This document shows, piece by piece, positions 1 through 64,000 of a stretch of 64,000 nucleotides of DNA. Below the pieces are notes generated by a model, which did not search any database, was not told where the DNA came from, and saw only the letters and a list, made by a program, of their open reading frames with translations. Each line of letters opens with the position of its first letter. Position 1 is the stretch's first letter. The DNA lies in NCBI RefSeq assembly GCF_016612505.1, contig NZ_JAENRR010000012.1, positions 1 through 64,000 on the forward strand, given 5' to 3'. A program made the position numbers and the translations under genes. Origin of the DNA: Carboxylicivirga marina. Lineage in GTDB: Bacteria; Bacteroidota; Bacteroidia; Bacteroidales; Marinilabiliaceae.

Positions 1-521
1 ATTAATGAATTAACAAAGCGAATCATGCTTCTTTTTGCTTGACATTCAGCGTTTTAACTTACGTGGGAAACATCAGTTATTTATTTAGTACCTCATATAT
101 CTAACTTGTAAGCTTTCTTTATGCATAGAAATTCCCCTAATTACCAAATTTACTTTTCGCCAAATCAGAAATAGTATCTGTTTACATTCAATTTCAAATT
201 AATAGCGTCCTAAAAAATTAAAACGAAAAAATGAATGTTAATACTATTGTTGCATGTACTTCCAATCGGATTCAATAGATATGCTTCAAGCTATCTGTTT
301 TTATGGCCTCTTTTTATTGTTGTGCTCTTTTTATATCAAGACTTAGTAAAACCGTGAAGTTGAGAGCTTGCTCGAAAATCACACGGTTGCACTTAGGCTT
401 GAAGCAAATAAGAGGACAATAATAAAAGTAGCCTTGAACTTTTTTCCTTAGTTTTTTAGTTCAAGCTAAAAAAGTAAGTCGGGTTTGGGCGAAGCGCCAA
501 ATTAATTGACACAAGATTGAT
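1..521. other. Intergenic leader before the first transcription unit
   Basis: No convincing gene is visible here. The stretch is AT-rich. It contains a hairpin-forming inverted repeat at 433-465 (arms CTTGAACT and AGTTCAAG) and a smaller GC-rich one near 485-500 (TTGGGCG/CGCCAA). Neither is followed by a clean T-run on the plus strand, so neither is called a terminator. The region ends at the first copy of the shared promoter module. Confidence 0.5.
433..465. repeat. Inverted repeat (possible hairpin)
   Basis: Arms CTTGAACT (433-440) and AGTTCAAG (458-465) are perfectly complementary around a T-rich loop. An outer pairing between ACTTTTTT and AAAAAAGT is also possible. Without a following T-run its role as a terminator of an upstream gene is uncertain. 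Confidence 0.4.
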
Positions 522-580
522 TTTGAGTTAAGCATTGTCAGCTTTACGCACATAAACCTAAGTGTTGTGATTTACTTTTA
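522..580 (+). promoter_or_regulatory. Shared operator/promoter module, copy 1
   Basis: Half-sites TTTGAGT (522-528) and TTTACGC (543-549) start 21 bp apart, with the invariant core TAAGCATTGTC at 529-539 between them. A -7-like box TACTTTTA lies at 573-580, starting 30 bp after the second TTT. The same arrangement, with identical spacing, occurs at three other operon heads. The box is 91 bp from the start codon of the gene at 672. The AraC-type output domain of the hybrid sensor at 52337 is the inferred binder. Confidence 0.75.
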
Positions 581-671
581 TCATATCGTGTGAATAAAGA
601 AAAAGTATAACTGTCCATCAGACATGTTCATGTGATTATTTGAAGGATTAATCAAGTTTTAAAGCGAAGCA

Positions 672-2174
672 ATGTATTTTACTGTAAAGAAGTTAACGTT
701 TTTCGGTGTTCTGTTTTTTGTAATGTTTTTCTCTATCAATTGTTCAAAGACTAATTCGGAAGATATGGTTATTGAAGAAGAAATAGAGGAACCTGAGGGA
801 CCTGTTCCGGCTCAGCAAAAGATTGTAATTGATGTTTCCAAAAGATTACATGCCGTTCCTCAAAAACCTGGTGGGGTTGTTTCTTGCTGGTTAATGGATT
901 CAGACATTGAACGCCCCAGACAAACGTCTTTTTCGGATGCCATGAAGGATATGGGAGTCAAATACATTCGCTTTCCGTATGGGCATTTAGCCGATAATTA
1001 TTTATGGGATGCCGATGGTGATTGGGGAAATACACTCACGCCTAAAGTAGCAACATTTGCACAGGCACCAGCAAAATGGGAATGGGCGGTTGATCAAACA
1101 AGCGGTGAATTTATCAAAGACATGGACTTTGATGAGTACATCAGCATTTGTAATAATGTGGGCGCTGAACCAATGGTTGTGGTTAATATCCTCTCGTATA
1201 AATACAAAAATGGTCCAAGTTATGAGCAGTTAAAAGAATCGGCTGTGGAATGGGTGCGTTATGCCAATATCACAAAAGGGTATGGTGTTAAACGCTGGGC
1301 TCTGGGAAATGAAGTTGACCATCATTCAGATTTGCTTTCAAAAGAAGAATACATGGCTTTGTATTCCGACTTTGCAAGTGCGATGAAAGAAGTGGATGCT
1401 GAAATAATGGTCGGTCCCGGCTTATTGGGAAACTGGCACGCAGCACTTGTAAGTCACGATCCGGATAATATTGATTTTATCTGTGCTCATAATTATTTAT
1501 ATAAATACGATTGGCGTAATCAAGACTATGCAGGCTGGAAACAGGCCTCCGATATTATGGTGAATCATGTTGAAACTGCACAAAATGCAGTTAATAATTC
1601 GTCGATACCTGATATTGAAATCCATGTGACCGAAATGAACTCAAGGCCTTGGAGTGATAAATCGGATAACGATGATTTGTTCCGTGCACTGGCTTATGGT
1701 GAAATGTTACTAAACGCTACCACCTTTGAGGATGTAAAAGCGACTTACGTTTGGAATACACATGGTCCCTGGGGAGGTGAGAATGAAAATACACCATATA
1801 ATGTGCTTGATCTGGATAATAACCGAGAACCAAGAGGTGATATCATAAAGCTAATTAATGAAAACTTGCTCGAACATTTTGTCGAAGTACCCAGAGTAAA
1901 GGGCTATTTAAGAGCTTATGCATCTGTGGATGAAAGTAATGAAAACCTACGCCTTATTCTTATGAATAAAAATGATGAAGAAGAAACGGTCAACATCAGT
2001 ACAAGGTTTGCAGATTTGCCATCGAATTACACCATGATATCTTATACAGGCAATGGCCCTCTTGATGAAGCTCCTGTATTAAGTGATGCAACAAATATTG
2101 ATATTACTGATGGGGTAATGAATGTTGAGTTAGCGCCCGTATCTTTTAATGTGATAACATTGAAATTGAAATAA
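672..2174 (+). CDS. Clan GH-A glycoside hydrolase, lipoprotein (GH39/GH51-like)
   Basis: First gene of unit 1. The N-terminus is a hydrophobic signal ending in a lipobox-like INC at residue 24, so the protein is probably membrane anchored. The body reads as a TIM barrel: a strand with the motif ALGNEV gives a candidate acid/base Glu214, and HVTEMNS gives a candidate nucleophile Glu321. This NE / E pair is the clan GH-A signature for retaining hydrolases. A small beta-sandwich follows (about residues 400-500), as in GH39, GH51 and GH30 enzymes. The family cannot be fixed by eye; arabinofuranosidase, xylosidase and galactan-active enzymes are all possible. It starts 9 bp before the GH116 gene and 91 bp after promoter copy 1. 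Clan assignment is fairly sure, activity is not. Confidence 0.6.
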   Translation: MYFTVKKLTFFGVLFFVMFFSINCSKTNSEDMVIEEEIEEPEGPVPAQQKIVIDVSKRLHAVPQKPGGVVSCWLMDSDIERPRQTSFSDAMKDMGVKYIRFPYGHLADNYLWDADGDWGNTLTPKVATFAQAPAKWEWAVDQTSGEFIKDMDFDEYISICNNVGAEPMVVVNILSYKYKNGPSYEQLKESAVEWVRYANITKGYGVKRWALGNEVDHHSDLLSKEEYMALYSDFASAMKEVDAEIMVGPGLLGNWHAALVSHDPDNIDFICAHNYLYKYDWRNQDYAGWKQASDIMVNHVETAQNAVNNSSIPDIEIHVTEMNSRPWSDKSDNDDLFRALAYGEMLLNATTFEDVKATYVWNTHGPWGGENENTPYNVLDLDNNREPRGDIIKLINENLLEHFVEVPRVKGYLRAYASVDESNENLRLILMNKNDEEETVNISTRFADLPSNYTMISYTGNGPLDEAPVLSDATNIDITDGVMNVELAPVSFNVITLKLK

Positions 2175-2182
2175 AACATACA

Positions 2183-4777
2183 ATGTATATGAAGAGCTTA
2201 ATTATAAGTGCCTTGATGCTGACTTCCTTAGGGACAGTTGCACAAACATCATTATTAAGTGAAAGGATTACTGCACTAAAAAAATACGACCAAGACCACC
2301 TTTACCGCATAGCTTTGCCGATGGGAGGTATTGGCACAGGTACGGTTTCCTTAGGTGGTTCAGGTGCATTGCAAGATTGGGAGGTGATGAATGTTCCAGC
2401 AAAGGGATATAGCACTGTAACGACTGGTAACGATGCACCTTTCTTTGCTATTTACACTAAGAAGAGTGGCGAAGCATCCAATACTAAAGCTCTGTTAGGT
2501 CCTATTCATTATGCCGATTATCAACATTACGAAGGACGCTCGGTCGATCACCATGGTTTTCCTCGGTTCCGTGAAGCCTCGTTTGAAACCACTTATCCAT
2601 TTGGAATCGTTAATCTGGCAGATGAAACCATGCCGGTTGATGTAAAGATTGTTGGCTACAATCCTCTGATCCCTGCTGATGCAGATGCATCAGGTATTCC
2701 AATGGCCATTTTAAATTATGAGGTGACCAATACTACAAATGAAACTATTGAAGTGTCAGTTTCAGGTAATATCCGCAATTTTATTGGAAAGGATGGACGC
2801 AAGCATACCTCTGACTGGAAGGGTGATTTTATCCCTACAGGAGCAAAAGACAATAAGAATGAATATAAAGCGACTAATAAGCTTCAGGGTATTTACATGT
2901 ATTCCGAAGGCGTAGACAAAGACGATGCGGCATGGGGTACATTGGCCCTGTCAACACCCAAAAACAATGATGGAGAAATCTCCTATCGAACAAGTTCAGG
3001 GCATAACCGTTGGGGAAACAGCGTGCTTGATTTCTGGGATGATTTTAGTGCCGATGGTTTGTTGACAGAAAAAGACACGTCGATTGACCAAGACCCAATG
3101 GCATCAATAGCAGTCTACAATACTCTAAAAGCAGGAGAAACAAAAACCTTTACTTTTTACATTACCTGGAACTTCCCTAATCGTTTTGCATGGTCGCCTG
3201 AAAAACTAACGAATTATTACTCTAAACAATATGAAAATGCATGGGATGTGATTGTAAAAGAGATTGAGCGCTTACCTGAGTTAACAGAGCAAACATTGAC
3301 TTTCGTTAAAGCCTTACAAGAGAGTTCTTATCCTGAGGTGATTAAAGAGGCAGCCTTATTTAATTTGAGCACCTTGCGTTCGCAAACAGTTTTCCGCACT
3401 TCCGATGGTTATATGTTTGGATGGGAAGGTGTGATGGACCGTTTTGGTTCTTGTTTTGGTTCATGTACCCATGTGTGGAATTACGAGCAAGCCACAGCTT
3501 TTCTGTTTAACGACTTGGCCAAAGGCATGCGTGAGGTTGAATTTAAGTATGCCATGAACAGCGAAGGCCATATGGGCTTCAGAACAAAACTGCCTTTGAA
3601 AGAAGGTGCTTCTGGTATTGATGTGGCAGCGGCTGACGGTCAAATGGGCACCATCATGAAGTTTTACCGTGAATGGCAATTGTCAGGTGATGATACGTTC
3701 TTAAAGGAATATTGGCCAAAAATTAAAAAGGCTTTGGCATTTGCCTGGGTCGAAAATGGCTGGGATGGCGATGTGGATGGTGTGATGGAAGGTGTGCAGC
3801 ACAACACCATGGATGTGGAATATTTTGGCCCTAATCCACAGATGCAAATCTGGTATCTGGGAGCATTGAAAGCGGCAGAAAAAATGGCGCTTCACCTCAA
3901 TGACAAAACCTTTGCTAAGAAATGTAAGAAGCTATACAAGAATGGTTCAGTCTGGACGGATGAGAACTTATTTAATGGTGAGTACTACGTTCATCTTATT
4001 CAAACACCACAGAGTAAAGATGATATTGCCAAAGGGCTGATGTCAAACATGGGTAGCAAGTCAATTGACAATCCTGAATTTCAATTGGAAACAGGTTGTT
4101 TGGTTGATCAGCTGGTTGGACAATACATGGCGCATGTATTGGGTTTAGGCTACTTGGTAAAAGAGGAAAATGTGAAGACGGCACTGTCAAGTATTCTGAA
4201 ATACAACCAGCGTGAAGATATGTACGAGCATTTCAATAACATGCGTTCCTACGCCATGGGTGATGAAAAAGCATTACTGATGGCAAGCTGGCCAAAGGGT
4301 GGTCGTCCGAAAAGTCCGTTCCCATATTGGTCTGAAGTCATGACCGGTTTTGAATATACAGCCGCCATTGGCATGTTATACGAAGGCATGGAGCAGGAAG
4401 GCTTAGAATGCATCAAAAACATCCGTGATCGCTACGATGGTCAAAAAAGAAACCCTTTTGATGAGGCTGAATGCGGGCATCATTATGCACGTGCCATGGC
4501 TTCCTGGGCGGGTATTATCGCTGAAAGTGGTTTTCAGTATTCAGCAGTGGATAAAACCATCAAGTTCACTGATAAAGCAGGCAAGTATTTTTGGTCGAAC
4601 GGTTCGACATGGGGGATGTGTGAGATATCGAAAGATGGCAAAGAATATAAGCTTACTTTGGAAGTGCTATATGGTGAGATGGAGTTAGAGAAACTTCAAA
4701 TTGGAGAAAATATGCATAAATCGTTTAAAAGCGCTAAGCTTATTACTGGAAAAGGAAAGTTAGAGTTTAGTTTTTAA
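2183..4777 (+). CDS. GH116 family beta-glycosidase
   Basis: Resembles the GH116 family (beta-glucosidase, beta-xylosidase and GBA2-type glucosylceramidase members). A signal peptide ends near AQ (residue 21). The N-terminal beta-sandwich opens with the glycine-rich [15 protein letters not shown] segment typical of the family. The C-terminal (alpha/alpha)6 barrel has HVWNYEQA, giving candidate nucleophile Glu435, and [14 protein letters not shown], giving candidate acid/base Asp544. The length (864 aa) fits full-length members. Linkage and sugar specificity cannot be read from the sequence. It is followed after 41 bp by a paralogue of the same family, indicating tandem duplication. Periplasmic or surface exo-action on oligosaccharides is inferred. 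An alternative start is the next Met, two codons downstream. Confidence 0.85.
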
Positions 4778-4818
4778 GAAAAACCAAGCAAGTAATAAGA
4801 AAACCAAGCTTAAATAAA

Positions 4819-7491
4819 ATGATCAGAAATTTAATTGCATTAATTGTAGTATTAAGCTTACCTGTGTTTATTATCGCTCAGGGAGATTTACAGAACTCAC
4901 AGAATAGTGAGTCGCCTTCATCAGAATGGCCCTTGCTAAAGACATACACCGGTGAATACCTTTCAGAAGTGGCCATGCCTCTTGGCGGTATTGGCACCGG
5001 AACAGTTTCCATTGGCGGTCGTGGTGACCTGCGCGACTGGGAATTGGGTAACAGAGGAGCGCTTGGCTGGACGCCAGGGGTCAAATTGGTAGAGCCTACC
5101 ATTGCCAATGCACCTTTTTTTGCACTTTATTTTAAGGAAAAAGGAACTGCAAAAGGACAGCTTCGACTATTAGAAGGACCTATTTCTGAATCAAAATATT
5201 ATGGCGATTGGGGATGTGATGCGTATAACGCAGGCTTCCCTCGATTTGAAGAAGTCGAATTTAAAGCGGCATATCCTTTGGCGCAATTGAGTTTCAAACA
5301 CAAAAACGTACCGCTTGATGTAAATCTAAAAGCCTTCAATCCAATGATTCCAGGCGATGAAGACAACAGCAGTATTCCTGTGGCCATTCTCACTTATTTT
5401 GTAAAAAACAACTCAGATAAAGTAATGGAATTTGCCGTATGTGGTATGATTCCCAACTATATCGGAATTGATGGCTGGGGTGGCAAAACAAACCAGAATG
5501 AGAACGAATTTAAAGATGAAAGCTCATTGAAGGGGCTTTATATGTTTTCAAATGGTGTCGATTCAACAGATGTGAACTGGGGTACAATGGCACTTTCAAC
5601 CAATTCAAGCGGAAAAGTAACGTATCGTACATCTTGGGCTAAACTAGGATGGAACTGGACTTTTCGCGAATTTATCGATGATTTCACTACTGATGGTGAA
5701 CTGGTAAATTTAGGCTTCAATGCAGACGCTAGAGATTTCAACACTGGCGATATGCTAGGTGAAGAAATGAAAAACAAAGAGAAATATAGCATACCTACGC
5801 CCCCTGCAACCCTTTCGGTAAAAGAAACGATTGCACCAGGTGAGGAAAAAGAAGTGACTTTCTACATCACGTGGAATTTCCCAAATCGCCGTGGCTGGGA
5901 TCTTGGAAAAAGCTGGTATGGTAATTTTGGTACAAAAGAAATAGTCGGAAACTACTATTCCACTAAATACAAAGATGCATGGGATGTAGCACAAAAAGTA
6001 AACAATAATATAATTACCCTCGAAAAAAAGACAGTAGACTTTGTTAGTGCATTTTGCGAAAGCGATATCCCTGAATCCATTAAAGAAGCAGCACTTTTCA
6101 ATAGCTGCAATTTACGTAGTCAAACGGTCTTTCAAACTGCCGAAGGATATCCCTTTGGTTGGGAAGGAACAGGAAGTGTGCAAGGAACTAAATTGGGTGC
6201 TTCTAAAAACGCTGGTTGGGGATTGGGTACTTGTACTCATGTTTGGAACTACGAATCAACAATACCTTTTCTTTTCGGTGATTTGTCCATGAAATTTCGT
6301 GAAGTTGAGTTTCTGCATGCGACTCACGATAATGGTGCGATGAGCCACAGAGTGGGTTTACCGCTTAACGAGAAGGCCAAAAGTTTTAAACATTGGGCAG
6401 CCGATGGTCAGATGGGAACATTGATAAAAGTATATCGCGACTGGCAACTTTCGGGCAATGATGAAAAGCTGCAAGAAATGTGGCCCTACATTAAAAAAGC
6501 TATGAGCTTTGCCTGGAAAGGCATTTGGGACACCAACAAGGATGGCGTCATGGAAGGTTCGCAGCACAATACCATGGATATCGATTACCACGGACCAAAT
6601 CCCCAAATGGCAGCCTGGTATCTTGGCGCCTTAAAAGCATCTATTGAGATGGCAGATTACATGGGAGACAAAGCTTTTAAAAAGGAGTGCGAAGTTTTAT
6701 ATAAAAAAGGAAGCTCTTGGGTAGATGCCAATCTGTTTAACGGCGAATATTACGAACAAATCATGCCTGAAAATCATAATAAGGTTGCTCAGTTAGGGAA
6801 AGGCTGTTTGGTCGATCAGTTGGTTGGTCAATACCTCGCACATACAACAGGTTTAGGCTATGTTTTAGACAAAGCCCATGTATCAAAGACCCTTGAAAGT
6901 ATTATGAAATACAATTGGGTAGACGATTTTAACAACCACACAAACACTTTCCGCAGTTTTGGATTAGGCGATGAAGCTGGATTGATAATGGCATCCTATC
7001 CCAAAGGGGAATTACTGGACTTTCCATTCCCGTACTACACCGAAATAATGACCGGCTTTGAATACAGTACCGCTGTTCATATGATTTATGAAGGACAAAC
7101 CGATAATGGAGAAAAAGTATTTGAGGCTATCCGAAATCGTTTCGATGGTAAAAAGCGAAATCCCTTTAACGAAGGCGAATACGGTCACCGCTATGCACGT
7201 GCAATGGCAGCTTGGGGTGGCGTAATTGCCTGGACAGGTTTTGAATATTCGGCTGTTACCAAGACAATGAAGTTTACGGATAAAGCAGGTAAGTACTTTT
7301 GGTCTAATGGTTATGCCTGGGGCATGTGTGAAGTATCGAAAGGTGGAGATGATTATAGGGTTCATTTGGAAGTGCTACATGGCAAAGTGGCTCTGAACAC
7401 ATTTCAATTGGGAGAGCATAAAGCTCATGCTTTCAAAAAAACGAATTCAGTTGAAGAAGGTGAGAGCCTAATGTTTAAGTATAAATTATAG
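4819..7491 (+). CDS. GH116 family beta-glycosidase (tandem paralogue)
   Basis: Paralogue of the preceding gene, with the same order: signal peptide ending near IIAQG, LPLGG-type glycine loop (here [15 protein letters not shown]), N-terminal beta-sandwich, then helical barrel. Candidate nucleophile is Glu479 (HVWNYES) and acid/base Asp587 ([14 protein letters not shown]). It differs by insertions, for example near residues 300-330 and 440-460 between the FGWEG and CTHVWNY motifs. These lie close to the active site and suggest a changed substrate pocket. It lies 3 bp before the CE20-type esterase gene and is clearly co-transcribed. Specificity is unknown; paired paralogues may act on different terminal sugars or linkages of the same polymer. 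Confidence 0.85.
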
Positions 7492-7494
7492 ACA

Positions 7495-9450
7495 ATGATA
7501 AACTTAAAAATAATATTAACACTTGTAGCAATAGCTATCAGTACCCAAATAAGTAAAGCTGATATAAATGTTGCTGATATATTTTCCGACAATATGGTAT
7601 TGCAGCGTAATCTCGCTGTAAAAGTGTGGGGGAGTGCTGATCCCGGTGAAAAAGTATTACTGAGTTTTAAGGGACAAAAGCTAAAAACCAAAACGGATAA
7701 TAAGGGGAGGTGGTCTGTGCTACTGAAGCCCATGCAAGCTGGCGGGCCATATGAAATGACCATTAGTGGAAAAAATGAAGTGGTACTTAAGAACATTCTT
7801 ATCGGCGATGTATGGATATGCTCCGGACAATCTAATATGCAATGGCCGGTTTCAAAATCTAATAATGCAGAACAGGAGATCAAAGAAGCGAATTATCCAA
7901 ATATTCGTTTATTTGAAGTGCCACGAAGTGTCAGCAATGTTCCTGTTGATAATATTCCCTTTGCCAAATGGAAGGAGTGTAGTCCTGAAACGGTTAAGAA
8001 CTTTTCAGCAGTTGGCTATTACTTTGGCAGGGATTTACAGAAAGAAATTGATGTACCGATTGGATTAATTCACACCTCCTGGGGTGGAACCTGTGTAGAA
8101 ACATGGACGTCGAAGGTATCCATTACAAAGCTTCCTAAATATGAAGATTTTGGCGCACGAATTGATAATTACGATGTGTTAACCATGGCTCAAAAGTTTG
8201 AGGATGATCTAAAGGAAGCTTTAGGTGGTTTCCCTGAAAAAGAAGTAGGCATGAAAGAAAAGTGGATGCTGCCCAACACAGATAGAAGCGACTGGTTGAG
8301 TATGACTCTACCAACCTTATGGGAGAATGCTGGTTATAAACGCCTGAATGGCCGTGTATGGTTTAGCTATGATATTAACTTAAGTGCAGAACAACTTGAT
8401 ACAACTGCCCAATTGCATCTGGGTAAAATACACGACTCCGACATAAGCTGGGTAAATGGCCAAAGAGTTGGCGGGTTGAATTGGGCCAACGAAGTAGAGC
8501 GTGTTTATCCTGTGCCTGCTCAATTATTAAAAGTTGGTAAAAACAACATCTCAGTGCGTGTCGAAGACAAGTATTATAAAGGCGGTTTTGCCAGTAAGGC
8601 TGACAAACTATTCCTTCAGCTTGGGGAGAAGAAGCTTCCTTTAAGTGGCGAATGGCAATTTAAGGTGGATACCGTCATTCCAGATTTTAAACCCTTTCCA
8701 AATGATGTACCAAGCTTGTTGTACAATGCCATGATTCATCCACTTATTCCATATGGTATTAAAGGTGTTATCTGGTATCAGGGAGAATCTAACACACCAC
8801 GTTCGAAAGAATACGAACTCACTTTTCCAAATATGATTAATAATTGGCGGGAGGATTGGCAGCAAGGTGATTTTCCCTTCCTATTTGTACAATTGGCCAA
8901 CTATCAACAGCCTGTAAAGAAGCCTAAAGACGATGCCTGGGCTGAATTACGCGAAAGCCAGGCTAAAACACTACATCTGGATAATACAGGAATGGCAGTA
9001 GCTATTGATATCGGTGAAGCAAACGATATCCACCCTAAAAACAAACAAGAGGTTGGGAATAGACTGATGCTATCTGCTCTAAAAGTTGCTTATGGTAAAG
9101 ATATCGTTCATTCCGGACCTATTTATAAATCAATGCAAATAGATGAAAATAAAGTCATCATCAGTTTTGACCATATTGGTTCTGGCCTGATTGTAAAGAA
9201 CAAGCATGGCTACATTAATGAATTTGAAATAGCTGGTGATGATAAGTTATTCCATTGGGCCAAGGCAAAACTAGATGGCGATAAAATTATCGTTTGGTCT
9301 GATCAAGTGGAAAAACCTATCGCTGTTCGCTTCGGATGGTCCATTAATCCAGCTGAATTTAACCTGTACAACCAAGAAGGCCTGCCGGCATCTCCATTTA
9401 GAACAGATGATTGGGAAAGTATGACGGATGGTTTATCATTTGATAATTAG
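7495..9450 (+). CDS. Sialate O-acetylesterase-like carbohydrate esterase (SGNH, CE20-type)
   Basis: A secreted SGNH-fold esterase. The signal peptide ends near SKA (residue 22). The ICSGQSNMQWPV motif carries the nucleophilic Ser113, GVIWYQGESN is the oxyanion/block III signature, and DIHPKNK holds the catalytic His513. A jelly-roll domain (about residues 250-390, including NGRVWFSYDINL and WVNGQRVGG) is inserted within the esterase domain, a layout known for CE20-type acetylesterases and long sialate O-acetylesterase homologues. It would remove O-acetyl groups from glycans so that neighbouring hydrolases can act. There is a 3 bp gap to the upstream GH116 gene and 19 bp to the next gene. Sialic acid is not implied by the name. 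Confidence 0.85.
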   Translation: MINLKIILTLVAIAISTQISKADINVADIFSDNMVLQRNLAVKVWGSADPGEKVLLSFKGQKLKTKTDNKGRWSVLLKPMQAGGPYEMTISGKNEVVLKNILIGDVWICSGQSNMQWPVSKSNNAEQEIKEANYPNIRLFEVPRSVSNVPVDNIPFAKWKECSPETVKNFSAVGYYFGRDLQKEIDVPIGLIHTSWGGTCVETWTSKVSITKLPKYEDFGARIDNYDVLTMAQKFEDDLKEALGGFPEKEVGMKEKWMLPNTDRSDWLSMTLPTLWENAGYKRLNGRVWFSYDINLSAEQLDTTAQLHLGKIHDSDISWVNGQRVGGLNWANEVERVYPVPAQLLKVGKNNISVRVEDKYYKGGFASKADKLFLQLGEKKLPLSGEWQFKVDTVIPDFKPFPNDVPSLLYNAMIHPLIPYGIKGVIWYQGESNTPRSKEYELTFPNMINNWREDWQQGDFPFLFVQLANYQQPVKKPKDDAWAELRESQAKTLHLDNTGMAVAIDIGEANDIHPKNKQEVGNRLMLSALKVAYGKDIVHSGPIYKSMQIDENKVIISFDHIGSGLIVKNKHGYINEFEIAGDDKLFHWAKAKLDGDKIIVWSDQVEKPIAVRFGWSINPAEFNLYNQEGLPASPFRTDDWESMTDGLSFDN

Positions 9451-9469
9451 ATTAACTAAGTTTTAATTT

Positions 9470-11023
9470 ATGAGAAAAATTCAGTTTATGACCTTTCCAA
9501 TGAATTGGAAATTAGAAAGTAAAGCATTTAGGGGTAGAGCGCTTTTACTTGTTTTAATATTGTTCGTATTATCTTGTAAGAACGATGTTTCTGGATTGCC
9601 GGAGAAAGAAGATGATAGGCCTGTTGATACAGAATCATCTGAATTTGATAGGACTATTAAGGTAGGTGATCCCACAGGAAAAAAGATTACACCTTACCTT
9701 ACAGGTATCAATACGGTGTATTCTCATGAAGATATGAGAACCTGGGATGACGGTAACAAATTAAATCACCTCACAAATACCGGCATAAGTGCACTGCGTT
9801 ATCCCGAGGGCCATCAAGTGAGTTTTTGGGACTGGGAATTTCCGTATCATGAGCCATATCAGGATATCTGGAATCCCAATTACGAGAGTACACTAACTCA
9901 GGCAAAACGCGATGAGCTAAAGGAGAAAAATAAGAACCGGATGCTGATAGATAACTATTTCGAAATATGTCGGGATGGTAATATCGAACCGGTTATGGGT
10001 ATCAATATGTTTCAGGGGTGGAAATTTGATCGTAACGAAGAGTCCATTCAAAAGGCAGTGAGGCTGGTTGAATATTGCCTGAAACAAAACCCAAAGGTCA
10101 CTTATTTTTTCCTGGACAATGAAGCAGGTCATCAACCAGAGCAGAATAATCATGTACCCATTGAGGAATATATACAACTTATACCCGCCTATAGTCAGGC
10201 TATTAAAGCTATTCATCCCGAGGCGAAGCTCATTCCAAATATTATGCGATGGAATGTGGTGGAACGAATGATAAGAGAAACCGGACAATATTGGGATGTG
10301 TACGACAATCATTGGTATTATGGTAGTGGAGGCAAGTGGGCCTATTTTAACCTTAATGAGTGGAGGGCAGAGGTTGAGAGTGAACAGCAGGTTAAAAAGA
10401 TTGCTGACTTTAATAGTTGGAAGCAGCAGTATGGTATGGAGCATCTTGAGTTTAGTTACATGGAATGGAATGCACCTCCTCCAAACCTAACAGCGGACAG
10501 TAATCCTTCAAGCTTAAGTTATGCCATGATGGGACTTATTCAGGCCGATCAGCTGATGTTTTTTGCAAACAATGACATACATATGGCGACAGCCTGGCCT
10601 TTGATGTGGGAAACGGAGAGCAAGGATACGGATTTAAGTAAATACAACAGAAATCTTCTGGATAAAGACGATAGCTCTTGGCTTTCTCCTTCTGCAACTA
10701 TTTTTCAAGCGTATTCACATGTGCAAAATGGTGAAATTCTGGAAAATGATAATGATCCAAATTCGGGATTAAGGGTTCTGGCCGTTAAAAGGGAAGCTAA
10801 TAAAGGGTATGCTGTACTTGTTTTAAATAAGTCGTCTAAGGATAAAACCATAGAGCTTGAACTGCCTGATTCTGTAAGACGTGTTATTGAGGGAAAACAC
10901 TTTACAGAGGGTGAAGGTGTGCATAATGTAGAGATAAAAACTTTGTCGCCTGAATTCAAAGAAAATAAGGTGTACATAAGCATAGAAGGTACTTCTTTTG
11001 CTTACTTGTTGTTTGACTATTAA
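9470..11023 (+). CDS. Clan GH-A glycoside hydrolase, lipoprotein, family unassigned
   Basis: A long N-terminal region ends in a hydrophobic stretch and a lipobox-like LSC (Cys36), so a start at an internal Met (residue 7 or 11) is possible. The barrel carries FLDNEAGH with candidate acid/base Glu218 and SYMEWNAPP with candidate nucleophile Glu332. The MEWN context is similar to GH39 and GH51 enzymes. A C-terminal beta-sandwich (about 410-517) follows. Overall similarity to the first gene of the operon is low apart from the clan signature. I do not recognise a specific family; agarase-like, galactosidase or arabinofuranosidase activity are all possible. It is followed by the sulfatase gene, whose start lies 31 bp after this stop. 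Confidence 0.55.
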
Positions 11024-11054
11024 AGGGATTGACGCTAAATCAGAGAAAAGGGAA

Positions 11055-12515
11055 ATGAACGATAAACACAAATACATTCTATTGATCTTATTTTTGCCTA
11101 TTGTTTTTCAATCTTGCGTGAGAAGTCGTAATGCTCAGCTTCCTAATTTCATCGTTTTCCTAACAGATGATCAAGGGTATAATGACTTGGGCTGTTATGG
11201 TTCACCAAATATAAAAACACCGCATCTGGACGAAATGGCAAAGCAAGGTATAAGGTTTACGAACTTTTATGCTCAACCTTTATGTGGTCCTTCGCGTGCT
11301 GCTTTGTTAACTGGTTGTTATCCTATTCGAATTGCTGAACCAGGTAATGTTAAAAATTTTCACACAAAACTTCACCCCAAAGAACTAACCATTGCTGAGG
11401 TATTAAAAACTGTCGGGTACCAGACCGCATGCATAGGAAAGTGGCATGTGGGTGAGAAGCCGGAACAAATGCCTCTAAGCCAGGGATTCGATTATTATTA
11501 TGGTACGCCACAGTATAATGGTAATTCAAAACTGATAGAGCAATCTAAGCATCGATGCCGTATTTTAAGAAATCATGATACATTAAAGGTCATCAACTCG
11601 GTGGAGGAAATGGGGCAGCTCACTAAAATGTACACCCATGAGGCCTCTGATTTTATCAGGCAAAATAAGGACAATCCTTTCTTTTTATACCTGTCTCATA
11701 ATATGCCACATGTACCATTAGGAGCTTCTGAAAGCTTCAGAGGAAAATCAGACGGTGGTTTTTATGGTGATGTGATTGAAGAACTGGACTGGAGTATGGG
11801 TGAGGTACTCAATGTCTTGAAAGAAGAAGGCTTGGAAGAAAATACATTGGTCGTGTTTGTTTCGGATAACGGTCCCTGGATTGAAGAAAAGATAGGTGAT
11901 CATGCCGGAAGTGCTTACCCACTCAGAGGTGCTAAAGCACAAACCTGGGAAGGGGGCGTTCGTGTGCCTTGCATTATGAAATGGAAAGGGCATATAAACG
12001 AAGGAATTACAAATGATGAGCTACTTACATGCATGGATTTCTTGCCAACATTTTCAGAACTCGCTCAAGCTGAGTTGCCTTTTAACTTATCGGTAGATGG
12101 AAAAAGTTTTAGTGATGTTATTTTAAACGCCGAAAAAAGCAAACACGATCGATTCTATTACTATGCCTATACTCATTTGCAGGCAGTAAGAGACCGAGGT
12201 TGGAAATTAGTATTGCCTCGTCCAAAGAAACCGGGATATATGAAGTGGAGGGGCAGGAAGATTGACCAGGTAGATGAAATTCAACTGTATAATTTGATAA
12301 CAGATAAGGAAGAACATCACAATGTAGCAGAACAACATCCCGATAAAGTGCAAGAACTGCTGGAAATGATTGAAGCTGGTCGCATTGAATTAGGTGATAA
12401 CAATCAAATCGGTCAAGGTGCCCGTTTCTTTGATGAGGCATCAAAGACCGATAGAATTGATATATACAAAGAATGGCAAGCTGGTAATAAACAAGTTAAT
12501 GAATCATTTAAATAG
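11055..12515 (+). CDS. Type I (S1) sulfatase, lipoprotein
   Basis: An alkaline-phosphatase-fold sulfatase that hydrolyses sulfate esters on glycans. The chosen start gives a clean lipoprotein signal ending at QSC (Cys21); an in-frame start at 10998 would overlap the previous gene. [11 protein letters not shown] near residues 33-45 supplies the first metal-binding aspartates. CGPSR at residues 77-81 is the C-x-P-x-R maturation motif, with Cys77 converted to formylglycine by a separate maturase (not in this window). GKWHVG and SDNGPW supply further active-site residues. The length (486 aa) is normal for a single-domain enzyme. The position of the sulfate it removes cannot be told from sequence. 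Unlike the two sulfatases at 42940 and 45138 it has no T9SS tail. Confidence 0.9.
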
Positions 12516-12520
12516 TTGGT

Positions 12521-13084
12521 ATGAAAGAATTAATCTTAGGTTTTCTTGTGTTAGCTCTTATAGCGTCATGTTCTACAGAGAAGCATCATGTATGTAATAA
12601 CGATAAAACTGAAGTAAGAAGTTGGAAAACAGACATATCAGAAACACTAAAAGTCTTTGGTCACCGTAACTGGATAGTGATTGCCGATGCGGCCTACCCT
12701 CAGCAAAGTAATCCAGCCATTCAAACCATTACCATTGATGCGAATCAACTAGAAGCTGTTGAGTTTGTAAATCAGTTAATCGATGAGGCAAGGCATGTCG
12801 ATGCTAACATTTTTGTAGATAAAGAAATGGCTTTTGTTCCGGAGGAAAATGCAAGCGGAATAGAATCATACCGCAAGGCTTTACACCAAATACTTGAAGG
12901 CGAAAATGTAAAAACATTGTTGCACGAAGATATTATACGTGAGTTAGATGCATCGGCAAAATTATTCAATGTCTTAATCATTAAAACAGACCTGGCAATC
13001 CCTTATACCTCCGTCTTTTTTCAGTTGGAATGTGGCTATTGGAACGGGGAAGCAGAAAAAGAACTTAGAAATACAATTAAATAA
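12521..13084 (+). CDS. RbsD/FucU-like sugar mutarotase, secreted lipoprotein
   Basis: A short protein with a lipoprotein signal ending at ASC (Cys17), followed by an RbsD/FucU-type domain. The segment FGHRNWIVIADAAYP (about residues 46-60) matches the family motif GH..-..ADA..P, so His48 and Asp56 are the expected catalytic pair. IIKTDLAIPYTSVFF near the end matches the conserved IRTGE..PYANV segment. The family interconverts sugar anomers (L-fucose, D-ribose) and is normally cytoplasmic; this one is exported. It sits directly before the GH29 alpha-L-fucosidase (8 bp gap), which suits equilibration of the released fucose or L-galactose anomer before uptake. The middle helical region (residues 75-140) is longer than in classic FucU. 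The fold assignment is fairly sure; the substrate is inferred. Confidence 0.75.
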   Translation: MKELILGFLVLALIASCSTEKHHVCNNDKTEVRSWKTDISETLKVFGHRNWIVIADAAYPQQSNPAIQTITIDANQLEAVEFVNQLIDEARHVDANIFVDKEMAFVPEENASGIESYRKALHQILEGENVKTLLHEDIIRELDASAKLFNVLIIKTDLAIPYTSVFFQLECGYWNGEAEKELRNTIK

Positions 13085-13092
13085 GTAGATAT

Positions 13093-14595
13093 ATGAAACG
13101 ACTTCTTACTTATGTCGCTGCTCTATTGATGCTGTCACTCTTTAGTTGTGATGGTAAAAACGGCAAGCGTTCCAATACTGAAATCAGGAAACAATACAAC
13201 ACAAAACATGAATCAATCGCTTCATATGATGTGCCGGCATGGTATAGCGAGGGCAAGCTCGGGATATTTATGCACTTGAGTGCTTTCTCGGTGCCGGCAT
13301 ACAAAAATGAGTGGTATCCTACGCTTATGTATTATGCCGATAACAATCCTAATGTCATTCATCCTGATTGGGCTAAGACATTTCGAGATCACCATGAGGC
13401 TACTTATGGTTCGCTAAAGGAATTCGGTTACAAGGACTTTATTCCCATGTTTAAACTGGAAAATTTTAATGCCATCTATTATGCTGAATTAGTTAAGAAA
13501 GCAGGAGCAAGTTATTTCGCAGCCCCGGCAGTTCATCATGATGGTTTTGCTATGTGGGATTCCGAAGTAATCAATTGGAATGCTGTTAAGATGGGACCAA
13601 AGCGAGATGTGGTTGGCGAATTAACAACGGCCATGCGTAAGCAGGGAATTAAGACCGGTGTATCCACCCATTATGGTCGCCATTGGAAATATTATACTTT
13701 TCGACCTGAGTTTGATACCTGGAATCCAGAATATAAAGGATTGTATGGGAAGCGTCGTAGAGATACAGATCCTCCAAACCCTGAAGATGCCTTCAAGTGG
13801 GAAAGTGTGATGAACGAGTTAGTGGATAATTATCAACCCGATTACATCTTTGTAGATGGAGGCATTTGTGATGCTTATACGGAATACAAAAAGCCCTATT
13901 TCAGGGATGCCATGTATCGGGTTGTTGCAAATTATTATAATAAGAGTGTTACATGGGATAAGCGGGTAGTACTTTCCTGGAAACGGGACGCCATGCAAAA
14001 AGGGCAAGCCGTATATGATACCGAGAAGAACGAGGCCGATGGTATATCAAAGCGTCCGTGGCAAGCTCATTTTACTGCTAACGGAAGCTGGGCTTATACA
14101 GGTGAAAAAGGCGCTTATCCAATCGAGTCGGTACTTCGCTGTTTTATTGATCTGGTCAGTCGTAATGGTAATCTTCTACTCAATATTGCACCACGACCAG
14201 ATGGAACATTGGATAAGGCTCAGGAAAACTTATTGCTGGAATTAGGTCAGTGGATGGAAGTAAATGGTGAAGGAATAAAAGAATCAACACCCTGGGAGAT
14301 TCATGGTACCGGCGAGCTTAATTCGCTGCGTGGAGGGTCAAATGTAAACGAATACGATACCGATGCGGTTCGTTATACTCAAAAAGACGGTGTGCTCTAT
14401 GCCTGGTTTGTTTCCTGGCCATCTGCTAAGAACCTGACATTACCGCATGCTGGCAATTTTAACCCTGAATCTATTATTCCTCTTGGCGGCAATGAAAGAC
14501 TTAAGTTTGTAAAAGATGGTGAAAACCTGATTGTTGAATTGCCTGAAAATCAGTTTGGCAATTACGTGTGGGGAGTAAAGCTGACGAAAGATTAA
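13093..14595 (+). CDS. GH29 alpha-L-fucosidase (or alpha-L-galactosidase), lipoprotein
   Basis: The signal peptide ends at a lipobox-like FSC (residue 19). The (beta/alpha)8 barrel begins at WYSEGKLGIFMHLS, a close version of the GH29 start motif W..AKFGIFIHWG. YFAAPAVHHDGFAMWDS carries the substrate-binding histidines, and YIFVDGG gives candidate nucleophile Asp255. LLLNIAPRPDGTL is the usual GH29 end-of-barrel motif, followed by a C-terminal beta-sandwich. It would release alpha-linked L-fucose by a retaining mechanism; some GH29 enzymes also accept L-galactose, which occurs in agars and porphyran. It is flanked by a fucose-mutarotase-like gene and GH2, with GH95 two genes downstream. An active-site loop (GVSTHYGRHW instead of the common GLYYSL.EW) is unusual and may alter specificity. 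Confidence 0.88.
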   Translation: MKRLLTYVAALLMLSLFSCDGKNGKRSNTEIRKQYNTKHESIASYDVPAWYSEGKLGIFMHLSAFSVPAYKNEWYPTLMYYADNNPNVIHPDWAKTFRDHHEATYGSLKEFGYKDFIPMFKLENFNAIYYAELVKKAGASYFAAPAVHHDGFAMWDSEVINWNAVKMGPKRDVVGELTTAMRKQGIKTGVSTHYGRHWKYYTFRPEFDTWNPEYKGLYGKRRRDTDPPNPEDAFKWESVMNELVDNYQPDYIFVDGGICDAYTEYKKPYFRDAMYRVVANYYNKSVTWDKRVVLSWKRDAMQKGQAVYDTEKNEADGISKRPWQAHFTANGSWAYTGEKGAYPIESVLRCFIDLVSRNGNLLLNIAPRPDGTLDKAQENLLLELGQWMEVNGEGIKESTPWEIHGTGELNSLRGGSNVNEYDTDAVRYTQKDGVLYAWFVSWPSAKNLTLPHAGNFNPESIIPLGGNERLKFVKDGENLIVELPENQFGNYVWGVKLTKD

Positions 14596-14606
14596 ATCGT
14601 AATTAA

Positions 14607-17162
14607 ATGAAAAATATTCTATTCCTTTTAGTGATATCCGTGCTTGTTGTATCGTGTTCAAACTCAAAACATGTACAAAAGGTACGACTAAAAAAGAACA
14701 TCAATCGCGATTGGCAGTTTACCTTTAGCTCCGAAACAGAAGATTTTTCAGATAAAAACACAGATGGCCACTGGGAAAGGGTAGGACTTCCTCATACCTT
14801 TAGTTTACCATATTTTCGTTCAGAGAGTTTTTATGAAGGCTATGGATGGTATCAAAAAGCATTAACTATTGAAAAGGAATGGTTGAACAAACGAATCTAT
14901 CTGGAATTTGATGGCGTTTTTCAAGTGGCGGAGATACACCTGAATGGTGTTAAAGTAGGTTCTCACCGAGGTGGTTATACAGGCTTTGAAGTTGATATTA
15001 CCGATGCAGTTAAGCTCGGTGAAAACCAGCTGGCTATTCGTGTCAATAACTTGTGGGATGCCCAATTGGCACCACGCGCAGGAGAGCATGTGTTTAGTGG
15101 TGGCATCTATCGCGATGTGTATTTAACCGTGACCAACCCATTACATGTCACATGGAATGGCACATTTGTATCAACGCCTGGCGTTCTCAAGAATGAGGCG
15201 AAAGTGAATTTGAAGACAGAAATAGCCAACCAAAGCGAATCTCTAAAAAACATCACCTTAAAGACGCTTATTGTAGATACCAATGGCAATGAAATTGCTG
15301 AATTATCAAGTGATGAAACCATAAAGACGGGCGACACAATGGTTTGTGAGCAGACGAGTGATGTGATTAAAAATCCTGATTTATGGTCGCCGAGTAATCC
15401 AGCATTATACAAAGCCTTAACGTTCATCTATGAAAATGATACATTGTTAGATTCATATGAATCTAGTTTCGGATTCCGATGGACGGAGTGGACAGACGAT
15501 GAGGGATTTTTCCTCAATGGAGAACATTTGTATCTCGAAGGAGTAAATGTACATCAGGACCATGCTGGCTGGGGCGATGCCGTTACCAAAGCTGGTGTGT
15601 ATCGCGATTTAAAACTGATGAAAGATGCTGGTTTTAACCTGATTCGTGGGTCTCACTATCCGCATCACCCATATTTTACTGAGGTATGTGATCAATTAGG
15701 ATTGCTATTCATTCCTGAAAACTGCGTATGGGGAATAGGTGGTTTTGAAGAAGATGGCTATTGGAATTCAAGTACCTATCCTGTGCATGAAGAAGATATG
15801 GCGGCTTATAATGAAAGTGCGGCTAATACTCTTCAGGAATTGATTCGAATCAATAGAAATAGCCCATCCGTGATAGCATGGAGCATGAGTAATGAACCTT
15901 TCTTTTCGGCCATGTCTGTTGATGCTGAAATGAAACAGCTCTTGTCTGATTTGGTGGAACTTTCGCATATTCTTGACCCAACACGATTGGCCATGATTGG
16001 CGGTGCACAACGCAGAGGTGTTGATGTATTAGGTGATATCGCCGGTTACAATGGTGATGGTGCCACACTATACCGAAATCCGGGAATCCCGAATATGGTG
16101 AGTGAATATGGTTCCTGTGTAAGCGATCGTCCGGGAAATTATACACCATGCTGGGGGCATGTGACGGATGGTGAGAAGCCTGAATGGCGCAGCGGTCATG
16201 CTATCTGGTGTGGTTTCGACCATGGTAGTATTGCCGGTAATATGGGCGAAATGGGCATCGTTGATTTTGCCCGTATCCCAAAGCGTTCGTGGTATTGGTA
16301 TCGTCATTATTTCAGAGATATTGAACCACCTGTATGGCCTGAACCGGGAACACCAAAGAGTCTCCAACTTTTTGCTGACAAAACAACCATTCAGGGAACG
16401 AATGCCACCGATGATGTACATATTAATGTGAAGGTGATTGGCGATAGTGGCTTACATATTTCTAATAGTCCGGATGTGACCTTAACCATTATTTCTGGTC
16501 CTGGCGAATTTCCAACGGGACGAAGCATCACTTTTAAAGAAACGACCTATAATGATATTCAAATATTAGATGGCCATGCAGCCATCGAGTTTCGCTCTTA
16601 CGAAGGAGGTGCAACCATAATAGAGGCCACATCGGAAGGTTTGGAGTCGGCTCGAATCAATATCACGACGATGGGAGAGCCAATGTATCAGGAAGGTATA
16701 ACGCCGCTTGTAAAAGAAAGACCATATATCGATTATCGTCTAACGAAAGCAATAGCAGCCGGTGAACCCGTGAAAGTTTCGGATGCGCGTCCTTCACGTA
16801 CCAATTCAGCTGGAAAAAGTTTACCTTCATTGGCCAACGATGGGCATAAATGGACCAAGTGGCAACCTGAACCAGAAAATGGACGTGTTTGGTGGGAACT
16901 GGATATGGAGAATTTCTATCAGGTCGACAGGGTTGAATTTACATTTGTTAAGGCTGAAGGAGCTGAGTTAATACTTGAAACCTCATTTAATCAGGAAGAT
17001 TGGATGGAGGTAGCAAAAGGAAGATATATGAATAATGGTCAGACAGAAATGGTCTTCAATATTAACGATAAAACAGATGTACGTTTCTTGAGAGTTAGTT
17101 TCTTTACCAATCAGACTTTGGTTATTGGTGAAATTGAAGTTTTTGGTAATGTTAATAGATGA
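14607..17162 (+). CDS. GH2 beta-glycosidase with C-terminal discoidin-like domain
   Basis: The lipoprotein signal ends at VSC (Cys17). The order is a jelly-roll sugar-binding domain (about residues 28-190), an Ig-like domain (about 195-295), and a TIM barrel with MSNEPFF giving acid/base Glu430 and NMVSEYGSC giving nucleophile Glu500. A further Ig/Big-like domain follows (about 595-690), and the C-terminus (about 720-851) reads as an F5/8 type C or CBM32-like fold ending FLRVSFF...IGEIEVFG. GH2 enzymes release terminal beta-galactose, beta-mannose, beta-glucuronate and others; which one is unclear. It lies between GH29 and GH95, so it probably attacks a side chain or backbone exposed after fucose or L-galactose removal. 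The next gene starts 13 bp downstream. Confidence 0.85.
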   Translation: MKNILFLLVISVLVVSCSNSKHVQKVRLKKNINRDWQFTFSSETEDFSDKNTDGHWERVGLPHTFSLPYFRSESFYEGYGWYQKALTIEKEWLNKRIYLEFDGVFQVAEIHLNGVKVGSHRGGYTGFEVDITDAVKLGENQLAIRVNNLWDAQLAPRAGEHVFSGGIYRDVYLTVTNPLHVTWNGTFVSTPGVLKNEAKVNLKTEIANQSESLKNITLKTLIVDTNGNEIAELSSDETIKTGDTMVCEQTSDVIKNPDLWSPSNPALYKALTFIYENDTLLDSYESSFGFRWTEWTDDEGFFLNGEHLYLEGVNVHQDHAGWGDAVTKAGVYRDLKLMKDAGFNLIRGSHYPHHPYFTEVCDQLGLLFIPENCVWGIGGFEEDGYWNSSTYPVHEEDMAAYNESAANTLQELIRINRNSPSVIAWSMSNEPFFSAMSVDAEMKQLLSDLVELSHILDPTRLAMIGGAQRRGVDVLGDIAGYNGDGATLYRNPGIPNMVSEYGSCVSDRPGNYTPCWGHVTDGEKPEWRSGHAIWCGFDHGSIAGNMGEMGIVDFARIPKRSWYWYRHYFRDIEPPVWPEPGTPKSLQLFADKTTIQGTNATDDVHINVKVIGDSGLHISNSPDVTLTIISGPGEFPTGRSITFKETTYNDIQILDGHAAIEFRSYEGGATIIEATSEGLESARINITTMGEPMYQEGITPLVKERPYIDYRLTKAIAAGEPVKVSDARPSRTNSAGKSLPSLANDGHKWTKWQPEPENGRVWWELDMENFYQVDRVEFTFVKAEGAELILETSFNQEDWMEVAKGRYMNNGQTEMVFNINDKTDVRFLRVSFFTNQTLVIGEIEVFGNVNR

Positions 17163-17175
17163 AAAAACACTAAAT

Positions 17176-19530
17176 ATGCAACACACTTTCAAACTATTAC
17201 TTCTTGTACTAATTATTACTACAACAGCCTGTTGTACAGGAGTTAAAAAAGAAACAAATCTATCATTGTGGTACAATCAACCAGCTACCGACTGGCAATC
17301 GGAAGCCTTACCCATTGGTAATGCACACACCGGCGCCATGTTTTTTGGTGGTGTCGAAAAAGAGCAAATCCAGTTTACTGAAGGCACTTTATGGAGTGGT
17401 GGTCCGGGTAGTGGTGAAGAATATAACTACGGCATCAAAAACGAGGCCTGGAAGCATCTCGCCGAAGTACGAAGGTTGTTGGATGCCGGTAAAATGGATG
17501 ACGCGCATCGGTTGGCCAACAGAGAATTAACTGGTGCCATGCATAAGGCAGACGGTTCAGAATCACTTTTTGGTAATTACGGAGCGCAGCAAACCATGGG
17601 TGATGTTTATGTTGAGGTGCAGCATAAAGGAGAAGCAATAAACTATAAACGTGAATTGGACATCGAAAATGCAGAAGGTCGTGTCAGTTATCAGCTTGGC
17701 GAAACAAATTACAAGCGTCGATATTTTGCGTCTTATCCAGCCAAAGCATTAGTGTATCACTTTGAAGCAGATAAAGCCACTGACTATACCGTTCATTTTG
17801 AAACGCCACATGTGAAGAATAAGGAATCATTTGATAACTCTGTATATTCTTTTCAGGGAGAAGTGGCCGATAACGGTATGCGATTTGAAACCTGCATGAA
17901 GCTTGAAACGGATGGGACGCTCAGCTATAAAGACGGCAAAATTGAGGTTGCAGGAGCAGGATATTTGAAAATATACCATGTAGCCGCTACCGATTACGTC
18001 AATCAATATCCCGACTATAAAGGCAATGACTTTATTGCAGACAATAAAAAGGTCCTTCAAAACATAGCTAATAAAACGTACGAGGCATTACTTGCAGAGC
18101 ATCAGAAGGATTATAAAACGCTATACAACAGAGTAGAACTGGAGTTGGGCGACAATGCAAGAGACAGTATCCCAACGGATGTTCGTCTGGAAGAATATGC
18201 TAAAGGAATCACTGATTTAGGTTTTGAGGAATTGTATTTTCAATTTGGTCGTTATATGATGATTTCATCAACGCGTCCGGGTAGCATGCCAATGAATTTG
18301 CAGGGAAAATGGAACAACAGTACTAATCCGGCGTGGGCTTGCGATTACCACATGAATATCAACCAGCAGATGTTGTATTGGCCGGCTGAGGTGACCAACT
18401 TGAGTGAGTGTCACAAGCCGCTATTCGATTATATGGAGGCTTTAGTGGAGCCGGGTAGAATATCAGCCAAGGAGTTTTACAATACAAGAGGTTGGGTAGT
18501 GAATACTATGAATAATCCCTTTGGTTACACATCACCAGGCTGGAGTTTTCCCTGGGGGGCTTTTCCGGGTGGTGCTGCCTGGTTGTGTCAGCACCTGTGG
18601 GAGCATTACGAGTTTACGCAAGATAAAGTTTTTCTGGAAAAAACGGCTTATCCTCTAATGAAAGAAGCCGCATTATTCTGGATAGATTACCTGATAGAAG
18701 ATGAAAACGGACATTTGGTATCGTCTCCTTCGTATTCACCTGAGCACGGTGGTATTTCAAGAGGTGCGTCCATGGACCATCAAATGGCCTGGGACTTATT
18801 GAATAACTGCATGGCAGCGTGTGAGGTATTAAGTATAGATGAGGAATTTAAATTGGAAGCACAGCGCATTCGCGACCGTATTTCGCCACCTACCATTGGT
18901 AACTGGGGACAGCTCCAAGAGTGGAAAGAAGATGTAGACGATCCGGAAAGCAAACATCGACATGTATCACATTTATATGCTTTTCATCCAGGGAAACAAA
19001 TTTCAATGGAAAAAACACCGGACTTGGCTGAAGCGGCTAAAGTGAGCTTAAATGCAAGAGGTGATAATGGTACCGGTTGGTCTCTGGCCTGGAAAGTGAA
19101 TTTCTGGGCTCGATTTAAAGATGGCGATCGTGCCTACAAATTGTACCGACGCTTATTATATCCGGCAACTATAAAATCAGAAAAGTTAATGGGACAGGGA
19201 AGTGGTACCTACGCCAACCTATTCTGTGCACATCCCCCATTTCAATTAGACGGTAACATGGGTGGAACAGCCGGTATGGCTGAAATCTTATTGCAATCTC
19301 ATGCAGATATCATTGAATTACTTCCTGCATTACCTTCAGCATGGGCAAATGGGCAGGTTAAAGGTTTGAAAGCTCGTGGTGCTTATGAAGTCGATTTGGA
19401 ATGGAAAGAAGGCAAATTATTGAAAGCAGAAATCACGGCATCGACAGAAGGCAATTGTACCATCCGATATAAGGGTACAACACATACGAAAGCCTTGAAA
19501 AGTGGTGAGCTTTGGAAAATTAAGTTATAA
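17176..19530 (+). CDS. GH95 alpha-L-fucosidase/alpha-L-galactosidase, lipoprotein
   Basis: Last gene of unit 1. The start at 17176 gives a proper lipoprotein signal (Cys near residue 20); an in-frame upstream start at 17125 would overlap GH2. The N-terminal beta-domain begins LWYNQPATDWQSEALPIGNAH, the standard GH95 opening. The helical barrel holds MNINQQMLYWPAE with Asn394 and Asn396, the pair that activates water in this inverting family, and SPSYSPEHGG with candidate general acid Glu523. GH95 members cleave alpha-1,2-L-fucose or alpha-L-galactose. The full length of 784 aa is normal. A hairpin terminator follows 30 bp after the stop. Confidence 0.9.
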   Translation: MQHTFKLLLLVLIITTTACCTGVKKETNLSLWYNQPATDWQSEALPIGNAHTGAMFFGGVEKEQIQFTEGTLWSGGPGSGEEYNYGIKNEAWKHLAEVRRLLDAGKMDDAHRLANRELTGAMHKADGSESLFGNYGAQQTMGDVYVEVQHKGEAINYKRELDIENAEGRVSYQLGETNYKRRYFASYPAKALVYHFEADKATDYTVHFETPHVKNKESFDNSVYSFQGEVADNGMRFETCMKLETDGTLSYKDGKIEVAGAGYLKIYHVAATDYVNQYPDYKGNDFIADNKKVLQNIANKTYEALLAEHQKDYKTLYNRVELELGDNARDSIPTDVRLEEYAKGITDLGFEELYFQFGRYMMISSTRPGSMPMNLQGKWNNSTNPAWACDYHMNINQQMLYWPAEVTNLSECHKPLFDYMEALVEPGRISAKEFYNTRGWVVNTMNNPFGYTSPGWSFPWGAFPGGAAWLCQHLWEHYEFTQDKVFLEKTAYPLMKEAALFWIDYLIEDENGHLVSSPSYSPEHGGISRGASMDHQMAWDLLNNCMAACEVLSIDEEFKLEAQRIRDRISPPTIGNWGQLQEWKEDVDDPESKHRHVSHLYAFHPGKQISMEKTPDLAEAAKVSLNARGDNGTGWSLAWKVNFWARFKDGDRAYKLYRRLLYPATIKSEKLMGQGSGTYANLFCAHPPFQLDGNMGGTAGMAEILLQSHADIIELLPALPSAWANGQVKGLKARGAYEVDLEWKEGKLLKAEITASTEGNCTIRYKGTTHTKALKSGELWKIKL

Positions 19531-19560
19531 GCAAAGTTTTCTTAAACCCATTATTTCACG

Positions 19561-19601
19561 AGTCCTGATGCAGGTTGTATCCTATGTGTCGGGACTTTTT
19601 T
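19561..19601 (+). terminator. Intrinsic terminator of unit 1
   Basis: Stem arms AGTCCTGA (19561-19568) and TCGGGACT (19589-19596), with one G-T pair, are followed by a T-run to 19601. It lies 30 bp after the GH95 stop and upstream of promoter copy 2, so it separates units 1 and 2. Confidence 0.75.
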
Positions 19602-19894
19602 ATATCCTGTTGGCAGAGTTGCTAATGCATATGGTGGGCAATGTCGTTTAGTTAAGAAATTATACAATCTTGAGTGAATAGTACACTGTCCAACTTTCCC
19701 CCTTCGCCTCCGGCACCTGCCTGCAGCAGGCAGGCTTCCCCAAAGGGAAGATTTGATTAGCAGTTTGGTATAAATATATAAAAGACAAGCTGTACATAAA
19801 TGCTCCACTTGGGGAGCTACCCGTAGGGTTGTGGGGGAATTTTACCCTAAACTAAAAGACATTTATATGGCGGGTTAAACGGTCAATTGGTCAT
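19602..19894. other. Intergenic spacer with GC-rich palindromes
   Basis: No credible gene. The stretch between the unit 1 terminator and promoter copy 2 contains a GC-rich cluster of short palindromes (described separately at 19700-19840) in an otherwise AT-rich context. Confidence 0.5.
19700..19840. repeat. GC-rich palindrome cluster (REP/MITE-like)
   Basis: A perfect 19-nt palindrome with arms CCTGCCTGC and GCAGGCAGG around a single A lies at 19716-19734. It is followed directly by CTTCCC-caaa-GGGAAG at 19735-19750. A second GC-rich patch with short self-complementary runs (CTCC/GGAG, CTAC/GTAG) begins near 19801. Base composition differs sharply from the surroundings. It looks like a dispersed intergenic repeat, but other genomic copies cannot be checked here. 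Confidence 0.45.
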
Positions 19895-19953
19895 TTTACG
19901 CTAAGCATTGTCAGGTTTATGCTCTCTTACTTTTTGATGAAGAAGTATTTTTA
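19895..19953 (+). promoter_or_regulatory. Shared operator/promoter module, copy 2
   Basis: Half-sites TTTACGC (19895-19901) and TTTATGC (19916-19922) are 21 bp apart, with the invariant core TAAGCATTGTC at 19902-19912. The -7-like box TATTTTTA is at 19946-19953, the same distance as in the other copies. The box is 55 bp upstream of the ATG at 20009. Confidence 0.75.
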
Positions 19954-20008
19954 GAGCAATTAAAATGAATGAGGAGAAAGTACTAAGAATCAATTATTGA
20001 ATAATGAT

Positions 20009-21151
20009 ATGCAAAAGATATTTAAACACATCGGCACAATTGTATTTATTGGCTTCATAATCCTATCGGCATGTAAACAGCCAGCTAAAACAATCAAACC
20101 TGGTGAGATTTGGCTGGATAACAATGGCGTTCACATCAATGCACATGGGGGTGGCATTCTATATCACCAAGGAACTTATTTCTGGTTTGGAGAGCATAAG
20201 ATTGAGGGAAAGGCAGGTAACAAGGCCTATGTTGGTGTACATTGTTATTCGTCAGATGATTTATGCACTTGGAAAGATGAAGGAATTGCCTTATCTGTTG
20301 TTGAGGATACCACCAGTATGATTGTGAAGGGATGTATTGTTGAACGCCCCAAAGTGATATATAACGCAAAAAATAAGCAGTTTGTCATGTGGTTTCATCA
20401 CGAGCTAAAAGGAATGGCTTATAAAGCAGCTATGACGGGTGTGGCGGTGAGCGATAGAGTAACCGGGCCATATACTTATCTTCGAAGTGTTAATCCAAAC
20501 CCAATGTGCTGGCCAATTGATTATGCAGATAGTCTGAAAACGAAGGATTACAATTTTGAGCAAGTAAAACGGTGGTCGCCACAATGGCAGGAAGCCTCAA
20601 AGCAAGGTGTTTTTTTACAACGCGATTATAAACGTGGTCAAATGGCACGTGACATGACCTTATTTGTTGATGAAGATGGTACAGCCTACCATATTCATTC
20701 ATCGGAAGAAAACCAAACACTGCATGTTGCAGAATTGAATGAAGATTACACAGACTTTTCAGGTCGGTATGCTCGTGTGTTGGAGGGGAAATCAAATGAA
20801 GCCCCGGCTATCTTCAAAAGAGGCGACAAATACTATATGATCAGCTCAGGTTGTACCGGTTGGAAACCCAATGCGGCACGTTCAGCTGTGGCCAATCATC
20901 CATTTGGTCCTTGGACTGAGTTAGGTAACCCATGTCGTGGAACAGAGAAAGAAATGCAAACCACCTTTCAATCACAAAGTACCTATGTATTACCTGTGCA
21001 AGGTGCAAAGGACTCGTTCATTTATTTGGGTGATAGATGGACTCCGGAAAATGCCATTGATGGTCGATACATCTGGCTGCCAATTGAATTTTCGGAAGAC
21101 AAACCTGTGATACGATGGCATGATGAATGGAGCTTAAACACCTTCAATTAA
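20009..21151 (+). CDS. GH43 family glycosidase, lipoprotein (exo-beta-1,3-galactanase-like)
   Basis: The ATG at 20009 gives a lipoprotein signal ending at SAC (Cys22); an upstream TTG at 19997 is less likely. The five-bladed propeller begins IWLDNNGVHINAHGGGILYHQG and continues FWFGEHK. This opening is typical of GH43 subfamilies close to the exo-beta-1,3-galactanases (GH43_24) and GH43_34. Glu264 in NEAPAIFKRGDKYYM is the candidate general acid. TTFQSQSTYVLP near residues 315-330 has a glutamine at the place where galactanases of this group are reported to use Gln instead of an acidic base. It would trim galactose from non-reducing ends. First gene of a two-gene unit with GH16. Confidence 0.8.
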   Translation: MQKIFKHIGTIVFIGFIILSACKQPAKTIKPGEIWLDNNGVHINAHGGGILYHQGTYFWFGEHKIEGKAGNKAYVGVHCYSSDDLCTWKDEGIALSVVEDTTSMIVKGCIVERPKVIYNAKNKQFVMWFHHELKGMAYKAAMTGVAVSDRVTGPYTYLRSVNPNPMCWPIDYADSLKTKDYNFEQVKRWSPQWQEASKQGVFLQRDYKRGQMARDMTLFVDEDGTAYHIHSSEENQTLHVAELNEDYTDFSGRYARVLEGKSNEAPAIFKRGDKYYMISSGCTGWKPNAARSAVANHPFGPWTELGNPCRGTEKEMQTTFQSQSTYVLPVQGAKDSFIYLGDRWTPENAIDGRYIWLPIEFSEDKPVIRWHDEWSLNTFN

Positions 21152-21206
21152 TGGAGATGAATCTAATATACAATACCAATCATATCATTAAAATTTCCAC
21201 ACGACG

Positions 21207-22712
21207 ATGATAAAATATTTCGCGTTGATAATCTTCATTTTTGCACAAATCGATGTAGGTGCACAGAATTTTGTTGATCAAAACACAACTAATAGCTCTC
21301 CATTAATTAGTATAGGGGCGGATTATGTGCTTGAATTCAGTGATGAATTCAACGATAATACACTAAATACAGATAAGTGGAGTAAACAACTTAGCTCAAA
21401 ATCCCGTGCCGCACGACCTACAATTGGAATTGATGACTGGTGGTGGAAAGAAGATCATGTTTGGTTGGAAAATGGTATGCTGGTCCTTAAAGTATCAAAG
21501 CACGATGCCAATACTATGCATTGTGGTTCCGTTAATACCAATGATAAATATGAAAGGCAATATGGGTATTACGAAACACGCATAAAAGTAGCCGAAGCCG
21601 ATAAAGGTACGCACACGGCTTTTTGGTTTCAGGGAGACAATATGTCTCAAGTGGATGATACCGCCAATGATGGTGCTGAAATTGATGTGTTTGAATCGGC
21701 ATGGACAGATGAATATACAAAATCGGTTATTCATATCGACGGTTATGGAAATGATCACCAGGCAAATACCAAAAGATATGAGACGCCAGGTATTCATTCT
21801 GGTTATCACACCTGGGGATTGTGGTGGACCAAAGACTTTCTGAAAATTTATTATGATGGTGTGCTTAAAGTCACCTATGATGACCCGAAATGGTTGGTAC
21901 ATACTCCCGAATTTATATGGCTCTCAGATGGTGCCAGCTTTGGATTAGAAGGTGATGAGTATTTTATTAATCGGCCAATAGGTACCCTAACACATGCTTA
22001 TGTGGATTATGTTAGAGTATGGCGACAGACAGAAGATGAACCTTCTATAACAATTATGGATTTAGAAGCTGAAGATGCGCTTGTCTCCGGCGATGCCTAT
22101 ACAGAAAGTTGTAACAATGCTTCCAATCAGGAAGTACTTAACCTGAGAACCAACGGTATGGTTAGTTTTGAAGATATTGCTCTAGAAATGGCTGGTTCTT
22201 ATAATCTACGAGTATCCTATATTTCAGGAAATAACCGTCAGGCAGAATTGTTTGTGAATGGAGCAATAGTTGAGACTGTAGACTTTAGCTCTTCAGGAGC
22301 CTGGTGTTATGATGGTGGCCATCCGGCCACAATTGATATTCCTGTTGACATGAATGTCAGTGCAAATACAATTCAGTTACGAAGTACAGGTGTTGCCGGA
22401 CCGCACATTGATAAAATTAGCATCATACAAATACAACAACAAACAGGTATTGAAGATTTTAATCGTTTGGAGGAAGCGATTCAGGTTTATATGAATGGTA
22501 AACGCTTAGTGGTCAATAATAATCACTCTCTGCAAATTGAAAGTATTGAGCTCTATAATATGTCTGGGAAATTGATAGATAATCTGCAATTTCCGGATAC
22601 TAATAAAATGGAGTTCGACGTAAAAAGTAGTGAGCCAGGTGTTTATTTAGTAAGAATGAAGATTGAGCAATATCATGTGGTAAAGAAAGTAGTTGTTAAC
22701 AGCATTTATTGA
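21207..22712 (+). CDS. GH16 endo-glycanase with CBM6-like module and T9SS tail
   Basis: The signal peptide ends near VGAQ (residue 20). The GH16 jelly roll spans about residues 35-275: VLEFSDEFND at its start and the catalytic motif GAEIDVFES, giving nucleophile Glu158, assisting Asp160 and acid/base Glu163. A carbohydrate-binding module of CBM6/35 type (about 285-408) begins DLEAEDALVSG and contains the SCNNAS and WCYDGG cysteines also found in the beta-helix protein at 49944. The end (about 420-501) is a T9SS sorting domain closing GVYLVRM...VVKKVVVN. GH16 includes agarases, porphyranases, carrageenases and laminarinases; in a locus with GH50 enzymes a galactan substrate is favoured. Likely the secreted, polymer-cutting enzyme of the locus. 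Confidence 0.88.
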   Translation: MIKYFALIIFIFAQIDVGAQNFVDQNTTNSSPLISIGADYVLEFSDEFNDNTLNTDKWSKQLSSKSRAARPTIGIDDWWWKEDHVWLENGMLVLKVSKHDANTMHCGSVNTNDKYERQYGYYETRIKVAEADKGTHTAFWFQGDNMSQVDDTANDGAEIDVFESAWTDEYTKSVIHIDGYGNDHQANTKRYETPGIHSGYHTWGLWWTKDFLKIYYDGVLKVTYDDPKWLVHTPEFIWLSDGASFGLEGDEYFINRPIGTLTHAYVDYVRVWRQTEDEPSITIMDLEAEDALVSGDAYTESCNNASNQEVLNLRTNGMVSFEDIALEMAGSYNLRVSYISGNNRQAELFVNGAIVETVDFSSSGAWCYDGGHPATIDIPVDMNVSANTIQLRSTGVAGPHIDKISIIQIQQQTGIEDFNRLEEAIQVYMNGKRLVVNNNHSLQIESIELYNMSGKLIDNLQFPDTNKMEFDVKSSEPGVYLVRMKIEQYHVVKKVVVNSIY

Positions 22713-22751
22713 ACAGAACCATCCAAAAATACTGTAAGCCTTTATTTCGCT

Positions 22752-22788
22752 AGTCCCGAGGTGGGTACACCGGTCAATCGGGGCTTTT
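22752..22788 (+). terminator. Intrinsic terminator of unit 2
   Basis: Stem arms AGTCCCGA (22752-22759) and TCGGGGCT (22778-22785), with one G-T pair, are followed by TTTT. It lies 40 bp after the GH16 stop. Its arm sequence is close to that of the unit 1 terminator. Confidence 0.7.
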
Positions 22789-22793
22789 ATGTA

Positions 22794-23040
22794 TCCAATA
22801 GCCTGAATTTATATTCCAACAGGCTTGAAAATGCCTTCAAGTGGCCTGTGAAACCGTTCCATTGGCTGGCTTTTTCCATTCAATCGACTTGAAAAGTAGT
22901 TCCAGAGGCTTGGTAGAGTGAGCAATTGGCTAAAAATCGCCTTACCGAGGTAATATATAGGCATCCACAGGCTTAATAAATAGCGTTTGGTCAATAAAAT
23001 GCGTTTCAATAATGCTCTTTATTGATTCAACGGAATTTAC
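22794..23040. repeat. Degenerate 21-bp tandem repeat array
   Basis: About nine to twelve units of roughly CCANNGGCTTGAAAANNNTT follow each other. The G before the C of the GGC core falls at 22801, 22823, 22844, 22865, 22887 (A in this unit), 22908, 22929, 22950 and 22971, a period of 21-22 bp, and weaker units continue to about 23033. Read on the minus strand the array gives a loose heptad (QPMERFH, RPLEGIF, KPVGI), but no credible start or gene. It fills the space between a terminator and promoter copy 3. Function unknown. Confidence 0.65.
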
Positions 23041-23132
23041 TCTCGCAGATAGGCGGAACAAGCTATTGTAAATCCAAATTTCGCTTAAGGCTCAATCTGA
23101 ATAACAATTGGTATAAAATAACAAATGGAATA
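23041..23132. other. Spacer before promoter copy 3
   Basis: AT-rich intergenic sequence with no gene or clear structure, between the tandem repeat array and promoter copy 3. Confidence 0.4.
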
Positions 23133-23191
23133 TTTGAGCTAAGCATTGTCAAATTTGCGCTCAAGCAATCCTTTCTTCTCAATTACTTTAG
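23133..23191 (+). promoter_or_regulatory. Shared operator/promoter module, copy 3
   Basis: Half-sites TTTGAGC (23133-23139) and TTTGCGC (23154-23160) are 21 bp apart, with the core TAAGCATTGTC at 23140-23150. Here the second half-site continues TCAAGCAATC, echoing the first half-site's TAAGCATTG and making the direct repeat most visible. The -7-like box TACTTTAG is at 23184-23191, 33 bp before the ATG at 23225. Confidence 0.75.
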
Positions 23192-23224
23192 TACAATGAA
23201 AATCTCATATCAAAATTGCCATCA

Positions 23225-25321
23225 ATGAAAAGCTATAAAACCACATTAATAATTCTGCAACTGTGCCTGTCAGTTGCCATTTCGGCCCAAACATCATTAA
23301 TTGATTTAAGCGAAAAATATGTTTCAGACTATGTCAAGACAAATAATGCCACAATCAACTTTCAGGATGATGCTTTATACATTAGTATGCAAGCCAATAA
23401 ACCTTTACTTGAGTTACATTCTCCATCGAAGAGCTGGGATTTACGCTCGTATTCGTCTGTTGCATTTGAAGTGACCAATTTAGGGGATGAACCCATCCTG
23501 TTAAATGCTCATATAAGCGATTATCAATGGAACGAAGGTGTATTGGCTCTAAACTCAGGCGAAACCAGTACAATGCGCATCCTCATCAAAGGCTACCGAT
23601 TACCGGAAAAGCATCCTCTCGCCCGATCGTACGAAGGTATGTTTGGTTATCCTGGTGGTTATTACTGGCACTGGGTGCCGACGGATGTTCAGCACATTGA
23701 TAAAATAAAACTATCACTGATTAATCCGAGATACCCAGCGAACATTGCCATAAAGAATATTGTAGCAGAAGGCAACTTGGTAGAGAAGAGTTACGAAGAG
23801 ATTCAAAAAACAGTTTTCCCTTTTGTAGATACATATGGTCAATACATGCATAAAGAGTGGCAAGGAAAGGTCCATTCTGATGTCGAACTGAAAAAAGCTG
23901 TTGATAAAGAGAAACTTGATTTAATTTCTAATCCTTCCCCAAAAGACAGAAACAAATATGGTGGCTGGACTTTAGGGAAGAAGTACAAATCGACAGGCCA
24001 TTTTCGTGTGGAAAAAATCAATGGGCGTTGGTGGATGATCGATCCTGAAGGATACTTATTCTGGTCGCATGGTATAACAGGTGTGGCAAAGGCAGCGGCT
24101 ACCACGAAGGTAGTGGGACGGGAAAAGTATTTCTCATCATTACCAGATAAGGAGGCATCCCTATTTCAATTCGCTAAGCCGAATAAGGCGAAGATACTGA
24201 CCTATAATTTCACCGGAGCAAATTTATACCGAAAATACGGCTCTGATTGGGAACGCATTAAGAGTGAGATGGCACATACAAGACTCCGCAGTTGGGGCAT
24301 GAATACTTTCGGCAACTGGTCGGATGAAACCACTTATCTTCAGCGTAAAACACCCTATACGGTCAGTGTCAACTTCAGATGGAAACGCATAGGGTGCAAA
24401 CTCAAATTTCCCAATGTATTTGACCCGAGTTATAAAGCGAATCTGGAAAAAACATTTGAAAAACATAAGGCAACATGGGAAGATGATTTTTGTATAGGTT
24501 ACTTCGTGGATAACGAGCTACATGGCTGGGGGAAGATAGGAAGAGCTGTGCAAACTTCATCAGCTACTGATAACGCGAAAGTTGAACTGCTTAGTTTCCT
24601 GAGTAAGAAATATGCATCCATAGAGAAACTCAATGCAGCTTGGGAGAGTGAATATGTATCCTGGAAAGCATTCTTAAATTCGACTAAAGCTGCCACAGGT
24701 AAAACAGCAGGCAGTGATTTATTGGCCTTTGAAAAGATAATGGTTGAGCTTTATTACAAAACTTGCAGGGATGTTATTAAAGCGAAAGCACCCAATAAAC
24801 TCTATATGGGTAGTCGCCTGCACAACCATTATTATCCAGATGACCTTGGCCATCAACGCTGGATTGTACCTATTGCTGCCAAATATTGTGACATCGTCAG
24901 TTTTAATCGCTACCGTTTTGTGCCAAACAATATGGTATTTCATGATAAAAGTATTGATAAACCCATTATCATAGGCGAATTTCATTTTGGAGCTTTAGAC
25001 CGCGGAATGTTGCACACAGGCCTACGCTCAGTACAAAATCAGGAGCAACGAGGACGCGTGTACTACGAATACATAAAGGGCGCTTTGGAAAATCCTTACA
25101 TCGTTGGAGCGCATTGGTTTCAGTATGGAGAGCAGGCTGTTACAGGGCGTGGTGATGGCGAAAATTACCAGATTGGCTTTTTGGATGTGTGTGATACGCC
25201 TTATCAGGAGACCATTGATGCCAGTCGAAAAGTTGGTGAACAGATGTATGAGCTTAGGTTATACCATGAATCAATAAACACTAAAAAATTAAAAATGAAA
25301 CTAAATAATCAAGATCAATGA
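23225..25321 (+). CDS. GH50 family beta-agarase-like enzyme
   Basis: The ATG at 23225 gives a signal peptide ending near ISAQ. An N-terminal CBM-like jelly roll (about residues 25-185) is followed by the GH50 barrel, which opens FPFVDTYGQYMHKEWQGK and continues GHFRVEKINGRWWMIDPEGY, both hallmark segments. Candidate acid/base is Glu431 in YFVDNELHGWG and nucleophile Glu585 in IIIGEFHFGALDRG. TGRGDGENYQIGFLDV closes the barrel. GH50 enzymes are retaining beta-agarases, often exo-acting and releasing neoagarobiose. There is no T9SS tail, so periplasmic or membrane-side action on oligosaccharides is likely. Its stop overlaps the next gene's start (ATGA). Confidence 0.88.
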   Translation: MKSYKTTLIILQLCLSVAISAQTSLIDLSEKYVSDYVKTNNATINFQDDALYISMQANKPLLELHSPSKSWDLRSYSSVAFEVTNLGDEPILLNAHISDYQWNEGVLALNSGETSTMRILIKGYRLPEKHPLARSYEGMFGYPGGYYWHWVPTDVQHIDKIKLSLINPRYPANIAIKNIVAEGNLVEKSYEEIQKTVFPFVDTYGQYMHKEWQGKVHSDVELKKAVDKEKLDLISNPSPKDRNKYGGWTLGKKYKSTGHFRVEKINGRWWMIDPEGYLFWSHGITGVAKAAATTKVVGREKYFSSLPDKEASLFQFAKPNKAKILTYNFTGANLYRKYGSDWERIKSEMAHTRLRSWGMNTFGNWSDETTYLQRKTPYTVSVNFRWKRIGCKLKFPNVFDPSYKANLEKTFEKHKATWEDDFCIGYFVDNELHGWGKIGRAVQTSSATDNAKVELLSFLSKKYASIEKLNAAWESEYVSWKAFLNSTKAATGKTAGSDLLAFEKIMVELYYKTCRDVIKAKAPNKLYMGSRLHNHYYPDDLGHQRWIVPIAAKYCDIVSFNRYRFVPNNMVFHDKSIDKPIIIGEFHFGALDRGMLHTGLRSVQNQEQRGRVYYEYIKGALENPYIVGAHWFQYGEQAVTGRGDGENYQIGFLDVCDTPYQETIDASRKVGEQMYELRLYHESINTKKLKMKLNNQDQ

Positions 25322-26199
25322 AAATATACAGTTCAATACTATTATTTATACTATGTGTTTCAGTAGTGAACGCACAAAAAGGACCAGAATCAAATAAAAA
25401 AATGAAAGTGTTCATTCTTTCCGGTCAGTCAAATATGGTTGGTTGGGGTGATAGCGAAGAATTGCCTGATTCATTAAGGTATGGCATGAATAATAAACTG
25501 ATGTTTGAAAATGGTAAATGGCAGAAACTAAAACCCCATCAGCTGGCAAATGAAAAACAAAGGGAACGTTTTGACATGAAAGAATACTCCTTTGGGCCTG
25601 AAATTTCTTTGGCAACGGAGATGTCAAATGCCTATCCCAATGAAACCATTGGCATCATCAAGAGTGCAACAGGGGGTACAGGTATATTGGCTTGGTCGCC
25701 GACTTGGACCAAGGAACAGGCTGACCGTACCAATGATGGTAGAAAAGGCGATTTGTATAAAGTTTTAATCGATAAAGTAAAAGCGGCACAAAAAGCGGCG
25801 GATATTGAAATCGTCGGATTTTTATGGCAACAAGGTGGGAAAGACATGACAAATCTTTCAACGGCTAAAGAGTATTACAATAATCTGAACGCTTTGATTA
25901 CAGGGTTAAGACGAGATTTAGACCTGCCTGACTTACCTGCATTTATTGCTTGTTCGGTGACTAAACAAATGCTGAATAATGTAGATGAGGAGCAAATGGA
26001 AAAGCTAAAGAGAGCTAGACCCGGCGTTGAAGATGTTATAAGAGCCAGGTTTAAAGCCGAAGAAGAAATGCCAAATGTAAAAGTGGTTGTAACACCTAAT
26101 CTGGAGAAGCATCCTAAAAATGTGCATTACAATACGAATGGTCAATTGAAGTTAGGCAAGTATTATGCTGCAGCCTACATTGAATTTGTCAAGAAATAA
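25318..26199 (+). CDS. SGNH/SASA-domain carbohydrate esterase
   Basis: A compact secreted esterase (293 aa) with a signal peptide ending near VNAQ. FILSGQSNMVGWG gives nucleophile Ser38; GFLWQQGGKDM is the oxyanion-region motif, although the usual E of QGE is replaced by G; NVHYNTNGQLKLG gives catalytic His270. This layout is that of the SASA domain family, which includes CE6 acetylxylan esterases and sialate O-acetylesterase homologues. Deacetylation of the glycan is the inferred role. It is translationally coupled to GH50 through a 4-bp ATGA overlap, hinting that deacetylation assists GH50. It is much shorter than the CE20-type esterase at 7495. Confidence 0.82.
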   Translation: MKIYSSILLFILCVSVVNAQKGPESNKKMKVFILSGQSNMVGWGDSEELPDSLRYGMNNKLMFENGKWQKLKPHQLANEKQRERFDMKEYSFGPEISLATEMSNAYPNETIGIIKSATGGTGILAWSPTWTKEQADRTNDGRKGDLYKVLIDKVKAAQKAADIEIVGFLWQQGGKDMTNLSTAKEYYNNLNALITGLRRDLDLPDLPAFIACSVTKQMLNNVDEEQMEKLKRARPGVEDVIRARFKAEEEMPNVKVVVTPNLEKHPKNVHYNTNGQLKLGKYYAAAYIEFVKK

Positions 26200-26202
26200 G
26201 AA

Positions 26203-27327
26203 ATGAAATTGATTAATACTTTACAGTTGTATCAGTTCCTTTGGATAGTAATACTATTCATTTTGAGCGGATGTGCGACCAACAGAACAGAGGTCCTGCA
26301 GGAAGTTTGGGGTGAAGTGAAAGATAAGCAGGTTTATCTCTTCACAATAACCAATTCAAATGGGATGGTGATGAAAGTTACCAATTATGGAGGGATAATA
26401 ACATCCGTTTTAGTTCCTGATAAAAATGGCATAATGGAAGATGTTGTTTTAGGATTCGATAACCTTCAACAATACATTGCTCCCAATCCCTATTTTGGGG
26501 CTGTAATAGGTCGGTTTGCCAATAGAATCAGCAATGGTCAATTTAGTATTAAGGACTCTGTTTATCAGCTGTCTAAAAACAAAGGAGAACACTGCCTTCA
26601 TGGTGCCGATGAATTTAATTCCATTGTTTGGGATAGCGAAATTGTGGAAAATGAATTGGGCAAGGGAATTCGACTTCTTTATCTATCAAAGGACGGCATT
26701 AATGGTTTTCCTGGTAATTTAAATGTGGTTCTGACTTATACACTTACTGCAGATAATGCCATTCATATACGATGTGAAGCAGAAACGGATAAGGCAACGC
26801 ATGCGAATATGACCCAGCACAGCTATTTTAATTTGACGGGAGGTACTGAGTTGATTTATGATCATCGGATAAAAATAGATGCTAACTATTATGTTGAAGT
26901 GGATGAGCAGATGATACCTACAGGTAATATTTCATCTGTCAAAGGTAAAAGTTGGGATCTAAGCAGCATGACTCGTATAGGCGATAATATTCATCAATTA
27001 GCCCCAAAAGGATATGATCATTGCTATGTGCTAAATAAAAAGGAGGATGAATTAACGAAGGTTTTAGAAGTGCTTGAGCCAAAAAAAGGCCGAACCCTTA
27101 AAGTAAGTACAACTCAACCTGGTGTGCAATTATATACTGGTAATTATATAAGTTCCAAAATAGTTGGGAAAAATGGGATTCAATATAAGCCACATATGGG
27201 GTTTTGCCTGGAAACGCAACATTTTCCAGATAGTCCCAATCATCCTAATTTCCCATCAACTTTATTGTTGCCAGGAGAAAAATATGAAGAAGTAGTCATT
27301 TATGATTTTGGAGTTTTTGATAAATAA
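26203..27327 (+). CDS. galM: Secreted aldose 1-epimerase (galactose mutarotase family)
   Basis: GalM-family protein with a lipoprotein signal ending at SGC (Cys24). The family motifs follow in order: VTNYGGIITSVLVPD, GAVIGRFANRISNGQF, HCLHGADEFN, MTQHSYFNLTGG with catalytic acid His206, and MGFCLETQHFPDSPNHPNFPS with catalytic base Glu337. It interconverts alpha and beta anomers of galactose or related aldoses. Export is notable but known in Bacteroidota polysaccharide loci, where anomers are equilibrated outside the cytoplasm. It starts 3 bp after the esterase stop. The last bases overlap a degraded T9SS tail in another frame (27302-27561). Confidence 0.9.
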   Translation: MKLINTLQLYQFLWIVILFILSGCATNRTEVLQEVWGEVKDKQVYLFTITNSNGMVMKVTNYGGIITSVLVPDKNGIMEDVVLGFDNLQQYIAPNPYFGAVIGRFANRISNGQFSIKDSVYQLSKNKGEHCLHGADEFNSIVWDSEIVENELGKGIRLLYLSKDGINGFPGNLNVVLTYTLTADNAIHIRCEAETDKATHANMTQHSYFNLTGGTELIYDHRIKIDANYYVEVDEQMIPTGNISSVKGKSWDLSSMTRIGDNIHQLAPKGYDHCYVLNKKEDELTKVLEVLEPKKGRTLKVSTTQPGVQLYTGNYISSKIVGKNGIQYKPHMGFCLETQHFPDSPNHPNFPSTLLLPGEKYEEVVIYDFGVFDK

Positions 27328-27561
27328 TGTTGCGAATGAGGTATCTAAAGTATATCCAAACCCGGCTCAGCAAATGTTAAATATTGAATTGGGAAATGGT
27401 CAAAAATCAGATCTTCCCATAATTATTTACATAGCATGGGACGGAAAATCAAACAATTAACGCTTCAAAACAATAGAAATAGTATTGGAGTAAGTGACTG
27501 GTCAACTGGTATGTACTTTATTAAGACTTTGGGAGAGCGTGCCACAAAGAAAAAAATGTGA
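27302..27561 (+). pseudogene. Remnant of a T9SS C-terminal sorting domain (frameshifted)
   Basis: In the frame starting near 27302 the sequence reads EVSKVYPNPAQQMLNIELGN and on to DGKSNN, then a stop at about 27460. In the next frame it continues QLTLQNNRNSIGVSDWSTGM, then YFIKTLGERATKKKM and a stop at 27561. Joined, the two pieces form a typical T9SS tail (VYPNP..LNIEL ... W..GMYFIKT), broken by one frameshift. No body of a secreted protein precedes it; it overlaps the 3' end of the GalM gene. It therefore looks like the tail left after deletion or recombination of a former T9SS cargo gene. Confidence 0.7.
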
Positions 27562-27661
27562 GGTAGATTTAGTATTAATTTTGATTCAAGTTGAAATGCG
27601 GGGAGTCGATTAAAATAACTAAACTTGGTTAAGATTTCAGTACACTTTTAAAAAATATACA
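27562..27661. other. Short spacer before the PQQ-propeller gene
   Basis: AT-rich spacer with no gene and no copy of the shared promoter module. Together with the T9SS-tail remnant it accounts for the 334 bp between galM and the next gene. Confidence 0.4.
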
Positions 27662-28987
27662 ATGAGCATAACAAAATTATTACAACTAAGTGGTATCATT
27701 CTGTTGATTATGATTCAACAAGTTTCAGCCCAAGAGCATAAGACTACTGACTGGAATCAGTATCTAGGCTCTGATAGAAATGCAGCTGTGGATGGCGTAG
27801 CAATAGCACACAACTGGACAGAAAAGGGACCTGATAAAGTTTGGGAATTCAAACTGGGTCAAGGCTATGGCGGTGCAAGTGTTTTTAATGGAGAAGTATT
27901 TGTGCTGGACAGAATTATAGGAGAAGCAGATGTGCTTCGTTGTATTGATTCAAGTACAGGTGAAGAAAAATGGAACTATAAATATGAAGCAAAAGGTGAG
28001 TTGCCTTATCCCGGATCGAGAGCTGTGCCTACGGTCGATGAAAATTATGTTTGGTGTGTGGGTCCCCATGGACATTTAAAGTGTATTGATAAAAAAACAC
28101 ATCAATCTGTTTGGTCGCATAATTTATTGGATGAATACGGTGGTAAATTGCAACGTTGGGGATTTTCGGTGTCTCCTATTGTTGTTGACGATTTGGTAAT
28201 TGTTTCTCCGCAAGGTGAGAAGGCTGGTGTCGTTGCTTATAACAAATTAACAGGCGATGTCGTTTGGGAGAGTCGCCGCTTAACTGGTCAACGCTTTCAT
28301 GTATCACCAACCATAGGCGAATACGGAGGTATAACACAAATCATTATGACCAGTTCGTGTGTAAAAGGAGATGGATTTACAAGCGATGAAGTGGTTGCTT
28401 TTGAGGTCAACACAGGAAAAGAACTATGGCGCTACGAAGGATTTAATTCCTTTGCATGTATTGCTCCACCATTGGTATTGGATGAGAATCGTTTGTTTTT
28501 AACCTCATGTGCTTATAAAGATAAATACAATCCGGTTTCAATACTGTTAGAAATCTCATCCGATGGTGAAAACTTTGCGTTTGAGGAAGTTTTTAGAAAC
28601 GAAGAAGTTGGCTGTAAAATGCACCCGCCTGTTTTTGTTAACGATCATTTCTATATTAATAATAATGGACGACCAAACGAATTAGTTTGTTTGAATTTGA
28701 AAGGAGAAAGGGTTTGGGACAAGCAATCTGCACCCGGGTTCGAAATGGGATCAATAATTTTAGTCGATGGCCTAATTATTAATCAGAATGGTAAAAATGC
28801 TGATGTGTATTTAATTGAACCCTCTCCGGAAGCGTATAAGGAATTAGGGAAAGTTTCGTTGTTTGAATCAGACAAGTCACAAGCCTGGTCACCTATGGCA
28901 TTTAGTGATGGTAAATTATTTGTTCGTGACATGGAGAAGATGGTATGCGTTGATTTAGTAGGTGGGGCAGAGTTGGTGAAACACTAA
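27662..28987 (+). CDS. Secreted PQQ-like beta-propeller protein
   Basis: The signal peptide ends near VSAQ (residue 24). The rest is a beta-propeller of PQQ/BamB-like blades with repeated V.AYNKLTGDVVW, VVAFEVNTGKELWRYEG and LRCIDSSTGEEKWNY motifs (about six to eight blades, residues 35-440). No heme-binding CxxCH motif is present, so a quinoprotein dehydrogenase function is not supported. Such propellers occur in Bacteroidota and Planctomycetota glycan loci without an assigned role; sugar binding or complex scaffolding is possible. It is inside unit 3 between galM (with the broken tail) and GH2, with 334 and 177 bp gaps, larger than elsewhere in the unit. Confidence 0.7.
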   Translation: MSITKLLQLSGIILLIMIQQVSAQEHKTTDWNQYLGSDRNAAVDGVAIAHNWTEKGPDKVWEFKLGQGYGGASVFNGEVFVLDRIIGEADVLRCIDSSTGEEKWNYKYEAKGELPYPGSRAVPTVDENYVWCVGPHGHLKCIDKKTHQSVWSHNLLDEYGGKLQRWGFSVSPIVVDDLVIVSPQGEKAGVVAYNKLTGDVVWESRRLTGQRFHVSPTIGEYGGITQIIMTSSCVKGDGFTSDEVVAFEVNTGKELWRYEGFNSFACIAPPLVLDENRLFLTSCAYKDKYNPVSILLEISSDGENFAFEEVFRNEEVGCKMHPPVFVNDHFYINNNGRPNELVCLNLKGERVWDKQSAPGFEMGSIILVDGLIINQNGKNADVYLIEPSPEAYKELGKVSLFESDKSQAWSPMAFSDGKLFVRDMEKMVCVDLVGGAELVKH

Positions 28988-29164
28988 AATATAAGCTATT
29001 TCAACAGACTCATGAAGCGAGCATTTATTGGATAAAGTGAAATGGTGAAAATCAACTTCGCATTATAAGTTGCACACATGAGAATTTTTAAATTACCTGA
29101 CATTGCCTCACGATTCATCGAGGGGTGAATGACTTGTCATTGAGAATAATAATTAGTTAGTTAT
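28988..29164. other. Spacer between the propeller gene and GH2
   Basis: No gene. No clear terminator and no copy of the shared promoter module was seen, so read-through from unit 3 into the GH2 gene is assumed, although a separate weak promoter cannot be excluded. Confidence 0.4.
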
Positions 29165-31573
29165 ATGAAAAAAATTTGGGCAATATTTCTTATTGTGATT
29201 ATAGCTACTGCAACTGCTGTAGCACAGAAAAGCCATTCTGTTCGAGTTACAAAAGATTTTAATAATAACTGGAAATTCAAGCTAGAGGACAAAGCTTCTT
29301 TTTGTGAAATAGCTTATGATGATAGTCAGTGGCGAGTACTTACCTTGCCACATGACTGGAGTGTGGGAGCTAACTTTAGCAAAGAAAACTCCGGACGTAA
29401 TGCCTGGTTGCCGGGCGGTATTGCCTGGTATCGCAAAAGTTTTGTATTGCCCAATAATTACAAGGGCAAAAGTATAGAAATTCAGTTTGATGGTGTTTAT
29501 AAAAATGCAACGCTATGGGTAAATCAACATCCAATTGGCATTCAGCATGATGGTTACACCAGCTTTCGTTACGACATCACAGAATTACTTAGTTTCGAAC
29601 AAGAAAATACAATTGCTGTGCGTGTCGATAATTCCAATCAACCCAACTGTAGGTGGTATTCGGGCTCGGGTATTTACCGAAATGTTTGGTTGAATGTTAC
29701 TTCACCAACGCATATCGAAACCTGGGGAACATTCATCACCACACCTGAGGTTTCAGAAGAAGAAGCGAAAGTGAAAATTGTTTCTACCCTGAAGAACATG
29801 GACGAGGCAAAAGAGGTGAATATTGAAACGCTAATCTATGCCCCCAATGGGAAACAAGTTGCAATTGAAACTTCTGCCATAAAAATTGGAAATTACCAAT
29901 CGACTGACATTTCTCTATTCTTAAGCGTTAAGGCTCCTGAATTGTGGTCTGTTGCAACTCCTGAAATATACAGAGTCATCACTTACATTAAATCAGGAAA
30001 TGAAATCTTGGATGAATACGAAAGTACATTTGGTATTCGTACCATTGAATTTGATGCAGAAAAAGGTTTCTTCTTAAATGGGGAAAACATAAAAATGAAA
30101 GGTGTTTGCTTGCATCATGATGCGGGTTCCCTTGGTGGCGCTGTTCCTGATGAAGTATGGATTCGCCGTTTGCGAAAGCTGAAAGCCATTGGCTGCAATG
30201 CCATACGCACAGCCCATAATCCGGCGTCGCCTGAATTTATGACCATGTGCGATACCATGGGTTTCCTGGTCATGAATGAATTTGTAGATAAGTGGAATAA
30301 GCCTTACAGAAAAAACGCTCCCAAAGATCCCTTTTATAATGTGCAAATGGCAGATCCTAACTTCACTGTGGAGTGGCAGCAAAACTATGAGCAAACCATT
30401 CGCCGAGATCGCAATCACCCTTCCGTGATTATATGGAGTGTTGGCAACGAGAACCATCCAGCAGGTTCCATAGGACAAAACGATGGCTTACGAAGATATG
30501 CTTCATTTGTTCGTAGCCTAGATCCAAGCCGGCCTGTTATCTCCGGAATGGAAAGAGGAAAGGATGTAAAAAATGTGGATAAAAAGGTGGACGATATTAT
30601 TGAGTCCTGCAAATACATGGATCTTATTGGAATGAACTATGGTGAACAGTGGTGTAGTGCACTTGCGGATAAGAAACCGGGTAAGGCTTTTGTTAGTACC
30701 GAAAGTTATCGCTATTACAATTCTACACCCTTAAAAAGATATGCTAATGTAGAACGTTCACCTTGGCTTGATGTTATTGACAATGAGAACAACATGGGAT
30801 TGTTCCTATGGCCCGGGATTGCCTATTTGGGTGAATCACGTAACTGGGGCAGGATTGGTAGCGATGGAGTATTTGATTTTGCTGGCTTTCCCAATCCAGA
30901 TGCTTATTTATACAAAGCTTTTTGGTCCGAAGAGCCTACCGTTCATCTTGAAGTATATGGTAAAAAGACCGAAAAGATGAGCCAGTGGGGAATACCAGAG
31001 ATGCATCAAAACTGGAATTTACCCAAAGATACTATAGTAAATCTAGTCACTTACACCAATTGTGAAACGGTTGATTTATACCTCAATAACAAAAAAATAG
31101 GTTCTCAGAATTTATCCGATTTCCCCAACTGGATAATGAATTGGCAAAATGTTAACTACCAACCTGGTATTCTAAAGGCTGTTGGCAAAATTAACGGTAA
31201 GGCTGTTTGTGAATGTGAAATTGCCACTGTAGGGAAGCTACATCATCTGGAAATGAATGCTGATAAATCACAAGTTAAATCTGGCGACATTATTCATGTA
31301 GAACTGTCATTGCACGACAAAAAAGGTAGAGGTATAACAAATGCTGATGGGGAACTGCATTTTAAGCTGGAAGGTAATGCGCAAATAATAGCCTTAGAAA
31401 ATGGCAATAGTTCGGACTTAACTCCTTTTTCTAATAAAAAAACAAAAATGACTCATAAAGGCAGGTGCCTGTGTATAGTTAAAGTTGGTGATAATAAGAA
31501 TGAGGAAGTGAAACTATCAGTAAAATGTACGGGTATTAACACTCAACAATTGGTATTAATTGAAAAAAAATAA
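29165..31573 (+). CDS. GH2 beta-galactosidase-like enzyme
   Basis: A secreted GH2 enzyme; the signal peptide ends near AVAQ (residue 21). The jelly roll (about 28-185) has NAWLPGGIAWYRKSF and WYSGSGIYRNVWL, followed by an Ig-like domain, then a TIM barrel beginning FFLNGENIKMKGVCLHHD. Acid/base is Glu429 (WSVGNEN) and nucleophile Glu513 (VSTESYR). A GH2 C-terminal domain and a Big1-like domain close the protein. This subtype (GIYR.VWL, CLHHD) is frequent among beta-galactosidases of Bacteroidota. It is closely related in layout to the GH2 at 58424. Followed after 4 bp by the metallophosphoesterase gene. Confidence 0.86.
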   Translation: MKKIWAIFLIVIIATATAVAQKSHSVRVTKDFNNNWKFKLEDKASFCEIAYDDSQWRVLTLPHDWSVGANFSKENSGRNAWLPGGIAWYRKSFVLPNNYKGKSIEIQFDGVYKNATLWVNQHPIGIQHDGYTSFRYDITELLSFEQENTIAVRVDNSNQPNCRWYSGSGIYRNVWLNVTSPTHIETWGTFITTPEVSEEEAKVKIVSTLKNMDEAKEVNIETLIYAPNGKQVAIETSAIKIGNYQSTDISLFLSVKAPELWSVATPEIYRVITYIKSGNEILDEYESTFGIRTIEFDAEKGFFLNGENIKMKGVCLHHDAGSLGGAVPDEVWIRRLRKLKAIGCNAIRTAHNPASPEFMTMCDTMGFLVMNEFVDKWNKPYRKNAPKDPFYNVQMADPNFTVEWQQNYEQTIRRDRNHPSVIIWSVGNENHPAGSIGQNDGLRRYASFVRSLDPSRPVISGMERGKDVKNVDKKVDDIIESCKYMDLIGMNYGEQWCSALADKKPGKAFVSTESYRYYNSTPLKRYANVERSPWLDVIDNENNMGLFLWPGIAYLGESRNWGRIGSDGVFDFAGFPNPDAYLYKAFWSEEPTVHLEVYGKKTEKMSQWGIPEMHQNWNLPKDTIVNLVTYTNCETVDLYLNNKKIGSQNLSDFPNWIMNWQNVNYQPGILKAVGKINGKAVCECEIATVGKLHHLEMNADKSQVKSGDIIHVELSLHDKKGRGITNADGELHFKLEGNAQIIALENGNSSDLTPFSNKKTKMTHKGRCLCIVKVGDNKNEEVKLSVKCTGINTQQLVLIEKK

Positions 31574-31577
31574 ATAG

Positions 31578-33491
31578 ATGAAGAATATTTATGCAGCAAT
31601 GATACTTTTTGCATTAGTAGGGCTTCTATCCATGTTTAATAGTACAGCCCAAGAATACGAAACCTGGCGTTTTATCAATATTCCCGATTACCATAATGCC
31701 GAAGGATTTTCAAAAAATAGTCCCGAACGAGCAAAACGTATTGCTGATCAAACAGAGCAATTCAAACAAATGAAGGAGCGCCATGGTGGCGAGCTAATAA
31801 TTATGCCCGGTGATTGTAATGGAGGGCATTGGTATCGTCAAAAATACCTGAAGCCGTTCAAGTCAAACCCTGAATACAAAGATTTCTCTACAAAACAAGT
31901 TATTTTGGAATCCTCACGTTTGTGCTATGGTGGTTTATGGGATATTGTGCATGATGGTGGTTACGAACACTTTCTGATGGCAGTAGGCGACCATGAGTTA
32001 GGTGATAACCCATGGAAGAAAGGCAGTGAAGTAAGTAAGCATATCTCTACTTTTCGTCAGGGATTTGCCAATACCTTCACGCTTGATGAAAATGGACAAT
32101 CCCGATTTAATGAAAACATTGGTAATGCAATGCCACGACCAATTGGCACCGTATATGAGCATACTTCCAATGCTGTTCAATATAAGAACGTATTATTCGT
32201 CACGCTCGATATGTTCCGTTTTGACGATAAGGATAAAAATCTGGGAAGTCAGGGCGTAATAAATGGTGATATAGATGGTGAGCATATGCAGTGGTTCGAG
32301 TCCGTCTTATCCGAGGCACAGCATATCTCATCGATAAAACACATTGTTGTGCAGTCTCATCTGCCCATTATCTACCCAGTACGAAAATACGCCAGTAGCG
32401 GCATGTTGGTAGACAAAAAGGAAAGTGAGAAAATCTTAAATGTGCTCCGTAAGTATAAGGTTGATTTGTATTTGGCCGGAGAAGTTCATATGAATACGGT
32501 GACCAGAGATGCAAAATCAGATTTGATTCAATTAGTAGGCAGGGGTAATAATCTATCAAACCATACAGCAGTGGATGTGGTGCAGGACAAACTTCTACTC
32601 AATACTTATCATGAGAATGGAGAAAAACTTGGACGTTTGACCATTGACAAAAGTTCTGATAATAAAGTAATTGAAGGAACAGGCCTTTTAACACCCATCA
32701 CGCCGAATGGCTTACAAATACATTGGAGTTTTGATGAGCAATTGGATAAGAGTAATTACAAAAGCAGTGTGGAGGGTACTTTCCCGCAAAAGGGAAAGCA
32801 CAATCCTTTGTTGGCAACAATTAAACACCCAGGTGTTTACATAAATGATGGAGGTTTTAATACCGATTATTCACTTATTTGTGCCGATGTTAAACAAGCT
32901 AAAGGGGTGTTGGGGCAAGCTGCTCAAATAGAAGAGTCATCCAGCTTATTTGTTTTGCCCATGGGACCAATGGGTGAAGGCTATAAACGTACGCTGTCAT
33001 GCTGGGTAAAAACCACTGCTCATGGTAGACGACTAATTTTAAATAGTGGATCGTATTGGGGGCAAGGTCAGTTTTTTAACTTATCCATCAATGAAGGAAA
33101 CCTGGAAGTAGCCTTGCGCCCGGAAATAGTTGCATCCACAATAAATCAGCAGATTAACAATGGTGAATGGCATTGCTTAACTGTTGTTATGCCACATGAT
33201 GATGCCGTACTGGGTGAATTGAAATTGTATATCGATGGTCAGCTAGTAAATGATAAGCAATGTAACAATCCAGATATTAAGGTGAATACTTCTCAAGCTA
33301 GCTGGATGGCCATTGCAACACAAGTAGAGACTTATAAGACCGATTTGGCCAAGACAATGAATATGCAGGATTATGTAGGATTGTTGGATGATTTCAATAT
33401 ATGGACCAGGGCACTCAGTAATGATGAAGTTCTACAACTTTATACCGAAGGACTAAAAGGAATAAGTGCATTGGATATTGAGAAGCGTTAA
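31578..33491 (+). CDS. Calcineurin-like metallophosphoesterase with LamG domain
   Basis: The signal peptide ends near STAQ (residue 24). The N-terminal domain (about 28-370) shows the metal motifs of calcineurin-like phosphoesterases in order: PDYHNAE (D-x-H), MPGDCNGGHW (GDx), AVGDHELGD (GNHE-type, with D for N), VVQSHLPI (H) and LAGEVHMNT (GHxH-type, with E for the first H). The last two are imperfect, so catalysis may differ. The C-terminal part (about 395-630) is a LamG/concanavalin-type domain (LQIHWSFDEQLD ... GLLDDFNIWTRALSNDEV), likely sugar binding. Its role in a glycan locus is unclear; it might act on a phosphorylated or otherwise esterified substituent. Last gene of unit 3. Confidence 0.72.
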   Translation: MKNIYAAMILFALVGLLSMFNSTAQEYETWRFINIPDYHNAEGFSKNSPERAKRIADQTEQFKQMKERHGGELIIMPGDCNGGHWYRQKYLKPFKSNPEYKDFSTKQVILESSRLCYGGLWDIVHDGGYEHFLMAVGDHELGDNPWKKGSEVSKHISTFRQGFANTFTLDENGQSRFNENIGNAMPRPIGTVYEHTSNAVQYKNVLFVTLDMFRFDDKDKNLGSQGVINGDIDGEHMQWFESVLSEAQHISSIKHIVVQSHLPIIYPVRKYASSGMLVDKKESEKILNVLRKYKVDLYLAGEVHMNTVTRDAKSDLIQLVGRGNNLSNHTAVDVVQDKLLLNTYHENGEKLGRLTIDKSSDNKVIEGTGLLTPITPNGLQIHWSFDEQLDKSNYKSSVEGTFPQKGKHNPLLATIKHPGVYINDGGFNTDYSLICADVKQAKGVLGQAAQIEESSSLFVLPMGPMGEGYKRTLSCWVKTTAHGRRLILNSGSYWGQGQFFNLSINEGNLEVALRPEIVASTINQQINNGEWHCLTVVMPHDDAVLGELKLYIDGQLVNDKQCNNPDIKVNTSQASWMAIATQVETYKTDLAKTMNMQDYVGLLDDFNIWTRALSNDEVLQLYTEGLKGISALDIEKR

Positions 33492-33536
33492 ACCTTTAGA
33501 TTTTAAAATAAGATTGGGATACAAAAAAATGAATTT

Positions 33537-33583
33537 ACGTCTGCTCGGAAAATCTATTTCTATAAATGAGCAGACGTTTTTTT
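33537..33583 (+). terminator. Intrinsic terminator of unit 3
   Basis: A perfect 10-bp stem, ACGTCTGCTC (33537-33546) with GAGCAGACGT (33568-33577), is followed by a T-run to 33583. It lies 45 bp after the metallophosphoesterase stop and before promoter copy 4. Confidence 0.85.
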
Positions 33584-33674
33584 GTGTATAAGTCTTTTAG
33601 TCATTGCTTTTCATGCTTTACTTTATTCAGAATGAAAACGGCTGTATATCGAGCTTATCATTTGAATTAACAAT

Positions 33675-33733
33675 TTTGCGTTAAGCATTGTCCAATTTAC
33701 GCCTGTTTAATTGTAAGTTGACTTTTATTTTTA
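33675..33733 (+). promoter_or_regulatory. Shared operator/promoter module, copy 4
   Basis: Half-sites TTTGCGT (33675-33681) and TTTACGC (33696-33702) are 21 bp apart, with the core TAAGCATTGTC at 33682-33692. The -7-like box TATTTTTA is at 33726-33733, 26 bp before the ATG at 33760. Confidence 0.75.
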
Positions 33734-33759
33734 CAGCGTTTATAAATTAGAAGTTTACT

Positions 33760-35754
33760 ATGCAATCACGTTTTATATTTCTCTTATTGCTCCTGAACTT
33801 ATCTGCAGGACTTATGGCAAAAAATTATTACGTCAGTAATAATGGCAATGATTCTAATGATGGATTGTCGGAAGCTACACCTTGGTTGACGCTTGCCAAA
33901 GTAAATGAGGCCGCCGAAAGAGCTAATAAAGATGGATACCTTGAACCTGGTGACAAGATTCTATTCAGAAAAGGAGATACCTTTGTGGGCCAATTAATAC
34001 TTTGGTGCTCAGGAACGGAAGGAAATCCTATTGAAATTAGTAGTTATGGTGAGGGAGAATTACCCATATTAACTGGTGTAGGTGCCAATCTCGGCAATAA
34101 TAATGATGGAGATGCCATTGAGGTGGTCAAAATTACCAATGCAAACCACTTATTGCTGACTGAGCTTTGGATCACAAACGACCGTCAGGTAGGGCTTGGT
34201 TGGCAAGGCTCTGGTAACAGCTCCTACGGAATTTTAGTCAAAGCTAATAAATGGGGAGGTATATCTCAGGGCTTAACCTTTCGAAACCTTAAAATCACAG
34301 ATGTTTTTGGCGTTGATATGATTGACTGGGAGGGTAAATTTACCCTTGATTATTATAACGCCAAAGGGATTTTCTTTGATTCAAATGCCGATGAGGATGG
34401 CGTTGAAGTTGGAATACACGATGTGTTAATCGAAGATTGTTACTTCTATAATCTGGGTAGTACAGCAATTAGTGCCAGGAACCTGAATCCGTCCAACAAT
34501 CCGGTAAGCGAAGAAGGGCGTAATCAGAATTTTGTTATTCGAAACAATACCTTTGAGCAATTGGGGGGCGATGGCGTTGTGTTTGCTTCTGTGTGTAATG
34601 GTTTGGTTGAAAACAATGAATTTATTGATTTAGGTTGGGGTGACCACACTTCATCAAGCGACCGCTATTATGGCCGAGGTGAAGGCTGTTGGATTTGGGA
34701 CTCACATAACATCATTGTGCAGTATAATAATCAATACCGGGCCCGAGGATTTGGCGATACCTATGGTGCTGCGGGTCACATTGATTTCTTTTGTAAGAAT
34801 TCCATTTTTCAATACAACTACAGTGAAGATACTGAAGGAGGGTTTGTTGAGATATTGGGTGATTGTGAAAATAGTGTGTTCCGCTACAATGTAAGTGTGA
34901 ACGATGGACACCGTGCGAATGGCCATCATCGATATACCATCTGGTTATCCGGTTATGTGGGCAAGGACCAAACACCTGTTCCATCAGACGAAAATTACAT
35001 TTATAACAACACTGTTTATCTGGATAATCCACAGTGCAAGCCGGATATCTCAATTTTTGCAGAGGATACCTACATCTACAACAATATTTTTTATACCATG
35101 AATGGAGCCCAGATTGGCTCTGGCGGTGTAGAGATTGAAATGCAAAATGGAGGCGAGTTGAATGTGTCTAATAACCTGTTTTATGGAAATATAGCCGCTG
35201 CTTTCTCAAATTTAGATGCTGCAAAGGTCAATGGAGACCCACATTTTACGAATCCGGTTTCAGCTGATGGAAATCCTGATAACTTTAATATTCAAGCGAC
35301 CAGCGCATCTATCGACGAAGGTATGACATTTCCAGAACCTGAATTTCCAATGGCAGGGCAGGGAATCTTTGAAAATATGACCCTTATTCCAGCAGAAGAT
35401 ATTTTTGGAAATGCCATGGACATTGAGAATTTGGTGCCAAATATTGGGGCCAGCAATGCTCATAGTTCGAATAGTCAGGTTGGTATTGAAGATCTCATAA
35501 AAGTCAGTGATCTGTTTAGAATCTACCCCAACCCTGTGCGAAATATTCTTAACATACAATTAAGTGACCAAAACAAAGGTGTTAGCTACAGTATATATTC
35601 TATTCAAGGTCAGTTGATTCAGTCGGTAAATGAACCAGCAGGAATCAATGAATTAAGGATTGATTTACCATCTAATGCTAAAAATGGTATTTATTTTATT
35701 CGAATAGCTCAGGGAGATTACTACCAGGTAGAACGATTTGTGATATACCGATAA
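33760..35754 (+). CDS. Right-handed beta-helix protein with T9SS tail
   Basis: The signal peptide ends near LMAK (residue 21). NYYVSNNGNDSNDGLSEATPW is a DUF1565-like opening, followed by a long right-handed beta-helix (about 60-540) with repeated asparagine-rich coils (VIRNNTFEQL, LVENNEFIDL, YIYNNTVYL). The end (about 575-664) is a T9SS tail (FRIYPNPVRNILNIQLS ... GIYFIRI). Beta-helix enzymes of algal loci include polysaccharide lyases and hydrolases such as GH82 iota-carrageenases, but no specific family is recognised. A paralogue with an added CBM lies at 49944; both share QYNYSEDxEGGFVEILGD, a good candidate for the active-site coil. First gene of unit 4. Confidence 0.75.
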   Translation: MQSRFIFLLLLLNLSAGLMAKNYYVSNNGNDSNDGLSEATPWLTLAKVNEAAERANKDGYLEPGDKILFRKGDTFVGQLILWCSGTEGNPIEISSYGEGELPILTGVGANLGNNNDGDAIEVVKITNANHLLLTELWITNDRQVGLGWQGSGNSSYGILVKANKWGGISQGLTFRNLKITDVFGVDMIDWEGKFTLDYYNAKGIFFDSNADEDGVEVGIHDVLIEDCYFYNLGSTAISARNLNPSNNPVSEEGRNQNFVIRNNTFEQLGGDGVVFASVCNGLVENNEFIDLGWGDHTSSSDRYYGRGEGCWIWDSHNIIVQYNNQYRARGFGDTYGAAGHIDFFCKNSIFQYNYSEDTEGGFVEILGDCENSVFRYNVSVNDGHRANGHHRYTIWLSGYVGKDQTPVPSDENYIYNNTVYLDNPQCKPDISIFAEDTYIYNNIFYTMNGAQIGSGGVEIEMQNGGELNVSNNLFYGNIAAAFSNLDAAKVNGDPHFTNPVSADGNPDNFNIQATSASIDEGMTFPEPEFPMAGQGIFENMTLIPAEDIFGNAMDIENLVPNIGASNAHSSNSQVGIEDLIKVSDLFRIYPNPVRNILNIQLSDQNKGVSYSIYSIQGQLIQSVNEPAGINELRIDLPSNAKNGIYFIRIAQGDYYQVERFVIYR

Positions 35755-35772
35755 TTGTTAAAGAATCAAGAT

Positions 35773-37848
35773 ATGAAGTCTATTAAACGGTTTGGCTTAG
35801 CATTTATGTTTCTTTTGGGTGTAATGGCTATTAATGCTCAAGCGCAAAGCGAAGAACTTATCAATGTTAAAACCATAACGAACAAAGCATTTAAGGTTAC
35901 AAACCTGGATGCGCATAATTCTGTTGATGGAATAAAGTGTTCGATTAAGGCCAATGAGAAAGGAAGTATTGTTTTTCACCCTGAAGAGCAATACTGGGAT
36001 TTAACCCAATGGGTGTTCCTAAGTCTTAAGCTGGAAAACCTGACGGATCAGTCGCTACGTTTCGAACCGGTTATTTTGTATGATAATCCGCGCAGAGGAG
36101 ATAAGTTTTGGCCGGTTAATAACAAACATATCGGCTTTTTGAAGCCAAATGAGATTTTAGATTACAACTGTGTGATGATTCGTGATAAAATTAATACTCC
36201 GGATTATCCACAAAGTTCCGATTTTCCTCAGATGAAAGGAATGCCCGATGGGGTCATTCTTAACTATGCAGGGATAGATGCCAGGCATATTAAAGGCCTT
36301 AAGCTCACTTTCCCTATTCAGGACTTTGACAGAGAAGTGACCATTAAGCGTTTGTATAAAAACAGACCTGCTTTGCCGGAGTTATATAAAAATAATAAGA
36401 GTGCTTTTTTTCCATTCATCAACAAATACGGACAATACAAACATGCCAATTGGCCTGGCAAAATTACTGATGACAGTCAGTTTACAGCTGCTATGAAAAA
36501 GGAGCAACAAGACCTCAAAGAACATCCTGGTTCAGAAGAATGGAATCGCTTTGGCGGTTTTGTGAATGGTCCGAAGTTTGACGCAACAGGTCATTTTAGA
36601 ACACAAAAGGTTAACGGACTTTGGTGGATAATCGATCCGGAAGGTTGCTTATTTTGGTCTACCGGAGTGAATAGTGCAGGTCGACTGGAGATTCCAACAC
36701 CAACAAATGGTCGTGAACACTTCTTTGAAGGTATTCCTGAAAAATTGAAGGAGAATACTCACTTGTTTGCAAAAGATCAATATAAGCATGGCTTGGCCAA
36801 TCTTCATCGCAAATATGGAGAGAATAGTGATAAAGAATATGTTGCTACTTCTCTAAGGCGCATGAAAAGCTGGGGACTGAATACCTTAGGCGGCTGGTCG
36901 ACCGAAACAGTAGGAGAACACCCTGAAGCAATCAAGTTGCCGTATACGGTTTATATCAATGCTGTATCTCCAGGTATCAATGAGAAGTTTCCAGATGTAT
37001 TTGATGCCCGATGGAAAGCTGAAGTAGAGCTTAAAATCAAAGATAAAGCTGCCTTTGTAAAAGATGATCCCTACTTTTTTGGCTTTTTTATTAATAACGA
37101 GATTCATTGGGGTAATCCCAATAGTTTGGTCATACATTCGTTGGAAAAAGGAAATGACTGTGCAGGGAAAATTGCCTACCTCAATTTATTAAAGAATGAG
37201 TTATTAATCAAACAATTCAATGAATTGACGGGTGCATCATTTGAAAGCTGGAATGATTTACTAAATACTAAAGTGTCGCCGGGAAGGCTTAAGGTTGCTA
37301 AGCTTAAGGAGTATAATGTGAAGCACTATACCAATATGTGCGAGCTGTATTTTAAAACCACTAAAGAGCTTATTGACAAGCATGCTCCGAATAAAATGTA
37401 CATCGGTTGTCGCTGGCATGGTAATCACAAGAATAAGATAAATACCACTGTTTCGGCGAAGTACCTCGATATCCTCACTTTTAATGCTTATGAAAATGAG
37501 GTTGAGTTTTATCCTTATCCGGCAAAGGAAATAGATAAACCATTTATTATATCAGAGTTTAATTTTGGTGCATTGGACGCCGGTAAATTCTTCACTGGTC
37601 TGGGATATGCCTCTAGCCAACGCAACAGGGGTGAGAAATACAATAATTTTATAAATGGAGCTTTACGAAATCCAAGATGCGTTGGGGCGCACTGGTTTAT
37701 GTGGGCTAACTCTACCACAGCGGGGCGTGGTAATGGTGAAAATGCCAATTGCGGCTTGGTATCGATGACCGACCAGATCTATTATGAATTAATTTCATAT
37801 ATCCGCGAAACAACCTACCAAATGTACAATTATCGTATTGGTCAATAA
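35773..37848 (+). CDS. GH50 family beta-agarase-like enzyme (second copy)
   Basis: The ATG at 35773 gives a signal peptide ending near INAQA; an upstream TTG at 35755 is less likely. The layout matches the GH50 at 23225: an N-terminal CBM-like sandwich (about 30-200), then FPFINKYGQYKHANWPGK and GHFRTQKVNGLWWIIDPEG. Candidate acid/base is Glu443 in FFINNEIHWG and nucleophile Glu595 in IISEFNFGALDAG. The two copies diverge outside the motifs, including the loop after the acid/base (HWGNPN versus HGWGKI), so they probably take different oligosaccharides, for instance with different sulfation or methylation. There is no T9SS tail. Confidence 0.87.
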   Translation: MKSIKRFGLAFMFLLGVMAINAQAQSEELINVKTITNKAFKVTNLDAHNSVDGIKCSIKANEKGSIVFHPEEQYWDLTQWVFLSLKLENLTDQSLRFEPVILYDNPRRGDKFWPVNNKHIGFLKPNEILDYNCVMIRDKINTPDYPQSSDFPQMKGMPDGVILNYAGIDARHIKGLKLTFPIQDFDREVTIKRLYKNRPALPELYKNNKSAFFPFINKYGQYKHANWPGKITDDSQFTAAMKKEQQDLKEHPGSEEWNRFGGFVNGPKFDATGHFRTQKVNGLWWIIDPEGCLFWSTGVNSAGRLEIPTPTNGREHFFEGIPEKLKENTHLFAKDQYKHGLANLHRKYGENSDKEYVATSLRRMKSWGLNTLGGWSTETVGEHPEAIKLPYTVYINAVSPGINEKFPDVFDARWKAEVELKIKDKAAFVKDDPYFFGFFINNEIHWGNPNSLVIHSLEKGNDCAGKIAYLNLLKNELLIKQFNELTGASFESWNDLLNTKVSPGRLKVAKLKEYNVKHYTNMCELYFKTTKELIDKHAPNKMYIGCRWHGNHKNKINTTVSAKYLDILTFNAYENEVEFYPYPAKEIDKPFIISEFNFGALDAGKFFTGLGYASSQRNRGEKYNNFINGALRNPRCVGAHWFMWANSTTAGRGNGENANCGLVSMTDQIYYELISYIRETTYQMYNYRIGQ

Positions 37849-37861
37849 TATCGAAACTCAG

Positions 37862-39595
37862 ATGAAGAATATTGTCATTATAAGTCTATTAATCCTTTTT
37901 ACAGGAAATGCTATCGCCCAAACGAAACCGGATACAATCGTCGTTTATAAAACAGTAGGGGATGTTGAGCTAAGCATGCACTTTTTCTTTCCTGAGAATC
38001 ATCAGATGAATGATGCTAAACCAGTGATTGTCCTCTTTCATGGTGGTGGTTGGAATGGAGGTGGACCCGAACATTTTTATGGCCAATGTGAGTATTTAAG
38101 TTCAAGAGGTTTGGTAACTGCCTCAGCACAATATCGAACGAAGAAGAGCAATGGAACCACACCTGCTGAGTGTGTGAAAGATGGCAAATCGGCCATGCGG
38201 TGGATATATACCAATGCATCTGCTTATGGTATTGATAAAGATAGAATAGTTGCTGGCGGTGGTTCTGCTGGCGGACATGTAGCAGCTGCTACCGCAACAG
38301 TGAAAGGGTTTAACGAAGCTGGTGAAGACACAAGCGTTTCTTGCCAACCAAAGGCTTTGGTGTTATTTAATCCTGTGGCCAATAACGGACCTGGTGGCTA
38401 TGGATATGATAGGGTAAAACCTTATTATAAAGAGTTTTCGCCATATCATAACCTGAGTGAGACTGCACCTCCAACTTTAATTATGTTGGGAACAAAAGAT
38501 AAACTCTTTAATCCTGAGCTTGCTAAAGCTTACCAAGCCCGAATGGAAGAATTGGGCCAACGCTGCGACCTGATTCTATACGATGGTCAGGAACATGCCT
38601 TTTTCAATAAAGACAAGAATGAAGAGATGCATTATCAAACAATGATAGATGCTGATAAATTCCTGATTTCTTTGGGCTTTTTAGCAGGGGAGCCTGCTAC
38701 ATTGCAATCATTCACAGAAGTAGAGTTTCAGAAAGAGGAAAATCCATTTGTTAAACATCTCTACACAGCGGATCCTTCAGCGCATGTGTTTAATGACAGG
38801 TTGTATGTTTATACCTCTCACGATGAAGATACAGCGACTTACTTTAATATGCTCGACTGGCACGTGTTCTCATCAGAAAATATGAAGGACTGGACCGATC
38901 ATGGTGCAGTTATGAGTTTAGATGATATTGCATGGGCTGATAAGTGGGCCTGGGCACCCGATTGTGTCGAACGCGATGGGAAATATTACTTCTATTACCC
39001 TGTCGAACGAACTAAGATTGGTGTGGCAATCAGCAATTCGCCAACAGGTCCTTTTGTTGATCAACTTGGTAAACCTTTGATTGACAATACCGGACAGCTT
39101 GAGCATATTGGTATAGAGCCTATCGACCCATCTGTCTTAATCGAAAAAGGACAAGCCTACATGTACTTTGGTTGTCGCGAACCCAAGGTGGTGAAGCTGA
39201 AAAAGAACATGATGACTTTAAAGGGTGATGTGCAAGACCTGAAAATTAAAGGTATAGAAAATGATAAGGAACATTTTGGCGGTTTTTATGGCGAAGCGCC
39301 ATGGGTGTTTAAGCGTAGAGATACCTTCTATCTGTTGTACTCTAACGGCTGGGGTAAAACAAGTACCCTGGTGTATGCTACTAGTAAGAAACCCATGGGA
39401 CCCTTTACCTTTCAAGGTGAAGTAATGGATGTCGTGAGTTCCTGGACCTCGCATGGTTCCATAGTGGAGTTTAAGGGTAAGTGGTATGTCTTCTATCACA
39501 ACATGGATTTATCAAATAATAACTACCGACGTTCCATCTGTTTTGATGAGCTCACTTTTGGTGAGAATGGAAAAATCAATAAATTAAAATTGTAA
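37862..39595 (+). CDS. Fusion of alpha/beta-hydrolase esterase and GH43 domain
   Basis: Two enzymes in one chain. The signal peptide ends near AIAQ (residue 20). Residues about 25-275 form an alpha/beta-hydrolase esterase of the acetylxylan esterase/BD-FAE type: HGGGWNGGG oxyanion loop, AGGGSAGGH with nucleophile Ser135, the LGTKDKL aspartate and the EHAFF histidine. Residues about 295-577 are a GH43 propeller: DPSAHVFNDRLYVY with base Asp304, WAPDCVERDGKYY with Asp367, and GFYGEAPWVFKRRD with acid Glu478. One protein could thus remove an acyl group and then the sugar bearing it. The ATG at 37862 is chosen over an upstream TTG that overlaps the GH50 gene. The next gene starts 1 bp after the stop. 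Confidence 0.85.
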   Translation: MKNIVIISLLILFTGNAIAQTKPDTIVVYKTVGDVELSMHFFFPENHQMNDAKPVIVLFHGGGWNGGGPEHFYGQCEYLSSRGLVTASAQYRTKKSNGTTPAECVKDGKSAMRWIYTNASAYGIDKDRIVAGGGSAGGHVAAATATVKGFNEAGEDTSVSCQPKALVLFNPVANNGPGGYGYDRVKPYYKEFSPYHNLSETAPPTLIMLGTKDKLFNPELAKAYQARMEELGQRCDLILYDGQEHAFFNKDKNEEMHYQTMIDADKFLISLGFLAGEPATLQSFTEVEFQKEENPFVKHLYTADPSAHVFNDRLYVYTSHDEDTATYFNMLDWHVFSSENMKDWTDHGAVMSLDDIAWADKWAWAPDCVERDGKYYFYYPVERTKIGVAISNSPTGPFVDQLGKPLIDNTGQLEHIGIEPIDPSVLIEKGQAYMYFGCREPKVVKLKKNMMTLKGDVQDLKIKGIENDKEHFGGFYGEAPWVFKRRDTFYLLYSNGWGKTSTLVYATSKKPMGPFTFQGEVMDVVSSWTSHGSIVEFKGKWYVFYHNMDLSNNNYRRSICFDELTFGENGKINKLKL

Positions 39596-39596
39596 G

Positions 39597-42500
39597 ATGA
39601 AGCGATTAAAAATTTTATTGGTTTTAACAGCTATTGCTCTGAATAGTGTTTTTGTGAATGCACAAAGCTCATTTCAACCTTATAATACACAAGGTGATAA
39701 TTTGATACATATTACAACAGCCGACTTTGATGAGCTTGGAGCCAAAGATTATGTGGTGGCCATGACGGTTGAAGGAAAGGTAATTGCTTTCAATCGCATT
39801 GACCAGATAACAGATCCATCTGCCGATAATCGTTTATGGGAATATACCGCTTTGCCATCTATGGGATTAAGGATAATTGCAGGCGATATAAATGAAGACA
39901 GTCCGGGAGAGGAAATACTTCTACCTGGTACGGATGGTCATATAAGAGTACTCTCTTCTGGCGGTGAGCTGTTATTGGACAAAGAAGTAAGTACCGGTGC
40001 CTTGTATTCAGCAACAGTTGCTATAGGAGTTGGAGGACAAAAAGTGATTGTCACCTCAGGTGTTGATGGAATGGTTTATATTCTTAATAATGCGGGTATT
40101 TTCCTTAAAAGCTTTCGTCCTGAAACAGGGAAAGCGGGTGGAGTATCGGGCTTGGTACGCCATGTGGCGGCTGGTGATTTTGATGGTAATGGAACCGATG
40201 AAGTGCTTGCTTTTGTGAATCGCAAAAGTTTTGAAGGGAATAACTTCATTGATATCATTGATTTAGCTACTTATGATCGCCCTGCTTACTGGAATGGTGA
40301 TGCAGATGAAATAAGTGATAATGTAGTGGCTGGTCTCGGTTTTACCGATAAGCAATTGGTGCGGGTTTATGATATGGATAATGATGGGAAGTCTGAATTG
40401 GCAGCTCATTGGGGTGTTTTTCATCCAGAGGATGGTCCGCGTACCAAAGTGTTTTCTACGATGCTATCTGATTCTGAAAAATTACCATTAAGTCAATATA
40501 AATCTTTTGCAAAATATGACTTGATCCAAAATCATGGCTTTCAGAAATCAGATAAAGAAGATTTAACATCTACGGGTAAATACCTGATGCAGCATGGTGT
40601 ACCTGGTGATTTTGATGGTGACGGAAAAGCCGAATTGTTTACCATTTATGGCGATGATCTATTTCTTTCGCAATACGAACCTGGTACTAAAATATTGTCT
40701 ATCTCAGATTACACCTGGGCTCATTCTATGTATCACTTTAGCGATGGTGCTTGTTTAGAGGATAGAAATGGTGGTGCCGATAAAATGGTACTTTCCGGCC
40801 CAATAAATGGTGATGACCATTTTTATGTGATTGATTTCAAACAATTGGATTGGAAAACTGAGGCACGCAATATTTGTTGTAAGGGACGTTTTGAGGAGTT
40901 TGAGCAAAACTTAGATATACTAACGGATAACATCGACCAATTTGCCGGTACCCTGGCAGTAGGCGAGCAACCCATATGGTATCTCGATTATTTTGCCAGT
41001 GGTTTATGGTGGGAAATGACACCGGAGAATAGTGCCATACAAGCACAGAAAGTGTATGATGCACAGCAAGAATGGTACGACAAGATTGGAGGACAGGCCA
41101 ATTATCATTCATCAAAAATACGTTTGGCAGCAAGCGTCAATTCGTGTATTTATGGAATGAGCAATGAATGTGAAAATGAAAGAGTAACGGCTGAAGGAGT
41201 AAAGAATTTTTGTGCTGCACTGGCTCAAAAAGGGGCTTATTTTTGCTTGAAAATTGGGCATGGGCCGCACACTTTTATAACACCGGAAGATCTGGCTGAT
41301 TGTTACGAAGCGTCTGTGGTTGATGGCGAATGTTACATGATGGCGCGCTCCAGAGAGTTAAATGAACATGCTGATTTTGAATCCTATATTCCACATCTTG
41401 ATGCCTTGCTGGCTCGTGCCGAACAGATTGGTTCAGCCCCTCCAATGGTAATGCTCTGTGCCAAGGGTGCTACTTTTACAGCTTTAACACAAAATCAAGC
41501 GGATAGCTATTTTCCTAAATACAAAGATATACTGGTGCCTGGAGTAGAGAATTCCAATGTGACCGAACTGGACCTGAGTTTGGCAGAACGCGTTGGTTTG
41601 TGGATGAATGGCGATGTGGAGAATTGGGGTTGTAACGTGATTGGTGATAACCTGTCGGCTAATCGGGTAGCCGAATGGGGTGGAATGCGAAATGCCCATG
41701 TTGTTTTGCGTCAGATGTTATCGCAATACAGTTTGGGGGCAAAAGTATTCAGAACAACGTCTATTACGGCACTTAATAATCCGCTATACGAACGTGGAGA
41801 TGTTACCGGGGAGGACCAGGAATGGACTCAGGTATTTCAAAAAGGCATATTGAATTTTCTTAAATTGGTTGATAAGGGCATTTACCCAAATGCACCAGAT
41901 ACGGAGCAAATAAAAGGTATATCACCCGTTTCGGTTGGTATTTACAATCGAAGCACTCGTCTTACAGAACAAAGCATTAATCACGATCATTATAAATATC
42001 AGCCCGAAACGGATAATTACGTGTTTAATCGATTAGCTTGTTGGAATGCCTATACCGATATTCCCGAAACAGATGCCACTTCCTATCTTTATGGTACAAA
42101 GCGTCGTTGGGAAAACATGTTTCCATCCACTCCGGGAGGATTTGTTACGATTATACCATCCACCCAGGCTTCAGAAATTGAGTCACAGACCTGGTGTAAT
42201 GTTGCTTATCAAACCAATGGTGATACCTGGGAAAACCTATCACTAAGCGGGGCGAAAGAAACCATTTCTGATGAAGTATTGTCGCAACGGCAAAAGCTTG
42301 ATTTTTATGTGGATGGAGATTGTTTCTGGCAGGTTACACAACAAAAGGATGATCCCTATACTTACTTTGCATTTCTAATGGGAAACAATGAACTGTCACC
42401 CATTGAACGAACCGTGAAATTGAAAGCAGGCAACTCTATTAATGGTGATTGTCAGGTGTTTGATCAACTGGGTGGTTCAGAAGCCTTGGGAGCATTGTCT

Positions 42501-42851
42501 ACGACAACGGATGAACTGAGCGTGTCTATCCCTGCTGGTACAGCACGTTTCTTAATGATTCAATTAAGTGAATTGCCGAAAGAGGATGTGGGGATAAAAA
42601 AAGTAGAATCTGAATTAATCAAGGTGTATCCAAATCCGTCCAATGATATCGTCAATATAGAATTGAAAGATGTATTTCAGCATAAAACAGAAATTGCCAT
42701 TTATAATAGTGCAGGCTTGATAATTGAAAATCATCAGCTAAGTGATGCGCATCAACAGCTTTCGGTTAGCAATTGGTTGCCGGGTGTGTATGTAATGTAC
42801 ATTATGCAAGGCAATAAATTTCAGGTGGTAAAATTGGTAATAAGTGACTGA
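39597..42851 (+). CDS. Propeller protein with GH150 lambda-carrageenase-like architecture, T9SS tail
   Basis: The largest secreted enzyme candidate (1084 aa). The signal peptide ends near VNAQ (residue 23). Residues about 25-440 form a beta-propeller with FG-GAP/VCBS-type calcium loops (AAGDFDGNGTDEV, DMDNDGKSELAAH, GDFDGDGKAELF). A large domain (about 460-985) has no family signature that I recognise with certainty. An N-terminal propeller joined to a large unique domain is the described architecture of GH150 lambda-carrageenases, so this is the leading guess. The end (about 1005-1084) is a T9SS tail (IKVYPNPSNDIVNIEL ... GVYVMYIM). Being T9SS-exported and among the sulfatases, it likely attacks sulfated polymer outside the cell. 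Confidence 0.5.
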   Translation: MKRLKILLVLTAIALNSVFVNAQSSFQPYNTQGDNLIHITTADFDELGAKDYVVAMTVEGKVIAFNRIDQITDPSADNRLWEYTALPSMGLRIIAGDINEDSPGEEILLPGTDGHIRVLSSGGELLLDKEVSTGALYSATVAIGVGGQKVIVTSGVDGMVYILNNAGIFLKSFRPETGKAGGVSGLVRHVAAGDFDGNGTDEVLAFVNRKSFEGNNFIDIIDLATYDRPAYWNGDADEISDNVVAGLGFTDKQLVRVYDMDNDGKSELAAHWGVFHPEDGPRTKVFSTMLSDSEKLPLSQYKSFAKYDLIQNHGFQKSDKEDLTSTGKYLMQHGVPGDFDGDGKAELFTIYGDDLFLSQYEPGTKILSISDYTWAHSMYHFSDGACLEDRNGGADKMVLSGPINGDDHFYVIDFKQLDWKTEARNICCKGRFEEFEQNLDILTDNIDQFAGTLAVGEQPIWYLDYFASGLWWEMTPENSAIQAQKVYDAQQEWYDKIGGQANYHSSKIRLAASVNSCIYGMSNECENERVTAEGVKNFCAALAQKGAYFCLKIGHGPHTFITPEDLADCYEASVVDGECYMMARSRELNEHADFESYIPHLDALLARAEQIGSAPPMVMLCAKGATFTALTQNQADSYFPKYKDILVPGVENSNVTELDLSLAERVGLWMNGDVENWGCNVIGDNLSANRVAEWGGMRNAHVVLRQMLSQYSLGAKVFRTTSITALNNPLYERGDVTGEDQEWTQVFQKGILNFLKLVDKGIYPNAPDTEQIKGISPVSVGIYNRSTRLTEQSINHDHYKYQPETDNYVFNRLACWNAYTDIPETDATSYLYGTKRRWENMFPSTPGGFVTIIPSTQASEIESQTWCNVAYQTNGDTWENLSLSGAKETISDEVLSQRQKLDFYVDGDCFWQVTQQKDDPYTYFAFLMGNNELSPIERTVKLKAGNSINGDCQVFDQLGGSEALGALSTTTDELSVSIPAGTARFLMIQLSELPKEDVGIKKVESELIKVYPNPSNDIVNIELKDVFQHKTEIAIYNSAGLIIENHQLSDAHQQLSVSNWLPGVYVMYIMQGNKFQVVKLVISD

Positions 42852-42939
42852 TAGTAGGTAATAATTTTATTGTGAGATAAAGAGTCTTTGGCTTCATTTA
42901 ATCACTTTATTAATGAGTTGTGGAATGTATATAAGTTAT

Positions 42940-45126
42940 ATGAGTAAGTGCTTTGTATTGATTGTGTTATCGTTTGTATGTTCGATGTCGATTGCTCAGG
43001 ATAAGCCTAATGTAATTGTGATAATGGCTGACGATTTGGGCTATGCCGATGTGGGTTTTAATGGCTCAATAGAGATTCCTACACCTAACATCGATCGAAT
43101 CGCGGATAATGGTATTAATTTTACAAGTGCTTATACGACTTACTCTGTCTGCGGCCCTAGTCGTGCTGGCTTTATCACCGGTCGTTATCAGCAGCGTTTT
43201 GGATTTGAGCGTAACCCGCTTTACCGTATTGATGACCCATATATGGGCTTGCCACTTGATGAAATGACCATTGCAGAATCTATTTCACAGGTGGGTTATA
43301 CTTCAGGTATTATAGGTAAATGGCATTTGGGTGCACATATTTCCAACCACCCCCTTAACCGCGGATTTGATGAGTTTTATGGTCATCTTGGTGGCGGTCA
43401 CAAGTATTTTCCGGAATCACTGACCATTGAAGATAGCTACGATGCTAAAAATGAGGAGCAGAGTTATAAAACCTGGTTGTTGAGAAATCACACACCCGAA
43501 AAAACGGATGAATACATCACCGATGAATTTTCTAATGAAGCGGTCGAGTTCGTCAAGCGCCATAAGGATAGTCCTTTCTTTCTGTTTCTATCCTACAATG
43601 CACCACACACACCCATGGAGGCAAAAACGGAAGATTTAGCCTTGTTTCCCAATCTGCTTGATGAAACAGGTCATAAACGGAAAACGTATGCCGCCATGGT
43701 ACATGCTGTTGATAGGGGTGTTGGACGTGTTTTGGATAAATTACAGGACTTAGATATCGAGGAGAATACCATTATTTTCTTCTTGTCAGATAATGGTGGG
43801 CCTATTAACAAAAATGCATCCGACAATGGCGTTTTGCGAGGCGGTAAAAGCGATGTGTTTGAAGGTGGTTACCGTGTGCCTTTTGCTATGCAATGGACGG
43901 GTGAAATTGATGGTGGTGGTACTTATGATTACCCGGTTTCATCACTTGATATATTTGCAACCTTATCAACTATTTCCGACTCACCCACCAATCAGGATAA
44001 ACCATTGGATGGTGTCAACCTTATTCCTTATCTCACCGGAGAAAATTCTGGTAGACCACATGAATTGATTCATATTCGCAAGTTTGATCAGGATCGTCAT
44101 GCTGTGCGCTATGGTGATATGAAGTACATACGGTTTAAAGCCGATAGCCCAAACCCGAAATTATATGACCTAAATACCAATATCAGCGAAAGTGATGCAG
44201 ATGGAAAGAATTTATATTGGAATGCTGATTTTCGTGCGCAACGCGACGAATTACTGGCCATACAAGCCAAATGGGAAGAAGATTTACTGCATCCACGCTT
44301 TTTAGGTCTGGTACACGATGAGTTAGTATGGGCAACTGAAGTCACTTTGTCAAGTGCTAATTTAGAATTAAGCATTGATGATACGCATCAGTTGATTGCT
44401 TCTATTTTACCCCTTGATGCCTTTAACGATGTAATCGAGTGGAACAGTAATAATAGTTCTGTGGCATCAGTTGATGAAAATGGAAATGTATCTGCTCACA
44501 AAGACGGCTTTGCTGTTATTACCGCTCGTGTAGTCGATCGTCGACAAGTATATAAACAATGCATTGTGAAAGTAGGGCAGCCTGCTGAAGCAAGCAATAT
44601 AAAGCTGTCTGATAATGTTTTGACACTAACCACAGGTAAACCAGCTGTCTTAACTGCTGATGTAAGTTCAGGCAGCAATAGTAGTTATGCTGTTGAATGG
44701 AGTAGTAATAATGAAGCTGTAGCTACAGTAAATGAGCATGGTAATGTATTAACGCATAGTCAAGGTCAGGCCATTATTACCGCTAAAGTGGTAGCGAGTT
44801 CAAACCTATCAGCTGAGTGTGAAGTAAATGTAGAGGACTACAGCGAAGATACCGGACTATTTGATGAAAAACTGGAGCAGGCCGATTTCTTTACTGTATA
44901 TCCTAATCCAATTGAAAATCAAACTGCTATCATCTCTTTTAAAATGGATGTACCACGTGCCAATTTGCAGGTTTATAATGCAAATGGACAGATGCTGCAA
45001 TCAGAGGTGTTAGAAGGAGTATATCAGCACGAATTGAAATTATCTGGCTTTACCAATGGTTTGTATTTTATCACCTTACGAACAGATAAAGAAATACAAA
45101 CACAGAAAATAGTGATAAGGAATTAA
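42940..45126 (+). CDS. Type I (S1) sulfatase with Big2-like domains and T9SS tail
   Basis: The start at 42940 places a clean signal peptide (MSKCFVL...SIAQ); an in-frame ATG at 42913 would add nine residues. The sulfatase domain (about 22-460) has MADDLGYADVG, CGPSR with formylglycine Cys71, GKWHLGAH and LSDNGGP. Two bacterial Ig-like (Big2) domains follow (about 460-545 and 550-635; VIEWNSNNSSVASVDENG, VEWSSNNEAVATVNEHG). The end (about 655-728) is a T9SS tail (FTVYPNPIENQTAIISF ... GLYFITLRT). Hence it acts at the cell surface or outside on polymer or large fragments. The sulfatase domain is close to that of the gene at 47858, which lacks the extra modules. Confidence 0.9.
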   Translation: MSKCFVLIVLSFVCSMSIAQDKPNVIVIMADDLGYADVGFNGSIEIPTPNIDRIADNGINFTSAYTTYSVCGPSRAGFITGRYQQRFGFERNPLYRIDDPYMGLPLDEMTIAESISQVGYTSGIIGKWHLGAHISNHPLNRGFDEFYGHLGGGHKYFPESLTIEDSYDAKNEEQSYKTWLLRNHTPEKTDEYITDEFSNEAVEFVKRHKDSPFFLFLSYNAPHTPMEAKTEDLALFPNLLDETGHKRKTYAAMVHAVDRGVGRVLDKLQDLDIEENTIIFFLSDNGGPINKNASDNGVLRGGKSDVFEGGYRVPFAMQWTGEIDGGGTYDYPVSSLDIFATLSTISDSPTNQDKPLDGVNLIPYLTGENSGRPHELIHIRKFDQDRHAVRYGDMKYIRFKADSPNPKLYDLNTNISESDADGKNLYWNADFRAQRDELLAIQAKWEEDLLHPRFLGLVHDELVWATEVTLSSANLELSIDDTHQLIASILPLDAFNDVIEWNSNNSSVASVDENGNVSAHKDGFAVITARVVDRRQVYKQCIVKVGQPAEASNIKLSDNVLTLTTGKPAVLTADVSSGSNSSYAVEWSSNNEAVATVNEHGNVLTHSQGQAIITAKVVASSNLSAECEVNVEDYSEDTGLFDEKLEQADFFTVYPNPIENQTAIISFKMDVPRANLQVYNANGQMLQSEVLEGVYQHELKLSGFTNGLYFITLRTDKEIQTQKIVIRN

Positions 45127-45137
45127 AGTAATGAAGG

Positions 45138-47852
45138 ATGTTTAGAGGACTAATTATATTTATATGGGGTATGATAAGCCTGAATCTTCATGCTCAGGAT
45201 AAGATGAATGCCGTACTCATTATCCTGGACGATATGAATGATTACATTGGTGTCATGGGCGGTCATCCACAGGCAATAACGCCAAATATAGATCAATTGG
45301 CCAATGAAGGGGTGTTCTTTTCAAATGCTCACTCAAATGCGCCTATTTGTGCACCGTCGAGAGCCAGCTTTTTGTCAGGTCTGTATCCTTCAACAACCGG
45401 AAATTTTGGTTTTGATCACATTGATAATAATGAGGTGTTGAGCAACTCAAAGTTTATCATGGCATATGCTGCTGAGAACGGCTATGAGACTTATAGTACC
45501 GGCAAAATATTTCATAGAAGTGTTGATGACCCATCCGAGACCATGGGTGAGAAACAAGATCAAGGGCCCTATGCCTGGGATGGTACTAAGCCCATTCCTC
45601 ATCCGTCAGTACCTGAACCATTTCGTAATGTCGGCCTTTTAAACGGCTCATTGGCGCCTTTGTCTGATGTACCACCTGGTGGCTGGCGCAACGATTACAA
45701 TGGAAGTACGCCTTTTCGTTATGTGTCGGCCAACGACCGGGATAAAATGTGCGATGAGATAAGTGCCGATTTTGTGTCAGATTGGATACAGCAGCATGAA
45801 AATATGAAGACACAAGGCAATGATAAGCCTTTCTTTATTGCCTATGGCGGCATGAAACCGCATACACCGCATATTGTACCTCAGCGCTTTTTTGATATGT
45901 ATCCGCTTGATAAGGTGATGATACCCGAAATTCTGAAGGATGATTTAAAAGATACCTATGGGCATCATTTTAGTGCATCCGGCTTTAACGACTACGATTC
46001 TTTATTGGTATCATACGCCACTGCCGAAGAGGGCTTACGTCGATATGTGCAAAGCAAACTGGCCTGTATCACCTTTGCCGATAGTTTGGTTGGAGAGGTT
46101 CATAAGGCCATAAAAAACAGCTCTTTTGCCAATAACACAGTTATCATGCTGTGTGGCGATAATGGTTTTCATATGGGGGAGAAATTCCGACTGGCCAAAA
46201 ATACATTGTGGGAAGAAAGTACGCGTATTCCCTTCATTGTAAAAGCATCTGGTTTTAGTGCTTCAGAAGGAGCTACCGTAGCTCATCCGGTTGGCTTAAT
46301 TGATATCTATCCAACCTTTAAAGATATATGTGGATGGACAGGTGACACAAAAAAGAATGCCCTGGGAGCCGATTTAGACGGCCATAGTCTTCGTGCGTTC
46401 TTGGAAGATCCAAACAGTACAACTTGGGATGGACCTGAAGTCGTGCTGGAATCGGTTGTGAATCCAGCCACGCTGGAAATTGGCAGGCAAAACTACGCCG
46501 TACGCTCAAAAGATTATCGTTATATTCTTTACCCTTCAGGAGATGAAGAGCTATATGATTTGTCTGTTGATAAGAATGAGTGGACTAATGTAATTTTTGA
46601 TGAAAGTTATGCTACGATAGTGCAAGAATTACGCGAGCAACTACAAGCTTTGGTACCTCAAATCAATTTTGAAAAAAACAGCACCATTCCCTATCTTTTT
46701 TACGATGATTTTGAAAGCTATAATGAAGGAGATGACCTGCTGAGTAAAGGCTACAAGCAAAAAAACGATGAAGCAACAACGACTACTTTATCAGTGGAAG
46801 GAGACAATCAATATGCCTTCAATGTGTCGGTCAACGGAAGCGCCATAAGTATGCGCAGAAATGTTAAAAATCTGACACCTGATAAATTATACTTTTTTGA
46901 GGCATCAACACGCACAGAAACGAGTGTAACAGCTGGTTCGTGGGAAGCGAATACACCTAATACCATCACTGGCCACCAATGCGCCGAATGGCAAACATTC
47001 TCAGTGCCTTTAAAACCTAATAAAGATTCCTGGGCGAATGGAGTGGCTATGAATCTTTTTATCAGTTCGGCACAGAATAAACCCTTAACAGTGGATAGTT
47101 TTGCTTTCTATGCAGCCGAATTGAAAATATCAACAAATGGATTTAATGAAAATGAACTGATCGCTGGTAATGATTATGAGTTTGAAGCCATGGCTACTCC
47201 TGTAAGAGAATCTTACTCCTGGTCTGTTGTCGATGGAACAGGTTCAGCAAGCATTAACAATAATGGCCAACTAACTGCCATTTCAGAAGGACATGTAAAA
47301 GTGGTGGCAGCTATGGATAATTACCCATCAGTGAATTGCACAACAGAAGTATTTATCTGGGAAGAATCGGTTAATCCTGCTCTCACAATTACAGAAATTG
47401 AGAAGGAGTTACTGGTTGATGTTGCTTATCAATTATCTGCCAGTCTTAATCCTGAAATTGATATCCCGGTTCTTTGGAGTATCGACGATGGCAGCAAGGC
47501 TATTATCAACCAAACAACCGGTTTGTTATTACCCATTGACTATGGAACCATTACCGTTACAGCCAGATTATATAAACATCAGGATGTTTTTGCCACTGTT
47601 GAATTGGATATAAAAGAGGACACAGCTGTTGAAGACTTAAAGGCATCCTATTTTAAAGTGTACCCCAATCCATCTACTGGCCTCTTTTACATCGATGGAG
47701 ATGGCATTGAACCAGGTTATAAGGTATATGATTCGATGGGAAGAATGATTAAAGAATCATCCGGCTCAGTGCTAAACTTAAAAGGACATGCTAAAGGCGT
47801 TTATTATTTAGTAATTGATAAAAATAATATTGAAAAGATAATTTTAAAATAA
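45138..47852 (+). CDS. Iduronate-2-sulfatase-like S1 sulfatase with T9SS tail
   Basis: The signal peptide ends near LHAQ (residue 20). The catalytic domain (about 22-515) has ILDDMNDYIGVMGGHP, a form of the metal motif typical of iduronate-2-sulfatase-like members, CAPSRASFLSG with formylglycine Cys71, TGKIFHR, and LCGDNGFHMGEK. A jelly-roll-like domain (about 515-660; YDDFESYNEGDDLL) and Ig-like repeats (about 660-830) follow, then a T9SS tail (about 835-904; FKVYPNPSTGLFYIDG ... GVYYLVI). It differs clearly from the neighbouring sulfatases, so a different sulfate position is likely. The next sulfatase starts 5 bp downstream. Confidence 0.88.
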   Translation: MFRGLIIFIWGMISLNLHAQDKMNAVLIILDDMNDYIGVMGGHPQAITPNIDQLANEGVFFSNAHSNAPICAPSRASFLSGLYPSTTGNFGFDHIDNNEVLSNSKFIMAYAAENGYETYSTGKIFHRSVDDPSETMGEKQDQGPYAWDGTKPIPHPSVPEPFRNVGLLNGSLAPLSDVPPGGWRNDYNGSTPFRYVSANDRDKMCDEISADFVSDWIQQHENMKTQGNDKPFFIAYGGMKPHTPHIVPQRFFDMYPLDKVMIPEILKDDLKDTYGHHFSASGFNDYDSLLVSYATAEEGLRRYVQSKLACITFADSLVGEVHKAIKNSSFANNTVIMLCGDNGFHMGEKFRLAKNTLWEESTRIPFIVKASGFSASEGATVAHPVGLIDIYPTFKDICGWTGDTKKNALGADLDGHSLRAFLEDPNSTTWDGPEVVLESVVNPATLEIGRQNYAVRSKDYRYILYPSGDEELYDLSVDKNEWTNVIFDESYATIVQELREQLQALVPQINFEKNSTIPYLFYDDFESYNEGDDLLSKGYKQKNDEATTTTLSVEGDNQYAFNVSVNGSAISMRRNVKNLTPDKLYFFEASTRTETSVTAGSWEANTPNTITGHQCAEWQTFSVPLKPNKDSWANGVAMNLFISSAQNKPLTVDSFAFYAAELKISTNGFNENELIAGNDYEFEAMATPVRESYSWSVVDGTGSASINNNGQLTAISEGHVKVVAAMDNYPSVNCTTEVFIWEESVNPALTITEIEKELLVDVAYQLSASLNPEIDIPVLWSIDDGSKAIINQTTGLLLPIDYGTITVTARLYKHQDVFATVELDIKEDTAVEDLKASYFKVYPNPSTGLFYIDGDGIEPGYKVYDSMGRMIKESSGSVLNLKGHAKGVYYLVIDKNNIEKIILK

Positions 47853-47857
47853 ATACC

Positions 47858-49252
47858 ATGTTGAATAGACTCATGTTTTTGATGCTGCCAATTTTAGCTT
47901 TATCATGTGCTAAAGTCTCAGAACAAAAGACAAGTAAACAACCTAACCTTGTTGTCATAATGACTGACGATATGGGGTATGCTGATGTTGGTTTTAACGG
48001 ATGTACTGATATTCCTACTCCACAGATTGATAAAATAGCTGATCAGGGTGTTCGTTTCACTCAGGGCTATGTTACTTTTCCGGTGTGTGGGCCAAGCCGG
48101 GCTGGATTCTTAACAGGGCGATATCAAGACCGATTTGGTTTCACCACCAATCCTTCCATTGACCCAAATAATCCAATTTCAGGATTACCCGTTGAAGAGG
48201 AAACCATGGCGCAGGTATTGCGTAAGGCGAATTACAAGAGCGCGATTGTTGGGAAATGGCATATGGGAACTCATCCTAATTTTCATCCCCTGGAAAGAGG
48301 GTTTGATTATTTTTATGGCTTCTTATCAGGAGGACACAACTACTTACATGATCAGTTGTATTTAAATGATTTATCCGAAGTGACAAAAAGGTGGGAGTGG
48401 TATCGCACCAAAATAATAGAGAACCGTACCAAAGTAGAGACAGATGATTATCTGACAGATGAACTAAGCGATGCGGCTGTTGAATTTATTAATGAAAAGG
48501 TTGAGAAAGACCAGCATTTTATGCTCTACCTGGCATATAATGCACCGCATACACCAATGCAAGCCACTGAAAAGTACTTGTCACGTTTCCCTAATATCGA
48601 AGATAAAAAGCGAAAAACATACGCAGCCATGGTTAGTGCAGTAGATGATGGCGTTGGTCGTGTTCTAAACGCCTTACAGGAAGGTGGTGTCGATGAAAAT
48701 ACGATTGTTGTATTCTTATCCGATAATGGAGGCGCACACAATAATGCATCAGATAATGGTCCTTTGCGCGGGTTAAAAGGAGATTTATTCGAAGGAGGTA
48801 TCAGAGTGCCTTTTGCAATGAGATGGCCAGGTGTTATTCCTGCTGGTCAGACTTATGAAAAAGCCATTTCTTCAATGGATGTAATGGCCACCATTGTGTC
48901 ACAAAATAATATTTCTATCAATGCAGAAAGACCATTGGATGGTGTGGATTTAATTCCTTATTTGACAGGAGAAACTGAAGAAGAGCCCCATGATTATTTA
49001 TTTTGGCGCAAATGGGAGCAAAATGCGATGGCAATATTGCATCAAAATACCAAGTTAGTAGCCAATAGTGATCAGAATGAAAATACGCCAGAGTTATTCA
49101 ATTTGAATTCAGATTTAGGAGAACAAAATAATCTTCGTTCGAGTGATGAAGCTACCAGTGAATCATTGATGAAAGAATGGGAAGGATGGAATTTGCAACT
49201 GAAAGATCGTGTGTTCCCAACTCTTGGTGGCGATGATTGGTGGGTAAAATAG
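47858..49252 (+). CDS. Type I (S1) sulfatase, lipoprotein
   Basis: The lipoprotein signal ends at LSC (Cys17). The single catalytic domain has MTDDMGYADVGFNG, CGPSRAGFLTG with formylglycine Cys77, GKWHMGTHPN and LSDNGGAHNN. It resembles the sulfatase domain at 42940 throughout, including TPTPQID/TPNID-type and GLPxxE-MA/TIAE segments, but lacks Big2 domains and the T9SS tail. The two thus look like a surface-secreted and a membrane-anchored version of one enzyme type, acting on polymer and on imported oligosaccharides respectively (inference). Followed after 30 bp by a small lipoprotein gene. Confidence 0.9.
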   Translation: MLNRLMFLMLPILALSCAKVSEQKTSKQPNLVVIMTDDMGYADVGFNGCTDIPTPQIDKIADQGVRFTQGYVTFPVCGPSRAGFLTGRYQDRFGFTTNPSIDPNNPISGLPVEEETMAQVLRKANYKSAIVGKWHMGTHPNFHPLERGFDYFYGFLSGGHNYLHDQLYLNDLSEVTKRWEWYRTKIIENRTKVETDDYLTDELSDAAVEFINEKVEKDQHFMLYLAYNAPHTPMQATEKYLSRFPNIEDKKRKTYAAMVSAVDDGVGRVLNALQEGGVDENTIVVFLSDNGGAHNNASDNGPLRGLKGDLFEGGIRVPFAMRWPGVIPAGQTYEKAISSMDVMATIVSQNNISINAERPLDGVDLIPYLTGETEEEPHDYLFWRKWEQNAMAILHQNTKLVANSDQNENTPELFNLNSDLGEQNNLRSSDEATSESLMKEWEGWNLQLKDRVFPTLGGDDWWVK

Positions 49253-49282
49253 AATGAGTATAAAATTATAAACTAGATAATT

Positions 49283-49741
49283 ATGAAAAAGAACCTTGGA
49301 TACATAGTACTATTATTGCTGGTGACTTTTATGTATGGATGCGGTGGCAGTGATAGTGAGGAACCAACACCTGATCCTGTTGATAGTAAAAATCCTGAAA
49401 TGACAATATCAGCACCTGCAGAAGGAGCAACGGTATTACGTGGCAGTGATTTAACGTTATCAGGCACTTTTACAGACGACATGGAATTGGAAAGTCTGAC
49501 TGTTACTTTAAGCTTTAATGATACTAAAGCTTTCACTGGTATTGATGATCCCTGGGAACCTGCTGGTAGCCCCGAAACAATTGTTTTGTCAGGTACAGAA
49601 GACCAACTGACCAATCACACATTGTTTGGAGAAAGTATTCCGGCGGATTGTAAAGTTGGTAGTTATGTGTTAACGCTCGACTTAAAGGACAAGTCTGGTA
49701 AAATGACGAGTCAAACAATAAATGTAGTGGTTGGAGGATAG
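49283..49741 (+). CDS. Small Ig-like lipoprotein (DUF4625-like)
   Basis: The lipoprotein signal ends at YGC (Cys20), followed by an acidic, proline-containing linker (SDSEEPTPDPVD) and one beta-sandwich domain (about 37-152; MTISAPAEGATVLRGSDLTLSGTFTDD, closing YVLTLDLKDKSGKMTSQTINVVV). The pattern resembles DUF4625-type domains of Bacteroidota lipoproteins. No catalytic motif is visible; a surface glycan-binding or structural role is possible given its place at the end of an export-rich operon. It is the last gene of unit 4, with a terminator 21 bp downstream. Confidence 0.65.
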   Translation: MKKNLGYIVLLLLVTFMYGCGGSDSEEPTPDPVDSKNPEMTISAPAEGATVLRGSDLTLSGTFTDDMELESLTVTLSFNDTKAFTGIDDPWEPAGSPETIVLSGTEDQLTNHTLFGESIPADCKVGSYVLTLDLKDKSGKMTSQTINVVVGG

Positions 49742-49762
49742 TTTCTTTAGTAAAACTATAAT

Positions 49763-49795
49763 AAGGCAATTGGGGTAACCTGATTGCCTTTTTTT
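49763..49795 (+). terminator. Intrinsic terminator of unit 4
   Basis: Stem arms AAGGCAAT (49763-49770) and ATTGCCTT (49783-49790) are followed by five more T (to 49795). It closes the sulfatase operon. Confidence 0.8.
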
Positions 49796-49893
49796 GTTAT
49801 CAATACTTTCATGCGTAGTCGTTCATACCATGAAGTTACCAACCTTCAGCTTGCGTTAGCTCTGAATATTGTTAAGGCTTGACGATTATGTGT

Positions 49894-49901
49894 TATTTTT
49901 A
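49894..49901 (+). promoter_or_regulatory. Possible -7-like box for the second beta-helix gene
   Basis: TATTTTTA, identical to the -7-like box of promoter copies 2 and 4, lies 42 bp before the ATG at 49944. No proper operator half-sites are present at the expected distances, so the gene may be controlled differently. Confidence 0.3.
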
Positions 49902-49943
49902 ATTGCGTGGTATCAATATATTCGTAACCAAAAATTAGCTGAT

Positions 49944-52271
49944 ATGAAAGGAATATTTACGGGAATATTGATGGCTGTTTGTATGCATATAAGTGCGCAA
50001 ACGGTAGTATGGCAAGCTCAGGCTGAAGATGGAATATTAGGAGGTGCAGCCACCGTAAATGACCCAAGCTGCTCAAATGCTTCCGGTGGTTTATTTGTTA
50101 AGTTTGCAAATTCTGCAAATAATACACTTAGCTTTAATAATATTGATATTAGCAATGCTGGTAGCTATAAACTATCAGTATATCATTTTAATGCAAATTC
50201 AGTAAGTCTGGTCATTGAGGTAAATGGACAATCATTGGGTAGCAAAACGTTCCCTACAGCTGTGTGGTGTTATCAGGGAAACGCTGTTGAAACTATTTTC
50301 GATATTGATCTTAATCAGGGCGTGAATACTATTAAATTAAGACCTGAAGAAGGGGTGGGATCACCATTGGTCGACAGGCTGGTTATTATAGACGAGGCAG
50401 GTGAATATCTTCCTCAAAAATACTATGTTAGCGACTCTGACGGGGATGATGCTAATATTGGTACCTCGCCAGAGAGTGCCTGGAAAAGCCTTGCTCGTGC
50501 AAGTGAGCAACTTTTAAATCCGGGTGATTCGGTGTTGTTTAAGTGTGGTGATACCTTTATTGGCCAATTGAATATTATTCGCTCAGGGACTAAAGAAAAG
50601 CCGCTGTATTTCGGAAAGTATGGCGATGGAGATTTACCAATTTTAGATGGAGCCAAAGCTGAAGATGGAGCCCATTTAACCACAATTGCCATCTCTAATC
50701 ATGATAATATTGAATTAGCATATTTGGAGATAACCAATGAGCGACTGACTTCTCGTTCTGGTGTTTCCGATAATTTGGCCTATGGTATTGATGTACAGAA
50801 TACAGGACCCGATACCTTGCGCAATTATCATTTTCACGATTTAACCGTCAGAGATATTTATGCTCCAACAACCGAAAATCAGGACTTTAATGCTATAAAA
50901 GTATCGGCAATCAATTTCTTTACTTCAAAAAACACCGAAGTTGGCAAGGAACGAAACATTCAGGATGTATTGGTTGAAAACTGTTATATTGCCCGCACCA
51001 CACGGCTGGGGATAAAAACAGGACATGCAGGAGGTGATGATGGCGTAGGAAATGATTCAATCAACCGAAATATGAATTTTGTATTTCGCAACAACCACTT
51101 TTATCAAACTGGTGGCACGTGTATTCTTCCAACTAAAACATATAACTGCCTGATTGAACACAATATTTTTGATGAACCGGGTTCTGATGCCGATCCACGA
51201 ATGGCTAACAGGGGTAGTAGCGTGTGGTTTTTCAGTAGCAGAAATGGCATTTCACAATACAACAAATGTTATAGCGTTAGAGGTTATGCCGATTCGTATA
51301 GTCAGCATATTGATTTCGGCAATCGTAACATCATCATGCAATACAATTACAGTGAAGACAGCGAAGGCGGCTTTGTTGAAATTTTAGGCGATAATGTTAA
51401 TTCGACCTATCGCTTTAACGTTAGTGTCAATGACGGATTCCGCGATTTTAAAGGAAATACCCTATGGGTATCGCCTTATGCCGGAAAAGACCGCGATATT
51501 TTATCCGACAGTAGCTTTATTTATAATAACTCAGTATATGTTGATGCTGCGATTACACCTGATATTTCAATGGTTGGGAAAAATATTTTCGTTTATAACA
51601 ATATTTTTTATGCTTCGGGAGCAGCTACAATAGGCCAGGATGTAACGGTTGATATTGAGGCAGGAAGCGCGTTAGCGATGTCAAACAACCTCTACTTTGG
51701 TAATGTGACAAGTACATTTAAGAGTCATGATAGCAAGCCTGTAAATGGTAACCCGCAATATGTGAATGCCGGCGGATTAACAGGTGATGATTATCAAATT
51801 CAAGAAGACAGTCCGGCTATTAATGCTGGAATACAATTTCCTGAACCAATATTCCCGATGGCAGGAAAAGGTATTTTTAAGAATATCACAATTACGCCCA
51901 GAGTTGACATGTTTGGTAATCCGGTAGGTGTAAGTGATTCGATTCCGAATATCGGAGCTGATAATAATTATAACAATTCGTATGTCGGGATACATGATTT
52001 AGAATTGGTTGAAGGAAACTCATTTGAGGTTTTTCCAAATCCAGTTAAGGACAAAGCGATAGTGACCATAACAGGAAAGAAAGCCGGAGAGATAAATCTT
52101 CTCATCTCAGATTTAACTGGAGCTGTTATTCAAAAGCAGAATTATCATTTGAATATTGGGCAAAACTCTATTCAGGTGATTGTTCGTTCTGATATTCGTA
52201 ATGGCATATACTTGTTAAGTATCGAAGAAAATGGTCAGTATGTGAGTAAAAGAATCGTAATATACCGTTAG
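49944..52271 (+). CDS. Right-handed beta-helix protein with N-terminal CBM6-like module and T9SS tail
   Basis: The ATG at 49944 gives a signal peptide ending near ISAQ; an upstream TTG at 49869 is less likely. Order: a CBM6/35-like module (about 20-150; QAQAEDGILGGAA, PSCSNASGG, VWCYQGN), a DUF1565-like opening (KYYVSDSDGDDANIGTSPESAW), a long beta-helix (about 190-660), and a T9SS tail (about 685-775; FEVFPNPVKDKAIVTI ... GIYLLSI). It is a paralogue of the protein at 33760, sharing QYNYSEDSEGGFVEILGD and RFNVSVNDG. Its module resembles that of the GH16 enzyme. A lyase or hydrolase acting on polymer is likely, but the family is not recognised. It lies outside unit 4, between a terminator and the regulator gene. 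Confidence 0.75.
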   Translation: MKGIFTGILMAVCMHISAQTVVWQAQAEDGILGGAATVNDPSCSNASGGLFVKFANSANNTLSFNNIDISNAGSYKLSVYHFNANSVSLVIEVNGQSLGSKTFPTAVWCYQGNAVETIFDIDLNQGVNTIKLRPEEGVGSPLVDRLVIIDEAGEYLPQKYYVSDSDGDDANIGTSPESAWKSLARASEQLLNPGDSVLFKCGDTFIGQLNIIRSGTKEKPLYFGKYGDGDLPILDGAKAEDGAHLTTIAISNHDNIELAYLEITNERLTSRSGVSDNLAYGIDVQNTGPDTLRNYHFHDLTVRDIYAPTTENQDFNAIKVSAINFFTSKNTEVGKERNIQDVLVENCYIARTTRLGIKTGHAGGDDGVGNDSINRNMNFVFRNNHFYQTGGTCILPTKTYNCLIEHNIFDEPGSDADPRMANRGSSVWFFSSRNGISQYNKCYSVRGYADSYSQHIDFGNRNIIMQYNYSEDSEGGFVEILGDNVNSTYRFNVSVNDGFRDFKGNTLWVSPYAGKDRDILSDSSFIYNNSVYVDAAITPDISMVGKNIFVYNNIFYASGAATIGQDVTVDIEAGSALAMSNNLYFGNVTSTFKSHDSKPVNGNPQYVNAGGLTGDDYQIQEDSPAINAGIQFPEPIFPMAGKGIFKNITITPRVDMFGNPVGVSDSIPNIGADNNYNNSYVGIHDLELVEGNSFEVFPNPVKDKAIVTITGKKAGEINLLISDLTGAVIQKQNYHLNIGQNSIQVIVRSDIRNGIYLLSIEENGQYVSKRIVIYR

Positions 52272-52324
52272 TAATTCATGTTTCTCTAAAGAAAGTCTGT
52301 ATTCTGTTTTCTTCTAAAAATTGG

Positions 52325-52332
52325 TATTTTTG
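52325..52332 (+). promoter_or_regulatory. Possible -7 box of the sensor/regulator gene
   Basis: TATTTTTG matches the Bacteroidota -7 consensus TAnnTTTG exactly. It ends only 4 bp before the ATG at 52337, so if used the transcript would be nearly leaderless. No copy of the shared operator is present, arguing against simple autoregulation. Confidence 0.35.
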
Positions 52333-52336
52333 AGGT

Positions 52337-55300
52337 ATGAGTAAAAAAGATATCAGGATTTGTGCATTGAGCCTTGGGTTATTGTTGATAGTGCTGTTTT
52401 CTAAAGCAAATACGAATTTACGCTTCGAACACCTGGATTTACCTTCAGGTATTAACTCCACTGTAAAAAGTATTTTAGAAGATGCAGATGGTTTTTTGTG
52501 GTTTGGGACCTCTAATGGCTTGGCTGTATACGATGCATACCAATTAAGGCAGGTTGAAATGGTATCTGAGAATGCCTACGGCTCTTTTGGAGCTATCAAT
52601 GCTTTGGTTGAAGATCGAAAACAGCATATCTGGATTGGAACCGAAACTGGTATTTTTATTTATGATAAAAATACTGAAATATCCGTTCGTATAGACGATG
52701 ATTATCTAAAAGGCATTCAATGTCGGACGCTCTACTTAAGTGTTACGGGTGATGTTTTTATTGGTACCGCTGACGGATTTTACATCTACGATCAAGACGG
52801 ACAATATATAGAGCACTATCTGTATCAACAGGAATTAGGTGGTGGCTTGAGTCACAATATGATACGTTGCTTTTACGAAGATAAGCAAGAGCGGATCTGG
52901 ATAGGTACGTTTGATGGTTTGAACTGTTTGAACAGAAAAGAAAAGAAAGTAACAAAGCACCAATTCATAAACAAAGAATCGCAAAAGAAGAATAACCTGA
53001 TTTTAAGTATTCAACCACGTTACCTTGATTCAGACAGTATTCTATTAATTGGTACAGAAACCGGTTTGTGTATTTTCAACAGTAATAATGGGGAATTCAA
53101 GCAGTATAAACACAGTAAGCATAAAAACTCTCTTAGCAACAATGTAATTAAATCTATTTGCGTCAATGGAAATGATGTGTGGATGGGCACTGATTTTGGA
53201 TTAAACCTTTTCAAAGCAGATGAACAAACGTTTTATAATTTTTTTCATGACTATAAAAATACTTTTTCAATAGCTAACAATGTTATCCATCAGGTTTATG
53301 TAGATAGCCAAAATAACCTTTGGCTGGCAACTGATAATGGCATTGATAAAATGTATCTGCGAAGTGGAAAGGTGTTGATTAGTAAGTTTTATGAGACCTC
53401 AAAGGTTTTGGATGGTGAATTGAATATTACGGGACTGTCTGTTGATAATAATGGTGATGTGTGGCTGTCGACAAGAGAAGGCTTAGTGCAGTATAACAAA
53501 AACGATGATGCATATCACTACCATTTACCCCCAGCTTTACTCCATAATAAAGTAAGTGACGTCTTGTGCGATAAAAATGGAATGGTTTGGATTACGACAG
53601 CAGGCGGCCTTAATACATATGATGGAAAAAATAAGCAGTTTAAAAGTTATGTAGCTGATGCTTCCGATAACAAGGCTTTAAAATCTAATTATATTCATGC
53701 TATCGCAAGGAGTAAGAGTGCTACATGGTTTGGTTCTTATGGTGCAGGTTTGCATAAAGTAGTAAGTGATGAACAAGGAGAACTAAGCTTCTACAACTTC
53801 CGTTACAATGAAGGTAAGCCAAATTCAATTAATTCTAACAGAATTACAGATGTTATTGCAGACCAGCGTGATAATGTATGGGTAGCCACTAATAAAGGAC
53901 TAAATAAAATAGATGAACTAAGAGGGGTAATAAAACGATTCAATAATATTAATAATTCAGAAAATCAGTATGTTGCTGATTTGTTTGTTGATAGTACTAA
54001 TACGCTTTGGATGGCTGCCTATCACGGCTTGCTTTATACTAATACAGATAAGATAGATTTCAAGCGAATTGATGAAATACAAATGGACATTCAATCTGTG
54101 GCAGTGAAAGGTTCAATGGTGTATTTTGTATCAGATAATGGTTTTTACAATTATGATCTTAAGAATAAAAAGTTACTACGAATTCCCAATGCTGATTTGG
54201 GTGTAAAATCCATATTGCATGTTGAATTATTAGGTAATGATAAACTGGTTTTATATGGTAAAGAAGGGTTTGTAACTTTTAAATTGGACGATGTAGAGAT
54301 TGATAGTAATGTTCCGGAGGTCAGGTGGACCAACTTTTCAATTCTAAGTGAAATAATCAAGCCATTTAAGATGCGGGATAGCCGCTATGTGATAAACCAA
54401 CACATCAATAAAACAGAAAATATTGAATTAAAATATGGCGAGAATACTTTTCGTATTGATTTTTCGTCTCTCCAATATAGCCATGTCAATGATTGTAGTT
54501 ACAAATACATGCTGGATGGTTATGATGAAGAATGGCGAACGACGATGCCTAACCAGGCATATGTGTCATATACTCAGGTCCGACCAGGTAGGTACACACT
54601 TAAAGTTCAGGCCTCAAATAAATACGGATTGTATAATGATAACTGGCGAGAAATAGCCATTCGAATTAAACCACCATTATATCTTTCGGTTTGGGCTATC
54701 ATAATGTACATTGTTGTGTTGATGGGCTTGTTCATACTCTCAAGAAAGTTGTTAATTGCAAGAGAAAAAGCCAACAATGATATTCGATTTCAGACACTTC
54801 AACGACAAAAAAGTGAAGAGCTAATTGAAATAAAAACGCGCTTTTTTACTAATATTTCTCACGAGTTAAAAACGCCACTAACCTTAATTAGTAGTCCAAT
54901 TGATGATTTACTTTCAAAAGAACCTGAAGAGCCAATAAAGTCTTCTTTATTATTAGTAAAACGAAATACTGACCGTTTAAAGAAATTGGTGAATCAAATC
55001 TTAGATATCCGAAAAATTGAAAAAGGAGGAGAGAAGTTATTGATTCAAGAGTATGATATCATTCGTTTTTGCGACCGTATTATTGGCCAATTTAAAGATG
55101 AAGCGGAACGTAGGAGTATGCTATTGCAATACAACACCGAAGAGTCATCGCTATTGATGTGGTTCGATATGGAGAAAATGGAAAAGGTATTAGTTAACCT
55201 TCTTTCAAACGCCTTTAAGTTTACTCCTGATGGTGGACGTATTAGAGTGGAAGTAAAAGATGCCAGAAAATTACCTGGGAAACAAAACAAAATTGTTGTA

Positions 55301-56374
55301 GCTATTTCTGACGATGGCTGTGGTATTAGTAAACACGCACAAACAGATGTTTTTGACCGTTTTAATACGCAGGCTTCACCTAACTATAGCAATCAGCAAG
55401 GTACAGGAATTGGTTTATCCTTGGTCAAAGAATATGTTACCATGCATGGTGGTGAGGTAAAAGTAGAAAGTGAACCTGACGATGGCAGTTGCTTTATTTT
55501 TACAATTCCATTGGATAGAAATAAGTTCGTGAAATTCAAAGAACAAGAGGAGGCAGAATCTGATAATGAGGAAACAAAAACGGAGGAGGTTATTGAAATT
55601 GAAGAACCAACTCCGGAGCCTGAAAGTGGACGAATGGTGGTGTTGGTAGTAGAAGATGATAGCGATATGCGTGATTATATTGTATCCGGGCTTAAGGAGC
55701 AATACAAAGTATTATCAGCAGAAAACGGCGTTAAAGGTCATCAAATCGCATTAAAAGAGGTTCCTGATATTATTATTTCCGATTGGATGATGCCCCAGAT
55801 GAATGGCATTGAGCTATGCCAAAAGATTAAAGGCGACTTAAGGACATGTCATATTCCATTAATATTATTAACTGCCAAAGGTGGCCTGGAAAGTAAGACA
55901 GAAGGCATTGAAACAGGTGCCGATGATTACATTCAGAAGCCTTTTAGCATGGCCTACTTAAAGGTAAGGATTAAAAATCTATGGCAACAGCGAGAACGCC
56001 TTAAAGCAGTTTATCAGAAACAAACAAGCCTGGAGCCTTCAGAGGTAACAGTGACATCGCTTGATGAAAAGTTCTTAGCTGACTTGATGGAATTACTCGA
56101 AAAAGATATGGATAATCCGGAACTTAATGTGAAAAGTTTGAGTGAAAAAATGGGAATGAGCCATACCAATCTTTATCGAAAAGTGAAAGCGTTGACCGGA
56201 CAAACCGCAACAGAGTTTATTCGAACGATACGATTAAAAAGAGCAGCCCAATTGTTAAAAAGTGGTCAGCTTAATGTGAGTGAAGTTATGTACATGGTAG
56301 GATTTTCACATCGTTCATATTTTACGCAAAGCTTTAAAGCCATGTATGGAGTTTCTCCTAAAGAGTATAAATAG
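52337..56374 (+). CDS. Hybrid two-component system sensor/regulator (HTCS), AraC output
   Basis: A one-protein signalling system of the type that controls glycan loci in Bacteroidota. An N-terminal signal/anchor leads to a periplasmic sensor with many two-component propeller repeats (ILEDADGFLWFGTSNGLAVYD, LVEDRKQHIWIGTETGI and others, about 30-690) and a Y_Y_Y domain (about 699-771). A membrane helix (about 780-805) is followed by the histidine kinase domain with NISHELKTPLT (His842), the ATPase N-box near residue 953 and GTGIGLSLV. The receiver has VVEDDSDMRDY and ISDWMMPQMNG (Asp1149). The C-terminus (about 1240-1345) is an AraC-type HTH. It likely binds an oligosaccharide from the target glycan and activates the four promoter modules. 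Confidence 0.95.
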   Translation: MSKKDIRICALSLGLLLIVLFSKANTNLRFEHLDLPSGINSTVKSILEDADGFLWFGTSNGLAVYDAYQLRQVEMVSENAYGSFGAINALVEDRKQHIWIGTETGIFIYDKNTEISVRIDDDYLKGIQCRTLYLSVTGDVFIGTADGFYIYDQDGQYIEHYLYQQELGGGLSHNMIRCFYEDKQERIWIGTFDGLNCLNRKEKKVTKHQFINKESQKKNNLILSIQPRYLDSDSILLIGTETGLCIFNSNNGEFKQYKHSKHKNSLSNNVIKSICVNGNDVWMGTDFGLNLFKADEQTFYNFFHDYKNTFSIANNVIHQVYVDSQNNLWLATDNGIDKMYLRSGKVLISKFYETSKVLDGELNITGLSVDNNGDVWLSTREGLVQYNKNDDAYHYHLPPALLHNKVSDVLCDKNGMVWITTAGGLNTYDGKNKQFKSYVADASDNKALKSNYIHAIARSKSATWFGSYGAGLHKVVSDEQGELSFYNFRYNEGKPNSINSNRITDVIADQRDNVWVATNKGLNKIDELRGVIKRFNNINNSENQYVADLFVDSTNTLWMAAYHGLLYTNTDKIDFKRIDEIQMDIQSVAVKGSMVYFVSDNGFYNYDLKNKKLLRIPNADLGVKSILHVELLGNDKLVLYGKEGFVTFKLDDVEIDSNVPEVRWTNFSILSEIIKPFKMRDSRYVINQHINKTENIELKYGENTFRIDFSSLQYSHVNDCSYKYMLDGYDEEWRTTMPNQAYVSYTQVRPGRYTLKVQASNKYGLYNDNWREIAIRIKPPLYLSVWAIIMYIVVLMGLFILSRKLLIAREKANNDIRFQTLQRQKSEELIEIKTRFFTNISHELKTPLTLISSPIDDLLSKEPEEPIKSSLLLVKRNTDRLKKLVNQILDIRKIEKGGEKLLIQEYDIIRFCDRIIGQFKDEAERRSMLLQYNTEESSLLMWFDMEKMEKVLVNLLSNAFKFTPDGGRIRVEVKDARKLPGKQNKIVVAISDDGCGISKHAQTDVFDRFNTQASPNYSNQQGTGIGLSLVKEYVTMHGGEVKVESEPDDGSCFIFTIPLDRNKFVKFKEQEEAESDNEETKTEEVIEIEEPTPEPESGRMVVLVVEDDSDMRDYIVSGLKEQYKVLSAENGVKGHQIALKEVPDIIISDWMMPQMNGIELCQKIKGDLRTCHIPLILLTAKGGLESKTEGIETGADDYIQKPFSMAYLKVRIKNLWQQRERLKAVYQKQTSLEPSEVTVTSLDEKFLADLMELLEKDMDNPELNVKSLSEKMGMSHTNLYRKVKALTGQTATEFIRTIRLKRAAQLLKSGQLNVSEVMYMVGFSHRSYFTQSFKAMYGVSPKEYK

Positions 56375-56396
56375 TTTTAAAAGTATTTGAACTAAA

Positions 56397-56434
56397 AATA
56401 AAGTCCGGACTAAATTAAAAGTCCGGACTTTATT
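56397..56434. terminator. Bidirectional terminator between convergent genes
   Basis: Perfect 15-bp arms at 56397-56411 and 56420-56434 (core AGTCCGGACT) surround an 8-nt A/T loop. A-rich and T-rich flanks allow it to work on both strands. It lies between the plus-strand sensor gene and the minus-strand beta-helix gene. Confidence 0.85.
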
Positions 56435-56454
56435 ATTTTAAAAGATGTTCAGCT

Positions 56455-57894
56455 TTATTTAATAATTATCTTACGGGTTGCTATTTGACCATTGCAATTG
56501 ATTTTAACGATTGTTAAACCTTTAATAACTGCAGGTAATTCAATCAGGTTACTGCCTGCCTTTATAGGTGATGAGTATAATTTCTGTCCGGTCATTGAAA
56601 ATACCTCTAGACACCCATTGCCAGCTTCTGTCATTACTGTAAATGAGCCATAATTAGGATTGGGAGCAATTGACATTTCAACACTTGACTCACGAATTGT
56701 TGTAGGGGTAGTGAATTCAAATGCACCAATGTCAGGAGCGCTTCCCCTGCTTGTACCAATCATGTCTGTAGCAATTGTGGTAGAAGCATCTGCTGCATCA
56801 ATAGCAACACTGCCTGAAAGGATAGGTAGTGTGTAAACTCCATTAGTACCTTTTATGAACGTGCCGAACTTTATATGGTTAGCAGTTGCATTTTCTTTTG
56901 AAATGCAATCTGTCCCAATTCCGAGGTTCCATGCAAATGAAATGATATTATGATGATTTGTACCTCTTTTAGTTATGTCAATGATATCACTAACAGTCGA
57001 GCTTATTTCAAGTCCTGAGGAACTAAGATTATTAGTTGAATTAAAAAGGATTGAATTGGTTAAATGAAGATATTTACCTTTACTAAAGCGAATTCCAACT
57101 GTCTTAGTACCTGTGCTGGGGCTTAAAATATGGTTGTATGCGAGTGTTGAATTGTTAATCTCAACGGTTCCGTAGTCCGCATTACTATTGTCCGAAAAAA
57201 TAGCGCAACCACCTCCATTATTGTCTGATGCTGTAGTTGCATTATTATAGATAACTGAGTTGTTAATAGTTATTTCATTGAGCTGATTAGCTTGTTTTGA
57301 GTAGCCCATAATTGCTCCACCACGAGTGCCACCAGCTATGTTGTTAGCAATGCAGCTATTTGTGATGTTTATACTACCCCAACTGGCAATTGCGCCACCG
57401 TTATTCTCAGAATAGCAATTTAAAATATTACATCTATCAATACTTATAGACTGGCCGGCATAGACGATTATTGCTCCACCAGCATCAGCATTATTACCAT
57501 ACCTGATGGTTAAATTTTTTAAGGAAAGATTTGCAGTGCCAGCTAGAGTGAAAATTCGATTGTTTGCAGATGTGCCTGTTCCAGAGTAGTCTGGTTCATT
57601 AGCTTGAGCTTGTATTATCACAGCATTGGCATCTCCATCTTGGCCTTCAATGCTAAGATTCTTATCAATCCATATGTTGGAGTGAGTATAGGTGCCCGCA
57701 GCAACTTTTATAATATCATTATCTGCAGCTTCACCTACTGCTTTAAAGATGGTGGCAAATGGAGAAGATTCACTCTGACCATCATTGATGTTGTTATCAC
57801 CAGAGCTGACATCTACATACCAGGTTGTTTGAGCAACAAGTGATCCAGAAAACAATAAGAAGAATGTAAAAATTGAGAGTTGAATTAATTTCAT
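56455..57894 (-). CDS. Right-handed beta-helix protein (Pmp-like GGAI repeats) with T9SS tail
   Basis: The only substantial minus-strand gene. The signal peptide ends near LVAQ (residue 22). TTWYVDVSSGDNNINDGQSESSPF is a DUF1565-like opening, followed by a beta-helix (about 45-390) with repeats DAGGAIIVYAG, NNGGAIASWG and TRGGAIMGYS, the GGAI pattern known from polymorphic outer-membrane-type and adhesin-like helices. SAPDIGAFEF closes the helix, as in many choice-of-anchor proteins. The end (about 400-479) is a T9SS tail (SIAPNPNYGSFTVM). It is not closely related to the two other beta-helix proteins here. It may be an adhesin or glycan-binding surface protein rather than an enzyme. Confidence 0.7.
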   Translation of the reverse strand: MKLIQLSIFTFFLLFSGSLVAQTTWYVDVSSGDNNINDGQSESSPFATIFKAVGEAADNDIIKVAAGTYTHSNIWIDKNLSIEGQDGDANAVIIQAQANEPDYSGTGTSANNRIFTLAGTANLSLKNLTIRYGNNADAGGAIIVYAGQSISIDRCNILNCYSENNGGAIASWGSINITNSCIANNIAGGTRGGAIMGYSKQANQLNEITINNSVIYNNATTASDNNGGGCAIFSDNSNADYGTVEINNSTLAYNHILSPSTGTKTVGIRFSKGKYLHLTNSILFNSTNNLSSSGLEISSTVSDIIDITKRGTNHHNIISFAWNLGIGTDCISKENATANHIKFGTFIKGTNGVYTLPILSGSVAIDAADASTTIATDMIGTSRGSAPDIGAFEFTTPTTIRESSVEMSIAPNPNYGSFTVMTEAGNGCLEVFSMTGQKLYSSPIKAGSNLIELPAVIKGLTIVKINCNGQIATRKIIIK

Positions 57895-58149
57895 AAGATT
57901 TTCTTTAAGTTAATAACTGTTTACAGATTAATGGAATAACAACCATTTTTATATAATTAAAATTAAAAAGTACCTGCATGAATTAGGTGCTGTAAGTCGT
58001 TAAATATTAGTGTGTAGTTCGATTGTATAACACATAATGGACTGTTGTTAACAGAAATAATACAAGATGTGTATGTGTTAGAATTTGACGTTTATCAGGG
58101 GCTTCAAATGCGCCATGCTTCTTAAGTTTGTTGCTATGAAGTAGATAAT
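57895..58149. other. Intergenic region upstream of divergent units
   Basis: AT-rich; contains the promoters of the minus-strand beta-helix gene and presumably of the downstream GH2 pair. No copy of the shared promoter module was found here. Confidence 0.4.
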
Positions 58150-58257
58150 ATGAGAAGGACGATCATCAAAGAATATTTAGTAGAAACTATAATTGTAATC
58201 TTATTAATTGGAGGAATGCTAATCCTATTAATGAGTTTATTTGAAGTTTATTTTTAA
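58150..58257 (+). CDS. Possible small single-pass membrane peptide (35 aa)
   Basis: An ATG-started open frame of 35 codons. It begins MRRTIIKEY, with positive charges before a hydrophobic helix (ETIIVILLIGGMLILLMSLF). The positive-inside layout suits a small inner-membrane peptide. There is no known family and no conservation evidence; it could be chance in AT-rich DNA. It lies 166 bp before the GH2 start. Confidence 0.3.
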   Translation: MRRTIIKEYLVETIIVILLIGGMLILLMSLFEVYF

Positions 58258-58423
58258 AGCCAATTAAAAGGGCAGAGCAGATAATAGAATGAAATATGAT
58301 AATCATTATTGCCATTAATATACTCTGCTATTTTGATTGTATGTGATGAAGGAAATAATCTCACCTTTTGGTCTATTTGCCTGTGAATTCACTAACAAGA
58401 ATTGTTGTAAAAAGATAAGTTTT

Positions 58424-60895
58424 ATGCATCAAATAACTGTATTTATAATTGGACTGTTTCTAGTATTGAGCAGTTGCTCTCAACCACAAGAACGTGTCAG
58501 AACTTCTTTTAATGAAGGATGGTTATTTTGCAAAGGCGAAACGGGAGAGGAGTACCTATCCGATTTTGATGATAATAGCTGGCGACAGCTAAATGTTCCG
58601 CACGATTGGGCAATAGAGGGCCCTTTTGATAAAGAGCACGATACGCGAACGGGAGGTTTGCCGGTATATGGAACAGCTTGGTATCGGAAACATTTTTTTG
58701 TTGATAACGAGCAGACAGGTAACTGCGTGACAGTTGAGTTTGATGGTGTTATGAATAATGCCGAAGTATATTTGAATGGACAAAGGGTTGGTCAACGTCC
58801 GTTTGGTTATATGGGATTTGAAGTTGATTTAACTTCTCACATCCAGTTTGGAGAAGAGAATGTGCTGGCAGTTAGGGTTAATCCTGAAGAATTATCGGCA
58901 CGCTGGTACCCGGGAGCTGGTATTTATCGTAACGTTTGGTTAGAATACAAACATCCGGTTCACATCAAACATTGGGGAACATTTGTTACAACCAAACACG
59001 TGCAAGCAAATACAGGGGTAATTAATGTTGAAACGACTATCATTAATCCGCAACTGAGTGAAGGAGATTTTGCCTTAGAATCTTTTATTATTGATACTTT
59101 AGGAAATAAAGTAGCATACACTAAAAGTGAGATTAATTTTTCAGATTCAAAAGAAGCTGTTGTGAATCAGGAATTAACGGTGAAAAATCCTCAGCTGTGG
59201 GATTTAGATAATCCATATCTTTATCGTGTCGAATCGAAACTGAAAAAAGACAATTCTTATATTGATGAGTATCATACTACTTTTGGAATTAGGACCATTC
59301 AATACTCAAAGGATAAAGGATTTCTGCTTAATGGAAATCAAGTTCGTTTCAATGGTGTTTGTTTGCATCACGATCTTGGACCATTGGGTACAGCTGTTAA
59401 TTACAGAGCAACAGAACGCCAGTTGGAAATAATGAAAGAGATAGGTGTTAATGCTATTCGTACCTCGCATAACCCACCATCACCTGAACAACTTGAATTA
59501 TGCGATAAAATGGGAATTTTAGTGCAAGTTGAGGCTTTTGATGAGTGGGAATTACCAAAGGTTGAGAATGGGTATAATAAATATTGGGATGAATGGCACG
59601 AAACCGACTTACGTGATATGATTAAACGTGATCGTAATCATCCATCTGTGGTTATGTGGAGTATTGGAAATGAGATAAAGGAGCAGAGGAAGAAGTATGG
59701 AGGTGAATTTGCTCAAAAGCTTGTGGATATTTGCCACGATGAAGATTCAACAAGACCTGTTACAGTTGGACTTAGCCAATATCCCCAATGTGTAAAAAAT
59801 GGATTGGCAGATGCAGTTGACTTAGTAGGATTGAATTACAAACCAACTCAGTATAATAATGCGCTAAAGTACAATCCTGAATTTATTGTGTATGGCTCAG
59901 AAACGTCCTCGGTTGTTAGTTCAAGAGGAGTGTACCATCTACCAGTCAAAAATTACGAAAAACATGAATCTTTACAAGTAAGTAGTTATGATATAATAAG
60001 TCCGCCATGGGCTTACCCACCCGATTTTGAAACGTATGCACAAGAAACGATGCCTCATTCCTTGGGTGAATTTGTATGGACTGGTTTTGATTATTTGGGC
60101 GAACCAACTCCTTATAATGGCAAGGATAACATGACACATGGTAAATGGGGTGGTGATTGGCCATCACGTAGTTCGTATTTTGGAATAGTCGATTTGTGTG
60201 GTTTCCCAAAAGACAGATACTATTATTATCAAAGTATCTGGACCGATGAGCCGATGGTACACATTCTGCCACATTGGAATTGGGCTGGTAGTGAAGGCAA
60301 AAATATTCCAGTTTATTGCTATACAAATTGTGACGAAGCAGAACTGTTTTTAAATGGTCGCTCACTTGGTAAAAAAGTGATGGGCGTGGATAAGACGACC
60401 ATTCCTGCGGATTTCTTGTGGTGGAAAAAGCCTGAAGTAACATGGGATTCGCCTTATCGTTTGAATTGGAATGTGAATTATGAGCCAGGTGAATTGAAAG
60501 TGCTTGCCTATAAAGATGGAAAGACAATTGCACAAAAAACAATTGTAACAGCGTCAAAACCACATAAAATTAAGTTACTAGCCGATAGAAAAACCATCAA
60601 TGCAGATGGAAGTGATTTGTCATTTATTACTGTAAAAATTGAAGATAAAGATGGTAATTTCTGCCCATTAGCAGATAACTTAGTGAACTTTGACATCGTT
60701 GGTCCTGCCTCAATAGTGGCGGTAGGTAATGGTGATGCAACAAGTACAGAATCATTTCAGGCCAATTACCGAAAAGCATTTAATGGCTTATGCATGCTCA
60801 TTATTAAAAGCAAGCCTGGAGAAGTCGGTGAGGTAACGATTACAGCCACTTCTGAAAAATTAAAGTCGGCACAGGTTTCTGTCGCTATAAAATAA
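58424..60895 (+). CDS. GH2 beta-galactosidase-like enzyme, lipoprotein
   Basis: The ATG at 58424 gives a lipoprotein signal ending at SSC (Cys18); an upstream in-frame start at 58337 would add an unlikely 29 residues. The jelly roll has GTAWYRKHFFV and WYPGAGIYRNVWLEY, and the barrel starts FLLNGNQVRFNGVCLHHD. Acid/base is Glu417 (WSIGNEIK) and nucleophile Glu493 (YGSETSS). GH2 C-terminal and Big1-like domains follow (LADRKTINADGSDLSFITVKI). It is similar in layout to the GH2 at 29165. It is followed after 48 bp by a LacZ-type GH2. The pair lies beyond the convergent terminator and has no shared promoter module, so it may be regulated separately. Confidence 0.87.
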   Translation: MHQITVFIIGLFLVLSSCSQPQERVRTSFNEGWLFCKGETGEEYLSDFDDNSWRQLNVPHDWAIEGPFDKEHDTRTGGLPVYGTAWYRKHFFVDNEQTGNCVTVEFDGVMNNAEVYLNGQRVGQRPFGYMGFEVDLTSHIQFGEENVLAVRVNPEELSARWYPGAGIYRNVWLEYKHPVHIKHWGTFVTTKHVQANTGVINVETTIINPQLSEGDFALESFIIDTLGNKVAYTKSEINFSDSKEAVVNQELTVKNPQLWDLDNPYLYRVESKLKKDNSYIDEYHTTFGIRTIQYSKDKGFLLNGNQVRFNGVCLHHDLGPLGTAVNYRATERQLEIMKEIGVNAIRTSHNPPSPEQLELCDKMGILVQVEAFDEWELPKVENGYNKYWDEWHETDLRDMIKRDRNHPSVVMWSIGNEIKEQRKKYGGEFAQKLVDICHDEDSTRPVTVGLSQYPQCVKNGLADAVDLVGLNYKPTQYNNALKYNPEFIVYGSETSSVVSSRGVYHLPVKNYEKHESLQVSSYDIISPPWAYPPDFETYAQETMPHSLGEFVWTGFDYLGEPTPYNGKDNMTHGKWGGDWPSRSSYFGIVDLCGFPKDRYYYYQSIWTDEPMVHILPHWNWAGSEGKNIPVYCYTNCDEAELFLNGRSLGKKVMGVDKTTIPADFLWWKKPEVTWDSPYRLNWNVNYEPGELKVLAYKDGKTIAQKTIVTASKPHKIKLLADRKTINADGSDLSFITVKIEDKDGNFCPLADNLVNFDIVGPASIVAVGNGDATSTESFQANYRKAFNGLCMLIIKSKPGEVGEVTITATSEKLKSAQVSVAIK

Positions 60896-60928
60896 CGAAT
60901 AATAGTATTAGCTTTAGGGCTTGTATAG

Positions 60929-64000
<3,072 letters not shown>

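Follow-up and report, generated by a model that had tools for sequence, protein, structure and literature searches.

The E. coli AraC operator I1-I2 consists of direct half-sites 21 bp apart, with the downstream one beside the polymerase site. The operators of hybrid two-component systems (HTCS) are described in PMC3878776 as direct repeats with a mean period of 21 bp in front of polysaccharide-utilization genes. Those of the mannan group have two 16-bp sites and a 5-bp spacer, and the spacers are described as non-conserved (PMC3878776). The carrageenan regulon of Zobellia galactanivorans is described with the AraC-family regulator CgrA and a main cluster without a susC/D pair (PMC5698469); the word 'operator' is absent from that text. 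For the Bacteroidota the housekeeping promoter box is given as TAnnTTTG (PMC7366714, PMC9723704) and its position relative to the start as -12 to -5 (PMC9723704).

We analysed a 64-kb window (the whole stretch of DNA under study) in which a module of operator and promoter box recurs four times. As in AraC I1-I2, direct half-sites lie 21 bp apart and the downstream half-site adjoins the polymerase site; unlike AraC, the proposed regulator joins a membrane sensor kinase to a DNA-binding domain in one chain, and the promoter is of the Bacteroidota -7 type. With the HTCS operators of Bacteroides thetaiotaomicron (PMC3878776) the module shares direct repeats of ~21 bp, carbohydrate operons and a nearby HTCS gene, and its 16 + 5 bp layout is that of the mannan group (PMC3878776), a likeness in architecture and not one of compared sequence logos. 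Relative to the descriptions in that paper, the spacer TAAGC is invariant here, a constant distance to the -7 box is noted here, and the regulon comprises algal-polysaccharide genes in Marinilabiliales, with no susC/D-like pair in the four operons. The Z. galactanivorans regulon (PMC5698469) is likewise multi-operon, directed at a red-algal polysaccharide and without a susC/D pair in its main cluster, whereas its regulator CgrA is assigned to the AraC family, not to the HTCS. An earlier note on this DNA had known of no described motif with this sequence. No published use of the exact string as an operator turned up, but the claim is not supported for the architecture, which is the published HTCS operator form (PMC3878776), and an HTCS is encoded in the window. 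The kind of HTCS operator-promoter is thus already known, and the module is very probably a well-defined new example of it.

The four copies, with the sequence given in the earlier note, are found at 522-580, 19895-19953, 23133-23191 and 33675-33733, all on the + strand. The 11-mer TAAGCATTGTC that they contain has four exact occurrences within the window and six across the 5.65-Mb genome; the two sites outside the window (C140:2862 and C145:5158) are without the remainder of the module. With up to two mismatches we counted 26 matches in the window against a chance mean of 26, so only exact matches are meaningful. A 28-bp core occurred with 0 mismatches at four places genome-wide, every one of them in the window, and with one mismatch at no additional place in the 5.65-Mb genome. 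Two to three mismatches gave six further places, compared to six for a reversed control pattern, and the full matrix reached at most -3.6 bits in the 2.6-3 kb around them. When a matrix was trained on 11 copies from relatives alone, leaving the window copies out, the latter were the top four on both strands of the window with 45-60 bits, and the fifth-ranked place had -7.5 bits. The half-site pattern TTTRYGC-N14-TTTRYGC is uninformative alone because its three genome places are near the two of the control and it fits one of the four copies. Neither in the genome nor in the relatives is the module scattered at random; such scatter would have spoken against the earlier note.

The operator begins 9 bp upstream of the module boundary drawn previously and consists of two 16-bp direct repeats with a period of 21 bp: ATTGGCAnnTTTRCGC-TAAGC-ATTGTCAnnTTTRYGC. 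The sequence elements first reported and the TAYTTTWR box are present; their division into units has to be changed, as the element starts earlier and the 11-mer is not one unit but resolves into the 5-bp spacer TAAGC and the 6-bp start of the second repeat, ATTGTC. Including 11 copies in five relatives there are 15 copies in six genomes. The 11-mer is invariant in the window's four copies and found in 13 of the 15 overall, TAAGC in all 15 and ATTGTC in 13. The self-match of the aligned columns was highest at offset 21 (offsets 5-30; 12 of the 15 copies used); column shuffles equalled it in 0 of 2000 cases at offset 21 and in 2 of 2000 at any offset. This test showed a direct repeat with a period of ~21 bp. 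On the + strand the operators occupy 513-549, 19886-19922, 23124-23160 and 33666-33702. The first repeat of copy 1 is degenerate in its upstream part, and it is also poor in the counterpart of copy 1 in the relative G005.

The distance from the operator to the box, which starts at +51, is constant in all 15 copies from the six genomes. TAYTTTWR is an ordinary Bacteroidota -7 promoter box and lies outside the regulator's site. On the + strand of the window it is found at 573-580 (TACTTTTA, copy 1, with a putative transcription start near 585), at 19946-19953 and 33726-33733 (TATTTTTA in both copies 2 and 4) and at 23184-23191 (TACTTTAG, copy 3). The box fits TAnnTTTR, which has a background frequency of ~0.001 of positions, strictly in 14 of the 15 copies, copy 3 being one base off. 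It is like the housekeeping box TAnnTTTG (PMC7366714, PMC9723704), although only one copy has exactly this form, 13 of 15 end in A, and no TTTG recurs at a fixed position in the linker of the 15 copies. A simple sigma-70 scan was uninformative, as its results were near or below those of shuffles.

The units behind copies 1 to 4 comprise 10, 2, 6 and 8 genes on the + strand, and their first ATGs (672, 20009, 23225 and 33760) follow the box at 91, 55, 33 and 26 bp. Unit 1 (672-19530) encodes a GH39-like protein, two GH116, a SASA esterase, an unknown protein of 517 aa, a sulfatase, RbsD/FucU, GH29, GH2 and GH95. GH43 and a CBM6-like protein with a sorting tail form unit 2 (20009-22712). For unit 3 (23225-33491) the products are an unknown protein of 701 aa, an esterase, an aldose epimerase, a PQQ propeller, GH2 and LamG, and for unit 4 (33760-49741) a beta-helix protein, an unknown protein of 697 aa, an esterase-GH43, a lambda-carrageenase-like protein, three sulfatases and DUF4625. 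Three proteins of the 26 genes are without a Pfam match. Hairpins with a T tract stand at all four ends, namely at 19560-19597, 22752-22785 (a short tract of four T), 33529-33585 (stem CGTCTGCTC/GAGCAGACG) and 49763-49790, all on the + strand; a further hairpin at 56397-56434, 3' of the HTCS gene, is common to this gene and a convergent one. A simple terminator scan of 19400-36000 reported 9 sites against 12.1 in shuffles and missed all three hairpins in this range. The earlier note had described a promoter module common to four operons, 26-91 bp before the first gene, with a hairpin terminator behind each unit. The distances and terminators agree with our results, and the common promoter is supported by the -7 box, the operon-head locations and the relatives. 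Its figure of 26 genes matches the unit sizes and requires read-through of gaps of 334 and 177 bp in unit 3, neither of which showed a T-tract hairpin.

Among 30 window proteins scanned a single regulator was seen, encoded at 52337-56374 on the + strand (1345 aa). Its domains are a propeller sensor (Reg_prop), Y_Y_Y, HisKA, HATPase_c, Response_reg and HTH_18 (AraC-type), which is the domain content of an HTCS regulator; the sensor would lie in the periplasm. The translation contains SHELKTPL (H-box), ISDWMMP (receiver Asp) and CHIP, the S/CHIP motif of the HTCS receiver being described in PMC11253607. The solved chain closest to the DNA-binding domain carries the name hybrid two-component system protein (E 1.6e-28).

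Across 71 family genomes the motif pattern and the HTCS ortholog were found in the identical six: the motif, in a pattern fitted to the known copies, occurred in 6 of 6 genomes with the ortholog and in 0 of 65 without it. A looser pattern gave 5 of 5 and 2 of 55, respectively. This co-occurrence is confounded because motif and HTCS share one locus, and any gene of the locus co-occurs about equally. In the six genomes the DNA-binding domain of the HTCS is 93-94% identical, compared to 66-69% for the sensor. The gene behind the motif varies among the genomes (beta-helix, 701-aa protein, GH39, LamG or GH43) and the motif is kept. The operators lie upstream of operons in the vicinity of the HTCS gene and are conserved in the genomes that have its ortholog.

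Sites that keep this register but are weaker lie before the operon of the regulator itself and before a sulfatase operon. Before the CBM35-HTCS operon we infer a degenerate fifth site with the box TATATTCG (49857-49924, + strand) by aligning it with the better sites of four relatives (14.0 bits in G012, 8.5 in G009, 8.5 in G011 and -0.6 in G005); the window site, with -27.8 bits, is not significant alone. The site before the HTCS in Labilibacter has 0.6 bits. The first gene of the regulator's operon encodes a CBM35-like protein (49944-52271, + strand), its start shifted from TTG 49869 to ATG 49944. G012 has an HTCS paralog (55% identical), and a 21-bp direct repeat with TTTGTGCTAT/TCTGTGCTAT lies in the adjoining divergent promoter region (13 of 16 bases, equalled in 7 of 2000 mononucleotide shuffles). 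This repeat, in one region chosen by eye, is suggestive of a possible related operator. When 247 genomes of the order were sampled for orthologs for a footprint of the paralog, the own genome alone matched, via the window HTCS, G012 not being among the genomes listed in that search.

We conclude, with a probability of roughly 0.88, that the HTCS encoded at 52337-56374 uses the module as its operator and core promoter to drive the four algal-polysaccharide operons. We directly observed the repeats, the fixed spacing, the -7 box, the locations, the conservation, the co-occurrence with the HTCS locus and the intact HTCS domains. In the periplasm the HTCS would detect an oligosaccharide from a sulfated galactan of algae; it would phosphorylate its own receiver domain, and the AraC-type domain would be freed. 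Arranged head to tail on one DNA face, a pair of these domains would occupy the two 16-bp repeats, which follow each other at two turns (21 bp), and would cover about -72 to -36 relative to the predicted starts; the downstream domain would abut RNA polymerase. Because a -7 box is present in this promoter and a conserved -33 box is lacking, the four operons would need the activator to be transcribed. The invariance of TAAGC differs from the published non-conserved spacers; we kept the module among the HTCS operators because that is a general description and not a defining condition. The poor first repeat of copy 1 and of its G005 counterpart speaks against this reading. One counterpoint is that the genes of a TonB receptor and SusD-family proteins, upstream on contig C140 of this genome, lack a good site, though HTCS commonly target susC/D genes; the same holds for a SusC/SusD-like pair in Labilibacter.

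Another counterpoint, though an unlikely reading, is that the direct repeats could serve a different AraC-type regulator or HTCS encoded elsewhere in the genome. In published descriptions HTCS regulons lie mostly beside the HTCS gene, with a few distant operons (PMC3878776). The genome does hold 12 other HTCS-sized matches over the kinase-to-HTH part, one of which could bind, and additional frames with AraC-type HTH matches. However, these HTCS are 29-38% identical to the one in the window, and the motif follows the locus in 6 of 71 genomes and is absent from 65 in which an initial look still listed 28-216 frames as candidates for the HTCS query.

Fixed spacing between the conserved blocks would also fit the -35 and -10 elements of an alternative (ECF) sigma-factor promoter. 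A sigma -35 element, however, is not a 37-bp repeated element two turns long such as we found here, and no sigma or anti-sigma family was present among the 30 window proteins scanned. As the block at +51 is moreover of the housekeeping TAnnTTTG type (PMC9723704, PMC7366714), we regard this explanation as very improbable. A leader element common to the operons (riboswitch or attenuator) would sit a short way upstream of the genes as the module does, yet has next to no probability: the module stands upstream of the -7 box and would therefore be outside the transcript from this box, and no Rfam family was found in the window at gathering score. Equally negligible is a recent promoter duplication or chance repeat without regulation, for which nothing speaks but the repetition itself: pairwise identity among the four copies is 0.70-0.76 in the operator and 0.23-0.43 in the upstream flank, linker and downstream flank, which rules out duplicated promoter DNA and contrasts with the fixed linker length, the exact-match, genome-core and matrix scans rule out chance, and the module is conserved in five other genomes.

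Taking the module as the operator and promoter of the window HTCS, a more specific proposal, possible but rather doubtful, is a rigid composite in which repeat, TAAGC, repeat, 23-bp linker and -7 box follow one another; the half-site nearer the promoter would replace the missing -33 element, and weaker copies that keep the register would grade the output of other operons, among them the regulator's own. The finding links operator, promoter and regulator at single-base register in six genomes. It would assign 26 genes to one inducer, among them the lambda-carrageenase-like protein and the three without a Pfam match, and the operator provides a 37-bp probe. In the best-studied species 20 of the 36 HTCS were given without a predicted operator in 2013 (PMC3878776), and the fixed operator-to-box distance offers a concrete rule for such HTCS. 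If the rigid composite is true and general, HTCS promoters would be readable from sequence, and their strength and targets would be predictable genome-wide.

The module is read as a probable operator (two direct repeats and a spacer) followed by a −7 promoter box. Re-reading the sequence bore out the four copies that the earlier note had placed at 522-580, 19895-19953, 23133-23191 and 33675-33733 (copies 1-4). The window makes up bases 1-64000 of contig C33 (119,762 bp), and across the whole genome (5.65 Mb, 206 contigs) the core TTTNNGYNAAGYATTGTCNNNTTTNNGC occurs exactly four times, every time inside the window. With two to three mismatches it matches six more places, the same number as the reversed control. 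We also scored both strands of the window with a matrix built from 11 copies of other genomes: the four copies reached 45.4, 54.9, 57.7 and 60.1 bits and the next place −7.5.

For the architecture we collected 15 copies: four from this genome, three from the same-genus genome G005 and two each from the same-genus genomes G009, G011 and G012 and from Labilibacter (G064). Counting from the first T of the operator's first TTTR (= 0), the conserved columns span −9 to +27 and the box begins at +51. We compared the columns with themselves at shifts of 5-30, using 12 of the 15 copies (near-identical rows were dropped), and observed a single clear peak at 21, which was matched by 0 of 2000 column shuffles at 21 and by 2 of 2000 at any offset. 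The element is therefore read as ATTGGCAnnTTTRCGC-TAAGC-ATTGTCAnnTTTRYGC, and judged by its sequence the predicted operator is a pair of 16-bp repeats with a 5-bp spacer. The spacer is TAAGC in all 15 copies; the second repeat starts with ATTGTC in 13 and with ATTGTT in two. Conservation in the upstream part is weaker for the first repeat than for the second; in copy 1, and in the G005 copy that corresponds to it, this part of the first repeat barely fits. The linker between operator and box is always 23 bp long (15 of 15) with poorly conserved sequence, and the box matches TAnnTTTR in 14 of 15 copies, copy 3 having TACTTTAG. As the TTTG found in the linker of six of the 15 copies falls at four different places, we saw no fixed −33 element. 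If the box lies at −12 to −5, the position given in PMC9723704, the operator would occupy −72 to −36 and transcription would start near 585, 19958, 23196 and 33738. Two features of the module are surprising: its spacer does not vary, and its register relative to the −7 box is fixed.

The adjoining hybrid two-component system (HTCS) regulator (52337-56374, 1345 aa) carries two-component propeller repeats, Y_Y_Y, HisKA, HATPase, receiver and HTH_18 domains and retains the H-box, the receiver Asp and CHIP. No second regulator was seen among the 30 scanned window proteins and the GH2 protein crossing the window's end (short overlapping frames lay outside the scan). Elsewhere in the genome there are 12 further HTCS-sized matches (frames of 1280-1441 aa) with 29-38% identity to it. 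Used as a query, the HTCS found 15 loci in the named genomes: five orthologs at 75% identity, in four Carboxylicivirga genomes and Labilibacter sediminis, and ten distant loci at 28-38%. Compared with the window's HTCS, the orthologs are 93-94% identical over the DNA-binding domain, 86-89% over the receiver and 66-69% over the sensor. Scanning related genomes, as the earlier note had proposed, placed the motif (≤1 mismatch) in 6 of 71 family genomes and, at an E value of at most 1e-290, an ortholog of the HTCS in exactly those six, with pattern and E threshold picked after the copies and orthologs were known. An earlier, looser pattern (≤1 mismatch) was present in all five genomes that have the ortholog and in 2 of the 55 that lack it (G003 and G019), where orthologs had been determined in the genus and family and absence was assumed for 24 other-family genomes; by matrix the G003 match scores 4.0, and the maximum around the G019 match is −20.2. 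Because the regulator is encoded in the locus that also contains the motif, these counts link the motif with the locus as a whole rather than with any single gene. Different genes follow the motif: a beta-helix gene in six genomes (identity 62% in Labilibacter and 71-77% elsewhere), the 701-aa protein in four, GH39 in two, LamG in two and GH43 in one (15 in total). We conclude that the module is real, precise and well conserved, and most likely the operator-promoter of the adjoining HTCS.

Weaker sites in the same register were sought over 887,020 positions, covering the six loci and that of an HTCS paralog in G012. The 15 copies scored 54-72 bits and the next 12 places 21.2 to −6.7. Eleven of these 12 candidate sites lie on the sense strand ahead of a gene and show a box-like sequence at +51; as the matrix contains the box, its presence is partly selected for in weak matches. 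They stand before GH2a (G005), the CBM35-HTCS operon (G005, G009, G011, G012), the HTCS (Labilibacter), the sulfatase operon (G005, G009, G011, Labilibacter) and the gene preceding GH2c (G005). Three of them, before CBM35 in G009, G011 and G012, overlap the too-early TTG start of the mechanically called frame and precede the likely ATG. The twelfth place sits within a gene (54013 of the joined G011 stretch, C76:106013). The window's fifth candidate site, at 49866, aligns with the relatives' weaker sites and is degenerate (−27.8 bits). For the CBM35 gene itself (49944-52271) the longest-frame TTG start (49869-49943) appears too early, a signal-peptide-like sequence beginning at ATG 49944. The genome's own sulfatase-operon candidate lies on contig C140 at 170164 and scores 0.4 bits, with TAGTTTTA at +51; the sulfatase gene that it precedes belongs to an operon found upstream of the locus in relatives.

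Further weak candidates, at −7.5 to −18.6 bits, precede sulfatase-like genes (orthology by eye) at 5473 of the C140 stretch L157 (C140:145473), G009:C41:254, G011:C76:39015 and G064:C1:150106 (minus). The register is kept and the repeats have diverged; those in G009 and G011 read ATCTGTTAATAATCGTTCGATATGTGG, with TATCTTCG or TATTTTCG at +51. The G012 HTCS paralog (55%) adjoins a divergent region (14150-14600 of stretch L145, G012:C1) that fronts a SusC/SusD-like pair; on its opposite strand this region carries TTTGTGCTAT/TCTGTGCTAT as a 21-bp direct repeat.

Still further upstream on C140 than the sulfatase-operon site come genes for a TonB receptor and SusD-family proteins, and no good operator site was found before the first of them. 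In relatives, the TonB-receptor, SusD and sulfatase genes seen on C140 stand ahead of the locus. The contig ends 272 bp beyond a DDE transposase frame (179147-179899, minus; stretches L153/L154 = C140 158001-180171). Given this end near a transposase and the relatives' upstream genes, C140 probably adjoins the window's start.

Copies 1-4 head units of 10, two, six and eight genes, and the closing hairpin that had been described for every unit was found behind all four. Pfam families include GH39, GH116 (two), SASA esterases, sulfatases, GH29, GH95, GH2 and GH43, together with an aldose epimerase and a lambda-carrageenase-like protein. These protein families point to a sulfated galactan of red algae as the likely substrate. 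Three proteins of the predicted regulon, sized by their longest frames, lack a Pfam match at E 0.001 (9470-11023, 517 aa; 23225-25321, 701 aa; 35755-37848, 697 aa) and are candidate new algal-polysaccharide enzymes; in G012 the unit 3 protein of 701 aa is broken into two frames (G012:C8 12079-14198). Also in unit 3, the gap that follows the aldose epimerase gene (27328-27560) appears by eye to hold what is left of a type IX secretion sorting tail (KVYPNPAQQMLNIELGNG...), a putative gene relic. In G005 and Labilibacter the alignment of the esterase-GH43 fusion (37838-39595) is confined to the esterase part, residues 6-296 or 7-296, but it spans nearly the whole protein in G009, G011 and G012.

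In literature text TAAGCATTGTC turned up only in two unrelated cancer papers, and the motif was absent from titles and abstract openings on carrageenan regulons, HTCS binding or start sites and Carboxylicivirga (figures, supplements and RegPrecise lay outside this search). For B. thetaiotaomicron PMC3878776 gives predicted operators for 16 of 36 HTCS, all direct repeats, with a mean distance of 21 bp and 16+5 bp in the mannan group. In PMC11253607, receiver-HTH fragments of HTCS proteins are assayed by gel shift against promoters that carry predicted sites. The module most likely adds a further case to the known direct-repeat operators of HTCS regulators.
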